Source: Liopterus haemorrhoidalis (Eukaryota; Arthropoda; Insecta; Coleoptera; Dytiscidae). From it: 64,000 nt of DNA. Location of the stretch: NCBI GenBank assembly GCA_963971575.1, contig OZ020611.1, positions 225,114,260 to 225,178,259 of the forward strand. The letters run 5' to 3'. A program made the translations under genes and the position numbers. This document shows, one piece after another, positions 1 to 64,000 of the stretch (position 1 is its first letter; every line of letters starts with the position of its first letter). The notes below the pieces were generated by a model. It saw only the letters and a list, made by a program, of their open reading frames with translations. It did not search any database and was not told where the DNA came from.

Positions 1-215
1 TAAATGGAAGTTATTAAACTTTAAAATTTAAAAAAATTCATAACTAGTAAACCAAGTCTTGGCCAAAAAATTGTATAGGCCATAATTTGATGTATTTTTG
101 AAGATTTACCTAAATATTTTTTTAAATTAAAAAAAATATATATTTAATTTTTTTTATTATTATTTTTTTTATGGGAGGGCAAGTCTAGCGGAGGTCTCCC
201 TTCGCCACTGGTTTA
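1..215 (-). repeat. GGCGAAGGAAGACCTCC repeat, left-edge copy
   Basis: Inverse orientation of 34605-34850: GGAGGTCTCCCTTCGCCACTG at 190-210 is its start; the rest runs off the left edge. Confidence 0.75.
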
Positions 216-418
216 TTGTAAGGAACGATCTTTTTGTTTATAATTGAGAAAGCATATTATCTATATTTTTCTTGGAGTTTTGGAGTTCTGCCTAGATCTA
301 GATCCACTACTGCCCCAAAGGGCCAAATAATTAATGGAATCTTTAATTTAAATTCAAACCATTTTCATCCCCCAAATAGATTCAATATATCCAAGCAATA
401 ATTTTCCTGAATACTTAC

Positions 419-603
419 TATATCTGCCGTAGATTTATCATCACAGTTGAATTTAATAGTTATACTTAACGATGTACTGTCATTATCCTTTTCGAGGTTT
501 TTATAACTGTCTTTTACTTTAAATTGAATACTCTTTTTATCCTCAGTGATGACAAACTCGAAACACTCGTTACAAGTATTGGGATTAGGGGCCGACACAA
601 TAC
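419..603 (-). CDS. Gene 1 exon 3: four-Cys module of cadherin-like paralogue
   Basis: Internal exon of a minus-strand gene that continues off the left edge. A TTTCTAG acceptor lies just above 603 and a GTAAGT donor just below 419. Length is 185 nt, entering in phase 1 and leaving in phase 0. It encodes about 61 residues with the pattern TCNECFEF and, near the end, FNCDDK. The homologous exon of gene 3 (44796-44974) has the same phases, a similar length (179 nt) and the same cysteine layout (NCKDCFIF, then FGCQD). The exon is read as the second half of a four-cysteine N-terminal ectodomain module. Later exons, presumably cadherin-like repeats and membrane span, would lie outside the window. 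The homology between the two genes is seen; the function is not known. Confidence 0.72.
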
Positions 604-710
604 CTAGAAATATAAATCTGATATTATGATCCTGATGGAAAAAAAAGTAAAAATAAAAAAATGCAATAATTGCACAATAATAAATACAACTAGAGGCTTG
701 TTGTCTAGAT

Positions 711-2940
711 CAGCGTTTCTCAACCGGGGGGCCGCGAAGTCATACAAGATCGAAACATGAAAATATAATAAAAATGCACATAATCATACAAGATATAAAT
801 TTTATTCATATTTATAAATTCGAGTATATTATATTCAGTGTTGTAATGTATCTAGGTACATTTTAAAATATGTATCTGTATCTGTATCTAGATATTTAAA
901 TCAGTATCTAAGTATCTGTATTTCAGGTACTTTTTTCAAATACTTTCTTATTTTGTCTTTTTCAAGATCTTTTTACAACATATGTCCTTACGATTTTTCA
1001 AGTTGGTAATACATTTAGCATCATTCAGATATTTGAATTTTAAGTTTAAATTAACCAATCAGCGACCAGTAAGTTCTTTCTTGCTTGGTGAGAGTAAAAA
1101 CATGCTTCAGCCATTTTCAGAGCTGGAAATTAACAATTACATTTTATTAAAATTTTATAGATAAAAATAAATTAAATAAATAAATTATAAGTTTGAGAAT
1201 TATGATAAAATACAAGTTCTATACGTAATTAATTAAATTTTGGAAAACATTATTTTATTTTTTATTATTTTTTTAAAATTTTTTATTTAAAAAAAAAAGG
1301 AATAATAAAAGGATATTTTCCAAAATTTAATTAATTATATATAGAACTTGTATTTTATCATAATTCTCAAACTTATAATTTATTTATTTATTTAATTTAT
1401 TTTTATCTATAAAATTTTAATAAAGTGTAATTGTATTTTCAGCTCTGAATAAATTTAAAAAAATAATAAATAAAAAATAAATTAAATAATTTTATTAACA
1501 ACGGTTAAGTAAAACAACTATTAAGTAATTATCTAATCTAAGAATAAGAATTAATTTTATAAATGTGAATTAAATAAAGAAATATAATAAATAAAATTGT
1601 TGTTTTATTTTTGTCATTCTAAATACTCATTTAATAATCAGTAATTTATTAGCGAACAAAAAATTTTCGAGATATCCGCGGAAATTGGATTTTTTTAAAG
1701 ATTACATAGGTATATATTTAGTTAATATTTCTGACACAAAGCTTCAAAGGCTGTTTGTGTTTATTTTAAGAGTAATAATAGTGCATAACTTATTTTTTAT
1801 TGTGAACAAATATATTCCTTGCTCTAGTTATTTCTTTTTTTTGTGGTTTTTTCATTTTTCCGAAAGTATCTTAAAAGTATCTTGAAGTATCTAGATACAT
1901 TTTAAAAAAAAAATGTATCTGTATCTAGATACTTTTTAAAATTTGTATCTGTATCTGCATCTAGATACATTTTTCCTCAAGTATCTGCATCTGTATCTAG
2001 ATATATTTTCAAATGTATCTATTACAACACTGGTTATATTGATATTCATAAAAATATACCTTTCACAACTTAAATAAAATAAATATTCTATTTATTTTTA
2101 TACTTAATATACCTATTTTGACAACTAATTTAAACTACAGGCTATTTCAAATGTTTAAGTTGTCACTAGCTAACTTTATAAATGGGCTTTTACTAAACAA
2201 AATTATTAAAAGCTTCAATTAATCGATAAAAATTACTAGATTTGAAAATCTAGTTCCGCTTAACAAAAGAAACAGACTATAAGTAGACTATATCAAGGTC
2301 AAATAAATTGTATGTGTCGGTTAATGGGTTTCTCTGACAATAGTTCGCGTTGGAGGTACTTCAAGTATTTTTAAGTTGTGCTTTGAAGTACGATTTGAAA
2401 GTGCAATATTTGTTATTATATATTTTTTTTATTTGCTCTCCGAACTACAGGTAACTCAAGAGTAAGGATACGAATGTGTTTAAATTAAAATGGAAGGCAC
2501 TTTGAACACTTGTAAATAAAAATACTTTACTTTCAAGTCGTTATAGGGAATATAATTGTCATTTAAAAATATCACAGTTTTTTTGTCAACCGTAAAAGGT
2601 ATTCAAAAAATGTTTAAGAAATAGTTGTTGAAAAGCTCCATCCAAAGATATCCAATATGACATGCGTTCCCATTTAAAATTTTGAAATTGTCCTTGATAT
2701 CCTGTAATTCCGGGTTTTTCCGGAAAATTTCAATACTACCATTCAATTTTGTGCATAAATTTTAGTTCAAAATTTTCGACGTGTGAGCGACGTGTGAGCA
2801 ACGTCGCCTTTTCGAAAAAACTCGTGTTCCCATTGTCTTGATACACCCTATATATATATATATATATATATATAGGGGGGCCGCCGACAATATTTATATA
2901 ATTTGGGGGGTCCCAGGCCATAAAAGGTTGAGAAGCACTG
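711..2940. mobile_element. Non-autonomous hAT element, 2.2 kb
   Basis: Terminal inverted repeats CAGCGTTTCTCAACC and its partner ending in GGTTGAGAAGCACTG, flanked by an exact 8-bp target duplication GTCTAGAT (703-710 and 2941-2948). This is diagnostic of hAT. No transposase frame remains. A second hAT (836-2032) is inserted inside. A close relative is at 8665-11932; the shared interior runs from 2033 to the AT repeat at about 2850. Confidence 0.9.
836..2032. mobile_element. Nested hAT-type foldback-like element, 1.2 kb
   Basis: Ends CAGTGTTGTAAT and ATTACAACACTG with a near-exact 8-bp duplication ATTATATT / GTTATATT. The empty site is preserved in the relative at 8813. Its ends are built of many copies of GTATCTAGATAC-type words, and its centre (about 1110-1450) is a long imperfect palindrome. 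No coding capacity is seen. A relative occupies 4004-6618. Confidence 0.85.
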
Positions 2941-3199
2941 GTCTAGATGTAATAATCGAGTCTAGAAAATCCCGTGAGTGAATAGTAGCTTCGGCAGGTA
3001 TAACTCAATATTTTGAAAAGTTTGTCATTGAACTTCATTAATTGTCATAGCAAAGGTAACTCTTCGGGAAATCTGGATCTGTTATTGAGGATTGGTATAT
3101 TTTAGAATGGAAACAATACTACCTTTTCCAACACCCGTTATGACCTCTAGTTTTCCACATTTTTTCATCAAGCCGCGTACCAAGATGCAAACACCATTT

Positions 3200-4003
3200 A
3201 CTAAGCCACATATTTACTCGCATTTATTTATTTATTTGTCCCAACTTATAAATCCCAACATCTGATATGCCTTTTTTACAATATTGTTAATATGTACATT
3301 GAATATTAATTTAGAATCCAATGTAACACCTAGATCCCTAATTTCGTTAACATTTGAGATAGGAGTATCATGAATCTTATAATTATAATTTATTACATTT
3401 CTGTTCCTGGTAAATGAGATTTTGAAACATTTAGACAAATTTAATTTTAACTTATTATTCAAACAATATTTCTGTAATTTGTCAACATCACATTGAATAC
3501 TGATACAATCATTTGTGGTTTTACTTCTAAATATTACTTCAAATCATCAGCAAACATTACAAATTTAGAATTAAAAATACACTCAGAAATGTCGTTTATA
3601 AAAATTATAAAAAGCAGAGGTCATAAATGAGACCCCTGTGGAACTCCAGAACTAATCTTGAAGTGAATCCTTTGGTTACGACACACTAAGCTAGCAATAT
3701 ACTAAGATAAAAAGGTGTTGTGCTTAAATTAACCTGACAGTACTCAAATATTTTAGAAAAACCTAAAGAAATTGGATATATCACTTAAAGCTTTTTTTGT
3801 TTATGTACTGGATAGATTTTAGTAATTTCTAATATTTCAAAGAAAATAATACTCAGAAAGTGATAAATTTACTAAGTGTGTCACAGGTATACAACAAGGT
3901 ATTTCAGGGTACTTCATCAGGACCGGATGATTTCTTATTTTTAAGTTTATTTGTAATAGTTATAAGTTCATTTTCAATAAAAGGAAGAGCAAACATGGTC
4001 TGA
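3200..4003 (-). pseudogene. Non-LTR retrotransposon reverse transcriptase, 3' part (relic)
   Basis: Read on the minus strand, the pieces include KNKKSSGPDEVP near 3930, SSGVPQGS and FADDL near 3560-3650, then LNLSKCFKISFTRNRN and VNEIRDLGVTLDSKLIFNVH to about 3232. These are consecutive reverse-transcriptase motifs of a Jockey/CR1-type LINE. Stops and frameshifts break it. The upstream part resumes at 6608-6890 beyond a nested element. Confidence 0.75.
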
Positions 4004-6618
4004 CAGTATTGTAATGTATTTAGTTACAAGTATCTAGATACAGTAACTAATTACTTTTTCAAGTATCTAGATACAAATAGATACTTTTTAAATTATGCAT
4101 CTGTATCTGTATCTAGATATTTAAATTTAAGTATCTTGTACCTGCATTTCAGATAATTTACTCGTTACTTTATTTTTATACCGTGGTACCGTGATATAAT
4201 AGTTTATTTTAAATTGTCATTTTGAATATTTTATATTTGCTATTAATAAAATTCAAAAAACGATGAAATTCTGACGTTTACAAATGAAATTTATATGGAA
4301 TGTAAAAAAAAAATGTTACTTCCACTCTTTTTCGAAGCTTTTGAACGGCCGTAAAAAGGTATTATATGCAACAATTAAGGTAAATGGGTTATTATAATTA
4401 AAACTAAATTTTTGAATAAATATTGTTGCTATTTTGACCGATTTACTAAAAACATATTCACAAATTATATTCACACAAGTGGTTTGGGAGTTGAACGTGG
4501 TTTTGTGCGGCCTTGGGCAAAACAAATTAATGCCTTTCAAAAGTATCCAGTGATTTAATGTACACTCTGATAATTTTTTTGAAGCATTTCATCACTTAAG
4601 GCCTGGCTCTGGTCCGCCTCACCCAAGGGCTGGCCATGCTAGTGTGGATATTAAGTTCATTTTTTAATTGAGATCAGTAAGGCAAGTAGTTGTGTTTCTT
4701 AAAGGACGTAGAAAAACATTATTTTTTAATATTTCATATAAATTTAATTTGTAAGCGTCAGAATGTCAACTGAAATTTTGTTTATAAATTAAATTTGTAT
4801 GTAATGAGAAAAAAAAAAAAAAAAGATATTTCTTATCAGTAATTTTTGATTAGTGATCAAAAATGATCGTGATATTACACGAATTCCACTACAATTGGGG
4901 CTAAAATTTGATTGAAAGGAACATGCTGCGTATCTATAAGACTAACATTAGTCCTATACGTTAGTATCTACATATGACTAACATAATACATACGTTATTT
5001 AGTACAAAATTATTCTGTAGAATAGTGTTTTACTTTGAATTTAGTGGGCTTTCTTTGACGTCATGGTCATTTTTGAACTGCCTGTATAACTTATTAACTT
5101 GCACTGTTTGTTTGGTAAAAAGTATAGTATTTTCATTTTTCAGTGGTTTTTCAAAAGTATCTAGCTGTATCTAGATACAAATTTTTTGTATCTAGATATT
5201 CGGCCCAATTCTGTAAGCAAGTTACTACAAAAAAGTTACAATAAAAGTTGCTAAATACAAGGTCAATAACTTTTTTAGCAACTTTCACGAAATTCGTATT
5301 CTGTAAGAAAAAAGTTACTATGAAATTAGTAACTAGTTGCTAAAAAAGTTATTATGGATAACAACTAACAGAAAGCAGTTGTTACACTTAGTAACTTCAA
5401 AATAACTTGTTAAAATCGTGAAAAATCGCAATTTTTCTGTTTAATAATGAATTATTTCAAACATTTGACAATGAAGAGCAACATAGAGACAATAATTATA
5501 GAAGGATTTTTATTTTATTTTCTGTATAGCACATAAGGGAAATATAAATCATAAGCAATATGTTGTGTAAATAATTTTAATTAATATACTTTTAGGGAAT
5601 AGTCTTTAAACAATTACATTACCGGTCAATTGAAATTCTTCGAGTTCCCTATTTGACTCTAGTTCAATTTCTTTTTTTTTTTTTTGTTTATTTACATTTG
5701 TTTTATAATAGTATAACAGTACAATATTTTTTAAATGTATTAACTACGACTGTCAATGGAAGGCGCGCACACAAGGGGGTGGTCGACGAGTTCAGGCCCC
5801 CTCCCCCAAGGATTTGAAAAATCAAATACTTATTTAATAAAAACTAAGCGATTGAAAATAAGAATCACCTTTTTATTATTAAAAATGAAATTATAATCAA
5901 AATTAAATTAATATATAAACCCATAAAAACACAACAATACATTTGTATAATATTACAGATATTTTTTCGAAATGGACCCTTCCCAGATCAATGTTCTATG
6001 TGCGCGCCTGTTTAATGGCTATCCGAACTTCTTTAACTGTATTCCACCCAATTCATTTAAATTTGGACTATAACTTGCACCACCACATAGAAAACAGTAA
6101 CCACATAGCACATCACCACAGCACCACCACTCGTTCCTGTCAATTATTTTTTAAACTCTCGTATCACCGACCATGACCGGGTTTTTTTGCCAGGAAATTC
6201 AACAGAATTTCCAACTGTTTGCAATTCTTTTTCTGATTTCGTTTATAAAACATTTTTCGTTTAACCTCAGAAACTCGCAACATAGCTGTCAAAGTCAAGT
6301 AAAAACGAATACCTCGCCTGCGCAGAACGTAATCTGCTTCTAGCTTCACGGTTCTTTGTAGCAACGTTACTAAAGATAACTTGTTATAAGAACGTTGCTT
6401 GTGCTTATGCTTGGAGAATACCAATTGTTTGGTGATAGATAAGAAAGTTACTATAAAAGTTATTTCGTAGCAACGTTACTCAGTAGCAACTAACCTAGTA
6501 ACTTTTTACAGAATCAGGCCAATTATTTATAATTCTGTATCTGTAACTGTATCGAGATACATTTTTTCTTAGGTATCTGTATCTAGATATTTTTATAAAT
6601 GTATCTATTACAACACTG
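4004..6618. mobile_element. hAT-like element of the GTATCTAGATAC family with nested insert
   Basis: Ends CAGTATTGTAATGTAT and ATTACAACACTG resemble 836-2032, and the subterminal GTATCTAGATAC words are repeated near both ends. The 8-bp flanks do not match, so the target duplication is lost or rearranged. It is interrupted at 5212-6520. No transposase frame is seen. Confidence 0.65.
5212..6520. mobile_element. Non-autonomous element with GTTACTA-rich ends
   Basis: Inverted ends GGCCCAATTCTGTAAG and CTTTTTACAGAATCAGGCC. Both termini carry many copies of AAAGTTACTA / TAGTAACTT words (5218-5410 and 6360-6510), the subterminal-repeat style of TIR transposons. No clear target duplication and no transposase. 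Confidence 0.6.
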
Positions 6619-6890
6619 TCCAGGTATCATTACTTTGTGGAGTAGTAGAAAAAACTTTATGCGGCGCTTCAATAAAAAAGTTGTTAAAGATATTTACAAT
6701 TTTTTCGGGATCTATAAATTTGTTGTCTCCAATTACAAGTATAACGTCTGAATCTTTACTATTTTTTTGCTTCTGATGTTTTGAAATTACATCCCAAGCA
6801 GTTGGAAATTTGTTAAGAGAGTTCTTAATGTTATCATCATAATATGACACTTTTGTTTTCCTTATTAGAATTCTATCTCAGGAGGTGTTG
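6608..6890 (-). pseudogene. Non-LTR retrotransposon ORF2 linker region (relic)
   Basis: Frame of about 80 residues (NSLNKFPTAWDVISKHQKQK then NNFFIEAP) typical of the stretch between endonuclease and reverse transcriptase in Jockey-type ORF2. With 3200-4003 it forms one broken LINE copy, split by the 4004-6618 insertion. Confidence 0.6.
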
Positions 6891-6922
6891 GATACATTTA
6901 ACATCAGAACGTAGGATGCAAG

Positions 6923-7312
6923 TAGAGCCGGCGCTGACGAACATACAAAGCATGCGATGCATGCGGGCGCCACTGCGAGGGGGGCGCTGATGTGAGATTC
7001 GAAAGGGCGCTAAATGGCCAAATGATTATAAAAGTAAGGTAGTGAAATGTAATTTTAAAAGTGAGGACCTTTTTTTTAGGTCTTCACTTGAAATTTAGAA
7101 GTGAGGACTTTTTTTGTTTAGGTCTTCACTTGAAATTTAGAAGTGAGGACCTATTTTAGGTCTTCACTTAAAATGTAAAAGTGAGGACCTTTTATGTTTT
7201 AGATCTTCACAAATTTAGAAGGGAAAATCTCGAAAAAAGCTAATTACGCTCTACTTAGGGACACTCAATTAAATCTTGCCTACGGGCGCCGCAGACCCTT
7301 GCGCCGGCTCTG
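6923..7312. mobile_element. hAT MITE with internal hairpin array
   Basis: Ends TAGAGCCGGCGC and GCGCCGGCTCTG, flanked by imperfect 8-bp repeats GATGCAAG / GCTGCATG (6 of 8). About 390 bp and non-coding. The centre contains a tandem array of hairpins (7055-7215). Confidence 0.7.
7055..7215. repeat. Tandem array of four short hairpins
   Basis: Four successive units of about 45-50 bp, each AAGTGAGGACCT, a T-rich loop, then AGGTCTTCACTT. Each unit is a self-complementary stem of about 12 bp, and the units are also direct repeats of one another. The fourth unit is diverged. Confidence 0.85.
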
Positions 7313-7899
7313 GCTGCATGTATAGGGTAGTCAGCCTGTCAGTGCAGTTGCGTCACTTGAAACGTCACATATTTTTGTGACGTCATATTAGGTACATTTA
7401 CATGGTATCCATTTAAAATAGAAATAAGTTCAATTAAACTTAAAGCTATGCCCTATACACAATATCAAATAGAAATCAATAAGGTATCTATAAGAAAATA
7501 TATAACTTTAAAAAAAACTGCTAAATAAACAACAAACTAAATAAAAAAGTTTTTAGAAATTACTATGAGATAGATATGTGCACACAAGTGTCAAAACAAA
7601 TCAGAACGTATTATAAAATGTCGGCAAATGTAAACAAAATAAAATTTAGCGATACCAATACAAAAGTACCAATATTAATTAAAATCTTTTAAAATTTGTA
7701 AATCTTCAAAATAATTATTGAAAACAAATTAAATATGTCTTTGATAGGTGTGTTTTAGTAGAATAGAAGAGTAAAGAGCAATATTAGTCTATAATTCAAA
7801 TGCAAAAAAAATCGATTTAGTTATTTTTTCGCCACTAAGTTTGTCATTGAAGTTATGACGAAACTTGACGTAGTGCGTTGACTGACTTACTGGCGTATA

Positions 7900-8130
7900 G
7901 AGATGTAATGTCGCTCATGTTTGTCAGCATAGGTCCCAATTTTCTCCCCTTACCAATTATGCCTCTTTGAGGGTGGCGGGCACTTTTAAAAACTTGCCTA
8001 TGTTAAGCACGTGCTCATTTTACCTCCCTATACCAAATTCGGTGCAAATCGGAACAATTGTGTCTGAAATTTGCTGGGACATACACACATACATTTCACT
8101 TTTATATAAATTATTATAGATATAGTCAAT
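7900..8130 (+). repeat. 3' end of a LINE/SINE-type repeat
   Basis: Contains CCAAATTCGGTGCAAATCGG, GAACAATTGTG and GGGACATACACACATACATT, followed by TTTATATAAATTATTATAGAT. This resembles the 3' tails of insect RTE-related LINEs and their SINEs (a phrase about using a sequence to pair with a template, then a short AT-rich repeat). Only the tail is recognised. Confidence 0.4.
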
Positions 8131-8137
8131 TATTTAC

Positions 8138-8272
8138 CTGTTACTGTATTGTCTACAATAGTCCATGTTTCTATTATTCCAGGTGATCGTGTATCAGATA
8201 AAGGTATAGATTTATATCTCTCCCATTCATCCTTGGTAATTTCTTGAATATTGCATGAACCCGTAAGTGCCA
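8138..8272 (-). CDS. Gene 1 exon 2: N-terminal ectodomain of cadherin-like paralogue
   Basis: Exon of 135 nt, phase 1 in and phase 1 out, with an ATTTTTAG acceptor above and a G/GTAAAT donor below. It encodes about 44 residues containing SCNIQEITKDEW and ending ETWTIVDN. The gene 3 exon 46337-46465 (129 nt, same phases) encodes SNCDVKEVSVQEW and ends ATWTTEN, so the Cys, the E-x-x-x-x-E-W core and the TWT motif are shared. This exon supplies the first of the four conserved cysteines. The intron down to exon 3 is about 7.5 kb and the intron up to exon 1 about 10.6 kb; both are full of transposons. Confidence 0.75.
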
Positions 8273-9644
8273 CTAAAAATAAATTATATAAAATTATACA
8301 CATTAGCGGAGCTTCAAATTTTTGACCCCCCCCCCAACCTTCATATTACACCACTACACAAACAAGTAATATTTTATATAGATACATATTTATACTAAAT
8401 ACAGACGACTTCCATAACTCGAACTTTTATAAATAATTTTTTTTTCTCGAATTTATTCGAAAATTTTTGCGTAAAGATCGCATTTTACATAAAAATTTGT
8501 TTCAACATTTCGAATTTCACTAAATCAAATTTTTCTATAACCGGCATAAAATTTATAATTTTTGAAGACGGTGAACTTCCTAAACTCGAATTTTTGTAAT
8601 GCATATTTTCTCCGTATTTGGATTTTAATACTTATAGGCAATGATGTTGGAGAACCGTCTAGTCCAGCGTTTCTCAACCGGGGGGCCGTGAAGGCTTCGT
8701 CGGGGGGCCGCGAAGTCATACAAGATCGAAACATGAAAATATAATAAAAATGCACTCAATCTTGCAAGATATAAATTTGATTCATATTTATAAATACGAG
8801 TATATTATATTGATATTCATGAAAATATACCTTTCACAACATAAATAAAATAAATATTCTATTTATTTTTATACTTAATATACTTATTTTGACAACTAAT
8901 TTAAACTATAGGCTATTTAAAATGTTTAAGTTGTCACTAGCTAACTTTATAATGAGTAAATGGGCTTTTACTAAACAATATGACCAAAAGCTTCATTTAA
9001 TCGATAAAAATTTCTAGATTTGAAAATCTAGTTCCGCTTTAACAAAAGAAACAGACTATAAGTAGACTATATAAAGCTCAAATAAATTGTATGTGTCGGT
9101 TAATGGGTTCGCGTTGGAGGTACTTCAAGTATTTTTAAGTTGTGCTTTGAAGTAGGTACGATTTGAAAGTGCAATATTTGTTATTATATATTTTTTTAAT
9201 TGCTCTCCGAACTACAGGTAACTCAAGAGCAAGGATGCGAATGTGTTTAAATTAAAATGGAAGGCACTATGAACATTTGTAAATAAAAATACTTTACTTT
9301 CAAGTCGTTATATCGACTATAATCGTCATTTAAAAATATCACAGTTTTTTGTCAACCGTAAAAGATATTAAAAAATTGTTTAAGGAAAAGTTGTTGAAAA
9401 GCTCTATCCAAAGATATCCAATATGACATACGTTCCTATTTAAAAATTCGAAATTGTCCTTGATGTCATGTAATTCTGGTTTTTTCCGGAAAATTTCAAT
9501 ACTACCATTCAATTTTGTGGATAAATTTTAGTTCAAAATTTTTGACGTGTGTGTGACGTGTGAGCAACGTCGCCTTTTCGAAAAAACTCGTGTTCCCATC
9601 CATGTTATCTTGATACACCATATATATATATATATATATATATA

Positions 9645-9909
9645 TGTTAGCATCTAGCCTTCCACGAAGCCCTGTTACGTCACCATAAAATGTTATCTAG
9701 ATGCCATCCGTAATCGGGACCCACTAATGATGACGACTCATTAACGATAACGATGACGGCTCATTACACTAATTGGTTTTTATAAAACACACATAGAATT
9801 TGATAGAGAGATCAGATGTTTTCATACGTTGTAAGAGTGAATACCTAGAATAAAATAGTCTATGAACAACTTGAGTTTTATTTAAACAATAGATCCCTTA
9901 TTTGTTTAC

Positions 9910-9910
<1 letters not shown>
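9645..9910 (+). mobile_element. Probable solo LTR
   Basis: 266-bp segment beginning TGTTAGCATCTAG and ending TTTGTTTACA, bounded on both sides by TATATA repeats that could hold the target duplication. It contains AATAAAATAG near its end, as an LTR polyadenylation signal would. No second copy in the window. Confidence 0.5.
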
Positions 9911-9941
<31 letters not shown>

Positions 9942-10024
9942 ATATATATATATAAGAAAGAAAATAATAATTCTTGTACAACAATTTTTTTTGTAAAGAA
10001 CAACATCCTAACTATATATATATA

Positions 10025-11855
<1,831 letters not shown>

Positions 11856-12149
11856 CTACATACATAGGGGGGCCGCAGACAATATTTATATAATTTGGGG
11901 GGTCCCAGGCCATAAAAAGTTGAGAAGCACTGGTCTAGTCTATACCTTTTAAAGTATGATTTCACATGAAATATAATATCACATTAACGAAAACAGATTT
12001 CTCACAAATGAAATATAATTTCACATTAACGAAAACCGAATTCAAATATACGAAAATTAATTTATCTGGTGTGAAATTAATTTCAACAAATGAATCAGAT
12101 TCAAAAGTTTTTTTATTCCTTATAATATTAAATATACTTTTTAATTATA

Positions 12150-13215
12150 TTACATTTCAATAAGGTCTTCTTCACGCAATGATGCAGCATAATATCGTTC
12201 AACATGGTTTGCATATCCAAGAATATGTTGTTGTGAAATCTCTTGAATTGCCACATTAGCAATGTCTTCCAAATTACGCATTCGAAATTCTGAAATGATT
12301 GGTGCTCGACTGTTAACACGTATATAGTTCAATATGTCATGCATTCTGCTCTGAATATGTCGTTTTACTGATGATTTAAAGGAACTCCACATCAATTCAA
12401 TTGGATTAAGTAGGTAAGAGTACGGAGTAAGACGCACTATTTCTATGTTTTCTCCTGGTCTAAGCACACTCTCAAGATTTGAATGGACAGGTGCGTTATT
12501 AATAATAAATGTTGGACGTTGAATTTATTCATCATCACATGTTCCTATTAACTGACGCAACCATGCTTTGCAGTCTTCCGCTCTGTAAGAACCACGTCGG
12601 TGCTCAAACGCCAAAACGCGTGCGGAACTTACTGCACCAATGCAATGAAGGTTGCTTCCTTTACTTGTCGGTATGACTATTCTTGCTCTACGACCAATTT
12701 TTGACCTATCTTCCTTTCTGCGGCAGTATAGGTTGAAATTAGTTTCGTTAATCCAATTAATGTTCGACCATTCGTTCTGTTTTGCAAAATTTGGTCAAAA
12801 TAATTTCTTCTCTTTTTTTTATTTTCGTTGGAATTCATATTTCCAATTTGTGGCCTAAGAGCTTTGACCGAAAATAATTTACCATCCAGCCAGTTTTTGA
12901 TAGTGTTATGGCAAACACGAACTTGGAATTCGTTATTAACACGATCACATATATTTTTTAATGTTAACGTGCAATCTTCTTCAATTCATCTTACCAATGC
13001 ATCTTCAATTATTGGCGTTTTTTTTTTTTTTTTTGTAGACGCATTACCACTTTTGTTTTTAGGAAGAACTTGCCCTTTTTTATCCATTCATAGGCTGTAC
13101 GTATATTCACACCTAATGCATTTGCTGTTTCTTTCGAATCTTTGTCTTCTTCACAAGCTTTAATAATCCTGGCTCTGTCATTTGACGAAATTTTATTATA
13201 TTTACCACGAGGCAT
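12150..13215 (-). pseudogene. IS630/Tc1-type transposase, inactivated
   Basis: Starts MPRGKYNKISSNDRARIIKA, a helix-turn-helix of the Psq/Tc1 type (residues about 1-50, with SKETANALGVNIRTAYEW). The catalytic core follows in shifted frames: WINETNFNLYC near 12760, FIINNAPVHSNLE near 12490 and NPIELMWSSFK near 12390. The first two positions that are normally Asp (WIDE, DNAP) are Asn here; the Glu is present, 33 residues after the second site. C-terminal part reads to LREEDLIEM. Several frameshifts and a T-run expansion at 13020 break the frame. Confidence 0.8.
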
Positions 13216-13667
13216 TTTATTAACTGTTGTTAGTTAGGCCTATGGTCTATTTCAAATTAGAAGAAAGTATATAACGCTGCGAACCGAGTACGATTTACAC
13301 TAGACAAATGCAGTATAGCGGGAAATTTAAAATAAGTTACAACTAGGGCATGGGCGTAGTAACTGGGTTAGCAAGTGATTTTTTTTTTTAAATATAAAAA
13401 CGGTTAATAAGATATTGAAATAAACATAACAGATAATACACTTACGTTATTTATACGACATAAATTCAGTTTATTGGGAAATTCGAAAAAGATAAAAAAA
13501 TATAAATTTTTAAAAACTATGTACTATATATAAAAAGAGAAATTTGGCTAAAAGAGTTTAAATAAAGCAATAAAACAAACAATATATCTTCAGAGCTAAA
13601 TTTTCTTATTTTGGCCTCACATTAGTCCTCTGTCCTGTTAATTGTCAAGTGTCAAAAAATATTTATA

Positions 13668-14208
13668 TAGTCGGATTGCTGATAAGTGACTGTTCGTTAC
13701 TACAAGTATCGATATTCAATACTATATGCTTTCTTTGTCTATATCATTATAATTATTTGCATACCCATAGTAACGTATAGTGACGCAAGTTGACAACTAA
13801 CCTTCCAAATTATTTGAATAAAAAACAAAACATTAGAAAGAGATGAAAAAGATGGCATGATTCGTAGATATCTTTACTAATTAGAGCGCGAAAATAAATT
13901 TACAGCAGTACTCAAACAAACAAAATTATTAATTTTAAGGTTATAATTATAAATAAGGAAAAATTTATACTCATACGTAAATTTTGGATTATAATTGGTT
14001 ATTTATTCCAGCAGATTTAAAATTAAAGTTTGTGAATTTAATAATTGGCCGCAAGCCGTATTTTAATTAATATTTATTACCAGACACTGACAGTTAACAC
14101 AAATAATAAAAAACATTTTTAAAATCGCTGAAAAATGGTAACTAGATTATTATATGAATGCACTACTTGATTCATACATGTAACAGTCACCTATCAGCAA
14201 TCCGACTA
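13668..14208 (+). mobile_element. TAGTCGG MITE copy A (541 bp)
   Basis: Ends TAGTCGGATTGCTGATAAGT and its inverse, TA duplicated on both sides. The empty site ATTTATATGTCAG is seen at 26270. No coding frame. Near-identical to copy B in the opposite direction. Confidence 0.92.
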
Positions 14209-14445
14209 TATGTCAGATAACCTAAAAAATATATAACTGCGTAAAAACAAATTACATGGAGAATTTTCTCCATAAAATCTACGCTAAGAATATAAATAAA
14301 AGTCTAAATATGTAAATAATAACAAAATATACGAAAAAAAAAAATAAATAAATAAAATAAAATAAAATAATATAAATAATATATATTTCCAATGTACGAC
14401 ACTGAACATCTGTCAACTTGGACTAAAAACAATATTTTAACAGTA

Positions 14446-14977
14446 TAGTCGGATTGCTGATAAGTGACTGTTACATGTATGTATCAAGTAATGCATTCAT
14501 ATAATAATCTAGTTACCATTTTTCAGCGATTTTAAAAATGTTTTTTGTTATTTGTTTTAACTGTCAGTGTCTGGTAATAAATATTAATTAAAATACGGCT
14601 TGCGGCCAATTATTAAATTCACAAACTTTAATTTTAAATCTGCTGGAATAAACAACAAGTTATAATCTAAAATTTACGTATGATTATAAATTTTTCCTTA
14701 TTTATAATTATAACCTTAAAATCAATAATTTTGTTTGTTTGAGTACTGCTGTAAATTTATTTTCGCGCTCTAATTAGTAAAGATATCTACGAATCTTGCC
14801 ATTTCTTTCTAATGTTTTGTTTTTTATTCAAATAATTTGGAAGGTTAGTTGTCAACTTGCGTCACTATACGTTACTATGGGTATGCAAATAATTATAACG
14901 ATATAGACAGAGAAAGCATATAGTATTGAATATCGATACTTGTAGCAACGAACAGTCACTTATCAGCAATCCGACTA
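14446..14977 (-). mobile_element. TAGTCGG MITE copy B (532 bp), inverted
   Basis: Same ends as copy A, TA duplicated; the empty site is at about 26488. The interior is the reverse complement of copy A, so the two copies could form a very long hairpin with a loop of about 240 bp. Confidence 0.92.
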
Positions 14978-15001
14978 TATAATAGGGATGACGTTCTAAA
15001 C

Positions 15002-15765
15002 CAGTGGTTCTCAAACTTATTTGGCCTACCGCCCCCTTTTCAGAAAAAAATTACTCGGCGCCTCCTGGAAATCTACATTCTTTAAATAAACAAACAGAAA
15101 GATATATGTATGTATATTTCTACCTACGTTTTAAAATGTAGTAAAGAAAGATGTTGTAAATAAGACACCTTGGAACTTGAAATTAAAAATTATTTATTAA
15201 AATCATATTCTCATCTAATCAGAAGGATGAACCTGGTGCGCTGCTATCAATGTATCAATCCTCGGCTCTATTTTTGTCAGCAGTATTCTTAAATCACCGC
15301 GATTAGCTATTTGCAGTCGGTTTATTTTATTTTTTTAATAGATTTGTGATCGCACTGAACCCACGTTCCACTAAATATGACGAAGAAAATGCAATTAACA
15401 ACTTTTGTATTATAGCCCATAACCCAGGATAAGCTGTAGGAATCTGCTTTTGCAGCCAGAACTGTTGGTAGTCGTCTTTGAATTTAAATTTCAATTCGTA
15501 ATTTGTTGTTACTTCCATTAGTTCTTCTTGCAATTTTGGAGTGTTTTCATTTGAAAAAGGATCCAAAACCCAACCGGGTATGTTCATTTTAAAAATATCT
15601 TCAAATCGTTAGTTTAAGTCAGAATGGAGAGCATCCAAGTGTTGACAATAGGTAAGCAAGTCTTCATCATTTTCAATGCCCCTAAATGCACCGAGGCTAC
15701 TATCGCCCCCCTAGATCGTTCCAACGCCCCCCAGGGGGCGGTATCGCCCACTTTGAGAATCACTG
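15002..15765 (-). mobile_element. hAT element with transposase C-terminal fragment
   Basis: Ends CAGTGGTTCTCAAAC and TTTGAGAATCACTG, exact 8-bp duplication TTCTAAAC (14994-15001, 15766-15773). Frame 15327-15587 (minus) reads ELKFKFKDDYQQFWLQKQIP then AFSSSYLVERGFSAITNLL, the hAT dimerisation domain of the ZBED5-like type. The rest of the transposase is deleted. Confidence 0.93.
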
Positions 15766-16129
15766 TTCTAAACCAATCCGAAGCAAGGACAAACAGATCC
15801 TATCTTCTTACACACATTTTTCTAAGGTGACATAGATCATAGGAGTAATTATTATTATTAGTGTTTTGTTTTTATTGACGGAAGCTTACTATGCAAAATC
15901 AGTTTTCATTTGTGTGAAATCAATTTCTTTAATGTGAAATTATATTTCATTTGTGTGAAGTCAGTTTTCTTTAATGTGAAACTATATTTCATTTGTGTGA
16001 AGTCAGTTTTCGTTAATGTGAAATTATATTTCGTAAGTGTGAAATGAGTTTTCGTTAATGTGAAATTATATTTCATAAGTGTGAAATCATACTGTAAAAG
16101 GTATAGTTGCCGCGGTACTATCTCGATCA

Positions 16130-16560
16130 GACCGGGGAATCCGAGCCGATCAGACCGGAGAATCCTAGGCTTAAAATAGTTAATTCAGCGCCAAAAAAGA
16201 AAACTGAATACGTTATCGTTATCTGACAAAGTGAGGTTGATAAGTGAAATTGGCTAAACCAGGGATTAGACTGCTACAACGGTACAAAATTGACAAAGGT
16301 ATAAAAAAGAAAAAGGAGATTATCGCAAACTTTGGGATTCCTCCAAGTCCACTTTCTACAATTATAAAAAGAACGCGAAGAAATTCTGAAGAAAGCCGAA
16401 AATGGTATAACCAATGATCACAAAAGTTTCAAAACCTGTACTTACGAAGGCATCAACAAAGTTTTTTGAGAGACTGGTTTAAAATGACTCGCAATAGGAA
16501 TGTGTTAATGTCTGGGCCATTTATTAGAAAAAAAGGTGCTTTCTTTTGCTGAGGGACACA
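16130..16560 (+). pseudogene. pogo/Tigger-type transposase N-terminal relic
   Basis: Plus-strand reading in broken frames gives KKKKEIIANFGIPPSPLSTI then WFKMTRNRNVLMSGPFI, matching the paired helix-turn-helix (Psq then CENP-B-like DNA-binding) order of pogo transposases. No DDE domain follows. No terminal repeats were identified. Confidence 0.6.
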
Positions 16561-18060
16561 CTGCATTCGTCGCTTGTAGGTTGGCTGCATAGGAATGTAC
16601 ATGGGTTGGATGTAGAGGAATATACAAGGGTCAATGAGTTGTACTAGTATACCAACTTTTTATGTTCAGCAGTTTGGCTACAATTTCTATACAGACAGAC
16701 CATACGTTATAAGGGTTTTTGTTGGTCATAAAACTTTAGAAAAGGTAAAATAGAATCGTGTGGGTAGAGTTAGAGATAGAAAAAGAGACAGAGATAGAGA
16801 GAGATTATTAAAAGAATTTCTGTTATCAATAAAAATACGCGCAGTACCATTGATAGGATTGTAATATTAAGACGAACTGTCTAATTTATCAGTAACTGAC
16901 GATAAGAGTATAAAAAAAATGCAATGACTAATTTCCTTTGTTTTTGAATTGTGATGCATTGAAAGTATTAATAAATTTAATCAGGGCTGGCTCAAGGGTT
17001 TAGCTCAAACGCCTCTAGGCCAATATTTCTAATAGACCATATTATTCAGCATGTTGTTTTTAATTTTATTTTGGAAGCATAAAGCCTCATTCAGAGCTCT
17101 TTAAATTAACAGGTTGTAGACTGTTCTTTGTTAGCTGCTATGCTAGCTTCTTTGGTAGCTTTGTTATGTTTCTATGCATTGTTTTAACGTGGTACGTTCA
17201 TAGCAAGTTAGAAATTAATATGTTACGAATAGACCGCCATCTGTGTTTTTTGAAACCAACTACTCTGCTTCGTAAAATGTTTTATATGTATTATCGTTCT
17301 TATAATTCTGTTGTCTTAGATTTTAACTACCTAATTACCTAAATTGTTCATATTTACTGTCCGTCTTTGTAATTTTGAGCAAGATTTGTTAATGATGGCA
17401 TTATGTTAGGTTATGTGCAGACATTCGATAACTACGGTGTCACTGATAGAATGAGATAGCCAATGTGTTTATATGTCTGTCTAATTAAAACCTCTCACTA
17501 GCTGTAAGTTTAGAAAATTATGCATAATCTACAACGAACAACGTATTGAATTTAGAAGTCTGAACGGTTTCACCTCTTACCAAATGTCAAACTTTTAGTG
17601 ACAGTAAACAGTTTATAAGATACAGTGTATAAGCTATTGATTTAAGAGCTCTGCAAAAATTTGCTTATTCATCCAGGCTCTTTTCATTTGATAACCTACT
17701 CAAATTTTACAAAAAATATGCTTCATTAAATACATATTTGTTTATATATACAGTTCCTACAATACAAACAGACAGACAGAGTGACGTTGTGATGATCGGT
17801 CGTCCGTTTGCACACTTTTTCGACAGAACACTTTTTCGTAAGTTTCTACTTCTAGGGGACGAGAGGGCGAATTTCGCATGATTTTCGCAGCCTTTTAAAT
17901 TGCCGTAAAAAATATTGTATACAACACGTAAGAAATATGGGTCGTTACGTTACGTGACCAGACATACCCGCACTAGAAGAATACTCATGCGAAAATTGCT
18001 CACAAAAAGGTGCGCTTAGCAGAGCCGCTGTAAGGAAAACTTGTGCTAGGGGCAAAACTG
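16561..18060. other. AT-rich intronic DNA, nothing recognised
   Basis: About 1.5 kb in intron 1 of gene 1 with stops in all frames and no terminal repeats or tandem units that I can see, apart from a short GAGAGA-like stretch near 16760-16800. Confidence 0.5.
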
Positions 18061-18061
18061 T

Positions 18062-18190
18062 GTTTTGCCGCCCTTGGCAAAAAAAAGGTGGTCCTCACTT
18101 CCCAAAATCCAAGTAATGAGCAAAAAAAAGGTTCTCACCTCCCAAAATCCAAATGATGAGCAAAAAAAAGGTCCTCACCTTATTCGAAAA
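18062..18190 (+). repeat. Three-copy minisatellite, about 43 bp unit
   Basis: Units of the form AAAAAAAGGTCCTCACCTCC followed by CAAAATCCAAATGATGAGC, repeated three times, the last shortened. It lies just outside a GACA-tailed repeat. Confidence 0.8.
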
Positions 18191-18366
18191 AAAATTTTTT
18201 TTTCGACCTTTAAATATTTTTCCTATGTGCGGGTCAAAGAGTTGTATAAGCATGCCAAATTTCAACTCTCTAAGTTTAGCCGTTTAGCTACAATTTTTAC
18301 CGAACAGACAGACAGGCGACAAAATGACGGTATAAGGGTTTTTTGATCATACGTACAAAACCCTGA
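18186..18366 (+). repeat. GTCT-family repeat, fragment
   Basis: Carries GTTGTATAAGCATGCCAAAT, then a GACAGACAGAC tract, then GACGGTATAAGGGTTTTTTG. The same order appears in inverse at 19572-19800 and 37537-37740 and in the same orientation at 32150-32310. Confidence 0.8.
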
Positions 18367-18514
18367 AAATGGTATTTAAGATAACAATAATATAAGAAAA
18401 CACACATTTTTTGGGGTATTTACAAAATATACTTTCAAAATTATTAGAAAAATACATCAGAAAAAAAAACTAGCAAAAATGTAAGAAATAATGTAGAAAT
18501 CCAATTATCTTAGC

Positions 18515-18690
18515 AATCTTTTTGGCCATGTGAGGATTTACAAAAGTGGGTAATTTCCTGTGTGAGCATTTTTCAGTGTGAGCAATATTCGTGTGAGCAC
18601 TTATGTGCGTTATTTTCGGTGTGGGGAATTTTCTGTGAGCATAATTCCGTGTGAGGAGTTTTCGTGTAAGCATTCTTCTTGTGAGGATAT
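18515..18690 (+). repeat. Minisatellite with GTGTGAGCATTTTTC units
   Basis: About ten degenerate units of 14-17 bp (GTGTGAGCA plus a T-rich spacer). The minus-strand frame through it is a repeat artefact. A similar motif set occurs at 58075-58175. Confidence 0.75.
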
Positions 18691-18860
18691 GTCACCGAAT
18701 CGTTACTTTAATCATGTTCCCTTCGTTCGTTTTGTAAATTTCACATTCGTAAAATAAAGACTATAATTTCCTTACTTGATGCATAAATAGCTATTTTTTT
18801 AAAGTGTTGTGCACGTAACTTCCGCAGAAGAAACTTCGTACTTAAAGTAATTAAACTTAC

Positions 18861-18930
18861 CATCTGAATACACGGAAGGTATCCAAATTAGAGCAATAAA
18901 ATAACAAAATATGTATTTTTTATTGCCCAT
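18861..18930 (-). CDS. Gene 1 exon 1: signal peptide
   Basis: First coding exon of gene 1: ATG at 18930, 23 codons plus one base, then a GTAAGT donor. It encodes a short basic start (MGNKK), a hydrophobic core (FCYFIALIWI) and a small-residue region ending VYSD, a typical secretory signal peptide. The phase-1 end joins in frame to the phase-1 start of 8138-8272. Gene 3 exon 1 has the same length class (25 codons plus one base) and the same donor. No promoter was identified upstream. Confidence 0.72.
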
Positions 18931-19246
18931 TTTATCACATATTTTACAAAATACACTTAACACTGAACTTTATATTGAATATAATAGCAGAAAATACTAA
19001 ATGACATATGCTTGATAACTTTTATCATTTGATTAACTTGGATATTACTATCACTCTTCAATATGTTTAATCTTATCACTTAATATTTGTCATATATTAT
19101 CACCTTATCATGCAGAATCTAACATAATTTTATGTACATCGTATTATGAGTAGAGACCAATTCTGTATGGAAACTAATTTAGCTTAAGCTTCAATGCCCC
19201 GCATTGTAACGGGCCCCACAATCAAACCAAAATTAAATAAATGCGT

Positions 19247-19560
19247 TGTACAGTGGCGCAGCCAAGAAGGGGGGGGCGACGGGCCTGGGCCCCTCCCAGG
19301 ACCAGCAGATTACACGGCACTGCTCGGGAAGTTGAAGATAAATTTGTTAACCACAACTAGTGGCGCAGCCAAGGGGGGCCGACGGGACTGGGCCCCTCCC
19401 AGGACCAGCAGATTACACGGCGCTGCTCAGGGAGTTGAAGATAAATGTGTTAACTAGACCCAGTGGCGCAGCAAAGGGGAGGGGCGACGGGCCAGGGCCT
19501 CTCCCAGGACCAGTAGATTACACGCCGCTGCTCGGAGAGTTGAAGATAAAATTTGTTAAC
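19247..19560 (+). repeat. Three tandem 105-bp units with GTGGCGCAGCCA
   Basis: Each unit starts AGTGGCGCAGC, has a G-rich run, GGGCCTGGGCC-type text and AGGACCAGCAGATTACACG, then GTTGAAGATAAA. The opening resembles a hAT terminal repeat, so the array may be head-to-tail hAT ends. Confidence 0.85.
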
Positions 19561-19571
19561 CACAACAGTAG

Positions 19572-19627
19572 TTAATTTTTAGGGTTTTGTAGGTCTGACC
19601 AAAAAACCCTTATACCGTCATTTTGTC

Positions 19628-19705
<78 letters not shown>

Positions 19706-20535
19706 TCGGTAAAAATTGTAGCCAAACGGCTAAACCTAGAGAGTTGAAATTTAGCATGCTTATACAACTCTTTGATCCGCACATAGGAAAAATACTAAAA
19801 CATCTAAGAAACATACCCCCCTAAAAATATAAACAAATATGTGCTTATCGAAAACAAAAATATTTTTTTTAAATTTTGAGTAGGGTATCAAATGAAAGCC
19901 CTTAGTACGTGGATTAACGATCAAATTTTTATTTTTGCAAAATACATTATTTTGATGCGATTTTTGCCAAAATTGTGCAAAAAACATTTTGTCCCACACC
20001 CTGTAGCCCAGATGGTTTAAACTAAAAATCTAAAAAAATTCTAAGTAATGTATTGCTGTGAACCGAAATAGTACAACAGGAATTTTTGATCAGATTATGT
20101 TTTCGGAAAATAACGCATTTTTTGTGGTTTTTGGTTCACAAAGTACAAAAGTTATACCAATGTAAGACAATCACATGCAAGGCGTGCGATAGCGTAATGG
20201 GTTAGAGCACTGGTGTCGTAAGCTAAAATGCGCTGGAAACGAAGAGTTTCGAGTTCGAGTACGGAGTGAATTTTATTTTTTCTGTTTTTTTGTTTGCATT
20301 TTTATTATGTTGAAATTATTTTGTCAAAATTCTAGTTATATTTTGACAAATGTTGTATTTAATTTTTAACAGCGTAAATTTAATAACCAGTCTTATTATA
20401 TGATTAACAGACGATAAATTATTTTAAAAATATCGTTCATTTTGCCGTGATTACTACAAAGTAAAATTTTTCCTACACACTCAGCATACCGCCTTCACTT
20501 ATTATATACCTGCGAAACCCTGAAATGTGTGAATA
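19572..20535 (-). mobile_element. GTCT-family repeat, full copy, with internal tRNA-like segment
   Basis: About 960 bp between AGGGTTTTGTAGGTCTGACC and TATACCTGCGAAACCCTGAA, weak inverted ends (AGGGTTTYGYAGGT). It contains a GTCT tract (19628-19705), a long non-coding body and a tRNA-like segment at 20182-20268. Other long copies: 31360-32310 (opposite orientation) and 37537-38463. No coding frame; the class is not recognised. Confidence 0.65.
20182..20268 (+). ncRNA. tRNA-like segment inside GTCT-family repeat
   Basis: Contains an A-box-like TAGCGTAATGGGTTAGAGC and, 40 bp later, a B-box-like GAGTTCGAGTACG, in tRNA spacing with an extended middle. It does not fold as a good tRNA. It could be a pol III promoter of tRNA origin. 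The copy at 38118-38205 is nearly identical. Confidence 0.45.
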
Positions 20536-20989
20536 TTCACACTTCACATCAATTTTTAAATTACTTCATTGTAAACAATATTGGCAATTTTTATTTATTA
20601 TTTTTTTCGTATAAATAAACATTTTTTTAAGATTGCCTACTCTTGATAAAGTGACACAATTATTGTTCAAGTGAAAATACCACTTTCCAAATATGCTCCA
20701 ACGAATTATATGAAGGGGAGCGTTGATCCTTTTCCCCCCTGATACATCGACTAAAACATTCGCCCAGTCAAATGATAAAACTGTTTAGATTTAGAGAACT
20801 GTACATAAGTAAGAAAAATATTGAGACTTCAAAATTATATCCCGCGAAAAATATAAATAAATATGTATTTATCGAAGAAAAATCAAGTGAACGTTTTTGA
20901 TACATGGATTAGCAATTACATTTTTTTATCAACAAATAATGGAATTATTATTTGATATAAACATCAATATCCAACAGCAGGGGTGCCGA

Positions 20990-21262
20990 ACTTATTTGGG
21001 TCGCAGTCTATTTTATATACAAAATGATAAGCAGTGACGGAACTTTAAATATCCCGAAGGGTTTCTTGAAAAGGGGAAGAGAGTATATTTTACATTTTTA
21101 AATATATTTTTCCCCTAAATAAGCTTTTGTGCTAAGCTAAAGTGCTTTTGATTACCGCTTCAAGGGCCACAAAAAAATAAGGTGGAGGGCCGTATGCGGC
21201 CCGCGCGCCCTCGAAATTTGATTCGGCCCTCCCCAAGACAAAATCCTGGCTGCGCCACTGGC
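20990..21262. mobile_element. hAT-end fragments
   Basis: AGGGGTGCCGAACTTATTTG at 20982 resembles one hAT terminus, and GGCTGCGCCACTGGCG at 21249 another. The GC-rich stretch 21180-21262 matches neither flank. Probably two truncated hAT pieces. Confidence 0.4.
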
Positions 21263-21604
21263 GTTGTATAAATAAATATCTCAAAAATAGTAGCTTGCGC
21301 CGCATTCCTAGAGTTACCAGATGTAAAACTGAAAAAGGAGGACATTTAGCATTCAAATGGAGGAAAATGAGTGGAAAAGGAGGCACCAAAATTTAAAAAA
21401 TAAAGATAATGATGTGTAAGTCAGCTGTACTCTTGTACAGTAGTGATTCATAAAAATAATTATGAAAAATAATTCTTATTCGCATAAAAAAAAAAAAAAC
21501 AATTTTCTTAGATATTCATAAATTAAGGCATATCATCATATAATATAATAAGCCAGTTCCACCGTTCTACAGTTCTGTCCGAAACGGATCGTCTAACCTC
21601 GGTT

Positions 21605-22108
21605 TTTTTCGACGACATAAACAAGAAATTCTCGACATTCCTATATGTTTTGACTGATATGAACAATATTATGCAGATTTATTTTCTAAGAATCTATGAA
21701 TATAATTACATACAGAATTTTCTAGGGTTTCGTAGGCATAAACAAGAAACTCTAGATACTTCTATATGCTTTGACCGATATAAACAATATTTTGCAGATT
21801 TATTTTCTGAGAAACTGCGGATAAAATAACATTTAGAAATGTCAAGGGTTTCGTAGTCTTAAACAAGAAACTCTAGACTCCTATATGCTTTGACCGATAT
21901 GAACAATTAATTGAAGAATTATTCTCTAAGAATGTGGAGATAAAATAACATATAGAAATATAGGGTTCCGTAGACATAAACGAGAAACTCTAAACACTCC
22001 TATAACCTTTGACTGATATGAACAATATTTTGCAGATTTATTCTCTAAGAATCTACGAATATAAATACATACAGAAATATCTAGTATTTTATAGACAAAA
22101 ACAAGAAA
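21605..22108 (+). repeat. Satellite of about 120-bp units (four to five copies), left part
   Basis: Units contain AAACAAGAAACTCTAGAC, CTATATGCTTTGACCGATAT, GAACAATATTTTGCAGATTT and TAGGGTTTCGTAGACATA. The array is cut by the hAT at 22117 and resumes at 23883-23935. Confidence 0.88.
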
Positions 22109-22116
22109 CTCTAGAC

Positions 22117-23874
22117 CAGTGGCGGCTGGTCTATAGGTGCTGCAGAGCTGCAGAAAAGCCCATAAATATAGTAAAAATATATTTTTTAAATTATTATTTA
22201 TATTGCATAATATTTGAAAGATTTTTGGATTTATATGAGTATCAACTAGTTGTATTCTGGAAAAGGCATTGTATCTGTAACGCAACGAAAGACAGCACGT
22301 AGTTTTAGTATCTTTCGAACGAAAATTTCAATGAATGGCTTTTGAGCTGCAAGATCGTGCAGATCAAATTGTCACGTGTTGTCAATAGCAGATTATTTGT
22401 TGTGCTCAGCGCTGATATTTCGTTCTTATATTTTAATGATTATTTTAGTGAATGAGTTTAATGTGTAAAAATTTAACGTTTAGTAGATAAAAATGGATGT
22501 GAATTTTAATTTAAATAAGGAACGTCTTAAAACAGAACTTTCTATAATATATTCAAATAGCGAATGCAGAAAAATATGTGACGCTGTATCTTTCCTAAAA
22601 TTTATAATTTTAAATAATTTGGACGAATCGATGACGGAGACAAAGAATATCTTTGAAATTATTTTGCAATGGTCCAATATTAAGTGCTGTTGCACTGAGT
22701 CTAGTTAATAGAGCCAAAGTTATTTGTTCTTCTAAAAGGCTTCTAAAAGTTGAATTGAAGAACATCCGTTCCACCTTTCAGGATAATGGCTACAGTCATA
22801 AAATTATTACTGATGCTATCAATCATAAGAAAGATGACGCACCTAGAACTGACGAAGTGAGATATGCCTCTATGCTCTATTATAAAGGAGTATCTGAGAA
22901 AATTGGTAAGATACTAAAGAAGGGAACTCTACATGTTAGGGTAAACGAGCATAAGAAAAAAGTTCAGCAGGTCGAAATTTACAGTTCCAAACTGGCTGAA
23001 CATGCTTGGGAAAATTAACACCATTTCCAATGGAAAGATGCTAAACCCTTAATGTATGAGGTAAACAAGTTCAAGAGAAAATTGAAAGAGTCTGCTTTGA
23101 TCGAAAACTCTGGAGATGCTGTCAGCCAAGCCAGCATAGAATTTCCTCAACTCTGGCTTTCCATTATTCAAAACAATCCTTTTAATCCTCAAGTCACTAA
23201 TCCGGTAACAAACAACTCATTACCACACAATAATATGACAAACCACCTTAATCCGGTCGTTAATCCTCCGCAGGTAGTCCCGTCCCTACCCATACCTGAT
23301 CCCAAGCACCCAACCAATAGAAACGCACCTATAACCTGCTCCCACTCTTACAATACTCGGTATAAAAACTCGAAGAAAACTGAAATGTTTATCACTTCTC
23401 GTGACGGAAACAGATTGTTGAGCAGTTTCCGAAACATCAGAATTTATTTTTTATATTACTCTTGAAGTATTATATCTTTTTGATACTAATACTCATTATA
23501 TTGTACTATTCTAGCCTAGTACTATCAGGGAGACAAAGAAATTGTTACAAATTCTTGTAACAACACCCAGGGTTACTGATGAAGCTGAACGTTGTTTTTC
23601 CACTCTAAAACGGATAAAAACTTTTCTCAGAAACTCTATGTGTGAAGACCGTCTTTCAGTGCTGTCAATAGAAAAAAAAAAATCATATCAACAATACCGT
23701 ACTTTACCGATAAAGTTATGGATAAATTTGCTGCTAAGAAAGACCGGCGTATTGCATGAATATACAAGAAATTGCATTAAGGGAAAAACGTAAGCATATA
23801 ATTTTTACTTTTATTGTTATTTTTTTCTTCTTCCTTGCAGAACATCCAAACATTTTTGTCACGAGCCGCCACTG
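22117..23874 (+). mobile_element. hAT (ZMYM1-like) element carrying Penelope-like sequence
   Basis: Ends CAGTGGCGGCTGGT and ACGAGCCGCCACTG with an exact 8-bp duplication CTCTAGAC (22109-22116, 23875-23882), inserted in a satellite unit. The last frame, 23542-23793, is the hAT dimerisation domain (TDEAERCFSTLKRIKTFLRN), as in ZMYM1-type insect transposases. The N-terminal part (22493-22680) is a short frame that may be the transposase start. The middle is Penelope-like. Confidence 0.9.
22690..23465 (+). pseudogene. Penelope-like element, C-terminal linker and GIY-YIG region
   Basis: Frames 22653-23018 and 23052-23465, separated by one stop, read LVNRAKVICSSKRLLKVELK, FQDNGYSHKIITDAI, then SSKLAEHAWEN, HHFQWKDAKPLMYEVN and KRKLKESALIENSGDAVSQA. 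This is the order found at the C-terminus of Penelope-like reverse transcriptases (after the RT, through the endonuclease). The end SHSYNTRYK also fits. Much of the RT and endonuclease is missing. Confidence 0.7.
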
Positions 23875-23935
23875 CTCTAGACACTCTTATATCTTTTGAC
23901 CGATGTGAATAATATTTTGCAGATTTATCCCCATA

Positions 23936-24097
23936 TAACACTGACCTTATTTTTTATTAACACGGTTATTTAAATTGATTTGAGATATTTAATACATTTT
24001 GGTAAATATGGTAAATTAATGTAAAAATAAATTATACGTTTTAAATTATCTTTATTTTGAAAAATGTAAATGTATTGCATTAGTAAAACTCGCCTTC
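23936..24097. other. AT-rich spacer, nothing recognised
   Basis: Short stretch between the satellite and the MITE pair. Confidence 0.45.
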
Positions 24098-24699
24098 ATA
24101 TAAGCTGTTCACTTTTGTAAGAACAAACTAAGAGGGAATTTTGTTTTCAATAGTTTGCACCTTTGAAGCTGTATGTCATATTGGTATTAAAAAATGTCAC
24201 TTTTTTAAAATGTCAATCCATTTGACATATGTCATAATGAAAAATTATATCTTAATTATAATGATCATAACCTTATCAACCTAAAGTCGGTTTTACAGCG
24301 TAAGGAATATTTTTAATTGAGATTTAAAGTCAGTAACACACCATAAAAGTAACCAAAATAACCAGATCTATAACCTGTTCACATTTGTAAGAACACACTA
24401 CATCTGGTTATTTTGGTTACTTTTATGGTGTGTTACTGACTTTAAATGTCAATTAAAAATATTCCTTACGCTGTAAAACCGACTTTAGGTTGATAAGGTT
24501 ATGATCATTATAATTAAGATATCATTTTTCATTATGACATATGTCAATTGGATCGACATTTTAAAAAAGTGACATTTTTTAATACCAACATGACATACAG
24601 CTTCAAAGCTGCAAACTATTGAAAACAAAATTCCCTCTTAGTTTGTTCTTACAAAAGTGAACTGCTTATACTGTGTTCTTACAAAAGTGAACTGCTTAT
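24098..24699. repeat. Two GTTCACTTTTGTAAG MITEs in head-to-head array (long palindrome)
   Basis: Left half reads inward from TATAAGCTGTTCACTTTTGT; right half ends AAAGTGAACTGCTTATA. The halves are near-perfect inverse copies of one roughly 300-bp MITE, so about 600 bp can fold back. The left copy lacks one end at 24365. An extra end copy lies at 24665-24699. Confidence 0.85.
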
Positions 24700-25024
24700 A
24701 AAAATTAATATATTTTACCAAGAATTACCGGCCGAGTTTGGTCATTCATATCAGCGCCACTAGGTAGCAACTTATTTATGTAATTTTAAATGTGTGTAAT
24801 AACATTGTTAATGTCCAAAAAGTTATATTTATTGGTCGAGTTCATCAATACCTATATCCTAGTATGAAAAAATAAACCAATTACTAACGTCCACAAAGAT
24901 ATGATAATTTGAAATTAAAAACTGTGTTTCTTCTGGAAAATTCTAAAGAAATATTTAATTTTTTAACGACGGAAACAATTTTATATATTTATTTACAAAA
25001 TTTAATCTGATCGAATATTCCTGG

Positions 25025-25326
25025 TATAAGCTGTTCACTTTTGTAAGAACACACTAGATCTGGTTATTTTGGTTACTTTTATGGTGTGTTACTGACTTTA
25101 AATGTCAATTAAAAATATTCGTTACGCTGTAAAACCGACTTTAGGTTGATAAGGTTATGATCATTATAAATAAGATATCATTTTTCATTATGACATCTGT
25201 CAAATGCATCGACATTTTAAAAAAGTGACATTTTTTAATACCAACATGACATACAGCTTCAAAGGTGCAAACTATTGAAAACAAAATTCCCTCTTAGTTT
25301 GTTCTTACAAAAGTGAACCGCTTATA
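25025..25326 (+). mobile_element. GTTCACTTTTGTAAG MITE, complete copy (302 bp)
   Basis: Ends TATAAGCTGTTCACTTTTGT and AAAAGTGAACCGCTTATA. Non-coding. TA target type by comparison with copies at 25746-28461 and 39631-40283. Confidence 0.88.
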
Positions 25327-25775
25327 AATGTGGCAAATATTTTTAAATATATATTTTCATATTTTTAAATCAACCCCTCTGGGCAAGTGCACTTTTCTGA
25401 GGGGTTGGTAATAGTTGTATATTGAATAGTGTGATGATTCACACTTCATAGCAGTTTTTACAGAATTAATGGTATTATGACATCTGTGAATAATGTTAAT
25501 AATTAATATATATTTTAGATAGATAGGTACCTACCTTATCATAATATCAAAACTGATATCTTATATTATTTAATACTAGGTGACGTGCCCATACTTTTAT
25601 TAGTTATTAGAAAATAATAAGTGAGATATTCCAAGCTTGTAGGTACCGCTCCTCATAGTATTCATCTTATTTGTACACCTAGTCTAGTCATAAATACTGT
25701 CAAAGTTTTAAATGAAATAATCAAATACTTTTAAAGCTTTTTTATTATAAGCTGTTCACTTTTGTAAGAACACAC

Positions 25776-27782
25776 TATGGTCTATTTCAAAGTAGAAAAA
25801 AGTAGATAGCGCTGCGAACCGAGTACGATTTACACTGATCAAATACAACTATGGCATGGGCGTAGCAACTGGGTTAGCAAGTGATTTTTTTTTTAATATA
25901 AAAAAGGTTAATAAGATATTGAAATAAACAAGACAGATAATACACTTACGTTATTTAAAAGACATAAATTAAGTTTAATGGGAAATTTGAAAAAGTTAAA
26001 AAAATATTAATTTTAAACATTATGTACTATATATTAAAAGAGAGATTTGGCTAAAAGAGTTTAAACAAAGCAATAAAACAAACAATATATCTTCAGAGCT
26101 AAAGTTTCTTATTTAAATAATTATTGTAAATAAAAATTAAAAATATATGTATATATGAAGGTCTAAAAATTATATCAATAACTTCTTCTTTGGGCACAAT
26201 AAGCTGGGCTGTCTTTTGGCCTTACATTAGTCCTCTTTCTTGATCTATTAATTGTCAACTGTCAAAAAATATTTATATGTCAGATAACCTAAAAAATATA
26301 TAACTGCGTAAAAACAAATTACATGGAGAATTTTCTCCATAAAATCTACGCCAAGAATATAAATAAAAGTCTAAATATGTAAATAATAACAAAATATATG
26401 AGAAAAATTAAATAATATAAATAATATATATTTCCAATGTACGACACTGAACATCTGTCAACTTGGACTAAAAACAATATTTTTACAGTGTAATAGGGAT
26501 GACGATCTAAACCAATTGGATACAACAATGCCCGATGGCGGCACTACGAGCGCTGTGAACAGCTGATTGAAACGAGTAATGTGAAAGTTGTCCATATTTG
26601 TTTACATGTTAAATCATCGATTTGCAATGGATAATAAACAGCTATCCTTATTAAATTATTTAATTTTTTTAAGTGCAACACCTTCTTCTAGGTGTGTAGT
26701 TGAAGGAGAAGAGTTGTTAAACGCCGGAAATCTTATGTTGTGCGGAATTTTGGACAAAAATGATGAGCATGTCGACATATGTGGGTTATGTTTACAAACA
26801 AGCAGTTTGAGAACACCACCTCACGAAGTCACTGGGAAATTAAAATTTAATAATGATGTTGAAGTTTTAAATATGTCCTGCACATGTAAAGCAGGAACTA
26901 CATGCAAACACATTTCAGCTATCCTATTATTTTGTGCCAGGTGGTTAACAAACCAAAATGAAAGAAGCCAAGATCAGGGCATTGATTGATTGTGAAATAT
27001 TTGATTTATCTTTTTTTTGTGTGGTTTCTGTTGGTTTTACTTTTTGTTCCAGAAACAATATATTGAGTATGGAAATATTAACCAGCACAGATTTAAAATG
27101 CCTGTGGTCTACTTTTAAGAAACCTGTCTTACAACAGTATGAACCGAAACCTCTGTTAGAAACTCCTTGCCTAAATAAATTGATTAAAAACAAAAGCAGG
27201 CATTGAAAGTTCAGTGAAAATGTATTAGAAAAGCTGCGTACAGAATTTGAGACCGCTTGCCCTAATTCTGCATTAAAATTACCCGGGTAGATATTTAATT
27301 ATGTTCGAGAAGGATTTTTATAATTTAGTGTTTGTTTTTTATTTAATTTGTTTAATAAATACTAGTTTGTTATTATCACTTCCACAACACCAAATTTATT
27401 AACAGTTCACAACAGTTGTTTCTCATTTGGAAAATAGTGGAAGTAAATATTTTTGTTACTTCCTTTTCTAGAGTGACAGCCAAACACACACCAATTTGTG
27501 TTATAATAACTCATTATAACATAAAGTAATATAAAAAAGAATAATAATTGCTATCAAAAGTTAATATAACAAACAAACTGCAACACTAACTTTTAAAAGC
27601 AATACAAACTACACGAGAAAACACATGTAAACCAGATGTAAACAATAAACTATTACTCGTTTCGCTTAGTTCAGTTATAGTCCGCTTGGCGTCACTTCAT
27701 AGCGCTGTTGAGCCCAATCCGAAGCAAGGACAAACAGCTCCTATCTTCTTACACACATTTTTCTACTTTGAAATATAATATA
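25776..27782 (+). mobile_element. SWIM-family TA element, copy with coding region (2.0 kb)
   Basis: Inverted ends TATGGTCTATTTCAAAGTAG and the inverse of TATATTATATTTCAAAGTAG, flanked by duplicated TA within CACACTA/GATC of a MITE. It carries a two-exon SWIM zinc-finger gene (26588-27206) and no recognisable DDE transposase. A deleted sister is at 13241-15841. Confidence 0.82.
26588..27206 (+). pseudogene. SWIM zinc-finger protein of a TA transposon, two exons
   Basis: Exon a (to 26940) reads FNNDVEVLNMSCTCKAGTTC then KHISAILLFCAR. The CxCx(n)CxH set is a SWIM zinc finger. An intron of 112 bp (26941-27052, GTGGTT...TTCCAG) restores the frame to NNILSMEILTSTDLKCLWST, FKKPVLQQYEPKPLLET and stops at 27206 (KSRH). 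SWIM fingers bind DNA or protein in transposases and ubiquitin ligases. Related proteins with this TSTD...W...P.L block occur widely in insects, but their role is not clear to me. The conceptual continuation after the stop (FSENVLEKLRTEFETACPNS) suggests truncation by a nonsense change. Start could be 26588 or the inner ATG at 26627. Confidence 0.65.
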
Positions 27783-27890
27783 GATCGGGTTCTTTTGGTT
27801 ACTTTTATGGTGTGTTACTGACTTTAAATGTCAATTAAAAATATTCCTTACGTTGTAAAATCGACTTTAGGTTGATAAGGTTATGATCAC

Positions 27891-28302
27891 TACAGTCTGT
27901 TTCAAACGCTTAGGCGGAACTAAATGGGAATTTCGTTCTTTTAGGTTGTCACGACAAGGGACCTTGCTTGGGTTATTTCATTTTTCATGTTGGGATTTCA
28001 AAATTTAAAATTACAACAATGAAACCATGGAAACGAATGACCTATGTCACAATTAATTTATTTTTTTTGTATATTTTAATGACAAAAAAATAAATAAATG
28101 GAAAATTTGTATTAAGAATGACACAAAAAATCAAAATATAAAGAAAATGACATTTTAAAATGATATTAACCTTAACCAAAAATGTTTATTGTAAGTATGA
28201 TTTACAAAGCTTAAACAAAACGGTCGAAAAGCACGATTTAAACGATGAAAGTAACTAGATTGCAAAATTTAGTTCCGCTTCACCGTTTGGAACAGACTGT
28301 AT
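27891..28302 (+). mobile_element. TACAGTCTGTT MITE, copy i (412 bp)
   Basis: Ends TACAGTCTGTTTCAAACG and CGTTTGGAACAGACTGTA on a TA site; no coding. Interior words AAGGGACCTTGCTTGGGTTA and AAAGTAACTAGATTGCAAAA recur in all copies. Confidence 0.9.
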
Positions 28303-28458
28303 AATTAAGATATCATTTCTCATTATGACATATGTCAAATGGATCGACATTTTAAAAAAGTGATATTTTTTAATACCAACATGACATACTGCTTCAAAGG
28401 TGCAAACTATTGAAAACAAAATTCCCTCTTAGTTTATTCTTACAAAAGTGAACAGCAT

Positions 28459-29284
28459 ATACTGTCTGTTCCAAACGGTTAGGCGGAACTAAATGGGAAT
28501 TTTGTTCTTTTAGGTTGTCACAAGAAGGGACCTTGCTAGGGTTATTTCATTTTTCACGTTGGAATGTCAAAATTTAAAATTCCAACAATGAAATCATGGA
28601 AACGAAGTATATATGTCAAAATTAAATTATTTTTTTTTTTATATTTTTTAATGACAAAAATATAAATACAGTCTGTTTCAAACGCTTAGGCGGAACTAAA
28701 TGGGAATTTCGTTCTTTTAGGTTGTCACGACAAGGGACCTTGCTTGGGTTATTTAATTTTTCACGTTGCAATGTCAAAATTTAAAATTACAACAATGAAA
28801 CCATGGAAACGAATGACCTATGTCAAAATTAAATTATTTTTTTAATGTATTTTAATGACAAAAAAATTAATAAATGGGAAATTTGTATTAAGAATGACAC
28901 AAAAAATCAAAATATAAAGAAAATGACAATTTAAAATGATATTAACCTTAACAAAAAATGTGTATTGTAAGTATGATTTACAAAGCTTAAACAAAACGGT
29001 CGAAAAGCACGATTTAAACGATGAAAGTAACTAGATTGCAAAATTTAGTTCCGCTTAACCGTTTGAAACAGACTGTAATTGGGAAATTTGTAATAAGAAT
29101 GACACAAAAAATTAACATATAAAGAAAATGACATTTTAAAATGATGAAAAAAATCACCAAAAAATGATTATTGTAAGTATGATTTACAAAGCTTAAACAA
29201 CACGGCCAAAAAGCACGATTTAAACGATGAAAGTAACTAGATTGCAAAATCTAGTTCCGCTTAACCGTTTGGAACAGACTGTAT
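28459..29284 (+). mobile_element. TACAGTCTGTT MITE copy ii, with copy iii nested at 28668-29077
   Basis: Copy ii begins TACTGTCTGTTCCAAACG and ends CGTTTGGAACAGACTGTA. At 28668 a complete copy of the same family starts (TACAGTCTGTTTCAAACG) and ends at 29077, with TA on both sides; copy ii then resumes with ATTGGGAAATTTG. This is self-insertion of a MITE family. Confidence 0.88.
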
Positions 29285-29599
29285 ATGTAATCTTTTATTA
29301 TTGAGAATTGGCACGCTCGGATACGCAGTCTGGTGGTCAAATATTGTACTACGCGACTGTAGTACTGTTTGAAATTATTACATATTTTCTAGTGTTGTTT
29401 TTTTGTTAGAATGTCGATAGATGCATTTTCATAGAATAAAAATGTACTGTGCTTAAATTAACCTGTTCGCTGTTGGCATATTGACAGCTGAATACTAGAC
29501 AATTCAGCCATATTGCGTTGAAAAACAGCGCCGCCAAGGGTAATGTCACTTCTCAATAGTAAAAGGTCAGGTATGTTTTCTTAAACTTCAGTTATTGTA

Positions 29600-29720
29600 T
29601 GTCAAATTCAATTAGTATTTGTGTAGCTCTGATGAAGAAATAAAATATTTCGAAATTGGTCAGCTAGATTTAGTTATTTATGTCCGCAACCCGTATTGCC
29701 CTTTCCACCCATTAGTAGAT
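29600..29720 (+). repeat. Penelope-like terminal repeat fragment a
   Basis: Shares CTGATGAAGAAAT, ATTTCGAAA, GGTCAGCTAGATTTAG and a GTCCGCAACCCG phrase with 35687-35790 and 55508-55600. Such text is typical of the untranslated ends of Penelope-like elements. It includes the hammerhead-like motif at 29624-29666. Confidence 0.5.
29624..29666 (+). ncRNA. Hammerhead-ribozyme-like motif (candidate)
   Basis: Read as RNA: UAGCU, core CUGAUGA, a stem (GAAAU ... AUUUC), core GAAA, UUGGUC, then AGCUA. The outer UAGCU/AGCUA pair is perfect and GUC gives a standard cleavage triplet. Departures: one extra A between CUGAUGA and stem II, and stem III of at most two pairs. Published Penelope-type hammerheads are type I with very short stem III, so the form is plausible, but activity is unproven. 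The copies at 35703-35746 (minus) and 55551-55595 (minus) keep the core and have weaker outer stems. Confidence 0.35.
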
Positions 29721-30398
29721 TTGTAATTTACGATTTTTTAATTAGGATTTTGTAACTTACCCATAAATTTTTAACTTATCTAATAATTATTTGCTAGTTT
29801 ATTTGGAATTGGAACTCTCGGGCCTGAGTATACAACACGAGAATCAATGTGTTTGAACATCGCCGCCAGGCACCCAGTCGCACTGTGCCTGGTGAACCCA
29901 AAAGGGACTGGTTCTTCGAAGTCATTCGCACAATAAGCACTTCAGTCGCAATGAAATTCAACTTATCAGTTGAGTAGAATTATATCTGCAATTACGGCTA
30001 AAAATCCGGCCATATTCTCGAAGAAATTGTACCTACAACAAACTGCTGCAACACCTTCATGATTGTGGATCAATTTAAAAGAATAGAGCTACTGAAATCC
30101 GTATGATTAAATTTTTCAATGTCATTGAAACAGATTTGAACTCATTCATTGATATAATTTTATTTCAATTTCTTTATCATCTTATATTTGACCATAATTT
30201 TTATATTTGACTGAAGCTGAGTTAGACATATGTGGATTTTGGGTTTAATTAAGGTCCTGGGCGAATATTTATATTGTTTTTTGTTGGAAAAAAATGATAA
30301 TTTTCTGTATAAATTCTGAATTTTACCAAATTATAGTAACCTGTTTAGCAGTTATGCAAACTCTTTCCTGAAATACATAAAGCATCATTAGTTCGTAA
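29721..30398. other. AT-rich intergenic DNA, nothing recognised
   Basis: No coding frame, terminal repeat or tandem unit was found. A short inverted word AGGCAC...GTGCCT sits at 29867-29892. Confidence 0.5.
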
Positions 30399-30968
30399 TA
30401 GACCGGGAGCTCATGACATTTTTGATCTCCGATTTCATACAGCATGCCTTTTGGAGGAGAGAATATTTACCCTGTGACAACAAAAAAGGGATGGTACTAA
30501 ACCCCTGCACGCTTTCCGGTCATAGGGAAAATTGCATTTCCACTTGCACAAAATTTTTGTGTTTTTCTCTGCTTTTAATATTGCTTGCCCTTTTGTCAAA
30601 AGAAAGTTATAACAAATTTAAAGTCTTTTAATTATAGGCATGCTGTATGAAAACGCGGAAAATCATATTTTTTTATTACAAGATCATATGACCGTTTGAG
30701 CCCTTTGGGACCCTCCGAATCACATGCATATATTTGAAAGACTTTAAATTTGTTATAACTTTCTTTTGACAAAAGGGCAAACAATATTAAATCAGAGAAA
30801 AGCACAAAAATTTTGTGTTTAAGTGGAAATGCAATTTTTCCTATGACCGGAAAGCGTGCAGGGGTTTAGTACCATCCCTTTTTTGTTGTCACAGGGTAAA
30901 TATTCTCTCCTCCAAAAGGCATGCTGTATGAAATCGGAGACCAAAAACTGTCATGAGCTCCCGGTCTA
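30399..30968. mobile_element. Foldback MITE: 570-bp palindrome with about 230-bp arms
   Basis: Ends TAGACCGGGAGCTCATGACA and its inverse. Arms 30399-30632 and 30735-30968 are about 95% inverse copies; the loop is about 100 bp. TA occurs on both sides. The frames within are shadows of the palindrome. Confidence 0.9.
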
Positions 30969-31009
30969 TAAATAAAAAACATTGATATGAACTGTGAATT
31001 TTTACACAT

Positions 31010-31310
31010 TTTAGGGTTTTGTAGGCATTTAATAAGTGTAAGAAGCCAACAGAATGCTGGATGTCTAGGACAATATTTTTAGGGTTTTGTAGGTATGACA
31101 GCCAAAAAAACTCATATAACGTCACTCATGTGTCTGTCTGTCTGTCTGTCTGTACGGTAGAACAAGCCAAACGGCTTAACATAGAAAGTTGAAATTTGGC
31201 ATGCTTGTACAACTCCTTGGTTCACATATAGAAAAAATACTGAGAGTTCAAAAAATTGATGTGAAATGTGAATTTTCACACATTTCAGGGTTTCACAGGT
31301 ATTTAGTAAG
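31010..31310 (-). repeat. GTCT-family repeat, short copies
   Basis: Two partial units: AGGGTTTTGTAGGTATGACA at 31080 followed by a CTGT tract, CAAGCCAAACGGCTTAAC and TGAAATTTGGCATGCTTGTA, ending TTTCAGGGTTTCACAGGTAT at 31280-31300. They match the terminal parts of 19572-20535. Confidence 0.8.
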
Positions 31311-31359
31311 TAAATGATGATTATTTGGGCCAAAACAAATTTTATATTAATTTTTTTTG

Positions 31360-32310
31360 TTGTTGTTAATTTTAATTCGAATGCCTAATACCATTATTAA
31401 GGTTTCTAAATATGTGCAGTATTTTTTTTATATAGCAAGGTTCATTAAGAGTTTGAAAATTGCGTCTATGGTTTCCATTGGTTGTTTTAAGTTATAAGCT
31501 CCACCCCTCTGATTTCGTGTACATTGAAACGTAGAATTAAATTATAATTTCAACAATGTCCACTGGTTATTAAATTTACGTTTATTAAAATCAAATGCAA
31601 CATTTGCCAAAATATAACTAGAATTTTGAAAAATAATTTAAACAAATTAAAAATGCTAAAAAAAATAAAAAATAAAATTGTCTCCAGACGGGAAGAGAAC
31701 CCTAGCTTGCAACTCAGACAACAAGAGGGCTAACCATTACACTATGAAAGCGTACTGGTTTACTGTGTTACATAACGTTTTAAATAGTTTACATCGTCAG
31801 CCAAAAAAACACAAAATTTGCGTTATTTTCCGAAACGATAATCTGATCAAAAATTCCTATTGTACTATTTCGGTTCACACAAATGTACATTACTTAGAAT
31901 TTTTTCAGATTTTTAATTTAAACCATCTGGGCTACAGGATGTATGACAAAAATTTTTTGCACAATTTTGGAAAAAACCGCTTCAAAATAATTTATTTTGC
32001 AAAAATACAATTTTGATCGTTAATCGTACTAAGGGCTTTCATTTGATACCCTACTCAGAATTTAAAAAAATATATTTTTTTTTCGATTAGCACATATTTG
32101 TTTATATTTTTAGGGGGATATGATTTTAGATATTTTAGTATTTATGCTATGTGCGTCAAAGAGTTATATAATAATAGTATAAGCATGTCAAATTTCAACT
32201 CTCTAGGTTTAGCCGTTTGGCTACAATTTTTACCGAACAGACAGACAGACAGACTGCAAAATGACGGTATAAGGATTTTTTGGTCATACCTAGAAAACCC
32301 TAAAAAACCC
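31360..32310 (+). mobile_element. GTCT-family repeat, full copy with a different tRNA-like segment
   Basis: Inverse of the plan at 19572-20535: body, ACCATCTGGGCTACAGG, GTTAGCCGTTTGG-type text, GACAGACAGACAGAC and GGTATAAGGATTTTTTGG. Its tRNA-like segment (31683-31757, minus) differs in sequence from that of the other two long copies while the flanks on both sides are alike. Confidence 0.65.
31683..31757 (-). ncRNA. tRNA-like segment (second type)
   Basis: Minus strand contains TAGTGTAATGGTTAGCCC (A-box-like) and AGGGTTCTCTTCCCG (B-box-like) at tRNA spacing of about 30 bases. A weak T arm (CTAGGG/CCCG-type) is possible. No acceptor stem pairs. Read as a tRNA-derived promoter or pseudogene. 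Confidence 0.45.
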
Positions 32311-32414
32311 ATCCCAGGATAAATATAAACAAGTATGTATTTAATAAAAAAATACATAAGTGATAGTCTAATGGTTTCTTGGTCATACCTACGAAAACCT
32401 AAAAATTGCCTTAC

Positions 32415-32706
32415 CTGAAAAAATGTAGAATTACAGAAAATATCCCAATGTTAATGACAGTCAATAATCCCAGCATAACACATAAGCAGATAACGCCCAA
32501 CATCAACGTTTTATCATTTTTTTTGTAATCCTCATCGAAACCCTTATCATCCATGATTTTAATTAAAAGCAAAGTTTCTTCTTCCGTTAAAAATCCAGCT
32601 GCTTTTATTCTTACGTAAGCTGTAATGTTGTGTAAATCTTCTTTTATTTTTCGGGCCAATGATTTGGCGAGTTTAATATTTGTCCCATTTTCCAGCGACA
32701 AGTACT
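32415..32706 (-). CDS. Gene 2 exon 2: juxtamembrane region and transmembrane segment
   Basis: Exon of 292 nt encoding about 96 residues. It starts after a TTTTTTCAG acceptor and enters in phase 1. The first 65 residues are hydrophilic (SLENGTNIKLAKSLARKI, then ITAYVRIKAAGFLTEEE) with two NxT glycosylation sequons. A strong membrane span follows (LMLGVICLCVMLGLLTVI onward). The open frame stops at a TAA that is part of an AG/GTAAGG donor consensus, so the exon probably splices in phase 2 to a tail exon, as in gene 3. No cadherin repeat is visible. It could be the membrane-proximal part of a cadherin-like protein or an unrelated small type I membrane protein; no family is recognised. Confidence 0.6.
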
Positions 32707-32869
32707 CTGAAAAAATATTATAAGAGAAAAGTAAATCGAATTTATAAGTAAATATAGAGTAACAGGCGCGCACCCAGGAGTGCTGAGGGGTTTGAGCCCC
32801 TCACAAAGGACAAGGAAAACACGTGTTGAATTTTAGAACTCGTAAGCATTTTTACCGACCGCCAACATA

Positions 32870-33617
32870 CGTGGGATGTTTCCAAAGTTCTGGGAATTTA
32901 GCTATAATTTTTATTATTTTGTTAATTTTCGTCAATATTACAATGTAGTTTTTCAACATAATCTCTATTTAACTGAATACATTTATCCCAACGATAAATT
33001 AATTTTTTAAACCGTCCTCAAAGAACTTTTTCGGTGTCTCCTCAATCCATTTATTCCAACAGCCTTGGCACCCAGCGCGGCGAAACCTTGCTAACGTCCA
33101 AACAATCATGTAAGATGTCATGAACTTGTCGTGTACCTATCCCTAGGCGCACACTAATTTGACGAATAGTCATTCGCCTGTCCTCTTTCAGTAGGTCTTC
33201 GACGACAGTAATGTTTCTTTCATTTACCGACGTGCTTGGGCGCCCACTGCGTGGATCTTCTTCTAGTGATGTTCTACCGGTTTTAAAATGATCGATCCAC
33301 CGATAAACAGTACTTTTGGATTCTGCAGACTCACCAAATACTCCTTGCAGACGCTGAATAATTTCTGATGTTTTCACACCTTCTTTCCACAAAAAGAAAA
33401 TTATTGCTCTTTGAAATTTTGCTGCGTCTTCCATGTTTACAAAAACAGTGCTATGAAAACGCGTCTATATCAGTCGAACACCTAAATCAGACTGAACAAT
33501 ATTGCACTAGATAGTTGCATAAACATGTCAAGACTTGTCTGGCACCAATAACATTGCCTATAAGTTCTGCGTAATTTAATTATAGCACAATTCCCAGAAT
33601 TTAGGAAACATCCCTCG
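32870..33617 (-). mobile_element. Internally deleted mariner element (748 bp)
   Basis: Ends CGTGGGATGTTTCCAAAG and the inverse of CGAGGGATGTTTCCTAAA, TA at 32868-32869 and 33618-33619. It keeps the transposase N-terminus (33051-33434) fused to the last codons (RWDKCIQLNRDYVEKL near 32960-33000). The catalytic middle is missing. It lies in the gene 2 intron. Confidence 0.92.
33051..33434 (-). pseudogene. Mariner transposase, N-terminal DNA-binding part
   Basis: 127-residue frame starting MEDAAKFQRAIIFFLWKEGV, then STVYRWIDHFKTGRTSLEED and PRSGRPSTS, followed by VVEDLLKEDRRMTIRQISVR. These are the two helix-turn-helix motifs and GRPR-like linker of mariner transposases (usual length about 345). 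It stops soon after WVPRLLE where the deletion begins. Confidence 0.88.
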
Positions 33618-33870
33618 TATATAAGGGAGGTATTGTGATTATTTCGATTTTGACATTTCGACATTTCGATGGATCTCCACGAATGGAGGTCCCTACATAA
33701 TGTTTTGACTATTTTTAGCATGATGTCTGTCTATCGGTCTGTCTGTTGGTCTGTCTGTCTGTCTGTCGGTCCGTGTACACGTTCAGAGCAAAGTCAGCTA
33801 AAAGGATTTTTATGCAACTTCATATTTAATTTTTTGACATCAATGGTACGAGTTGATTAACTTTTGGTAA
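33618..33870 (+). repeat. GGGAGGTAT...GTCTGTC repeat, copy 1
   Basis: Contains AAGGGAGGTATTGTGATTAT, TTTCGATGGATCTCCACGAA, GCATGATGTCTGTC, a GTCT tract and GTACACGTTCAGAGCAAAG, AGGATTTTTATGCAAC. Copies at 60087-60290 and, inverse, 63790-64000. Confidence 0.8.
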
Positions 33871-34604
33871 AAATCTATTAACTAGAAATGGGAGTTTACT
33901 CGTGTCGGTTTTAAGATAAATTAAAATTCATCTGACAAATATCTATAATCAATGCTAGGTAAAATACTTTTCTGGTGTATTCGAAGTACTGAATACAAAT
34001 ACTTTTTTTAAAGGAAAAACTATATGTAACATTTTAATTAAACATTACTTTTTAGTATTTAAAATACTACGTAGCTGAAATACAGTTCGCAATTCTTAAA
34101 ATGCAATTTACGGCAATATTACTATAAATTAAGAAAGATGATGAAAAGGTAAAATAGTAAAATAGAAAAAATAACACAACAAAACAATCATAACCACAAT
34201 ACAGCGCCGGCGTTTTTCTTAGCAATAGCTCAATAAAATTAATGTAAATTAGGCAACTTGTTAAACTCCTCGGGGCAAATTCCCCTTTCGTGTCCGCAGG
34301 GTCGTGGCTTCATAACAAACAATGCTAAGGCATAGATCATGCTGTGTCTATTTATATGACGTCAATAACTTCGTCCCATCGAAAATTTATCCCATCAGCA
34401 TAAAACGAGCCGACAACAAGTGAAACTACTGTTATACACTGTGGTAGTGTAGACAAATTCATTTACGCCTTCGTACTTGATTTGAATTTTCATAACTGTG
34501 AACACAGTTATTAAATGTTAAAAGTGTCTATTAAATTTATTCATAACTTGCAACGGGCAGTGTACTAATTTTGAAGCTTTGAATGCAGCTTTAAATGTAA
34601 ACCA
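33871..34604. other. Gene 2 intron sequence, nothing recognised
   Basis: AT-rich; no coding frame, inverted ends or tandem repeats seen. Confidence 0.45.
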
Positions 34605-34949
34605 GTGGCGAAGGAAGACCTCCACTAGACTTGCTCTCAAAAAAATAATAATAAAAAAAAAAATACATAATTTTTTTTTAAATTTAAAAAAAGATTTAGG
34701 TAAATCTTGAAAAATACATCATATTATGTCCAATACAATTTTTTGTCCAAGGCTTGGTTTACAAGTTACGAATTTTTTTAAATTTTAATGTTTAATAACT
34801 TCCGTTTCCGGTTTCGGATTTTAATAAAAAACAATAGGGTTCTTCCCAGTTATTAGGAGAATTTTTTAGTACCAGAACGAACTCTTTAAGTTAAACCGTT
34901 TTTGAGTTATCGTGTATACACACAGACACACACGCAGCCACACACACAG

Positions 34950-34981
<32 letters not shown>

Positions 34982-34985
34982 GGAC
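34605..34985 (+). repeat. GGCGAAGGAAGACCTCC repeat with (CA)n tail, copy 1
   Basis: Begins CCAGTGGCGAAGGAAGACC, then TTTAGGTAAATCTTGAAAAA, CAAGGCTTGGTTTACAAG, ACTTCCGTTTCCGGTTTCGG, CAGAACGAACTC and GTTATCGTGTATACACACAG before a CA tract. Copies: 1-215 (inverse, partial) and 63088-63415. It looks like a LINE/SINE-type repeat that ends in a microsatellite. Confidence 0.75.
34912..34980 (+). repeat. (CA)n microsatellite
   Basis: ACACACAGACACACAC tract at the end of the repeat copy. The frames across it on both strands are artefacts. Confidence 0.95.
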
Positions 34986-35097
34986 GGCACTTCGAAAATA
35001 GGTTTTTTGGATTCCCTGGACCATGAAACGTGGTCATCAGTCACTTGCCCCTTATATATTAAGGTCGGGCAAGTAAAAATAAATAATTTATACCTAC

Positions 35098-35203
35098 GTT
35101 CATCAGTATATTCTGTAGATTCGATAGCAGTGTCCACTGAATTGAAGCTCCATGAAATGCAGAGAAATAACAGAATGTAAATAGAAATAATTTTTACACC
35201 CAT
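35098..35203 (-). CDS. Gene 2 exon 1: signal peptide
   Basis: ATG at 35203 followed by MGVKIISIYILLFLCISWSF, a clear signal peptide, then a short acidic stretch (ESTEYTDE). The exon is cut at C/GTAGGT, leaving phase 1; this is the only nearby donor that keeps the next exon (acceptor at 32707-32708) in frame. The phase matches the signal-peptide exons of genes 1 and 3, which supports a common gene plan. A second GT (GTATAA) four bases further would break the frame. Gene 2 sits between gene 3 (upstream) and gene 1 (downstream), all on the same strand. Confidence 0.6.
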
Positions 35204-35683
35204 ACTTAACTAGACACTATTAGTTTACCAGTGACAAGATCGCAATAATAGTACATGATTTCAAATCATTTAATCTGATTTAATTTGCATGTACTGATAA
35301 GGATACGGTTGATTTCATTAAATGTCAATTAAAAAAATTTAACATATCTGGATTGAGTGTATCATCTTGTGACAAATGTACATGTTAATTTATACAAAAA
35401 TATGTTACACTAATTCCATTAATCTAAAACATATGGATAAAAATACCACTTTATTTATCACAGTTCTAAATAAATTTTATTTTAACAATATTTTTATAAC
35501 TCTTTATATTACGGAAATAAACGACGGGGACATAAATGTTGCCTCACCCTGTATTCTAGGTGTCTAATATTTGTGGAGCTTTATTCCAAAACGCAGTTAT
35601 TCCAATTTTTTATTTATTTCTTTATTTATTTATTTAAATTTACATCTGTCCTACGGAAAGAATCCAAATAGGTTAGCATGGAT

Positions 35684-35793
35684 ATAAATAATGCAACTAG
35701 ATCTAGTTGACCAGTTTCGAAATATTTGATTTCTTCATCAGAGCTACACAAATAAAAATCAGAATTGAAAATACAGTACAGAGTCAAGGATTC
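35684..35793 (-). repeat. Penelope-like terminal repeat fragment b, left part
   Basis: Minus strand carries CTGATGAAGAAATC, ATTTCGAAACTGGTC and CAACTAGATCTAGTTG. It is cut by the GC-rich element at 35795 and resumes at 36807-36990; the same pair of blocks lies uninterrupted at 55508-55750. Confidence 0.6.
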
Positions 35794-35794
35794 C

Positions 35795-36806
35795 ACACAC
35801 CAAAGCGGCCGTGGCGGCGGCCGCGGTGGCGGCCACGGTAGCGATACGACTAGCGATCAGGTCTCCTCACACTAACGCGGTGGGAGTGGTGGTAGCGGTA
35901 GCGATCAGTTAGTGAATCACGGTATATAGTTGTATGGTAATATTGATTGCGAGAACACAATAGAATAATTAATTGTATGTAGATGAAAAATAATAATCTA
36001 CTCACATTCTGTTTCGGAATTTCGTTCTTTTAGGTTGGAAAAGGGACCTTGCTTGGGTTATTTCATTTTCACGTTGGAATGTCAAAATTTAAAATTCCAA
36101 CAATGAAACCATGGAAACGAATGACATATGTCAAACTTAAATTAATTTTCTTACATATTTTAATGACAAAAAATAAATAAATGGGATATTTGTATTAAGA
36201 ATGACACAAAAAATCAAAATATAAAGAAAATGACATTTTAAAATGATATGATACACATTTTTTGATGATGACATTTTTTGGTTAAGGTTAATTAACCAAA
36301 AAATATTTGTTGCAAGTATGATTTACAAAGCTTAAACAAAACGGCAGAAAAGCATGATTTAAACGATGAAAGTAACTAGATTGCAAAATCTAGTTCCGCC
36401 TAACCGTTTGGAACAGACTTTACTATCAATTTCCAAAACTTTTCCTATTTCGTTCCACACTTTATTTGTTTTCCTAATTATCTTGTAATCAGGATGTGCT
36501 AAGTCATACAAAATTAAATAATCCTTTACTGATCTATGATTTTTTCTGTTAAATTATCTATTTTCGACATTATTTTCTTAAATATATTCACTCTGTGGTA
36601 TATAAACAATGAATATCGCGCGGCCTAACGCAACTTGTCGAGTTCGGCCGCCAGTGTTTGGTGATCGCTAGACTGAACGCTGCATTCGGTGGCGTTCTCA
36701 GATAGCTGAACGCTTGTATGTGCGTGGTCTCATGGTATTGTATAGGTTGCGTTAGGCCGCTGCCGTATCGCTACTGTGGCCGCCACCGCGGCCGCTTTGG
36801 TGTGTG
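35795..36806 (-). mobile_element. GC-rich inverted-repeat element with MADF remnant (Harbinger-like)
   Basis: Ends CACACACCAAAGCGGCCG and the inverse of CACACACCAAAGCGGCCG. The terminal 150 bp are strongly GC-rich (GGTGGCGGCCAC, TAGCGATACG), unlike the surroundings. It contains a MADF-domain remnant (36420-36545) and a nested TACAGTCTGTT MITE (36009-36421, left end lost). MADF-type proteins accompany PIF/Harbinger transposases, hence the class. No clear 3-bp duplication was seen. Confidence 0.7.
36420..36545 (-). pseudogene. MADF-domain fragment
   Basis: Minus strand reads SVKDYLILYDLAHPDYKIIR then KTNKVWNEIGKVLEIDSK. The Y-D-x-x-H-P-x-Y and W-x-x-I motifs are those of the first half of a MADF DNA-binding domain. 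The preceding MITE cuts it at its C-terminal side. Confidence 0.75.
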
Positions 36807-36990
36807 AAATTCTTTAAAAAAAAATACCTGATCTACTAACGTAAGGTAATTGTGAGGAAGTTAAAATTAGCCATGGTGTAAAACATTAAGTTAGGAGTCA
36901 GTAGATAAAAATATGTGTAATAAATAAGTTAAAAATTAATACTTAAGTAATTAATAGCAAAAAAAAAAAAAATCAAAAGTTAAAATACAC
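36807..36990. repeat. Penelope-like terminal repeat fragment b, right part
   Basis: Aligns with 55605-55750 through AACGTAAG, GTTAAAATTAG, GTTAGGAGTCAG, AATAAAAATATGTGTAATAA and TTAATAGCAAAAAA. Confidence 0.6.
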
Positions 36991-37536
36991 AGACAAATTA
37001 AAATAATAATAATACAATAACTATGTTTTTATTTCACTTTTATTATACAACACTACTAGTTTCGTCTTATTAGGACATTTGCAAGTGTAATATTTACAAA
37101 CTTACATCTACGTATATATACTTTAGTAGGATTACAGTGGAAGGAGGATTACTAGGATTTCAACGTCACAAAAAATTCTTTATTTTTCGAAAACCCAACC
37201 TGATCAAAAATTTCTGTTGATATATTCCGGTTCCCATCAATGTACATTATTGAGATTTTTTCAGATTTTCAAATGATCCCTCTGGGAAATAGGTTGGGGG
37301 GACAAAGTTTTTTGATATATTTTTGATGAAAATCCCATAAAAAAATGATTCTTCAAAAATTTGATTGTTTACCAACTTTATTGATACTCCACTCAAAATA
37401 AAAAAATAAAAATTAAATAAAAAATTATTTTATTATTAAATACATATTTGTTTATAGTTATCTCGTGATGTGTTTTTTTTTAACGGTCATTATTTTCCGG
37501 GTATTTGGGTCAAATAGTTGTACAAGCATGTCAAAT

Positions 37537-38463
37537 TTCAATTTTTAGGGTTTTGTAGGTACGACCAAAAAACCCTTATACCGTCATTTGGTCGTCTGTC
37601 TGTCTGTCTGACTGTCTGTCTGTCTGTCTGTCTGTTCGGTAAAAATTGTAGCCAAACGGCTAAACCTAGATAGTTGAAATTTGGCATGCATATACAACTC
37701 TTTGACCCGCACATAGGAAAAATACTAAAACATCTAAAAAACATACCCCCCTAAAAATATAAACAAATATGTGCTCATCGAAAATATCAAATATTTTTTT
37801 TAAATTCTGAGTAGGGTATCAAATGAAAGCTCTTAGTACGTGGATTAACGATCAAATTTTTATTTTTGCAAAATAAATTATTTTTATGCGATTTTTGCCA
37901 AAATTGTGCAAAAAAAAATTTTGTCCCACACCCTGTAGCCCAGATGGTTTAAACTAAAAATCTAAAAAAATTCTAGGTAATGTATATTGGTGTGAACCGA
38001 AATAGTGCAACAGGAATTTTTGATCAGATTATGTTTTCGGAAAATAACGCATTTTTTGTGGTTTTTGGTTCACAAAGTACAAAAATTATACCAATGTAAG
38101 ACACTCACACGCAAGGCGTGCGATAGCGTAATGGGTTAGAGCACTGGTGTCATAAGCTAAAATGCGCTGGAAAACGAAGGGTTTCGAGTTCAAGTACGGA
38201 GTGAATTATATTTTTTCTGTTTTTTTTTTGCATTTTTTATTATATTGAAATTATTTTGTCAAAATTTTGTTAGTTAATCATATAATAAGACTGGTTATTA
38301 ACCAGTCTTATTATATGATTAACAGACGATAAATTATTTTAAAAATATCGTTCATTTTGCCACAAAGTAAAATTTGTCCTACACACTCAGCATACCGCCT
38401 TCACTTATTATATACCTGCGAAACCCTGAAATGTGTGAATATTCACACTTCACATCAATTTTT
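37537..38463 (-). mobile_element. GTCT-family repeat, second long copy
   Basis: Collinear with 19572-20535: AGGGTTTTGTAGGTACGACC, GTCT tract (37594-37634), body, tRNA-like segment at 38118-38205, and end TATACCTGCGAAACCCTGAA. A local inverse duplication of AACCAGTCTTATTATATGAT lies at 38275-38320. Confidence 0.75.
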
Positions 38464-38676
38464 TATGCTTGGCTACAATTTCTACTATACAGACAAACAG
38501 ACACTTGAGTCTGTCATACCTACAAAATCGTAAAAAAGGGATTGGATACTTTTGTCAGTGGGTCTATATTACTATTACATAGTAACTAGCTAGACCCTAT
38601 AAATAGAGGATAATTTTATGACTATAAATATATCAGATGATGAAATAGCGATAAGATGAAAATATTCAAAATGTTT

Positions 38677-38746
38677 TTATTTGTACACTTGGAATGTTCT
38701 TGGTATACTTTGGATATTCCATGTCCTCTCTCTCTTGAATTGTGGC
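38677..38746 (-). CDS. Gene 3 candidate last exon: short cytoplasmic tail
   Basis: After the membrane-span exon (40688-41559), which ends in phase 2, the next good acceptor with a short in-frame ending is TTTTTTAG at 38747. Joining here completes AGG and reads 22 basic or polar codons (PQFKRERTWNIQSIPRTF then QVYK) before TAA. AATAAA overlaps the stop. The segment lies in a small unique island between repeats. Another frame of the same segment is open and looks equally tail-like (EREDMEYPKYTKNIPS), so the reading rests on the inferred phase. Transcript data would be needed to accept it. Confidence 0.35.
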
Positions 38747-39630
38747 CTAAAAAATATATTTTATTAATAATTCACAATTCACTAATCCATACGCTCTAAA
38801 CCTCGCCGTTGTTGCCTTTTCGTATGTGGCAACCCTGTGTATTTGGACACTACGAGAAGTGACCAAAGCATTGTTTTCTAGATCTAAATTTTTAATATCG
38901 AACATTTATATGAAACATATTTGAATTAGAAATAAGAAAAATAAATATATGCAAATATACACACATCGAAAAAGTCTACGGATATAAAAAAATATATGAA
39001 AATAAATAGCGTATGGTTTCTTTTGTATGTTTATTGTATCAATTAAAATACTCAATAAAGAATAGTTTACAACAAAATAAGCTAAATGTTATTTATAAAA
39101 ATAATCAATATTTGAAAAAAAAAAAAAAAAAAATGTATAGATGTACAGATTTATGTACTGAATTGTTATGTATTTAATCAGATTTAGATCCAGTGACTGT
39201 GCTGGCTACGGTATCGCATCAATACCATCGTTATCCAGCCAGTTCGTTACAATTCGCGTAACATGTGGCCGAGCAATATCCTGGGCAAGATGAAACTGAT
39301 CACCAACAGCACCCTATGCTACAACTGTCCCAACCACCGTTACAACTAGGGATGGGAATTTATTTTTGAATATCGATATATGCGCGATTCGATACATCGT
39401 AAGTGTGATATCGATATTCGATATATATCGAAGTAAAAATATCGATATTTTCGATATATCGAAATAACTAACTCGTAACATGTAAGATATATAAATTACA
39501 TATTTTTTGGTTAGCTTGGCGGGAAAAGAAGTTGCCAATTGACAGACAATGACTTTACAGTTGGTACTCACCCAGATACCAACCAACTTTCTAATATTAT
39601 CCTTGTTAACAGCTCTCTTAATTAAATATA

Positions 39631-40283
39631 TATATGCTGTTCACTTTTGTAAGGACAAACCAGATTTTTTGGTTACTTTTATAGTGTATTACGGTCTTTA
39701 AATATCAATTAAAAATATTCCTTACACTGTAAAACCGATTTTAGATTTATTGGTTATGATCATTATTAAGAAAGTGACATTTTTTATAATTTTTTAATAC
39801 CAAAATGTCAATTTCAAAGGTGCAAATTATTGAAATCAAAATTTCGTCTTACAGGCTATTCCAAACGATTAGGCGGAATTAATGGAAATTTCGTTATTTT
39901 AGGCTGTCACGAAGAGGGACCTTGCTTGGGTTATTTCATGTTTCAGGTTTGGTATGTGAAAAATTAAAATTCTAACAGTGAAACCATGGAAACGACATAT
40001 GTCAAATATTTTAATACATTTTTTCATATTTTGAAGACAAAAAAATTTATAAATGAGAAATTTTTATTTAGAATGACAAAAAACTAAAATGTAATGAAAA
40101 GGACATTTTATAATGACAATCAATTTAATCTAGAATTTGCAATGTGAGCATGATTTTCAAAGCCTAAACAAAATGACCAAAAGTCCGAATTAATTGATAA
40201 AAATTACTAGATTTCAAAAATTAGTTCGGCCTAAACGTTTGGAATAGCCTATAGTTTGTTTCTACAAAAGTGAACAGCATATA
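39631..40283 (+). mobile_element. GTTCACTTTTGTAAG MITE with nested MITE
   Basis: Ends TATATGCTGTTCACTTTTGT and its inverse. It is split at 39850-40252 by a TACAGGCTATTCC element of the TACAGTCTGTT family, on a TA site (CGTCTTA...TAGTTTG); the uninterrupted text CTTAGTTTGTT is seen at 25302. Confidence 0.88.
39850..40252 (+). mobile_element. Diverged TACAGTCTGTT-family MITE (403 bp)
   Basis: Ends TACAGGCTATTCCAAACG and CGTTTGGAATAGCCTATA; interior AGAGGGACCTTGCTTGGG as in the other copies. Confidence 0.88.
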
Positions 40284-40687
40284 TTTAAATGTAAAAATAT
40301 ACAAGAATACCGATATTTTGTGCGAATATCGATATTTTGCGCGATATATCGCATTTCAAATATCGATATAAAAATATCGATATATTTTTCTAAAGTATCG
40401 ATATTTTCGATATATCGATATATCGTTCCCATCCCTAGTTACAACTGTCCCGGGGTCGGTACAATTATAACATTTTTCTTGCTCGAATTAAAAGACCAAT
40501 AACTTATTTAAATTAAGTTAAAAAATTGTGTTATTTTTACCATATTATAGCTAAAGATAATATCTATTTAATGACGTCAAATTATTTAATATCATCATTA
40601 CAATACAGCTCCCACAAGGCCCAAAAAAAATGTTACCACTGTCCCCGGTCTAACCTAACAGATATAAAAATAACAATAAAAACTCAC

Positions 40688-41559
40688 CTTATACATAAAC
40701 AGTATAAAAGAATTATGATAGTAATGGCTAGGAATACTAATCCTGCTGTGATATAGAACCCAATAATACAGTGTTTCAAAATATTATCATCGTCAGTACA
40801 ATCTTTGATAGTAGTAGGTTCAGTAGTAGTTTTGATAGTAGGTTTAGTAGTTGGTTCAGTCTTTTCTTCTTTTTCAATACTGACTAATACAACTGTTTCG
40901 CCTCTTTCTAGAGAATCTGTATCAACTTCTACGAACATGACAACAAAATCATTCTTTTCTTTCATTTTATCACTTAGTTTTGCCTTAACTATAATAGTCA
41001 ATGTTTTAGAGTCTAATTCAAAATAATTCACAAATTGATGATCATCAAACCTTAAAGTGTATTTTGGATTTAGCTTTATGAATTCGTCGTTTAATAAAAT
41101 TTTATCTTTCATTTCAATCTGATCATTTTTATTGTAGAGTTCTTTATGAAGTTGATTTTTGAAAATTGGTGCCTCTCTTATAGCTTCAATATCTACAATA
41201 ACAACCGTTTCTCCATAAGCAGGGCTTCCAGTGACCAAGGCTTTTATATTTAATTCAACATCAGTATATTTTTGTTTTAAACTTTGTGTCAAGGATTTAG
41301 TTACTGTAATCTCTGCAGTATCCTTATTAATTACAAAGTAGTCTTTCAAGTCATCCTTTAAAATTTTCATTGTGTATTGTGGTTTAAGTTTTTCGAATCC
41401 ATCTACCAGTTTTATGACCTCTAATACTTGGAACTTATCGTTTATGTCGTATTTGGCTTTGTACATGGATTTTTCGAATTTTGGATCGGGAATATAACTG
41501 GGCTCTATTATTAAATCAACAAGAGCTGATGTTTGAGGATTTCCTGAGCTTGGATTATC
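40688..41559 (-). CDS. Gene 3 exon 5: two degenerate cadherin-like repeats, Thr stalk, transmembrane segment
   Basis: Exon of 872 nt (290 codons plus two bases), acceptor TTTTTAG above 41559, donor AG/GTGAGT at 40687. It opens with the end of the previous repeat (DNPSSGNPQTSALVDLII), then two units of about 105 residues, each starting P-x-F (DPKFEKSMY; APIFKNQLHKELY) and ending in V-hydrophobic strands (GETVVIVDIEA; GETVVLVSIEKE). Cadherin secondary pattern is visible (QYTMKI, YFVINKDTAEITV; KYTLRF, YFELDSKTLTIIV), but LDRE, DxD and DxNDNxP calcium motifs are missing. A Thr-rich stalk with TEPTT repeats and a membrane span follow (GFYITAGLVFLAITIIILLY). Known: such repeats form adhesive or receptor ectodomains. 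Inferred: a type I membrane protein with little calcium binding. Confidence 0.82.
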
Positions 41560-41600
41560 CTAAAAATAAGATATAATAAACATAATTCTGGAATATGATG

Positions 41601-41604
<4 letters not shown>

Positions 41605-41691
<87 letters not shown>

Positions 41692-41731
41692 TATACGTCT
41701 GTAATAATAATAATAATAATAATAATAATAT
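41605..41731. repeat. (GA)n and (AAT)n microsatellites
   Basis: About 82 bp of pure GA (41605-41686), then AATAATAAT at 41701-41731, in the intron between gene 3 exons 4 and 5. Confidence 0.97.
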
Positions 41732-41855
41732 TTTATTAACAGCCTAAAAATGTTTCAGCCTGTTTAAATTCATTTAATTTTGCGGGTTCTGTAGCTCTTA
41801 CGGGTTGAAAAGTAATTGGCCTAGGCAAGACGCATCTTTTTCGGCAAAACTCAAT

Positions 41856-42430
41856 TTATTTCTCAACATAGTCTCCTTTTAGAACTATACAATTCGTCGA
41901 ACGATTCTCCAATTTTTCGATGCCCTCAAAATAGGTCTCTGTTTCAGCGATGACCTCCTCATTCGACCCAAATCTCTTACCACCGAGCCATTTCTTCAAG
42001 TTTGGAAATAAATAATAGTTGCAGGGGCCAAATCTGGCGAATATGGTGGATAAGAAACGCACTTGTGGATCAGTGCGTTGTCCTGTGGAGCAGTAATTTT
42101 TTCTTTGAATAATGTGGCCGTTTTCTTCAAATTGGCGTCGAATCGGTCCAACAGCTCTGCATAATATAAGCACATGATCGTTTTGTCCTTTTTCAGGTAG
42201 TCGAAGTGAATGAAATCGCGCGTATTTCAAATAACTGTGGCCAGGACTTTGTTGACCGATAGACCCACCTTGGTCTTCTTTGGCTTCGATTCGCCAGAAG
42301 CAGTCTACTGTTTCGACTGTTCCTTTTTCTCTGGTGTGTTGTAATGGATTCATGTTTCATCTACGGTTACAAAACGGCGTAAAAAGTCCTTCTTATCGCG
42401 GCTGAACATCGTCAAGCATTCCTTTGAAAG
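41856..42430 (-). pseudogene. Mariner transposase, catalytic part (frameshifted)
   Basis: In shifted frames: VTVDETWIHYNTPEKK (first Asp), APQDNALIHKCV (second Asp), PPYSPDLAP (third Asp, DD34D class), then LENRS and GDYVEK at the C-terminus. All three Asp are present but frameshifts and stops break the protein. Confidence 0.85.
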
Positions 42431-42436
42431 GTAACC

Positions 42437-43437
42437 GACGAGTTCATCGAAAGTAAATTCATCGAAAATCAATTCATCGAAAATGAGTTTATCGAAAACG
42501 AGTTCACGAAAGCAAATTCATCGAAAATCAATTCAACGAATGATAAATTCATCGAATCGTCAATTCATCGAAAAAAAAATGTTTTGTAAATATTTGAGAG
42601 GAATGCCGAGAGGATCGGAAAGTCAAAAAAGCAGTGGTCAATAAAAGTAGACAGACTAAGAAATAATTGCATAAAAAATTTCTTATGGTTTAAAAAAAAT
42701 ATATTCTTTGTTTCTTTGATTATCCTCAAATATGCACCAAAAATGATCTCATTAAAACTTAATTTAAATTTGCAAAAATTATATATTAAAAATGTGGTGA
42801 CAGATAATACCAATAAATGAAAATTTAAAAAAATGGAAAATGTTTTGAGTAGAGTAATATACAAGTTTACAAAAAAAATTTATATTTTCTATTTGTATGT
42901 ATATACATATAGAATAGTGTATATAAATGAATTTCAGTTTATTTTTGTCTTGTTTCTTTTATATACGTATTTATGTAGTTTATATTTCTTTTGTTCCTTT
43001 ATAAAAATTCCAATTCGACTTACGTAAAATTCGAGTTACCCAAAAGTCGACGGTTCGCATAATTACGTATCTCAGGGGATTACTGTATTATTTATTATAA
43101 TTATTATTAGACATGTTTATATATAAAGAACAAGGGAGATTAAAAATAACAGTGAAAAAATTTAACTTTTAATTTATATTTAAACAGCAACTAACATTAC
43201 AATGGAAAGAAGAAATTAAGAATACATATTAAATTGAAACAGAGCCACAATTAAAAATGCACTTTCAAATATTTACAAAATATTTTTTTTAGATGAATTG
43301 ACGATTCGATGAATTGATCATTTGATGAATTGATTTTCGATGAATTTGCTTTCGATGAACTCGTTTTCGATGAACTCGTTTTTGATGAATTGATTTTCGA
43401 TGAATTTGCTTTCGATGAATTGATTTTCGATGAACTT
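42437..43437. mobile_element. Foldback element with ATTCATCGAAAATCA repeat arms
   Basis: Left arm 42437-42573 contains about eight 15-bp units (AATTCATCGAAAATCA and variants); right arm 43295-43437 contains the inverse (TTTTCGATGAATTGA). The arms are inverse tandem arrays flanking about 720 bp of AT-rich, non-coding DNA. This is the architecture of FB/Galileo-type foldback transposons. The target duplication is unclear. Confidence 0.75.
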
Positions 43438-43439
43438 AC

Positions 43440-43889
43440 CGTGGATCCTTTGAAATGGTCAGACGATCGCGTTTGTTGTCAACTGAGATCAAATTCGGTA
43501 CCCATCTGGCAAAGCTTACTTATTCACAAATATTCATGCAATATGTTGAGCATCCGTTCGGTTGAGATGCCCGCAGCCTCAACTATCTCGCGCTTCGTCA
43601 CTCGTCGATCGTCGATTATCAATCCGTGGATTTTATCAACCATTTCTGGAGTGATAACCTATTTTGGACGGCCTGGACGCTCATCATCAAAAATGCTCTT
43701 ATGACCACGTTTAAATTCAGCTGTCCAAAATTTAATTGTTGATATCGAAGGTGCAGAGTCTCCATAAACATCGTTCAATTCGGTATTGATCTCATCGTTC
43801 GTTTTCTTTTTCAAAAACAAGTATCGAATCACTGCATGATATTCGATTTTATTCATTTTTGAAAAAATGCAAAAGTTGCTCGTTTTCAA
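43440..43889 (-). pseudogene. Mariner transposase, N-terminal part
   Basis: MNKIEYHAVIRYLFLKKKTN, GDSAPSISTIKFWTAEFKRG and DDERPGRPK are the first helix-turn-helix and GRP linker; continuation to about 43440 gives VDKIHGLIIDDRRVTKREIV, the second helix-turn-helix. The start used is the MNKIEY Met rather than the MKTSNF one, as in related mariners. Confidence 0.85.
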
Positions 43890-44110
43890 CGACTGTCAAA
43901 CACAAACATAGATGTTGCAGCTGGTTCAAAATTTTACAGTAGTCATTTGAAGTTTAGGATTTAGGAAAAACAACATTAATTTGATAATAGTAGTGCCATT
44001 TCTTGCCTAGACCGATTACTTTTCAACCGCCCCTCGTATGTACCAGTACCCTCGTCAGGTCTCTGGCTATTAGCGCTGATTAAGGTATATATGGAAAGAA
44101 ACATACTTAC

Positions 44111-44410
44111 AGTTGCTGTTATTTTATATTGTTTCTTCGCTATTGAATTTACTTCAGCTTTAGTTATCAAGATACCTTGAGATTTATGCTCATCTATTTT
44201 CTTTGTTTCAATTATAAATAAATCATCTGGAACTATAGTAAATTTGATATCTTGATCTCCAGGATCTTTATCACTAGCAGCTATGATAAATTCATCCTTC
44301 AGTAATCCTACTTTCAAATCAGTGCCCAACGGCATCGGTAACGTAATGGTGTATTTCGGTTTATCAAATTTTGGTGGGTTGTTGACTTCTTTCGATCCAA
44401 TTTTAATTTT
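44111..44410 (-). CDS. Gene 3 exon 4: cadherin repeat
   Basis: Exact 300-nt exon, phase 0 at both ends, acceptor TGTAACAG above 44410 and donor GTAAGT below 44111. It encodes NNPPKFDKPKYTITLPMP and ASDKDPGDQDIKFTIVPDD, which match the classic cadherin start (P-x-F-x-x-x-x-Y) and the A-x-D-x-D-x-G-x-N type motif; this is the most recognisable cadherin unit of the gene. It ends in ITAT, continued by the next exon with DNPSSGNPQTS, the usual strand-crossing pattern. A mariner element ends only about 70 bp from the donor. Confidence 0.82.
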
Positions 44411-44455
44411 CTGTTACAAAACATACAATTAATTTAAAAAAATAATAATTAAACG

Positions 44456-44690
44456 TGTTTTATGGTTTTGTAGATATGACCAAAAACTTTTATAACATCA
44501 CACATGTGTCTGTCTGTCTATACGGTAGAAATTATAGCTAAACGGTTGAACATAGACTGTTGAAATTTGGCATGCATATACAACACTTTGATTCAAATAT
44601 AGGAAAACTATAGAGTTGAAAAAAAAAAATACATCGTGGAATAAATATAAACAAATATGTATTTAATAAAAAAAATATATATATATTAAA
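44456..44690 (-). repeat. GTCT-family repeat, terminal fragment
   Basis: TTTATGGTTTTGTAGATATG, a short GTCT run, GTTGAAATTTGGCATGCATA and AAATATAAACAAATATGTAT, matching 19572-19850. Lies between gene 3 exons 3 and 4. Confidence 0.75.
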
Positions 44691-44795
44691 TTTTTAAGAG
44701 TGTTAAGTGTCTTGACGTGTGGAACAAACAACTTTATCTATGAGAAAAAGATCTACTTTTTGGCCATGATACACAAATAACTATTTTCTTCTTAC

Positions 44796-44974
44796 CAAAG
44801 AAGCAGTTTTTGTATCTTGACAGCCAAATTCAAGTTCCATAGAAAATGAATATGTTGTTGGATTCTGCATAAATTTTACATATTCGTCAGTTAGTTTGAA
44901 TAAAATATGTGTACCGCTTTTTTCAAAAATGAAACAGTCTTTGCAATTTGCATCATCTTGTTTTGTAGCAACAC
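44796..44974 (-). CDS. Gene 3 exon 3: second half of four-Cys module
   Basis: Exon of 179 nt, acceptor TTTTACAG above 44974, donor GTAAGA below 44796, phase 1 in and phase 0 out. It encodes DANCKDCFIFEKSGTHIL, a central FKLTDEYVKF and FGCQDTKTASL. It aligns with gene 1 exon 419-603 in cysteine spacing and in the F-K-x-x-D-x-Y core. It precedes the first cadherin repeat, so the module is the membrane-distal tip of the ectodomain. Confidence 0.78.
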
Positions 44975-45086
44975 CTGTAAAAATAAAATAAATGTTATTA
45001 ATTATTTTTCAGCTTTATATATCAGGCTTGTTCAATCGAACATTTTATTTAATAATAATACATAAAAAATAGGATCCCAATCACCT

Positions 45087-45425
<339 letters not shown>

Positions 45426-46336
45426 TATATAAAATAAGTTTATTGCCATAATTTTTTACTACATCACATAAATACATACATTGTTTATCTTTTGAGTTCC
45501 TATTTTATTTATTTACCTCAAATCAATTTTTTATAATTTTACAGCAATTTTATTTTTTGTGCAGAATTTACTTTTTTTGAAATCTTTTTAAATTCATTAG
45601 GGAAAAGACATGGGAAAACCCTAATTTACTATCAAACGTCAATAATTTATTGATCTGTTAAGTATTTTATGGTTTTATGAATTTTGGATTTTGAGAATAA
45701 TTTTTGATTATCTGTGTAGCATACTTTTTTATAAATTTTAATGTTTGATGCAAGAAATGATGTAATACAAAATACAATTTTTTTATGGCATCACGCCGGG
45801 TACGATGTATATTCATATTCATATTCATAAACTATTTTTTGCAAAAAGATAATTGCACAACAAAATCACAGTGAAGATGTCAAATGTCTTTTTACACTTA
45901 CTATCCAGAAAATAAGATAGTATGCCCATTGTGTACGAACAGCTACTATCCCGAAAATAAGATAATAGAGTAAAGAGCGTAGTACTTGCGCTAGTTACTA
46001 GCTCGTTTGCTCTACCAATGTAAACCCGGAAAAACCTCTTCTCTGAAATCGGGGTGTGGCCACAGAGACTTAAGCACTGTGAAATGGCCAGAAGGGGTCA
46101 TTTGGACAACTGATTGGCGTTTCGTGTATAAGATGAATCTATGTATTATGCATTAAAATAATATTAAAATATCTCAAAGTATCTTTTTAAGCAATTTTAC
46201 TGAAAATTTTGTAACAATATTTATGGCAAGACTAAGTTTGTACAGATTTTTTAAAATATCGGAATTGAAAGTTCTGTTAAGATACAAAGAGTTAAAATAG
46301 CCACACCTTGTTGTTCTGTTAGAAAAATCAACTTAC
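45426..46336. other. Intron sequence, nothing recognised
   Basis: AT-rich. A duplicated phrase CCAGAAAATAAGATA / CCCGAAAATAAGATA occurs at 45906 and 45952. No coding support. Confidence 0.5.
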
Positions 46337-46465
46337 TGTCAACATTTTCTGTGGTCCACGTTGCCCTTTGTCCTACTGGGTCAGATGACTTTACATCCAA
46401 AGTTTTTCCTACTTTCCATTCTTGGACAGATACTTCTTTCACGTCACAGTTAGACCCTGGACTCA
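46337..46465 (-). CDS. Gene 3 exon 2: first half of four-Cys module
   Basis: Exon of 129 nt, phase 1 to phase 1, flanked by GTTTTAG and GTAAGT. It reads SPGSNCDVKEVSVQEW, then TLDVKSSDPVGQRATWTTEN. It is homologous to gene 1 exon 8138-8272. Upstream intron 1 (46466-55193) is 8.7 kb and contains the pogo relic with the nested LINE. Confidence 0.75.
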
Positions 46466-47320
46466 CTAAAACCATTAAAAACAAATCATAACATTTTTAT
46501 GGCTTTTGCTACTGATGCAATTAGCCAGGTTAACTTTAATTTTCCGTGTTCAAATTCCATGCCTGAACCGTATGTTTCGAATGCCGATACGGTGCCGAAC
46601 CGTATGTTACCACTACGCTACGGCGGTCGGCATAACATACCATGTTAGCCCAAACATAACGCGATATTTTTTGACCAATTATTTTCTGTGAAAAAATTGA
46701 ATCGCGTTAAATTCTAGGTCTAGGAAATTGGATACAAATAAACAACCCTTCTTATTAGTACGCATATGCCTCCACACCATCATAAGAAAAGTGAAAAAAC
46801 GCTCTTTGAAAGTTATTGAAGTCAACTGGTTACGACAAGTCCAGAATTACTGTTATGCTTGCCGTTATTGCTGATGGACAGAAGCTTCAACTTCGATATA
46901 TTGAAACGTAAAGCAAAGCCCTAAGAAAAGCTGCATCCAAGAATAATTTTTCTGGACCAAGAAAAAGGTTGGATGAATGTGATATGCGGAAAACGGCCAG
47001 GTTCTCTGAGAAAACCTCGTTCCTTAATGCATTTCGAGGCCACCTTAGGTCAGGTGTTAAGGAAGAAATTCAGGTATTTAATTCCGATAGTACCAGGTGC
47101 TATGACACCTCAGTTATAAGTCTTGGATCACAGTTCATATCAGACCTTTGTGGAATACACACGTATTGTTCAGAGCAGTGATATATTAACTATTGTTATC
47201 AGCGTAATCCTCTATTAATTAGTAGATTATAAACTAGGTGTAAATTTCCATTTGTGTACAAGAAAGTGTTGTGTTTTTCTAATATACAGTGTAAAACTCT
47301 ATCAATTTAACTTGGGCACA

Positions 47321-48853
47321 ATGCCCAAAAAGCCCCCTGATGGGGGTGAAACCCCGCCTTCCTTTTCTCAAACTACTCAAGCGTGCCTACAGGCTTTACA
47401 AACAATTTATGATAAAAATGACTCTAACGAAATGGAAATTTCCTACACTATGAACAACCCAGATTCAACAGGATTGAAAAGACGTATGGATTTACCCTTA
47501 GATCAACAACAAAAGTCCAAGCAAATAAATCCTGGTAATCAACAACAATTGTCCACCACAAATGAAACAATAACCAACGATATTACACCATACACCAAAA
47601 ACAGACTGAATCGATATTCGAATGCTGATTCATCGCCATATTATATACTTTTAGAAAACAAGAAAAACGACAAAAATATAGGAAGATTGCACCACATGGC
47701 CATCGGTAAACTCCTATTTACGAAATTTAAAGAGGAATCAAAAGACATCATCAATGTATCAAAAGTAAATTACAGTAGAATTAAAATTGAAACAAAATCG
47801 GCAACAGTCGCTAACAAAATTCTAGATTCGCAGGAACTGATATCTAGCGATATAGTGGCCTATATCCCTGAAATCAAAATGTTTTGGAAAGGAGTGATTA
47901 GACAAGTAGACACGTCAATATCCAACGAAGAACTAAGGCTAGAAGCTGTATCTGAAGTTCAAATTAATGACGTTAACCGCATCTCAAGGAAAATTATATC
48001 GGAATCCAACATCACATTTGAACCAACTCAAACAGTTATTGTAACCTTTAGAGGACAATTTCTTCCCAGTTTTATATCAATATATGGTGCACGATGCAAG
48101 GTAGAGGCCTACGTACATAGAGTCACACAATGCCTGAAATGTTTAAGATTTGGTCATGTTGCGAAATTCTGTAAAAGTTCCCCGAGATGTAGCACATGCG
48201 GCGCGCTTCACCTGTCCGAAAACTGTGACGCAGATAAAGAAAATCCTATATGTATATTCTGCAAAGGCTTACACAAAGCAACTGACAATACATGTCCTGT
48301 ACATAAAGATCAGAGAGAAATAAAAAAATATATGGCCCACAACAACGTAGATTATCAAGAAGCGAAAAAGAACTATAAATCTTATGCTTCGGCAATCACA
48401 AACCCAAGAATAAATGAAAATTCCGCTTTCCCTCCCTTAACCCAACAGAATAGATTTAGTGTACTTAGCCATAGTATGCCAGACGAAGAAAACGCTACGG
48501 AATATACTTCCAACATGACTTTTCGCAGACCCCAATATTTACCTAAACCTCAAATAAGTAACAATACATATCGAGAATCTCAAGTCAATGTATACCCCTA
48601 CAATAACGCAAAAACAACACAATCATCTCAATCTTCATCCCAAGGTTTAATAACCCACAACCCATATCCCCCCCAACACCACCTACGCTCCTCAAATCTA
48701 AACACACTCTCCAATCCAGCGACTACAACCCCTGCAGAACCCGACATCACAACATTATGCAATTTAATTGTTAACATAATAAACCAGTACAATAATAGTT
48801 TCAAAATTAGCTCCTCTGACATCATACAATTATTAAACTCGGCGCGAAAATGA
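47321..48853 (+). CDS. LINE ORF1: nucleic-acid-binding gag-like protein
   Basis: Binds the element's RNA and forms the ribonucleoprotein particle (known for ORF1 proteins of this group). About 510 residues from MPKKPPDGG; this Met is preferred over the in-frame one at 47252 because the leader before it is hydrophobic and lies near the 5' end. Features in order: polar N-terminus, a domain around IKIETKSATVANKIL, then three zinc knuckles (CLKCLRFGHVAKFC; CSTCGALHLSENC; CIFCKGLHKATDNTC) at about residues 265-330, and a Gln/Asn/Pro-rich C-terminus. The stop overlaps the ORF2 start. Confidence 0.92.
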   Translation: MPKKPPDGGETPPSFSQTTQACLQALQTIYDKNDSNEMEISYTMNNPDSTGLKRRMDLPLDQQQKSKQINPGNQQQLSTTNETITNDITPYTKNRLNRYSNADSSPYYILLENKKNDKNIGRLHHMAIGKLLFTKFKEESKDIINVSKVNYSRIKIETKSATVANKILDSQELISSDIVAYIPEIKMFWKGVIRQVDTSISNEELRLEAVSEVQINDVNRISRKIISESNITFEPTQTVIVTFRGQFLPSFISIYGARCKVEAYVHRVTQCLKCLRFGHVAKFCKSSPRCSTCGALHLSENCDADKENPICIFCKGLHKATDNTCPVHKDQREIKKYMAHNNVDYQEAKKNYKSYASAITNPRINENSAFPPLTQQNRFSVLSHSMPDEENATEYTSNMTFRRPQYLPKPQISNNTYRESQVNVYPYNNAKTTQSSQSSSQGLITHNPYPPQHHLRSSNLNTLSNPATTTPAEPDITTLCNLIVNIINQYNNSFKISSSDIIQLLNSARK

Positions 48854-51800
48854 ATTCTTTCAATAATATCCCTTTTAATATTTTTCAATGGAACAGCTGT
48901 TCCATAAAATCCAAAAAGTCCCAACTAGAAAATATCCTTGCATATTACAATATATCCTGTGCTCTAATATCGGAAACATGGCTACTAAACTCAGAAAATT
49001 TCAATATATCCGGATACAACACGATTCGTTGCGATAGATTTGATGGCTATGGCGGATGCTGTATATTGCTTAAAAGAAACATACCGTATAGTATCAACAA
49101 TTTAAATATTCCGAATATTGACACCATACAGATATGCTCAATAACCATACACTTTCAAAATAGGAAATTAGACATCATCTCCTCGTACTGTTCACCTAAG
49201 CACCGCATAAACAGCAATACATGGGATATGATATTTACGCAGTTTTCACACCCGTTTATATTTGGCGGTGATACCAATTGTCACAACATTTCTTGGGGAT
49301 GCAAAAGCGTCGACTTCGAAGGAATAAATTTCAATGACTCCATAAATAACTGTTCCTTAACTTTACTCAATGATGGATCACCCACACTATTTAATAAAGA
49401 AATAGCAGTCGATATATCTGTTTGCTCACCTTCAATTGCTACGTATATAAATTGGACAACAGTTTCCAATACATATGGCTCAAATCATTTCCCTGTATTA
49501 CTAAATTGTCATCTTTATAAAATCAACGACTACATTACCATCCTGCCGAAAATTAAATGGGACATAAACAAAGCGGACTGGACCAATTATTATAATATAG
49601 CAAAAGAATTTACAAGTAGTTACGATATAAACAATTTTGCTCAACTGGACATAACATCAAAATACAATATTTTCCTAAATATTATAAATACAACAGCAGA
49701 TCAAACAATCCCTATAAAACAACCAGTTCACGCTCCGGCCTTCAAACTTCGACCATGGTGGGACAGCGATTGCACCAGCCAACATAAAACCGCCAATGAA
49801 GCATATAAATTATATAAAACACAGATGTCCTTTGAAAATTTTCTCAAATGTAAACAAGAAACCGCGAAATTTAGAAGATTAGTTAAAAACAAGAAAAGAG
49901 AATCTTGGAGAAATTATTGTACCAGCATGAACAAGTACACTCCAGTCAAAGAGGTTTGGGAAAAAGTTAAAATCATTAACAACTCGTACAAAGAATCAAA
50001 TAACAAAAATTGTACTAACACAGATTGGATTGATGAATTTTTCACAAAGCTCACTCCCAGCACATGCGAGGAAAACATAACTCTACCAAACATACATCAA
50101 AACATAAATCATGAACCTCAATCTCCATTCACATTTAATGAACTTCAATACGCCCTTAAAAAAACAACTAATACATCTCCTGGTATTGACGATATCCACT
50201 ACTCTATGTTATCAAATCTGCCTCTCAGCACCAAGACTCTCTTACTAGACATATATAACGATATCTGGATTAACTTCAAAAACATACCCCAATGGTCAGA
50301 AATTATAGTCATACCTATCCCTAAACCAAATAAGGACCCTAATGTTGCAAAATCATATAGACCAATCGCCCTATCAAGCTGTGTAGTAAAAACCTATGAA
50401 AGATTAATAAAGATTCGACTAGAGTGGTGGCTTGAAATGAACAACTGCCTACCGTCATACCAACATGGATTCAGAAGAGGTCACAGCACCATGGACAACC
50501 TTTCAACCCTAGTCACTGATATACAATTAGCGAATACTAATATGGACTACTGTATCGCAATCTATATAGATATTATGGGAGCATATGACCATGTGTCCAG
50601 CAAAATACTGAAAGAAAAATTGCTACTGCTAGGATTACCATCAATTTTCATCATAGCAATCATCAATCTAGTCCAAAAACATAAAATATACATTAAACAC
50701 TGTGGTAAATTACTTGGTCCAAGATTATCTTTTCAAGGCCTACTACAAGGATCAGTTCTGGCTCCCTTGTTGTTTAACGTATACACGACTGACATACAAC
50801 ATTACATGAAACCAGAAATAGGCATAGTCCAGTTCGCAGATGACTTCAGTCTCTATTTTGCACATAAAAAATATAAAGAGGCACGCCACGAGCTAAATAT
50901 TGCATTTAAACAATTCCAAGAATGGACTTTTAATAATGGGCTCAGTATCTCATATGAAAAGACCGTTGCAAGCGTATACACAAGACATCGGTTGTCTCCA
51001 AGCCTAACCTCTATTAAATTAGGCTTCCGCAATATAGAAATAAAGAACGAGGTTAAATTTCTAGGTATCATCATTGACAATAAACTATCCTGGAAACCCC
51101 ATGTAAATTATATTATGAAAAAATGCGAACCACGTATCAATCTTCTTAGGAGCATAACTAGTCTAAATTGGGGAGCTGATCCCAACACATGCTTAATTCT
51201 TTACAACAATCTAATTTTGTCTATTATCGACTATGGTTGCGTTGTCTATGGGTCAGCTACAAAAAATATTCTTCATCCTCTGGAAATATTACAGAACAGA
51301 GCAATTAAGGCAAGTCTTGGAGTAATGCACTCTACACCCACCAATATTTTACTAGCCGAAGCGCATATAATGCCTTTACCTTTACGAAGGAAACTAATAA
51401 CTAGTCGCTTTCTAATAAGTAGATCTAAAGTTATCACCAACATCAAATATGCAAAGTTAGCGGCTGAAGTATTTACACACAAATACTGGACCAAAAAACC
51501 TGTTCCTCCTCTAGCAGATTGTCTGACGTATATAGCGGACATCATAGACACTACTATAGGAAGTTCTCCACCCTGCTATAGGTACCCGTGGCAATTCTCT
51601 CTGCTCAATGATGAATTTAAAGAAGATATTTTTAACTTTAATAATGCAGAAATAACGAATGCAATGTTTCTAAAGAAGATAAACAAGAAATGGCCAAACT
51701 CATGCCACTTGTACACAGATGGCTCAAAAACCAACAACGGAACAGGATGCGCCTTCTATGATGTCACTAATAATATTTCCAAAAAATTTAAAATTGGAAA

Positions 51801-52554
51801 TAACCACTCAGTGTACACCGCAGAATTAATTGCAATATATGAGTGCCTACAGCACCTTCTCCAGCAACCAACACATACTTACTTGTTATTCACCGACAGC
51901 AAGGCAGCAGTTATAAAACTTCGGAAACCCGGATTTGATATAAATACACCTCCTTTAATATACAACATTATAAACACAATCAAAACTCTAATAGAAACTG
52001 GTACGTCAATCACAATAGTTTGGGTAAAAGGTCATGCGCGAATTCACTACAACGAATTGGTAGATTCACTGGCGAAAGTAGCAACCATTTCAGGAAACGA
52101 TACAGCATATCCACTTACTCCGAAGGATTGTAATATTCTCATCAAAAAAAGAATTATAGAAATATGGGAAAAAGATTATAAACAATCCACTCTAATCAAA
52201 GGCATACACTTCGGATACCTTCAGCCAACTCTGCCTAGCTGTCCCTGGTTCAAGACTTACAACTCTAGGAAGCTGATATCAACAATGTGCCGAATACGCT
52301 TTAATCACCATTTTCTTCCTTCGCACCTTCACAGAATTAAAATGTCAGCAAACCCCTATTGTAATTGTGACCAAAATATAGTTTGTGACTTGAACCATAT
52401 TCTGTTTAACTGTCCTCAGTCACAACATTTACGAGACAGATTTTTAAAATCGCTTAATATGCCACTCCCGTTAGATGTAAGATGTATCCTATCCAATATG
52501 GACAAGATACCTATTATATATGAATATATTGAAAATATTAAAATTAAAATATAA
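48850..52554 (+). CDS. LINE ORF2: endonuclease, reverse transcriptase, RNase H
   Basis: Enzyme for target-primed reverse transcription; 1234 residues, intact. Apurinic-type endonuclease at about 5-225 (QWNSCSIKSKK, SETW, GGDTNCHNISWG near 138, SNHFPVLLN). Reverse transcriptase at about 480-760 (YRPIALSSCVVKTYERL, HGFRRGHSTMDNL, IYIDIMGAYDHV, GLLQGSVLAPLLFN, catalytic FADD at about 661-664, FLGIIIDNKLSW). RNase H at about 950-1080 (YTDGSKTNNGTG near 953, AELIAIYECL, FTDSKAAV, WVKGHARIHYNELVDSLAK). A C-terminal cysteine motif (CNCDQNIVCDLNHILFNC) near 1175. All key residues look present. It starts within the ORF1 stop (ATGA), so translation probably uses reinitiation. Confidence 0.95.
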   Translation: MNSFNNIPFNIFQWNSCSIKSKKSQLENILAYYNISCALISETWLLNSENFNISGYNTIRCDRFDGYGGCCILLKRNIPYSINNLNIPNIDTIQICSITIHFQNRKLDIISSYCSPKHRINSNTWDMIFTQFSHPFIFGGDTNCHNISWGCKSVDFEGINFNDSINNCSLTLLNDGSPTLFNKEIAVDISVCSPSIATYINWTTVSNTYGSNHFPVLLNCHLYKINDYITILPKIKWDINKADWTNYYNIAKEFTSSYDINNFAQLDITSKYNIFLNIINTTADQTIPIKQPVHAPAFKLRPWWDSDCTSQHKTANEAYKLYKTQMSFENFLKCKQETAKFRRLVKNKKRESWRNYCTSMNKYTPVKEVWEKVKIINNSYKESNNKNCTNTDWIDEFFTKLTPSTCEENITLPNIHQNINHEPQSPFTFNELQYALKKTTNTSPGIDDIHYSMLSNLPLSTKTLLLDIYNDIWINFKNIPQWSEIIVIPIPKPNKDPNVAKSYRPIALSSCVVKTYERLIKIRLEWWLEMNNCLPSYQHGFRRGHSTMDNLSTLVTDIQLANTNMDYCIAIYIDIMGAYDHVSSKILKEKLLLLGLPSIFIIAIINLVQKHKIYIKHCGKLLGPRLSFQGLLQGSVLAPLLFNVYTTDIQHYMKPEIGIVQFADDFSLYFAHKKYKEARHELNIAFKQFQEWTFNNGLSISYEKTVASVYTRHRLSPSLTSIKLGFRNIEIKNEVKFLGIIIDNKLSWKPHVNYIMKKCEPRINLLRSITSLNWGADPNTCLILYNNLILSIIDYGCVVYGSATKNILHPLEILQNRAIKASLGVMHSTPTNILLAEAHIMPLPLRRKLITSRFLISRSKVITNIKYAKLAAEVFTHKYWTKKPVPPLADCLTYIADIIDTTIGSSPPCYRYPWQFSLLNDEFKEDIFNFNNAEITNAMFLKKINKKWPNSCHLYTDGSKTNNGTGCAFYDVTNNISKKFKIGNNHSVYTAELIAIYECLQHLLQQPTHTYLLFTDSKAAVIKLRKPGFDINTPPLIYNIINTIKTLIETGTSITIVWVKGHARIHYNELVDSLAKVATISGNDTAYPLTPKDCNILIKKRIIEIWEKDYKQSTLIKGIHFGYLQPTLPSCPWFKTYNSRKLISTMCRIRFNHHFLPSHLHRIKMSANPYCNCDQNIVCDLNHILFNCPQSQHLRDRFLKSLNMPLPLDVRCILSNMDKIPIIYEYIENIKIKI

Positions 52555-52689
52555 GAAAATAATAACAAACATGTTTGCTAATTAAATTCAAGAAAATTTT
52601 AAATGTATGTACTATTGTATGATGTTATGAAATGATATGTAATATAATTGTAACCCCTGGCTAATGGTCCTGGTAACCAAGGCCATATA

Positions 52690-52725
<36 letters not shown>

Positions 52726-52897
52726 TGGATGTGGTTGTCAATAAACCATTTAAAGACAACTTACGAAAAGAATACAATAATTGGGTATTAGCGGGAAATC
52801 ACCCATTGTCACCTTCAGGAAAAACAAAGTAATCTTCAGTCTTACTTAGGAGAATGGATTGCGACCGCCTGGCACAAGATCGAACCTAAATCGTTAG

Positions 52898-53041
52898 CAG
52901 TGACGGACTAAGGAAAATCGAGGCCCTAGGCAAGATTCTCATTGGAATGGAAAAAAATACATAATAAAACCATCTTACGGGCCTAAAAAAATAAGGGCCC
53001 TAGGCAGTTTTCTAGTCTGCCTAGGCCAAAGTCCGTCCTTG
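52898..53041. mobile_element. hAT MITE (144 bp)
   Basis: Ends CAGTGACGGACTAAGG and AAAGTCCGTCCTTG, flanked by ATCGTTAG / ATCGATAG (7 of 8). CCCTAGGCA words occur in both halves. Nested in the pogo relic. Confidence 0.82.
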
Positions 53042-53374
53042 ATCGATAGTGATGGTTTTAAGAAATGCTGCATTTCAAATAATTTAAATGGGTCTGAAGA
53101 TGATATTTTGTGGGAGACTGAAAGCAAGCTAACGATACCGATGCGATTTTCGGTTAACTTTTTTTTTCAAAATATCTTCATGAAAAATTTTGGTGTCGCG
53201 TTAAATTCGGGGTCGCGTTATATTCGGGGTCGCGTTATATTCGGGCCAATACGGCAATTAAAATATTAATATATTTGCGTGAGGAAACGGCTGAAGAGTA
53301 TATAGGAATAAGGCAATATATCAGTATATCGAGTAAATATTTGAAAAGAAAAAAACTAGTTGGTTGCGAACAAA

Positions 53375-53560
53375 TATTCGAGGTATGATCAAAAAGATCG
53401 TGCAATTTTTTAATTTACGAAACAATATTTATTCATCAATTTTTATATTGTCTCCTTCAAATTAGTCCTCTGCGGATATAATGAACTTATGCCACCATAT
53501 ATTCCAGTTTTCAAAACACTTCTGAAACGCATATTTTGGTATAACATATATATATAACAT
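53375..53560 (-). pseudogene. Mariner transposase C-terminal end
   Basis: Minus strand reads AFQKCFENWNIWWHKFIISA, ED, one stop, then FEGDNIKIDE: the mariner C-terminal signature. It is followed by a terminal-repeat-like TTGCACGATCTTTTTGATCA. The rest is missing. Confidence 0.75.
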
Positions 53561-53699
53561 ATATAATATAGAATTATTATTCTCTGTTTAAATCTCATTT
53601 TAAAAAAATGTATCTTAGGGAGCAATGGGAGTGGGCATCTTCTGAAATTGCAATATCTCACTCTTTATTTGAGTCAGCTGTTATTAAATACTCTAGCAG

Positions 53700-53728
53700 A
53701 CCCGTTGCCAACAACGTTGGCAAACTGA
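53700..53728. repeat. CCGTTGCCAAC word, inverse at 58470-58489
   Basis: CCCGTTGCCAACAACGTTGG is itself palindromic, and its inverse (TTGCCAACACAGTTGGCAAC) stands beside the mariner at 58494. The rest of the flanks does not match, so these may be the ends of one dispersed element or separate insertions. Confidence 0.35.
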
Positions 53729-54074
53729 TATCCAGAGTTGGGCAAATAGCAATCAAACTAATGATTGAGGATTGAGATTAAAAATTTAATTTCAAAACTT
53801 GATTAATGAGTAAGGGACATCACTCATAATTAGGGTCCGGCAAAAATATGCAACGGTACTTTAGTTAGGTGTTTTTTGATAAAAACGGCACTTGTGTTAT
53901 CTGTAAAAATAAAATGTAATTATATATATTTGTAATGTGCCCTGCTGACAAATAGTGTAGCGTATAAAAATTTAATATCTTATCAAAATCTGACCAATGG
54001 CAAAGGAGTGACCGGAATTACCTATCTCGGATATAATCCCAAAATAATGAGGTATCATTATTAATACAAGAATT

Positions 54075-54318
54075 GCCAACGGAGTGGCCGAGCGCATTGA
54101 GTAGTGCAGTTTAGACTGGAGGTCTGGACTGGGCGGTCGGTGGTTCGAGCCTCCTTCGTTGGTGATATTATTCGGGCGAGAATAATATGTTTACATTAAT
54201 CCCAATTTCACAATCATTCACCCCTCATCCAGGTGTAGGAGCTCGCCCCCTGGCATCGGCGATTAGCCTCGTTGCAGAAATAGGCCGATGTAAAATAAAA
54301 AAATAAATGAAATAAGAT
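54075..54318 (+). mobile_element. tRNA-derived SINE (244 bp)
   Basis: The first 90 bp resemble a class II (Ser/Leu-like) tRNA: GCCAACG pairs with CGTTGGT, A-box GTGGCCGAGCGCATTGAG, an anticodon-like stem with loop CTGGAGG (GGA), and B-box GGTTCGAGCC. The T stem has a mismatch and one extra base. A non-tRNA body (GGCATCGGCGATTAGCCTCG) and an AAATAAAAAAATAAATG tail follow. The 7-bp duplication AAGAATT flanks both ends (54068-54074, 54319-54325). Confidence 0.85.
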
Positions 54319-54325
54319 AAGAATT

Positions 54326-55193
54326 CATTGCGGTACAAGTGTTTTATTCTTTTGTTTTTTGTTGGTTTTTTGTTAAAATCAAGTTTAAAATAGCACGCCT
54401 ATGGCAAAAGTACCGTTGAATATTTTTACCTGTCTCTACTCATAATGCAGTTATTCACAATGGTAACTAAATTAATTATTTACTCACTGTCATGATTAAA
54501 TTTTTAGTTATGATTGAAACTAAAATCAGGATTGAGATTTGATTTTTTCACTCTCAATGGTCATTGGAATTTAGTATTTATACATTGTAGACATCTGACG
54601 CAGAATTAATTTGTGAAAAATTTAAGTGATATATTTTACAATTATATATAGGCCAATGATGGTAAAAGAAGAAATCTTTTATTTAAATCGAAAACGGTAG
54701 ATTTTGGGTGGCTGAGAAATCATTTATCCTTTGCGCACACCTCGAAAATATCTAGGTTGGTCAATATGGTCGGTAGACTAATGCCCAATACAACAATATA
54801 TTTAAATACCTAGGACCGGGTATGGTTTACTTATATTAATTTTATTTTTCAATAAAAGTATTAACGTCTAGTTGCACTAGTTTTACTTAAATTTTAAGCA
54901 TTCATTGAATCAAATTCAACAAAATTTCGTAGCAACGCATTGGGCTGCTAGAGATATGTTTGTGATTTAAGGAAAGCTGGTGAAACTAAGCATAAGATAA
55001 TTAAAACTATAAATAGTCATGGACAAGAACTCTATCAAAAACCATAAAGAAAAGACACAAGAAACGAAGGTTTAGGTGTCGATAGTTCCACTTTTACTGT
55101 ATAGTGGCACTTTTTAATCAAAATTTGTTTGGCCACTTATTTTAAAAAACACAATTCAAAAATATTAGTTAATATTATACATATGTAACTTAC
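54326..55193. other. Intron sequence just below gene 3 exon 1, nothing recognised
   Basis: AT-rich, no coding frame or terminal repeats seen. It is the first 870 bp of gene 3 intron 1. Confidence 0.5.
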
Positions 55194-55269
55194 CTTCACA
55201 GATAGCTATTGGTACTAATTGCAAAAGTGAAACTAATTGCAAAAAATATAATACTTTTTTTGTATACAT
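55194..55269 (-). CDS. Gene 3 exon 1: signal peptide
   Basis: ATG at 55269, then 25 codons plus one base and a GTAAGT donor. The peptide is MYTKKVLYFLQLVSLLQLVP then IAICE: a basic start, a long leucine-rich core and a small-residue cleavage region. The phase-1 end joins to exon 46337-46465 to form a Val codon, in the frame of SPGSNC. The start is chosen because it is the first ATG before the hydrophobic core and has the same layout as gene 1. Total predicted gene 3 product is about 540 residues if the tail exon is right. Confidence 0.75.
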
Positions 55270-55507
55270 TTCGAGTTACGTCGCACGCTGTTGTTCATTG
55301 ACAGTCAACAAATAATATCGAATAAAAAATATTGCCCAGGTATTTTATCATGGATTATATAGATATTTCCAATAATTTTCCAATACATTTTTTTATCATT
55401 TTGAAGGACAGAAAACAGTGGCGTCTTAAGAGGGGATTATCCGATAAAATATTAACATAACGGATAGCTGTGGAAATGGCTGTGTCCGTAAATAGGTTAG
55501 TGTCGAA

Positions 55508-55750
55508 AGGATTCTGCGGGTTGCGGATATAAATAATGCAACTAGATCTAGTTAGTCTGTTTCGAAATATTTTATTTCTTCATCAGAGCTTCATCTAAGT
55601 TTAAAAAAAAACCTAATCTAGTAACGTAAGATCATTGTTCTGTAGTTAAAATTAGTCATTGTGTAAAAAAAAAAGTTAGGAGTCAGGTAATAAAAATATA
55701 TGTAATAAAAAAGTTAAAAATGAATTCTTAAACAATTAACAGTAAAAAAA
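55508..55750 (-). repeat. Penelope-like terminal repeat fragment c (uninterrupted)
   Basis: Contains the inverse of CTGATGAAGAAAT...GAAAC together with GTTAGGAGTCAGGTAATAAA and marks the unbroken form of 35684-35793 plus 36807-36990. It lies upstream of gene 3 exon 1. Confidence 0.6.
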
Positions 55751-55944
55751 TATCGTGGGAATCATGAGCATCAACATTTCAAGATGTTGATGGTTATTAA
55801 ACTATGTAGAGATATTAAGTTCATCGACATATTACCTTTGTAAAGCTGGTTAGGTAAATTATGTCACGGATAGAAAGAAGATGTAATCTACCATATATTT
55901 AGAAAATAAACTATGGCCAGTTTTTTCCCGACATTAAGATTAAA

Positions 55945-56836
55945 ACTGAAATACACAGCTGAAGTTTACGCACCGTCGAAAGCCCCGGAGAACATAAAAC
56001 ACGAAGCAAATAGAAATTTCGTAATTTATACTGACTCACTTAGTTCACTACTTACTATTAAAAAAATATAACCAGCATTAAATCAGATCAAAAAAATCCA
56101 AGACAAAATAACAACACTTCAACACAGTAAAAATATCAATTTAATATTCGTATGGATCCCATCCCATATCGGCATACCCGGCAACGAGAAGGCGGACACA
56201 GCTGCGAAAGAAGCAACTAACAATCAGACAACATGTGAAGAATCCATCCAAACATATGATGCGACTGCAATAACAAAACAAAAGCTCAACAAAAAATGGC
56301 TAGAAAATTGGCAAATGGAAGGAAATAACAAGTTAAGAAGAATAAAAGAAAACATTGATCCATGGATAGTGAACAGATGTAGAAAGGTTCAAACTGTCAT
56401 CAACAGACTGAGAGTTGGACATACACGGTTAACAAACGCTTACATTTTTCAACACCAAGAATCACCACGGTGCGAAGAGTGCCAAACAACGCTGACCGTG
56501 GAACACTTCCTCATCCAATGCACAAAATACAAAAATGAAAGGGAAAATAGCGAGGTACCAACAACTTTAAAGGAATTTTTAGGAAACAACATATCCAAAA
56601 TAATAAATTTTCTAATAGATACAAACCTCTTTCAACATATATAAAATAACTTTCATGTAACCTTATAGAAATATTTCAAACTTTAATTAACTGTAATGTC
56701 ATTGTAACTTAAAACTGCACTACTATATGTAATGTAAAATATTCTTATAATTATAAAACAATGTAACCACTACAAGGTGCCAATAACCTCCGCAGTTGAG
56801 GCACCTAAATAACACGTAACAAAAAAAAAAAAAAAA
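55945..56836 (+). pseudogene. 5'-truncated non-LTR retrotransposon, RNase H end with poly(A)
   Basis: Reads TAEVYAPSKAPENIKHEANR, FVIYTDSLSSLLTIKKI, one stop, then IFVWIPSHIGIPGNEKADTA (RNase H), KKWLENWQMEGNNKLRR, VINRLRVGHTRLTNAYIF and CEECQTTLTVEHFLIQC (C-terminal cysteine motif), ending at 56641. A 3' UTR ends in 16 A at 56821-56836. Its sequence differs from the full-length LINE, so it is a different family. Confidence 0.88.
56315..56644 (+). pseudogene. Longest open piece of the truncated LINE ORF2
   Basis: 109 residues, LRVGHTRLTNAYIFQHQESP then CEECQTTLTVEHFLIQCTKY. Not a host gene; part of 55945-56836. Confidence 0.85.
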
Positions 56837-56879
56837 GATAGAAGAACTCCAAAATAACTCAATGTTTTAATGTCAAATA

Positions 56880-57145
56880 CGAGTGTCATCCTATAATATA
56901 ATACGCCTGTTTGTATGTTCGTATGTTCGACCGGACGCCTGTTTGTATGTTCGACCGGTCGTTTCTTCATTCCCCGATAGAGGCGCGCATATATTAATTA
57001 TTTATGTCAAAATTGTTTAAAATATATTGTTGATGCAATAATAGTGAATTTTCTACGAACACTTTTTATAATTATTATAAGATGCAATAATAGTGAATAT
57101 TCTACGAACACTTTTTATAATAATTGATAGAATTGTAAGAAATTA
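56880..57145 (+). repeat. Short direct repeats
   Basis: GTTTGTATGTTCGACCGG-type words repeat at 56908-56965, and a unit of about 66 bp (GATGCAATAATAGTGAAT, TTCTACGAACACTTTTTATA) is duplicated at 57032 and 57081. Confidence 0.75.
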
Positions 57146-57614
57146 TTGTTTATGTATTGGACAGAGTGTGCTGTGATTTTTGTTTTGAGTGTTGACAATA
57201 AATTAGTAAAAATGACAGTTGTGTTTTTCATTAAAAAATCACTTCAGAATTATTAATTTAGTTGTGAAATACACGGATTTTTTTACGAAACAAAACACAG
57301 AAAAACGTTATCCTTCCGTGATATTCGACATTTTTGATTAAAATTATTATTAGAAGAAAAATAATTATTTTAAAAAATATTTGGTTTTGATGAAAGTAAG
57401 AAAAATGTGACTTTTTTTCTTTATTATTATTTTTTCAATGCTTTATTATTTTTTTATTTTTACGATTTATAGGGCAAGATTTACAATATCCCACTGCAAA
57501 CTCTATACAGATGGCAGCACATAACGACTACACTAAATAATTCAAGAATTATCAGTGGCTCTAAAACAATGGTTTCTGTTTATTTATCACATTAAAATAT
57601 CATTTACCTTTTAG
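56971..57614. other. AT-rich DNA, nothing recognised apart from the short repeats listed
   Basis: No coding frame or terminal repeats seen. Confidence 0.45.
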
Positions 57615-57960
57615 TTTAGGTTAGATTCACCTTAAAAGCACTATTTTAGGTTATGGTTGATAACTGTTTATTTTTATTTTTTTATAAACCACCTAAAAAT
57701 AAATTGTATTTTAACTGTTCTGTGCAGGGCTAGGGACAGTGATTCACCTTAAAAGCACTATCTTAGGTTATGGTTGATAACTGTTTATTTTATTTTTTTA
57801 TAAACCACCTAAAAATAAATTGTATTTTAACTGTTCTGTGCAGGGCCAGGGACAGTGATTCACCTTAAAAGCACTATCTTAGGTTATGGTTGATAACTGT
57901 TTATTATTATTATTTTTTTTTAATAAACCACCTAAAAATTGTTTTAAAAGTTCTGCACAG
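57615..57960 (+). repeat. Three tandem units of about 115 bp
   Basis: Each unit: GATTCACCTTAAAAGCACTA, TAGGTTATGGTTGATAACTG, AAACCACCTAAAAATAAATT, CTGTTCTGTGCAGGGC. The third unit is shortened at its end. Confidence 0.9.
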
Positions 57961-58074
57961 TCCCACCTGTTTAGAATCTCTGTATATTGAACAAATGACG
58001 TGTGTGTGACGCATGCGCAGTGTTCAGTGGGATATTGTAAATCTACCCCCTGATTTGAGATATAGTGTAAGTAC

Positions 58075-58175
58075 GATTTTTTCCGTGTGCCCTTTTTGCC
58101 GTGTGTGTATTTTTTCATGTGTGCTTTTTTCCGTGTGCGTATTAATCCGTGTGCGTTTTTTCCGTGTGCGTATTT
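58075..58175 (+). repeat. Minisatellite with CCGTGTGCGTATTTTT units
   Basis: About six units of 15-17 bp. Similar in motif (GTGTGNGNATTTTT) to 18515-18690. Confidence 0.8.
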
Positions 58176-58493
58176 TTATATTATATAAGAAAATGGAAAA
58201 TTAATTTTAATAAATATATTTTAAATTTAACGTCTCAAATAATTTTTAGTTTTAACATTATAAATATAATGCACTGAGTGAAAATGAATCTTTTACCCAT
58301 CTTAAAAAGTTAATGAATTAATAATTCGGATTAATGCTCATTATTTGTCCAGTTTTTAATAATGGGCGAAGAGTTGATTCAATTTGAATTGGATGAAGTT
58401 AGGCGTATGGCTAGAGAAAGAAGTCTGAGGTGTCGAGCAAGTTCCACATTAAGGTAATGATTTGTTTGCCAACACAGTTGGCAACGGGTGCAC

Positions 58494-59332
58494 TAGTTTC
58501 ATAAATAATGCACACGATTTTTTTTTACATATTTATTTTTATTACAGTATTTATTTACAATCCTTCAATATAGTCTCCCTGCTTCTCAATAACCAAGTCC
58601 CAACGTTTGGAAAGTTTTACTATTCCATCCAAGACACCATCTCTGTTCATCTGTCGAATGGCTCGGATAACGGCAGCATTAAGCTCTTCCAGAGACCGAT
58701 AACCATGTCCACGCATAGGTTTTTTCAGCTTTGGGAATAAATCGAAATCTGGTGGACTCATGTCCGGACTGTAGGGAGCATGAGGAAACACTTCCCAACT
58801 ATATTCTACGTTTCTGTTCAGCAATTTTTCTCTTGTTTAAATAATTTTTCAGAATTCGAAAAATTGACGTTGGTCGAATCCCTGTGGTTTCAGAAAGTTC
58901 CTCACATGTCGCACGACCTTCTTTTTTAAGAGCATCTGTCACTAGTTTCACACTTCGTTATCTGTTGATGTTTTTGGTTAATCGCTTATGCTCACACGAC
59001 CACCATGAAAACGATTAGCCAACTTGAAACTGTACTACGATCCACTATTAAGTCCCCGCAAATTTCACTTAAAGCTCTGTGGATTTCTGTCGGGTTTTTG
59101 CCACGTAAAGTTTAGATCTTAATGTACGACCTCTGATCGTCAACTGTTACAACACCCGAGACTCCTGTAGGCTTCATTTCTAGCTCGCGTTAAAAACAGA
59201 GTGAATTATAAATTAAAACAAAACACACGCTTCTTTCTCGAGCTTTCAACCACAATTGACATAATTGTCACTGTTGTTGCGTTATTCAAGCCGCAGTGTT
59301 GTCAACCTGTACATTATTTATGAATTAACCTA
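58494..59332 (-). mobile_element. Internally deleted mariner (839 bp)
   Basis: Inverted ends around TAGTTTCATAAATAATGCAC and the inverse of CATAAATAATGTACAGG, TA at both sides. The minus strand starts MKPTGVSGVVTVDDQRSYIK at 59176 (N-terminal helix-turn-helix, broken), then jumps to the C-terminal part at 58555-58824. Confidence 0.8.
58555..58824 (-). pseudogene. Mariner transposase C-terminal part
   Basis: EVFPHAPYSPDMSPPDFDLF contains the third catalytic Asp (YSPDMSP), then KLKKPMRGHGYRSLEELNAA and KQGDYIEGL. The first two Asp are deleted. Confidence 0.85.
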
Positions 59333-59649
59333 TATTAGAGGATTGTAAAGAAATACTGTAATAAAAATGTATACGTGAAAAACAATAAATTTATGTGCAT
59401 TGTTTATGAAATGGACCTCTTAAATATACACTATAAATGAATAAAAACACTTCTTGTTCAACTTTATAATAAAATATGTGTGAAATTGACAAATTTTAAT
59501 GCAGTGTAGTTAAACCCAGCAAAAGTTACTAGAAAAATATGGAAATCACAGGATTTATAGTTAAAAAGATCTATGTGATCTCGAGTTTAGTTGAACCATA
59601 CATAAACTGTAGGTGTGCAATGCACGTTAAAATAAACCTTCGATTAAGG

Positions 59650-60929
59650 CAAAGTTTCCCAAACTGTGCTCCGCGAGCAGATTAGACAGAAAAGTAAATA
59701 AAATAAATGTCATCGGATGTAAAAATAGTGTTTGTGTTTTTTTCAAAACAAACGTTTCACTCAGAAATGATACTGATCATTGAAAAAGTTTTAACCTATA
59801 TGAAATACAAATATACTGCTGAGTGACTGTTCTATTACAGGGCTGATATATTATAGGAGAGGCATATATAAATACAGTACAATTTCCTTAAAATTTGCCA
59901 AATAATAAATAATTCTGCCACAATCTCCGTCTCAGAACGTCCAGTAGACGACAAGTTTGTTCAAATGTTATAAAGGTAGCATTTTATTAGTTTTTTATCG
60001 GTATTTTCTATTTCTTACTTTGAAAAGCTTTTTTGCCCTAGTTCTAGTTATGTTTTTACCTACCCCTACATACATATACATATAAGGGAGGTATTATTAT
60101 CATATCAATTTTGACATTTTTAAATTTCGATGGATTATCACGAATTGAGGTTCGTACATAATATTTTTCCTATTTTTAGCATTATGTCTGTCGGTCTGTC
60201 TGTACATCTGTCTGTCGGTCCTTGGACACGTGTAAAGCAAATTTGGCTAGACGGATTTTTATGAAACGTCAACTTTTAGTAAAAATTGGTCGTCTAGAAA
60301 TGGAAGATTTTTTGTATCGGTTAAAATATTTCGAAAAAAATTAGTTAATAAAAATTGCTATACAAGCAATAACTAACAACTTTTAAACAACGACATTTTT
60401 TTAAACAACTTTTCTTTTGTTATATTTTTGCGATATTTTTTCCAAGTATCTATTTTATCACACGTAATGTTTCCATGTTTAATGTAAATAATTTCTTTGT
60501 TAGAAATTAGTTTGTTTAAGTACTTTGTGATGGCCACAGTTGCTTTTTTATATTTTTGCGTTATTTTTATTATAGTAATAATACTTAATAATACTTATTA
60601 AGTATTACTTTGGCATACGTATATGTAATGTTTCCATGATTATGGTAAATAATTTCTGTGTTAGAAAGTATTTTGTTTAAGAACTTTGTGATGGCGGTCA
60701 GTCTTGTGGTGGCCACAGCTGATTTTTTATTAATATGTATGCTTTTAACTAACAAAGCATTTTTGCATTTTGCTCAGTTACAGTATCCATCAACTGAGAA
60801 ATTTATACGACATATCACACGTCAAGATCCAACTAAAAAATATATATAAATATATAGCACCGATAGCGCGCCGCGACGAATTCTTCTCGTGAAAAGTGCT
60901 CCGCGGCTCAAAAAGTTTGGGAAAGTCTG
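59650..60929. mobile_element. Non-autonomous hAT (1.28 kb)
   Basis: Ends CAAAGTTTCCCAAACTGTGC and TTTGGGAAAGTCTG, exact 8-bp duplication GATTAAGG (59642-59649, 60930-60937). GC-rich terminal words GTGCTCCGCG / GTGCTCCGCGGC lie at both ends. Inside is a GTCT repeat (60087-60290). No transposase frame. Confidence 0.9.
60087..60290 (+). repeat. GGGAGGTAT...GTCTGTC repeat, copy 2
   Basis: AAGGGAGGTATTATTATCAT, TTTCGATGGATTATCACGAA, a GTCTGTC tract and CACGTGTAAAGCAAATTTGG, as at 33618-33870. Confidence 0.8.
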
Positions 60930-60963
60930 GATTAAGGTAAACTACAGTTTAAGTAAACTCTAG

Positions 60964-62545
60964 AAGTGCGATTGCCCTATCACCCACAAGAAATATAAAA
61001 TAAGTGCTATATTAAAAATATTTTTTTTAAATGCAATATTGGTGCAAAGAAATTGTCGTATAATATTGCAAAGGCTAATGTAAAGTTTTCAGTTAAAGGT
61101 GACGATTGAGAATCATATAAAGATAATATGAATTATGAGCTAGATAATAAATTGGCAAATTTCAAGTTATTTTGTCAAAAATTATTTCAAGTGGTTTCTA
61201 AGGAAATGACACTTATTGGAATAAGTGACATTTGTTTGAAAAATGCAGAATATTAACAAAGATCCCTAAAAATTGTTAGGATGAACGAGCGTTGCTTTGT
61301 TATTAACAAACACATTGTATGAAGGTAACTAATTAGATTGTTGACGACAATGCTAAGAGGTAAGAGGTTGTTTTGGTTAAATCATATGGCACGTGTTAGC
61401 CATAATGAGTAAAAACTAGATTTGAGATTTAATATTTGAGATTTTAATAATTGAGTATTAAGACTTGAAACACCAAAATATAAGATTTTGGTTATGATAT
61501 TTGCAACTTAATATTTGAGATTTGATGTTTGACATTTGATAATTAAGATCTGAGTTTCGAGATTTTAGTTTTGAATTTGAGCGTTTATTGGAAAAGACAA
61601 ACGACAGATCACTAGGATCGGATTGGCAGAATAAACTGAGAAATATAATAGATAATGAGTTGAGATTTTAAAGTTTGTTGCGTACCGCAAGACATGCCGC
61701 TGCCAGTGGCATCAGTCCGGTAATAGCTCTGTAACCATGGTGGCAGATGGTGAGCTATGGCGACGGGCTGATGATGATGATAAAGCACTGTGTGTGCAGA
61801 AACGAATAGACGCTCTCGGAGCTTAGCACTGTGTGTGCAGAAATGAATAAACGGCCTCTGAGCTTGTTGTACTGTAGACAATCTGTAATGAAGGAAACTA
61901 ATAGATAGTTACTGAGTATCTGAGCTTGTTGATCTAGTCACTGAGTTCGTGATAGAGAAATGAAATGATAACAAAAGTCTCTAAACTTTCAGATCACGAT
62001 TTATACTCTGCTATTGGAAGGTTTTGTTGTAAGCAAATATTTATTTTAACTAATTGATATTGGTGCATGGTTGATTTTGTGAAAGATCAATTCTGCGCCC
62101 AATTTTGCTCTATTTACAGATTATGAATTAGGTGAAGACTTTCAAGACGCAGTAGAAGATGAATGGTGGACCAGCTCAAGAATGGATCTCCATGGTATGC
62201 AGGATGCTGTCACTGGTATGCAAGATGCAGAATGCTGTTGTTGGTAGGGAGCAGACCACTGGTAATATGCAGGCTGCTGTTGCTGATAACAACAATGCTG
62301 TTAATGGTGTGAAAAATGCAGTTGCGTCCCGAGAACGTTCCGCATGTCAGTCTGGCCGTGTTAGCGAAAATATAATTATGCAACATTTATCCTTATTAAC
62401 GATCGTGGGGTGCTATATCGTTGCTAAGGCATATTGTTTTATGTAAATAGAATAGTAGAAAATATATCATATGATGTGTGAGACGTATTAGTTTATCAAT
62501 AAAATCATGTCTTATTATTCATAAAATACCTTTTTTATTAATATG
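60964..62545 (+). mobile_element. Second copy of the short LTR element, 3' LTR only
   Basis: Aligns with 10212-11762 over its full length (AGAAGTGCGATTGCCCTATC start; 3' LTR 62359-62545 beginning TGTTAGCGAAAATATAATTA). No 5' LTR. About 90% alike, with small indels. Frames 61612-61881 and 62159-62446 match frames in the other copy but have no recognised domain. Confidence 0.7.
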
Positions 62546-63087
62546 TACATATATTATGGCAGGGTATAATATCAACAAATATATTAGGGGCCCTAAGAGA
62601 AAATATTCACGAGGGGGCCAAAATTTAAAACTATGCCACTGGTTGTTACCGTCCCTGCTCATTTGTAAACACACTAGAAAAGGAACTGAACCATTAAAAT
62701 AATCAGTGACTAGATAACAATAATAATTTTAATGAAATACTTGCATACGAGCCCTGACAACTATATGTTCGGACATTTCATAATTTATATCTAAATATTT
62801 TTCTGGTACACCGTTACTCGCTAAATATATTTTTGATTAATTTTTTGAATTCCATTTAAGTTATAACCCTATTTTGACTACTTTATGATGAGAAAATAGA
62901 ATTAAAAATATATTTTAATTAGGCTTTAATATTTATTTAAACTGAACTCAGTTGACAATTAAAGGTGCGGACAAATTAATATTTAATAAACATTATAAAA
63001 ATTGAAATAGTGAGGTTTTTGATGAACTTATAAAATGGTATTGAGCTACCATCTCTCATTTTTAGAAGTTCTTTAATAAGACTAAAA
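62546..63087. other. AT-rich DNA with hAT-like fragment
   Basis: AAACTATGCCACTGGTTGTT near 62630 and GGGGCCCTAAGAG near 62588 look like a broken hAT end; the rest to 63087 shows nothing. Confidence 0.35.
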
Positions 63088-63383
63088 CAAAGATTTAGGT
63101 AAATCTTCAAAAATACATCAAATTATGTTCTATACAAATTTTTGTTCAAGGCTTGGTTTACTAGCAACAATTTTTTTTTAATTTTAAAGTTTATTAACTT
63201 CCGTTTTCAGTTTCGGATTTTCATAAAAAACAATAGGCTTCTTTAGTACCAGAACGAACTCTCTAAGTTAAACCGTTCTTGATATATCGTGTATACACAC
63301 ACTCACACACACACACACACACACGCACCCACGCATGCACGCACTCACGCACGCACGAACGCACGCACGCACGCACGTACTCA

Positions 63384-63414
<31 letters not shown>

Positions 63415-63415
63415 C
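63088..63415 (+). repeat. GGCGAAGGAAGACCTCC repeat family, copy 3, with CA/ACGC microsatellite tail
   Basis: ATTTAGGTAAATCTTCAAAA, CAAGGCTTGGTTTACTAG, ACTTCCGTTTTCAGTTTCGG, CAGAACGAACTC and ATCGTGTATACACACACTC as in 34680-34985, then a CACACA tract that grades into CGCACGCACGCA (63293-63415). Confidence 0.8.
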
Positions 63416-63789
63416 CTGTTTCAATTCAAAATGTTTTCAATTAATAGTCTTTTTTATAAATAATTAAGTAGGTACCAATCGTCAGGATCATAAGCCCCCC
63501 TTTTTTAAAAAGCACACAAAACTACCAAATTAAGCGTAAAAACGGCAGTTATGTACGTGTTATGACTTGTTATTGTTAACTTGTATTTATCTACATGCGC
63601 AAATGAAGAAAATAATGATGTGATAGGTTGCCTGAAATGAAATGAGTTGATTTTGCACCAGACTCGCTTGAGGATAAAGTTGGTTCTGTTTTGCCTTGCA
63701 CAATTCGATGCGACATTATAAAGGAATATCGCTGATTTTGTTCATATTTTTTCTGTTTTCTGAATAGCTTTCAAGATAAGAAATGATAA

Positions 63790-63954
63790 TCACGTGATAC
63801 CTCCATTTTGAATAAAATCAGCTCTGGCCACCACAGGATTGACCGCCATCAACCGATTTTTACCAAAAGTTGATCAACTAGTGCCTTTGATGTCAAAAGC
63901 TTAAATATGAAGTTTCATAAAATCCTTTTAGCCGAATTTGCTCTGCACGTGTAC

Positions 63955-64000
<46 letters not shown>
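63790..64000 (-). repeat. GGGAGGTAT...GTCTGTC repeat, copy 3, cut by the window edge
   Basis: Inverse orientation: AATCCTTTTAGCCGAATTTG, CACGTGTACACAGACAGACA, then a GACA tract to the end. Confidence 0.75.

What the first reader, a model, noticed from the sequence alone, without database searches (positions are those of the whole stretch)
419..55269. Tandem cluster of cadherin-like genes sharing a four-cysteine N-terminal module
Genes 1 and 3 have the same exon plan (signal peptide, phase 1; exon 2, phase 1-1; exon 3, phase 1-0) and the same four cysteines (C...; CxxC; C) although the proteins are otherwise strongly diverged. The order signal peptide, four-Cys module, cadherin repeats, membrane span is not one I can match to a named insect cadherin. 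Fast divergence and tandem copies suggest a recognition or gut-surface role, which is inference.
Basis: partly seen in the sequence, partly recalled or inferred. Interest (0 to 1): 0.75.

Follow-up and report, generated by a model that had tools for sequence, protein, structure and literature searches.

The report
Fast-evolving cadherin-like gene cluster
A beetle-like insect genome carries a small cluster of fast-changing, cadherin-like surface-protein genes that share a four-cysteine head, and one of them has a stalk built from a freshly multiplied two-exon unit.

Summary
Genes 1 and 3 share signal peptide, four-cysteine module (exons 2+3) and intron phases. With the host genome I extended gene 1 leftwards and found gene 4 to the right, with the same plan and cysteines. 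Gene 2 is only a signal-peptide exon plus half a repeat with a membrane span. Exon 4 is a divergent cadherin (EC) repeat (profile P 1.8e-10 against the genome's own cadherins; 0 of 100 shuffles). Stalk repeats are EC-like (P 3.8e-7; 0 of 100) but lack DRE-type motifs (0 of 10; 17 of 21 true ECs). Stalk length differs: 2 repeats (gene 3), 3 then stop (gene 4), at least 14 (gene 1). Gene 1 carries 13 two-exon units, all exons phase 1-1; seven lie in a 485-bp tandem array (pN/pS 0.31). The module matches no Pfam, NCBIfam, PDB or EC profile above controls. The protein database holds insects, yet returned no relative of gene 3. I call it an apparently lineage-restricted, atypical cadherin-superfamily family with an unassigned N-terminal module; a head-on-stalk recognition role is inference. 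No expression data, usable fold model or cytoplasmic tail were available.

The parts
18861..18930 (-). gene 1 exon 1, signal peptide, phase-1 donor
   Evidence: one of 3 SP-exon hits in 264 kb
8138..8272 (-). gene 1 exon 2 (phase 1-1), first Cys of the module
419..603 (-). gene 1 exon 3 (phase 1-0), CxxC and last Cys of the module; exons 4-31 of the model lie left of the window, to about window coordinate -28029
35098..35203 (-). gene 2 putative signal-peptide exon, phase-1 donor GTAGGT
   Evidence: read; not among the hits of the SP scan, whose donor rule it does not meet
32415..32706 (-). gene 2 exon: B half of a stalk repeat + membrane span, phase 1 in, phase 2 out
   Evidence: read; leave-one-out B HMM i-E 1e-6
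55194..55269 (-). gene 3 exon 1, signal peptide, phase-1 donor
46337..46465 (-). gene 3 exon 2 (phase 1-1), first Cys of the module
44796..44974 (-). gene 3 exon 3 (phase 1-0), CxxC and last Cys of the module
44111..44410 (-). gene 3 exon 4 (phase 0-0), divergent EC repeat keeping a DxD motif
40688..41559 (-). gene 3 exon 5 (phase 0-2): end of the EC repeat, two degenerate EC-like stalk repeats, T-rich stalk, two Cys, membrane span; tail exon not found

Best explanation
An apparently lineage-restricted family of atypical cadherin-superfamily surface proteins. Shown from sequence: signal peptide, a conserved four-cysteine N-terminal module of about 110 residues, one EC repeat that keeps DxD but not DRE, then a variable number of degenerate EC-like repeats without DRE-type motifs, ending in a membrane span (genes 2, 3) or in a stop codon (gene 4). 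Inferred: the four-Cys module is a disulfide-stabilised head that does the binding; the repeats are a stalk that no longer needs calcium and sets reach; the genes arose by tandem duplication and diverged fast; gene 1's stalk grew by unequal crossing-over of a 485-bp two-exon unit whose phase-1-1 exons can be added, lost or skipped without breaking the frame; gene 4 is a secreted form. Biological role most likely adhesion or recognition at an epithelial or gamete surface; which one is not known.
For: Open exons, splice sites and phases; gene 4 with the same plan; four Cys, E-W and a second W invariant in 3 of 3 genes; exon 4 against the EC profile P 1.8e-10 and repeats P 3.8e-7, 0 of 100 column shuffles each; exon-4 profile against PDB: 15 of 17 rows, among them the 13 best, are cadherins (one bears an uninformative name), best E 0.0014; Pfam Cadherin E 3.4e-5 on gene 3, below cut-off; DRE-like motif 17 of 21 true EC, 0 of 3 exon 4, 0 of 10 repeats; exon 5 weakly matches a true cadherin exon of this genome on C14 (E 0.06, same place as a PF00028 match); gene 1 model 31 exons, 1804 aa, 0 stops; array 485 bp x 7.5, 94% matches; pN/pS 0.31 and exons more alike than introns; 14 of 14 genome-wide matches of the B exon lie in gene 1.
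Against: Pfam's Cadherin score is under its gathering cut-off and only 2 of 10 single repeats show it at E up to 1; none of the 150 scored PF00028 matches of this genome (of 236 candidates) lies in the cluster. The repeat profile does not find cadherins significantly in PDB: a DARPin chain (E 0.24) ranks above cadherin-23 (E 0.31). The repeats and exon 4 do not match each other (P 0.016 and 0.047). The module shows no cadherin signal (10 of 100 shuffles reach its score). AlphaFold models were unusable (pLDDT 38 and 51). Splice sites of gene 1 were placed by eye and motif, two donors are weak (GTTAGT, GTTATA). No transcript evidence; tail exons not found. Function is inference.
Confidence: 0.6

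Rival explanations
1. The module is simply a first EC repeat that has drifted beyond recognition and gained disulfides, as some long cadherins have a disulfide in their first repeat (recalled); nothing new at domain level.
For: It is EC-sized (113-118 aa) and runs straight into an N-x-P-P-x-F linker in genes 3 and 4 (sequences); gene 1's linker is different.
Against: Profile-profile comparison with the genome's own EC repeats gives a score that 10 of 100 shuffles reach locally and 53 of 100 globally; no Pfam hit in 3 of 3 members.
Confidence: 0.35
2. The module is a reduced Eph-receptor-like ligand-binding jellyroll fused to a cadherin stalk.
For: Of 17 PDB rows with E up to 10, 7 are Eph ligand-binding domains (6 EphB2, 1 EphA3), best E 0.3, aligning C-x(3)-E-x(4)-W and the later Cys.
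Against: The reversed decoy of the same alignment gets a better E (0.076); no Pfam hit in 3 of 3 members. The Eph search of this genome did not complete.
Confidence: 0.05
3. The cluster is decaying: pseudogene remains of an old cadherin, exon relics amid transposons.
For: Gene 2 is a stub; transposon pieces sit in the introns; a two-repeat exon lies alone at C1:136.66 Mb, where one of the two matches runs past the open frame over 3 TAA and no other exon was recognised in 30 kb.
Against: Gene 1 (31 exons) and gene 3 (5 exons) are open throughout with splice sites in place, and gene 4's exons read open; array pN/pS 0.31; exons better conserved than introns.
Confidence: 0.1
4. It is a highly diverged copy of the insect midgut cadherin (BtR1/Cad1) type.
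For: Insect, cadherin-like, type-I topology in gene 3; beetle Cad1 genes have long introns, perhaps from TEs (PMC8956072, passages seen).
Against: BtR1 type is described there as up to twelve EC repeats, most with calcium sites, plus MPED; here one DxD-bearing EC plus 2, 3 or at least 14 repeats without DRE, and a head module. No BtR1 sequence was compared directly.
Confidence: 0.05

Closest known systems
Cadherin superfamily EC repeat (PF00028)
   Same: exon 4 and stalk repeats align end to end with EC repeats of the same genome
   Different: scores below Pfam cut-off; DRE-like motif in 0 of 3 exon-4 copies and 0 of 10 repeats
Insect midgut cadherin BtR1/Cad1 (as described in PMC8956072, passages seen)
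   Same: signal peptide, EC-type repeats, membrane span; long introns
   Different: repeat type, four-Cys head, tandem-exon array, a paralogue without membrane span; no direct sequence comparison made
Eph receptor ligand-binding domain
   Same: a weak C/E/W pattern
   Different: not above the decoy; many PDB constructs in the lists are 170-190 aa, the module has 113-118
Abalone VERL-type egg coat repeats (analogy only; PMC3567151, listing and abstract start seen)
   Same: fast-evolving surface protein with tandem ectodomain repeats (VERL details recalled)
   Different: unrelated fold (recalled); no evidence of a gamete role here

Membership tests
Cadherin superfamily | EC repeat fold or profile | tested here: met
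   by profile only: exon 4 P 1.8e-10, repeats P 3.8e-7, 0 of 100 shuffles; exon 4 against PDB cadherins E 0.0014, repeats not significant there; fold not confirmed
Cadherin superfamily | Pfam Cadherin above gathering score | tested here: not met
   24.6 bits against 28.8
Cadherin superfamily | calcium-binding motifs DxD, DRE, DxNDN | tested here: not met
   DxD anywhere in 3 of 3 exon 4 and 4 of 10 repeats; DRE-like in 0 of 13, against 21 of 21 and 17 of 21 true EC. The 21 were cut out by their DxND motif, so they are calcium-type by choice. DxNDN not counted
Classical cadherin | catenin-binding cytoplasmic tail | not testable with these tools
   tail exons after the phase-2 donor not found
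Insect BtR1/Cad1 | up to twelve EC repeats, most with calcium sites | tested here: not met
   repeats lack DRE-like motifs; gene 1 has one EC + 14 repeats; gene 3's count (1 + 2) alone would not exclude it
Insect BtR1/Cad1 | membrane-proximal domain (MPED) | not tested
   no MPED sequence compared
Eph ligand-binding domain | profile match above decoy | tested here: not met
   E 0.3 against decoy 0.076; Pfam 0 of 3

The most novel reading that the evidence does not exclude
The four-Cys module is a new extracellular domain family, and gene 1 is a length-variable molecular stalk: its stock of interchangeable 485-bp, phase-symmetric two-exon units changes between individuals or by splicing, tuning reach or avidity of the head in a fast-evolving recognition system of beetles.
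Probability: 0.3. Interest if true: 0.72.

Novelty: new variant of a known kind. Interest (0 to 1): 0.5.

Why it matters
It suggests the cadherin fold used, apparently without most of its calcium chemistry, as a modular stalk that one gene has recently lengthened by tandem exon duplication, under a conserved but unassigned four-cysteine head. If expressed, it is a compact natural case for asking how fast-evolving surface proteins get new reach and binding heads, and it is a surface-protein family that standard domain searches miss because it falls below their cut-offs.

Tried and rejected
Protein database with gene 3 (none at E 0.01 or better of 7919 candidates) and its exon 5 (none at E 1 or better of 3365): no hit; viral contigs with exon 5: none. 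The dachsous control shows that insects are in that database, so these negatives point to fast divergence or restriction, within limits: candidates must share 5-letter words and be 0.55-1.75 times the query's length, so long named cadherins could not appear. AlphaFold on exon 5 alone (pLDDT 38) and on one repeat with two rows (pLDDT 51, pTM 0.30) failed; no fold search was run. Eph resemblance rejected by the reversed decoy. Other Pfam hits on single repeats with E 0.01 or worse (DUF3137, Bac_thur_toxin and others) taken as noise. A membrane-span exon at window coordinate about -57.5 kb looks like gene 3's TM exon but enters in phase 2, while the last candidate stalk exon (about -35.0 kb) leaves in phase 1; not assigned (the TM HMM contained it, so that hit is circular). 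The stray module match at C1:39.83 Mb (E 3.65) was not followed. Literature; among the rows listed (1 to 15 per search, titles and abstract starts; one search had 128 papers) none named such a family. I saw passages of PMC8956072 and one passage of PMC2447487, and listings of the rest; the searches were for comparison only.
Full report
What is in the window. All coding exons of this finding lie on the minus strand. Their N-termini align at 25% over 113 positions, E 3e-11 for a one-sequence search. Pfam sees only a sub-threshold Cadherin match in gene 3 (24.6 bits, cut-off 28.8) and nothing in gene 1's N-terminus at E up to 1.

The host genome. The window is G000:C1:225114260-225178259 of a 1.02-Gb assembly. 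I took 100 kb on each side. Negative numbers below are bases left of window base 1. The genome's own dachsous exon matches insect proteins, with best identity 96% to unnamed contigs; the first named row is Aromia moschata at 89%, and a cockroach follows at 86% (5403 hits, 120 listed). The source is an insect and probably a beetle, by inference from one gene.

Gene 4. At 79930-79861 lies a signal-peptide exon, then exon 2 near 78036-77911, exon 3 near 75604-75437, exon 4 near 72935-72645 and exon 5 near 69.7-68.7 kb. Phases read are 1-1, 1-0, 0-0 for exons 2 to 4, as in gene 3. Exon 3 was found by an HMM that had only genes 1 and 3 in it (i-E 5.7e-5). Exon 5 holds three stalk repeats and ends in a stop; the two-sequence TM HMM gave no good hit between it and gene 3, so gene 4 is predicted to be secreted. 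A scan of the 264 kb on both strands for signal-peptide exons gave 3 hits, the three genes' first exons, and none on the plus strand.

Gene 1 is much longer than the window shows. Exon 4 is at -7000 to -7311 and exon 5 at -10092 to -10488, followed by 13 pairs of exons: A (144 nt each) and B (189 nt in 8, 186 nt in 5). The 31-exon model, 18930 to -28029, reads 1804 residues with no stop; 30 of 30 acceptors are AG and 31 of 31 donors GT. I placed the boundaries on such sites, so the point is that each unit has them at the same spot; two donors are weak. All 26 A and B exons begin and end in phase 1. A further B fragment lies at -28.6 kb (i-E 9.7e-4). TRF reports a direct tandem array, period 485 bp, 7.5 copies, 94% matches. 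Over the 21 pairs of 7 units, pS is 0.071 and pN 0.022; exons A and B (mean identity 96% and 97%, 21 pairs each) are more alike than introns (91%, 21 pairs; 94%, 15 pairs). A genome-wide search with one B exon gave 14 matches: the 13 B exons and gene 1 exon 5. The 3' end of gene 1 is not settled.

Gene 2. I found only a signal-peptide exon (35203-35098, phase 1 out) and one exon (32706-32415, phase 1 in, 2 out) made of a B-type half repeat (leave-one-out i-E 1e-6) and a membrane span. The HMMs gave no module, EC or full repeat between them; a Mos1-type transposase piece sits there. It is a stub or a very short paralogue.

Elsewhere. Gene 3's exon 4 has 3 matches in the whole genome: genes 1, 3 and 4. 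Exon 5 of gene 3 has 7: itself, two in gene 4, one in gene 1, two at C1:136658689-136659447 and a weak one (E 0.06) on a true cadherin exon of C14. The C1:136.66 Mb copy is two repeats in one open frame of 245 aa; one match runs on over 3 TAA. In the 30 kb read there no other exon scored convincingly (best an exon-2 shape at i-E 0.1). The module search gave 5 matches: two from gene 3 itself, gene 1 exon 3 (E 1.44), gene 4 exon 2 (E 3.5) and a stray at 39.83 Mb (E 3.65). The E-values are weak, but two of the three non-self hits fall on the predicted exons. These genome searches score only the best candidates, so counts are lower bounds.

Is it cadherin? I built an EC profile from 21 repeats, cut by their DxND motif out of open frames of L001-L008. 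Exon 4 (3 sequences) matches it with P 1.8e-10 and the stalk repeats (10 sequences) with P 3.8e-7, both end to end; 0 of 100 column shuffles came near either. Exon 4 and the repeats do not match each other (P 0.016 to 0.047). Against PDB the exon-4 profile hits protocadherins and cadherin-23 (15 of 17 rows are cadherins, best E 0.0014); the repeat profile reaches nothing significant (a DARPin chain E 0.24, cadherin-23 E 0.31). Pfam Cadherin shows in 2 of 10 single repeats, best E 1.2e-4. Motifs: DxD 21 of 21 in EC, 3 of 3 in exon 4, 4 of 10 in repeats; DRE-like 17 of 21, 0 of 3, 0 of 10. The cluster is not among the 150 scored PF00028 matches of the genome.

What is the module? Three members, 28% and 26% identical to the first, with four Cys, E-W and a second W invariant. 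Pfam 0 of 3, NCBIfam 0 of 3. Against EC its score lies inside the shuffles (10 of 100 local, 53 of 100 global). The best PDB hit, the Eph ligand-binding domain (E 0.3), is beaten by the reversed decoy (E 0.076). It is unassigned; that it is a drifted first EC repeat remains possible, given its size and the linker that follows.

How it probably works (inference). A disulfide-bonded head is carried on a stalk of EC-like repeats that has lost most calcium sites. Head and stalk are anchored in the membrane in gene 3, secreted in gene 4, and held on a stalk of at least 14 repeats in gene 1. Symmetric phases let units be gained, lost or skipped in frame. Fast divergence (the protein database holds close insect relatives for dachsous, yet returned none for gene 3) fits a recognition or arms-race role, but expression was not testable. 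Structure prediction failed.

Noticed in passing
window 47219-52554 (+): Two-ORF non-LTR retrotransposon in gene 3 intron 1: ORF1 with zinc-knuckle-like CxxC motifs (read by eye; no Pfam hit at E 0.001), ORF2 with endonuclease, RT and RNase H.
   Followed up: partly
window 33054-33464 (-), 43527-43895 (-), 41859-42356 (-), 58558-58836 (-): Mos1/mariner-type pieces: the first matches HTH_48 of Mos1, the second resembles the first, and the last two resemble each other.
   Followed up: partly
window 12153-12524 (-): Transposase piece; DDE_3 E 7e-6 just under cut-off.
   Followed up: no
window 42443-42578 and 43287-43436; L011 5132-5294 and 6292-6439: Nearly the same 15-bp minisatellite (TTCATCGAAAATCAA type and its complement) lies beside the mariner-like pieces in gene 3 intron 4 and recurs among gene 1's exons left of the window.
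   Followed up: no
L014 about 2400-2547, window coordinate about -57453 to -57600 (-): An exon with C-x5-C and a membrane span with a phase-2 donor, like gene 3's TM exon, but with a phase-2 acceptor; may be gene 1's last span exon or another gene.
   Followed up: partly
G000:C1:136658689-136659447 (-), L036: A lone open exon with two stalk repeats 88 Mb from the cluster; no other family exon recognised in the 30 kb read.
   Followed up: partly
G000:C13, C14: Many of the 150 scored PF00028 matches crowd on C13 and C14, including frames of 1799 and 1767 aa; L005 is dachsous by its database hits.
   Followed up: no
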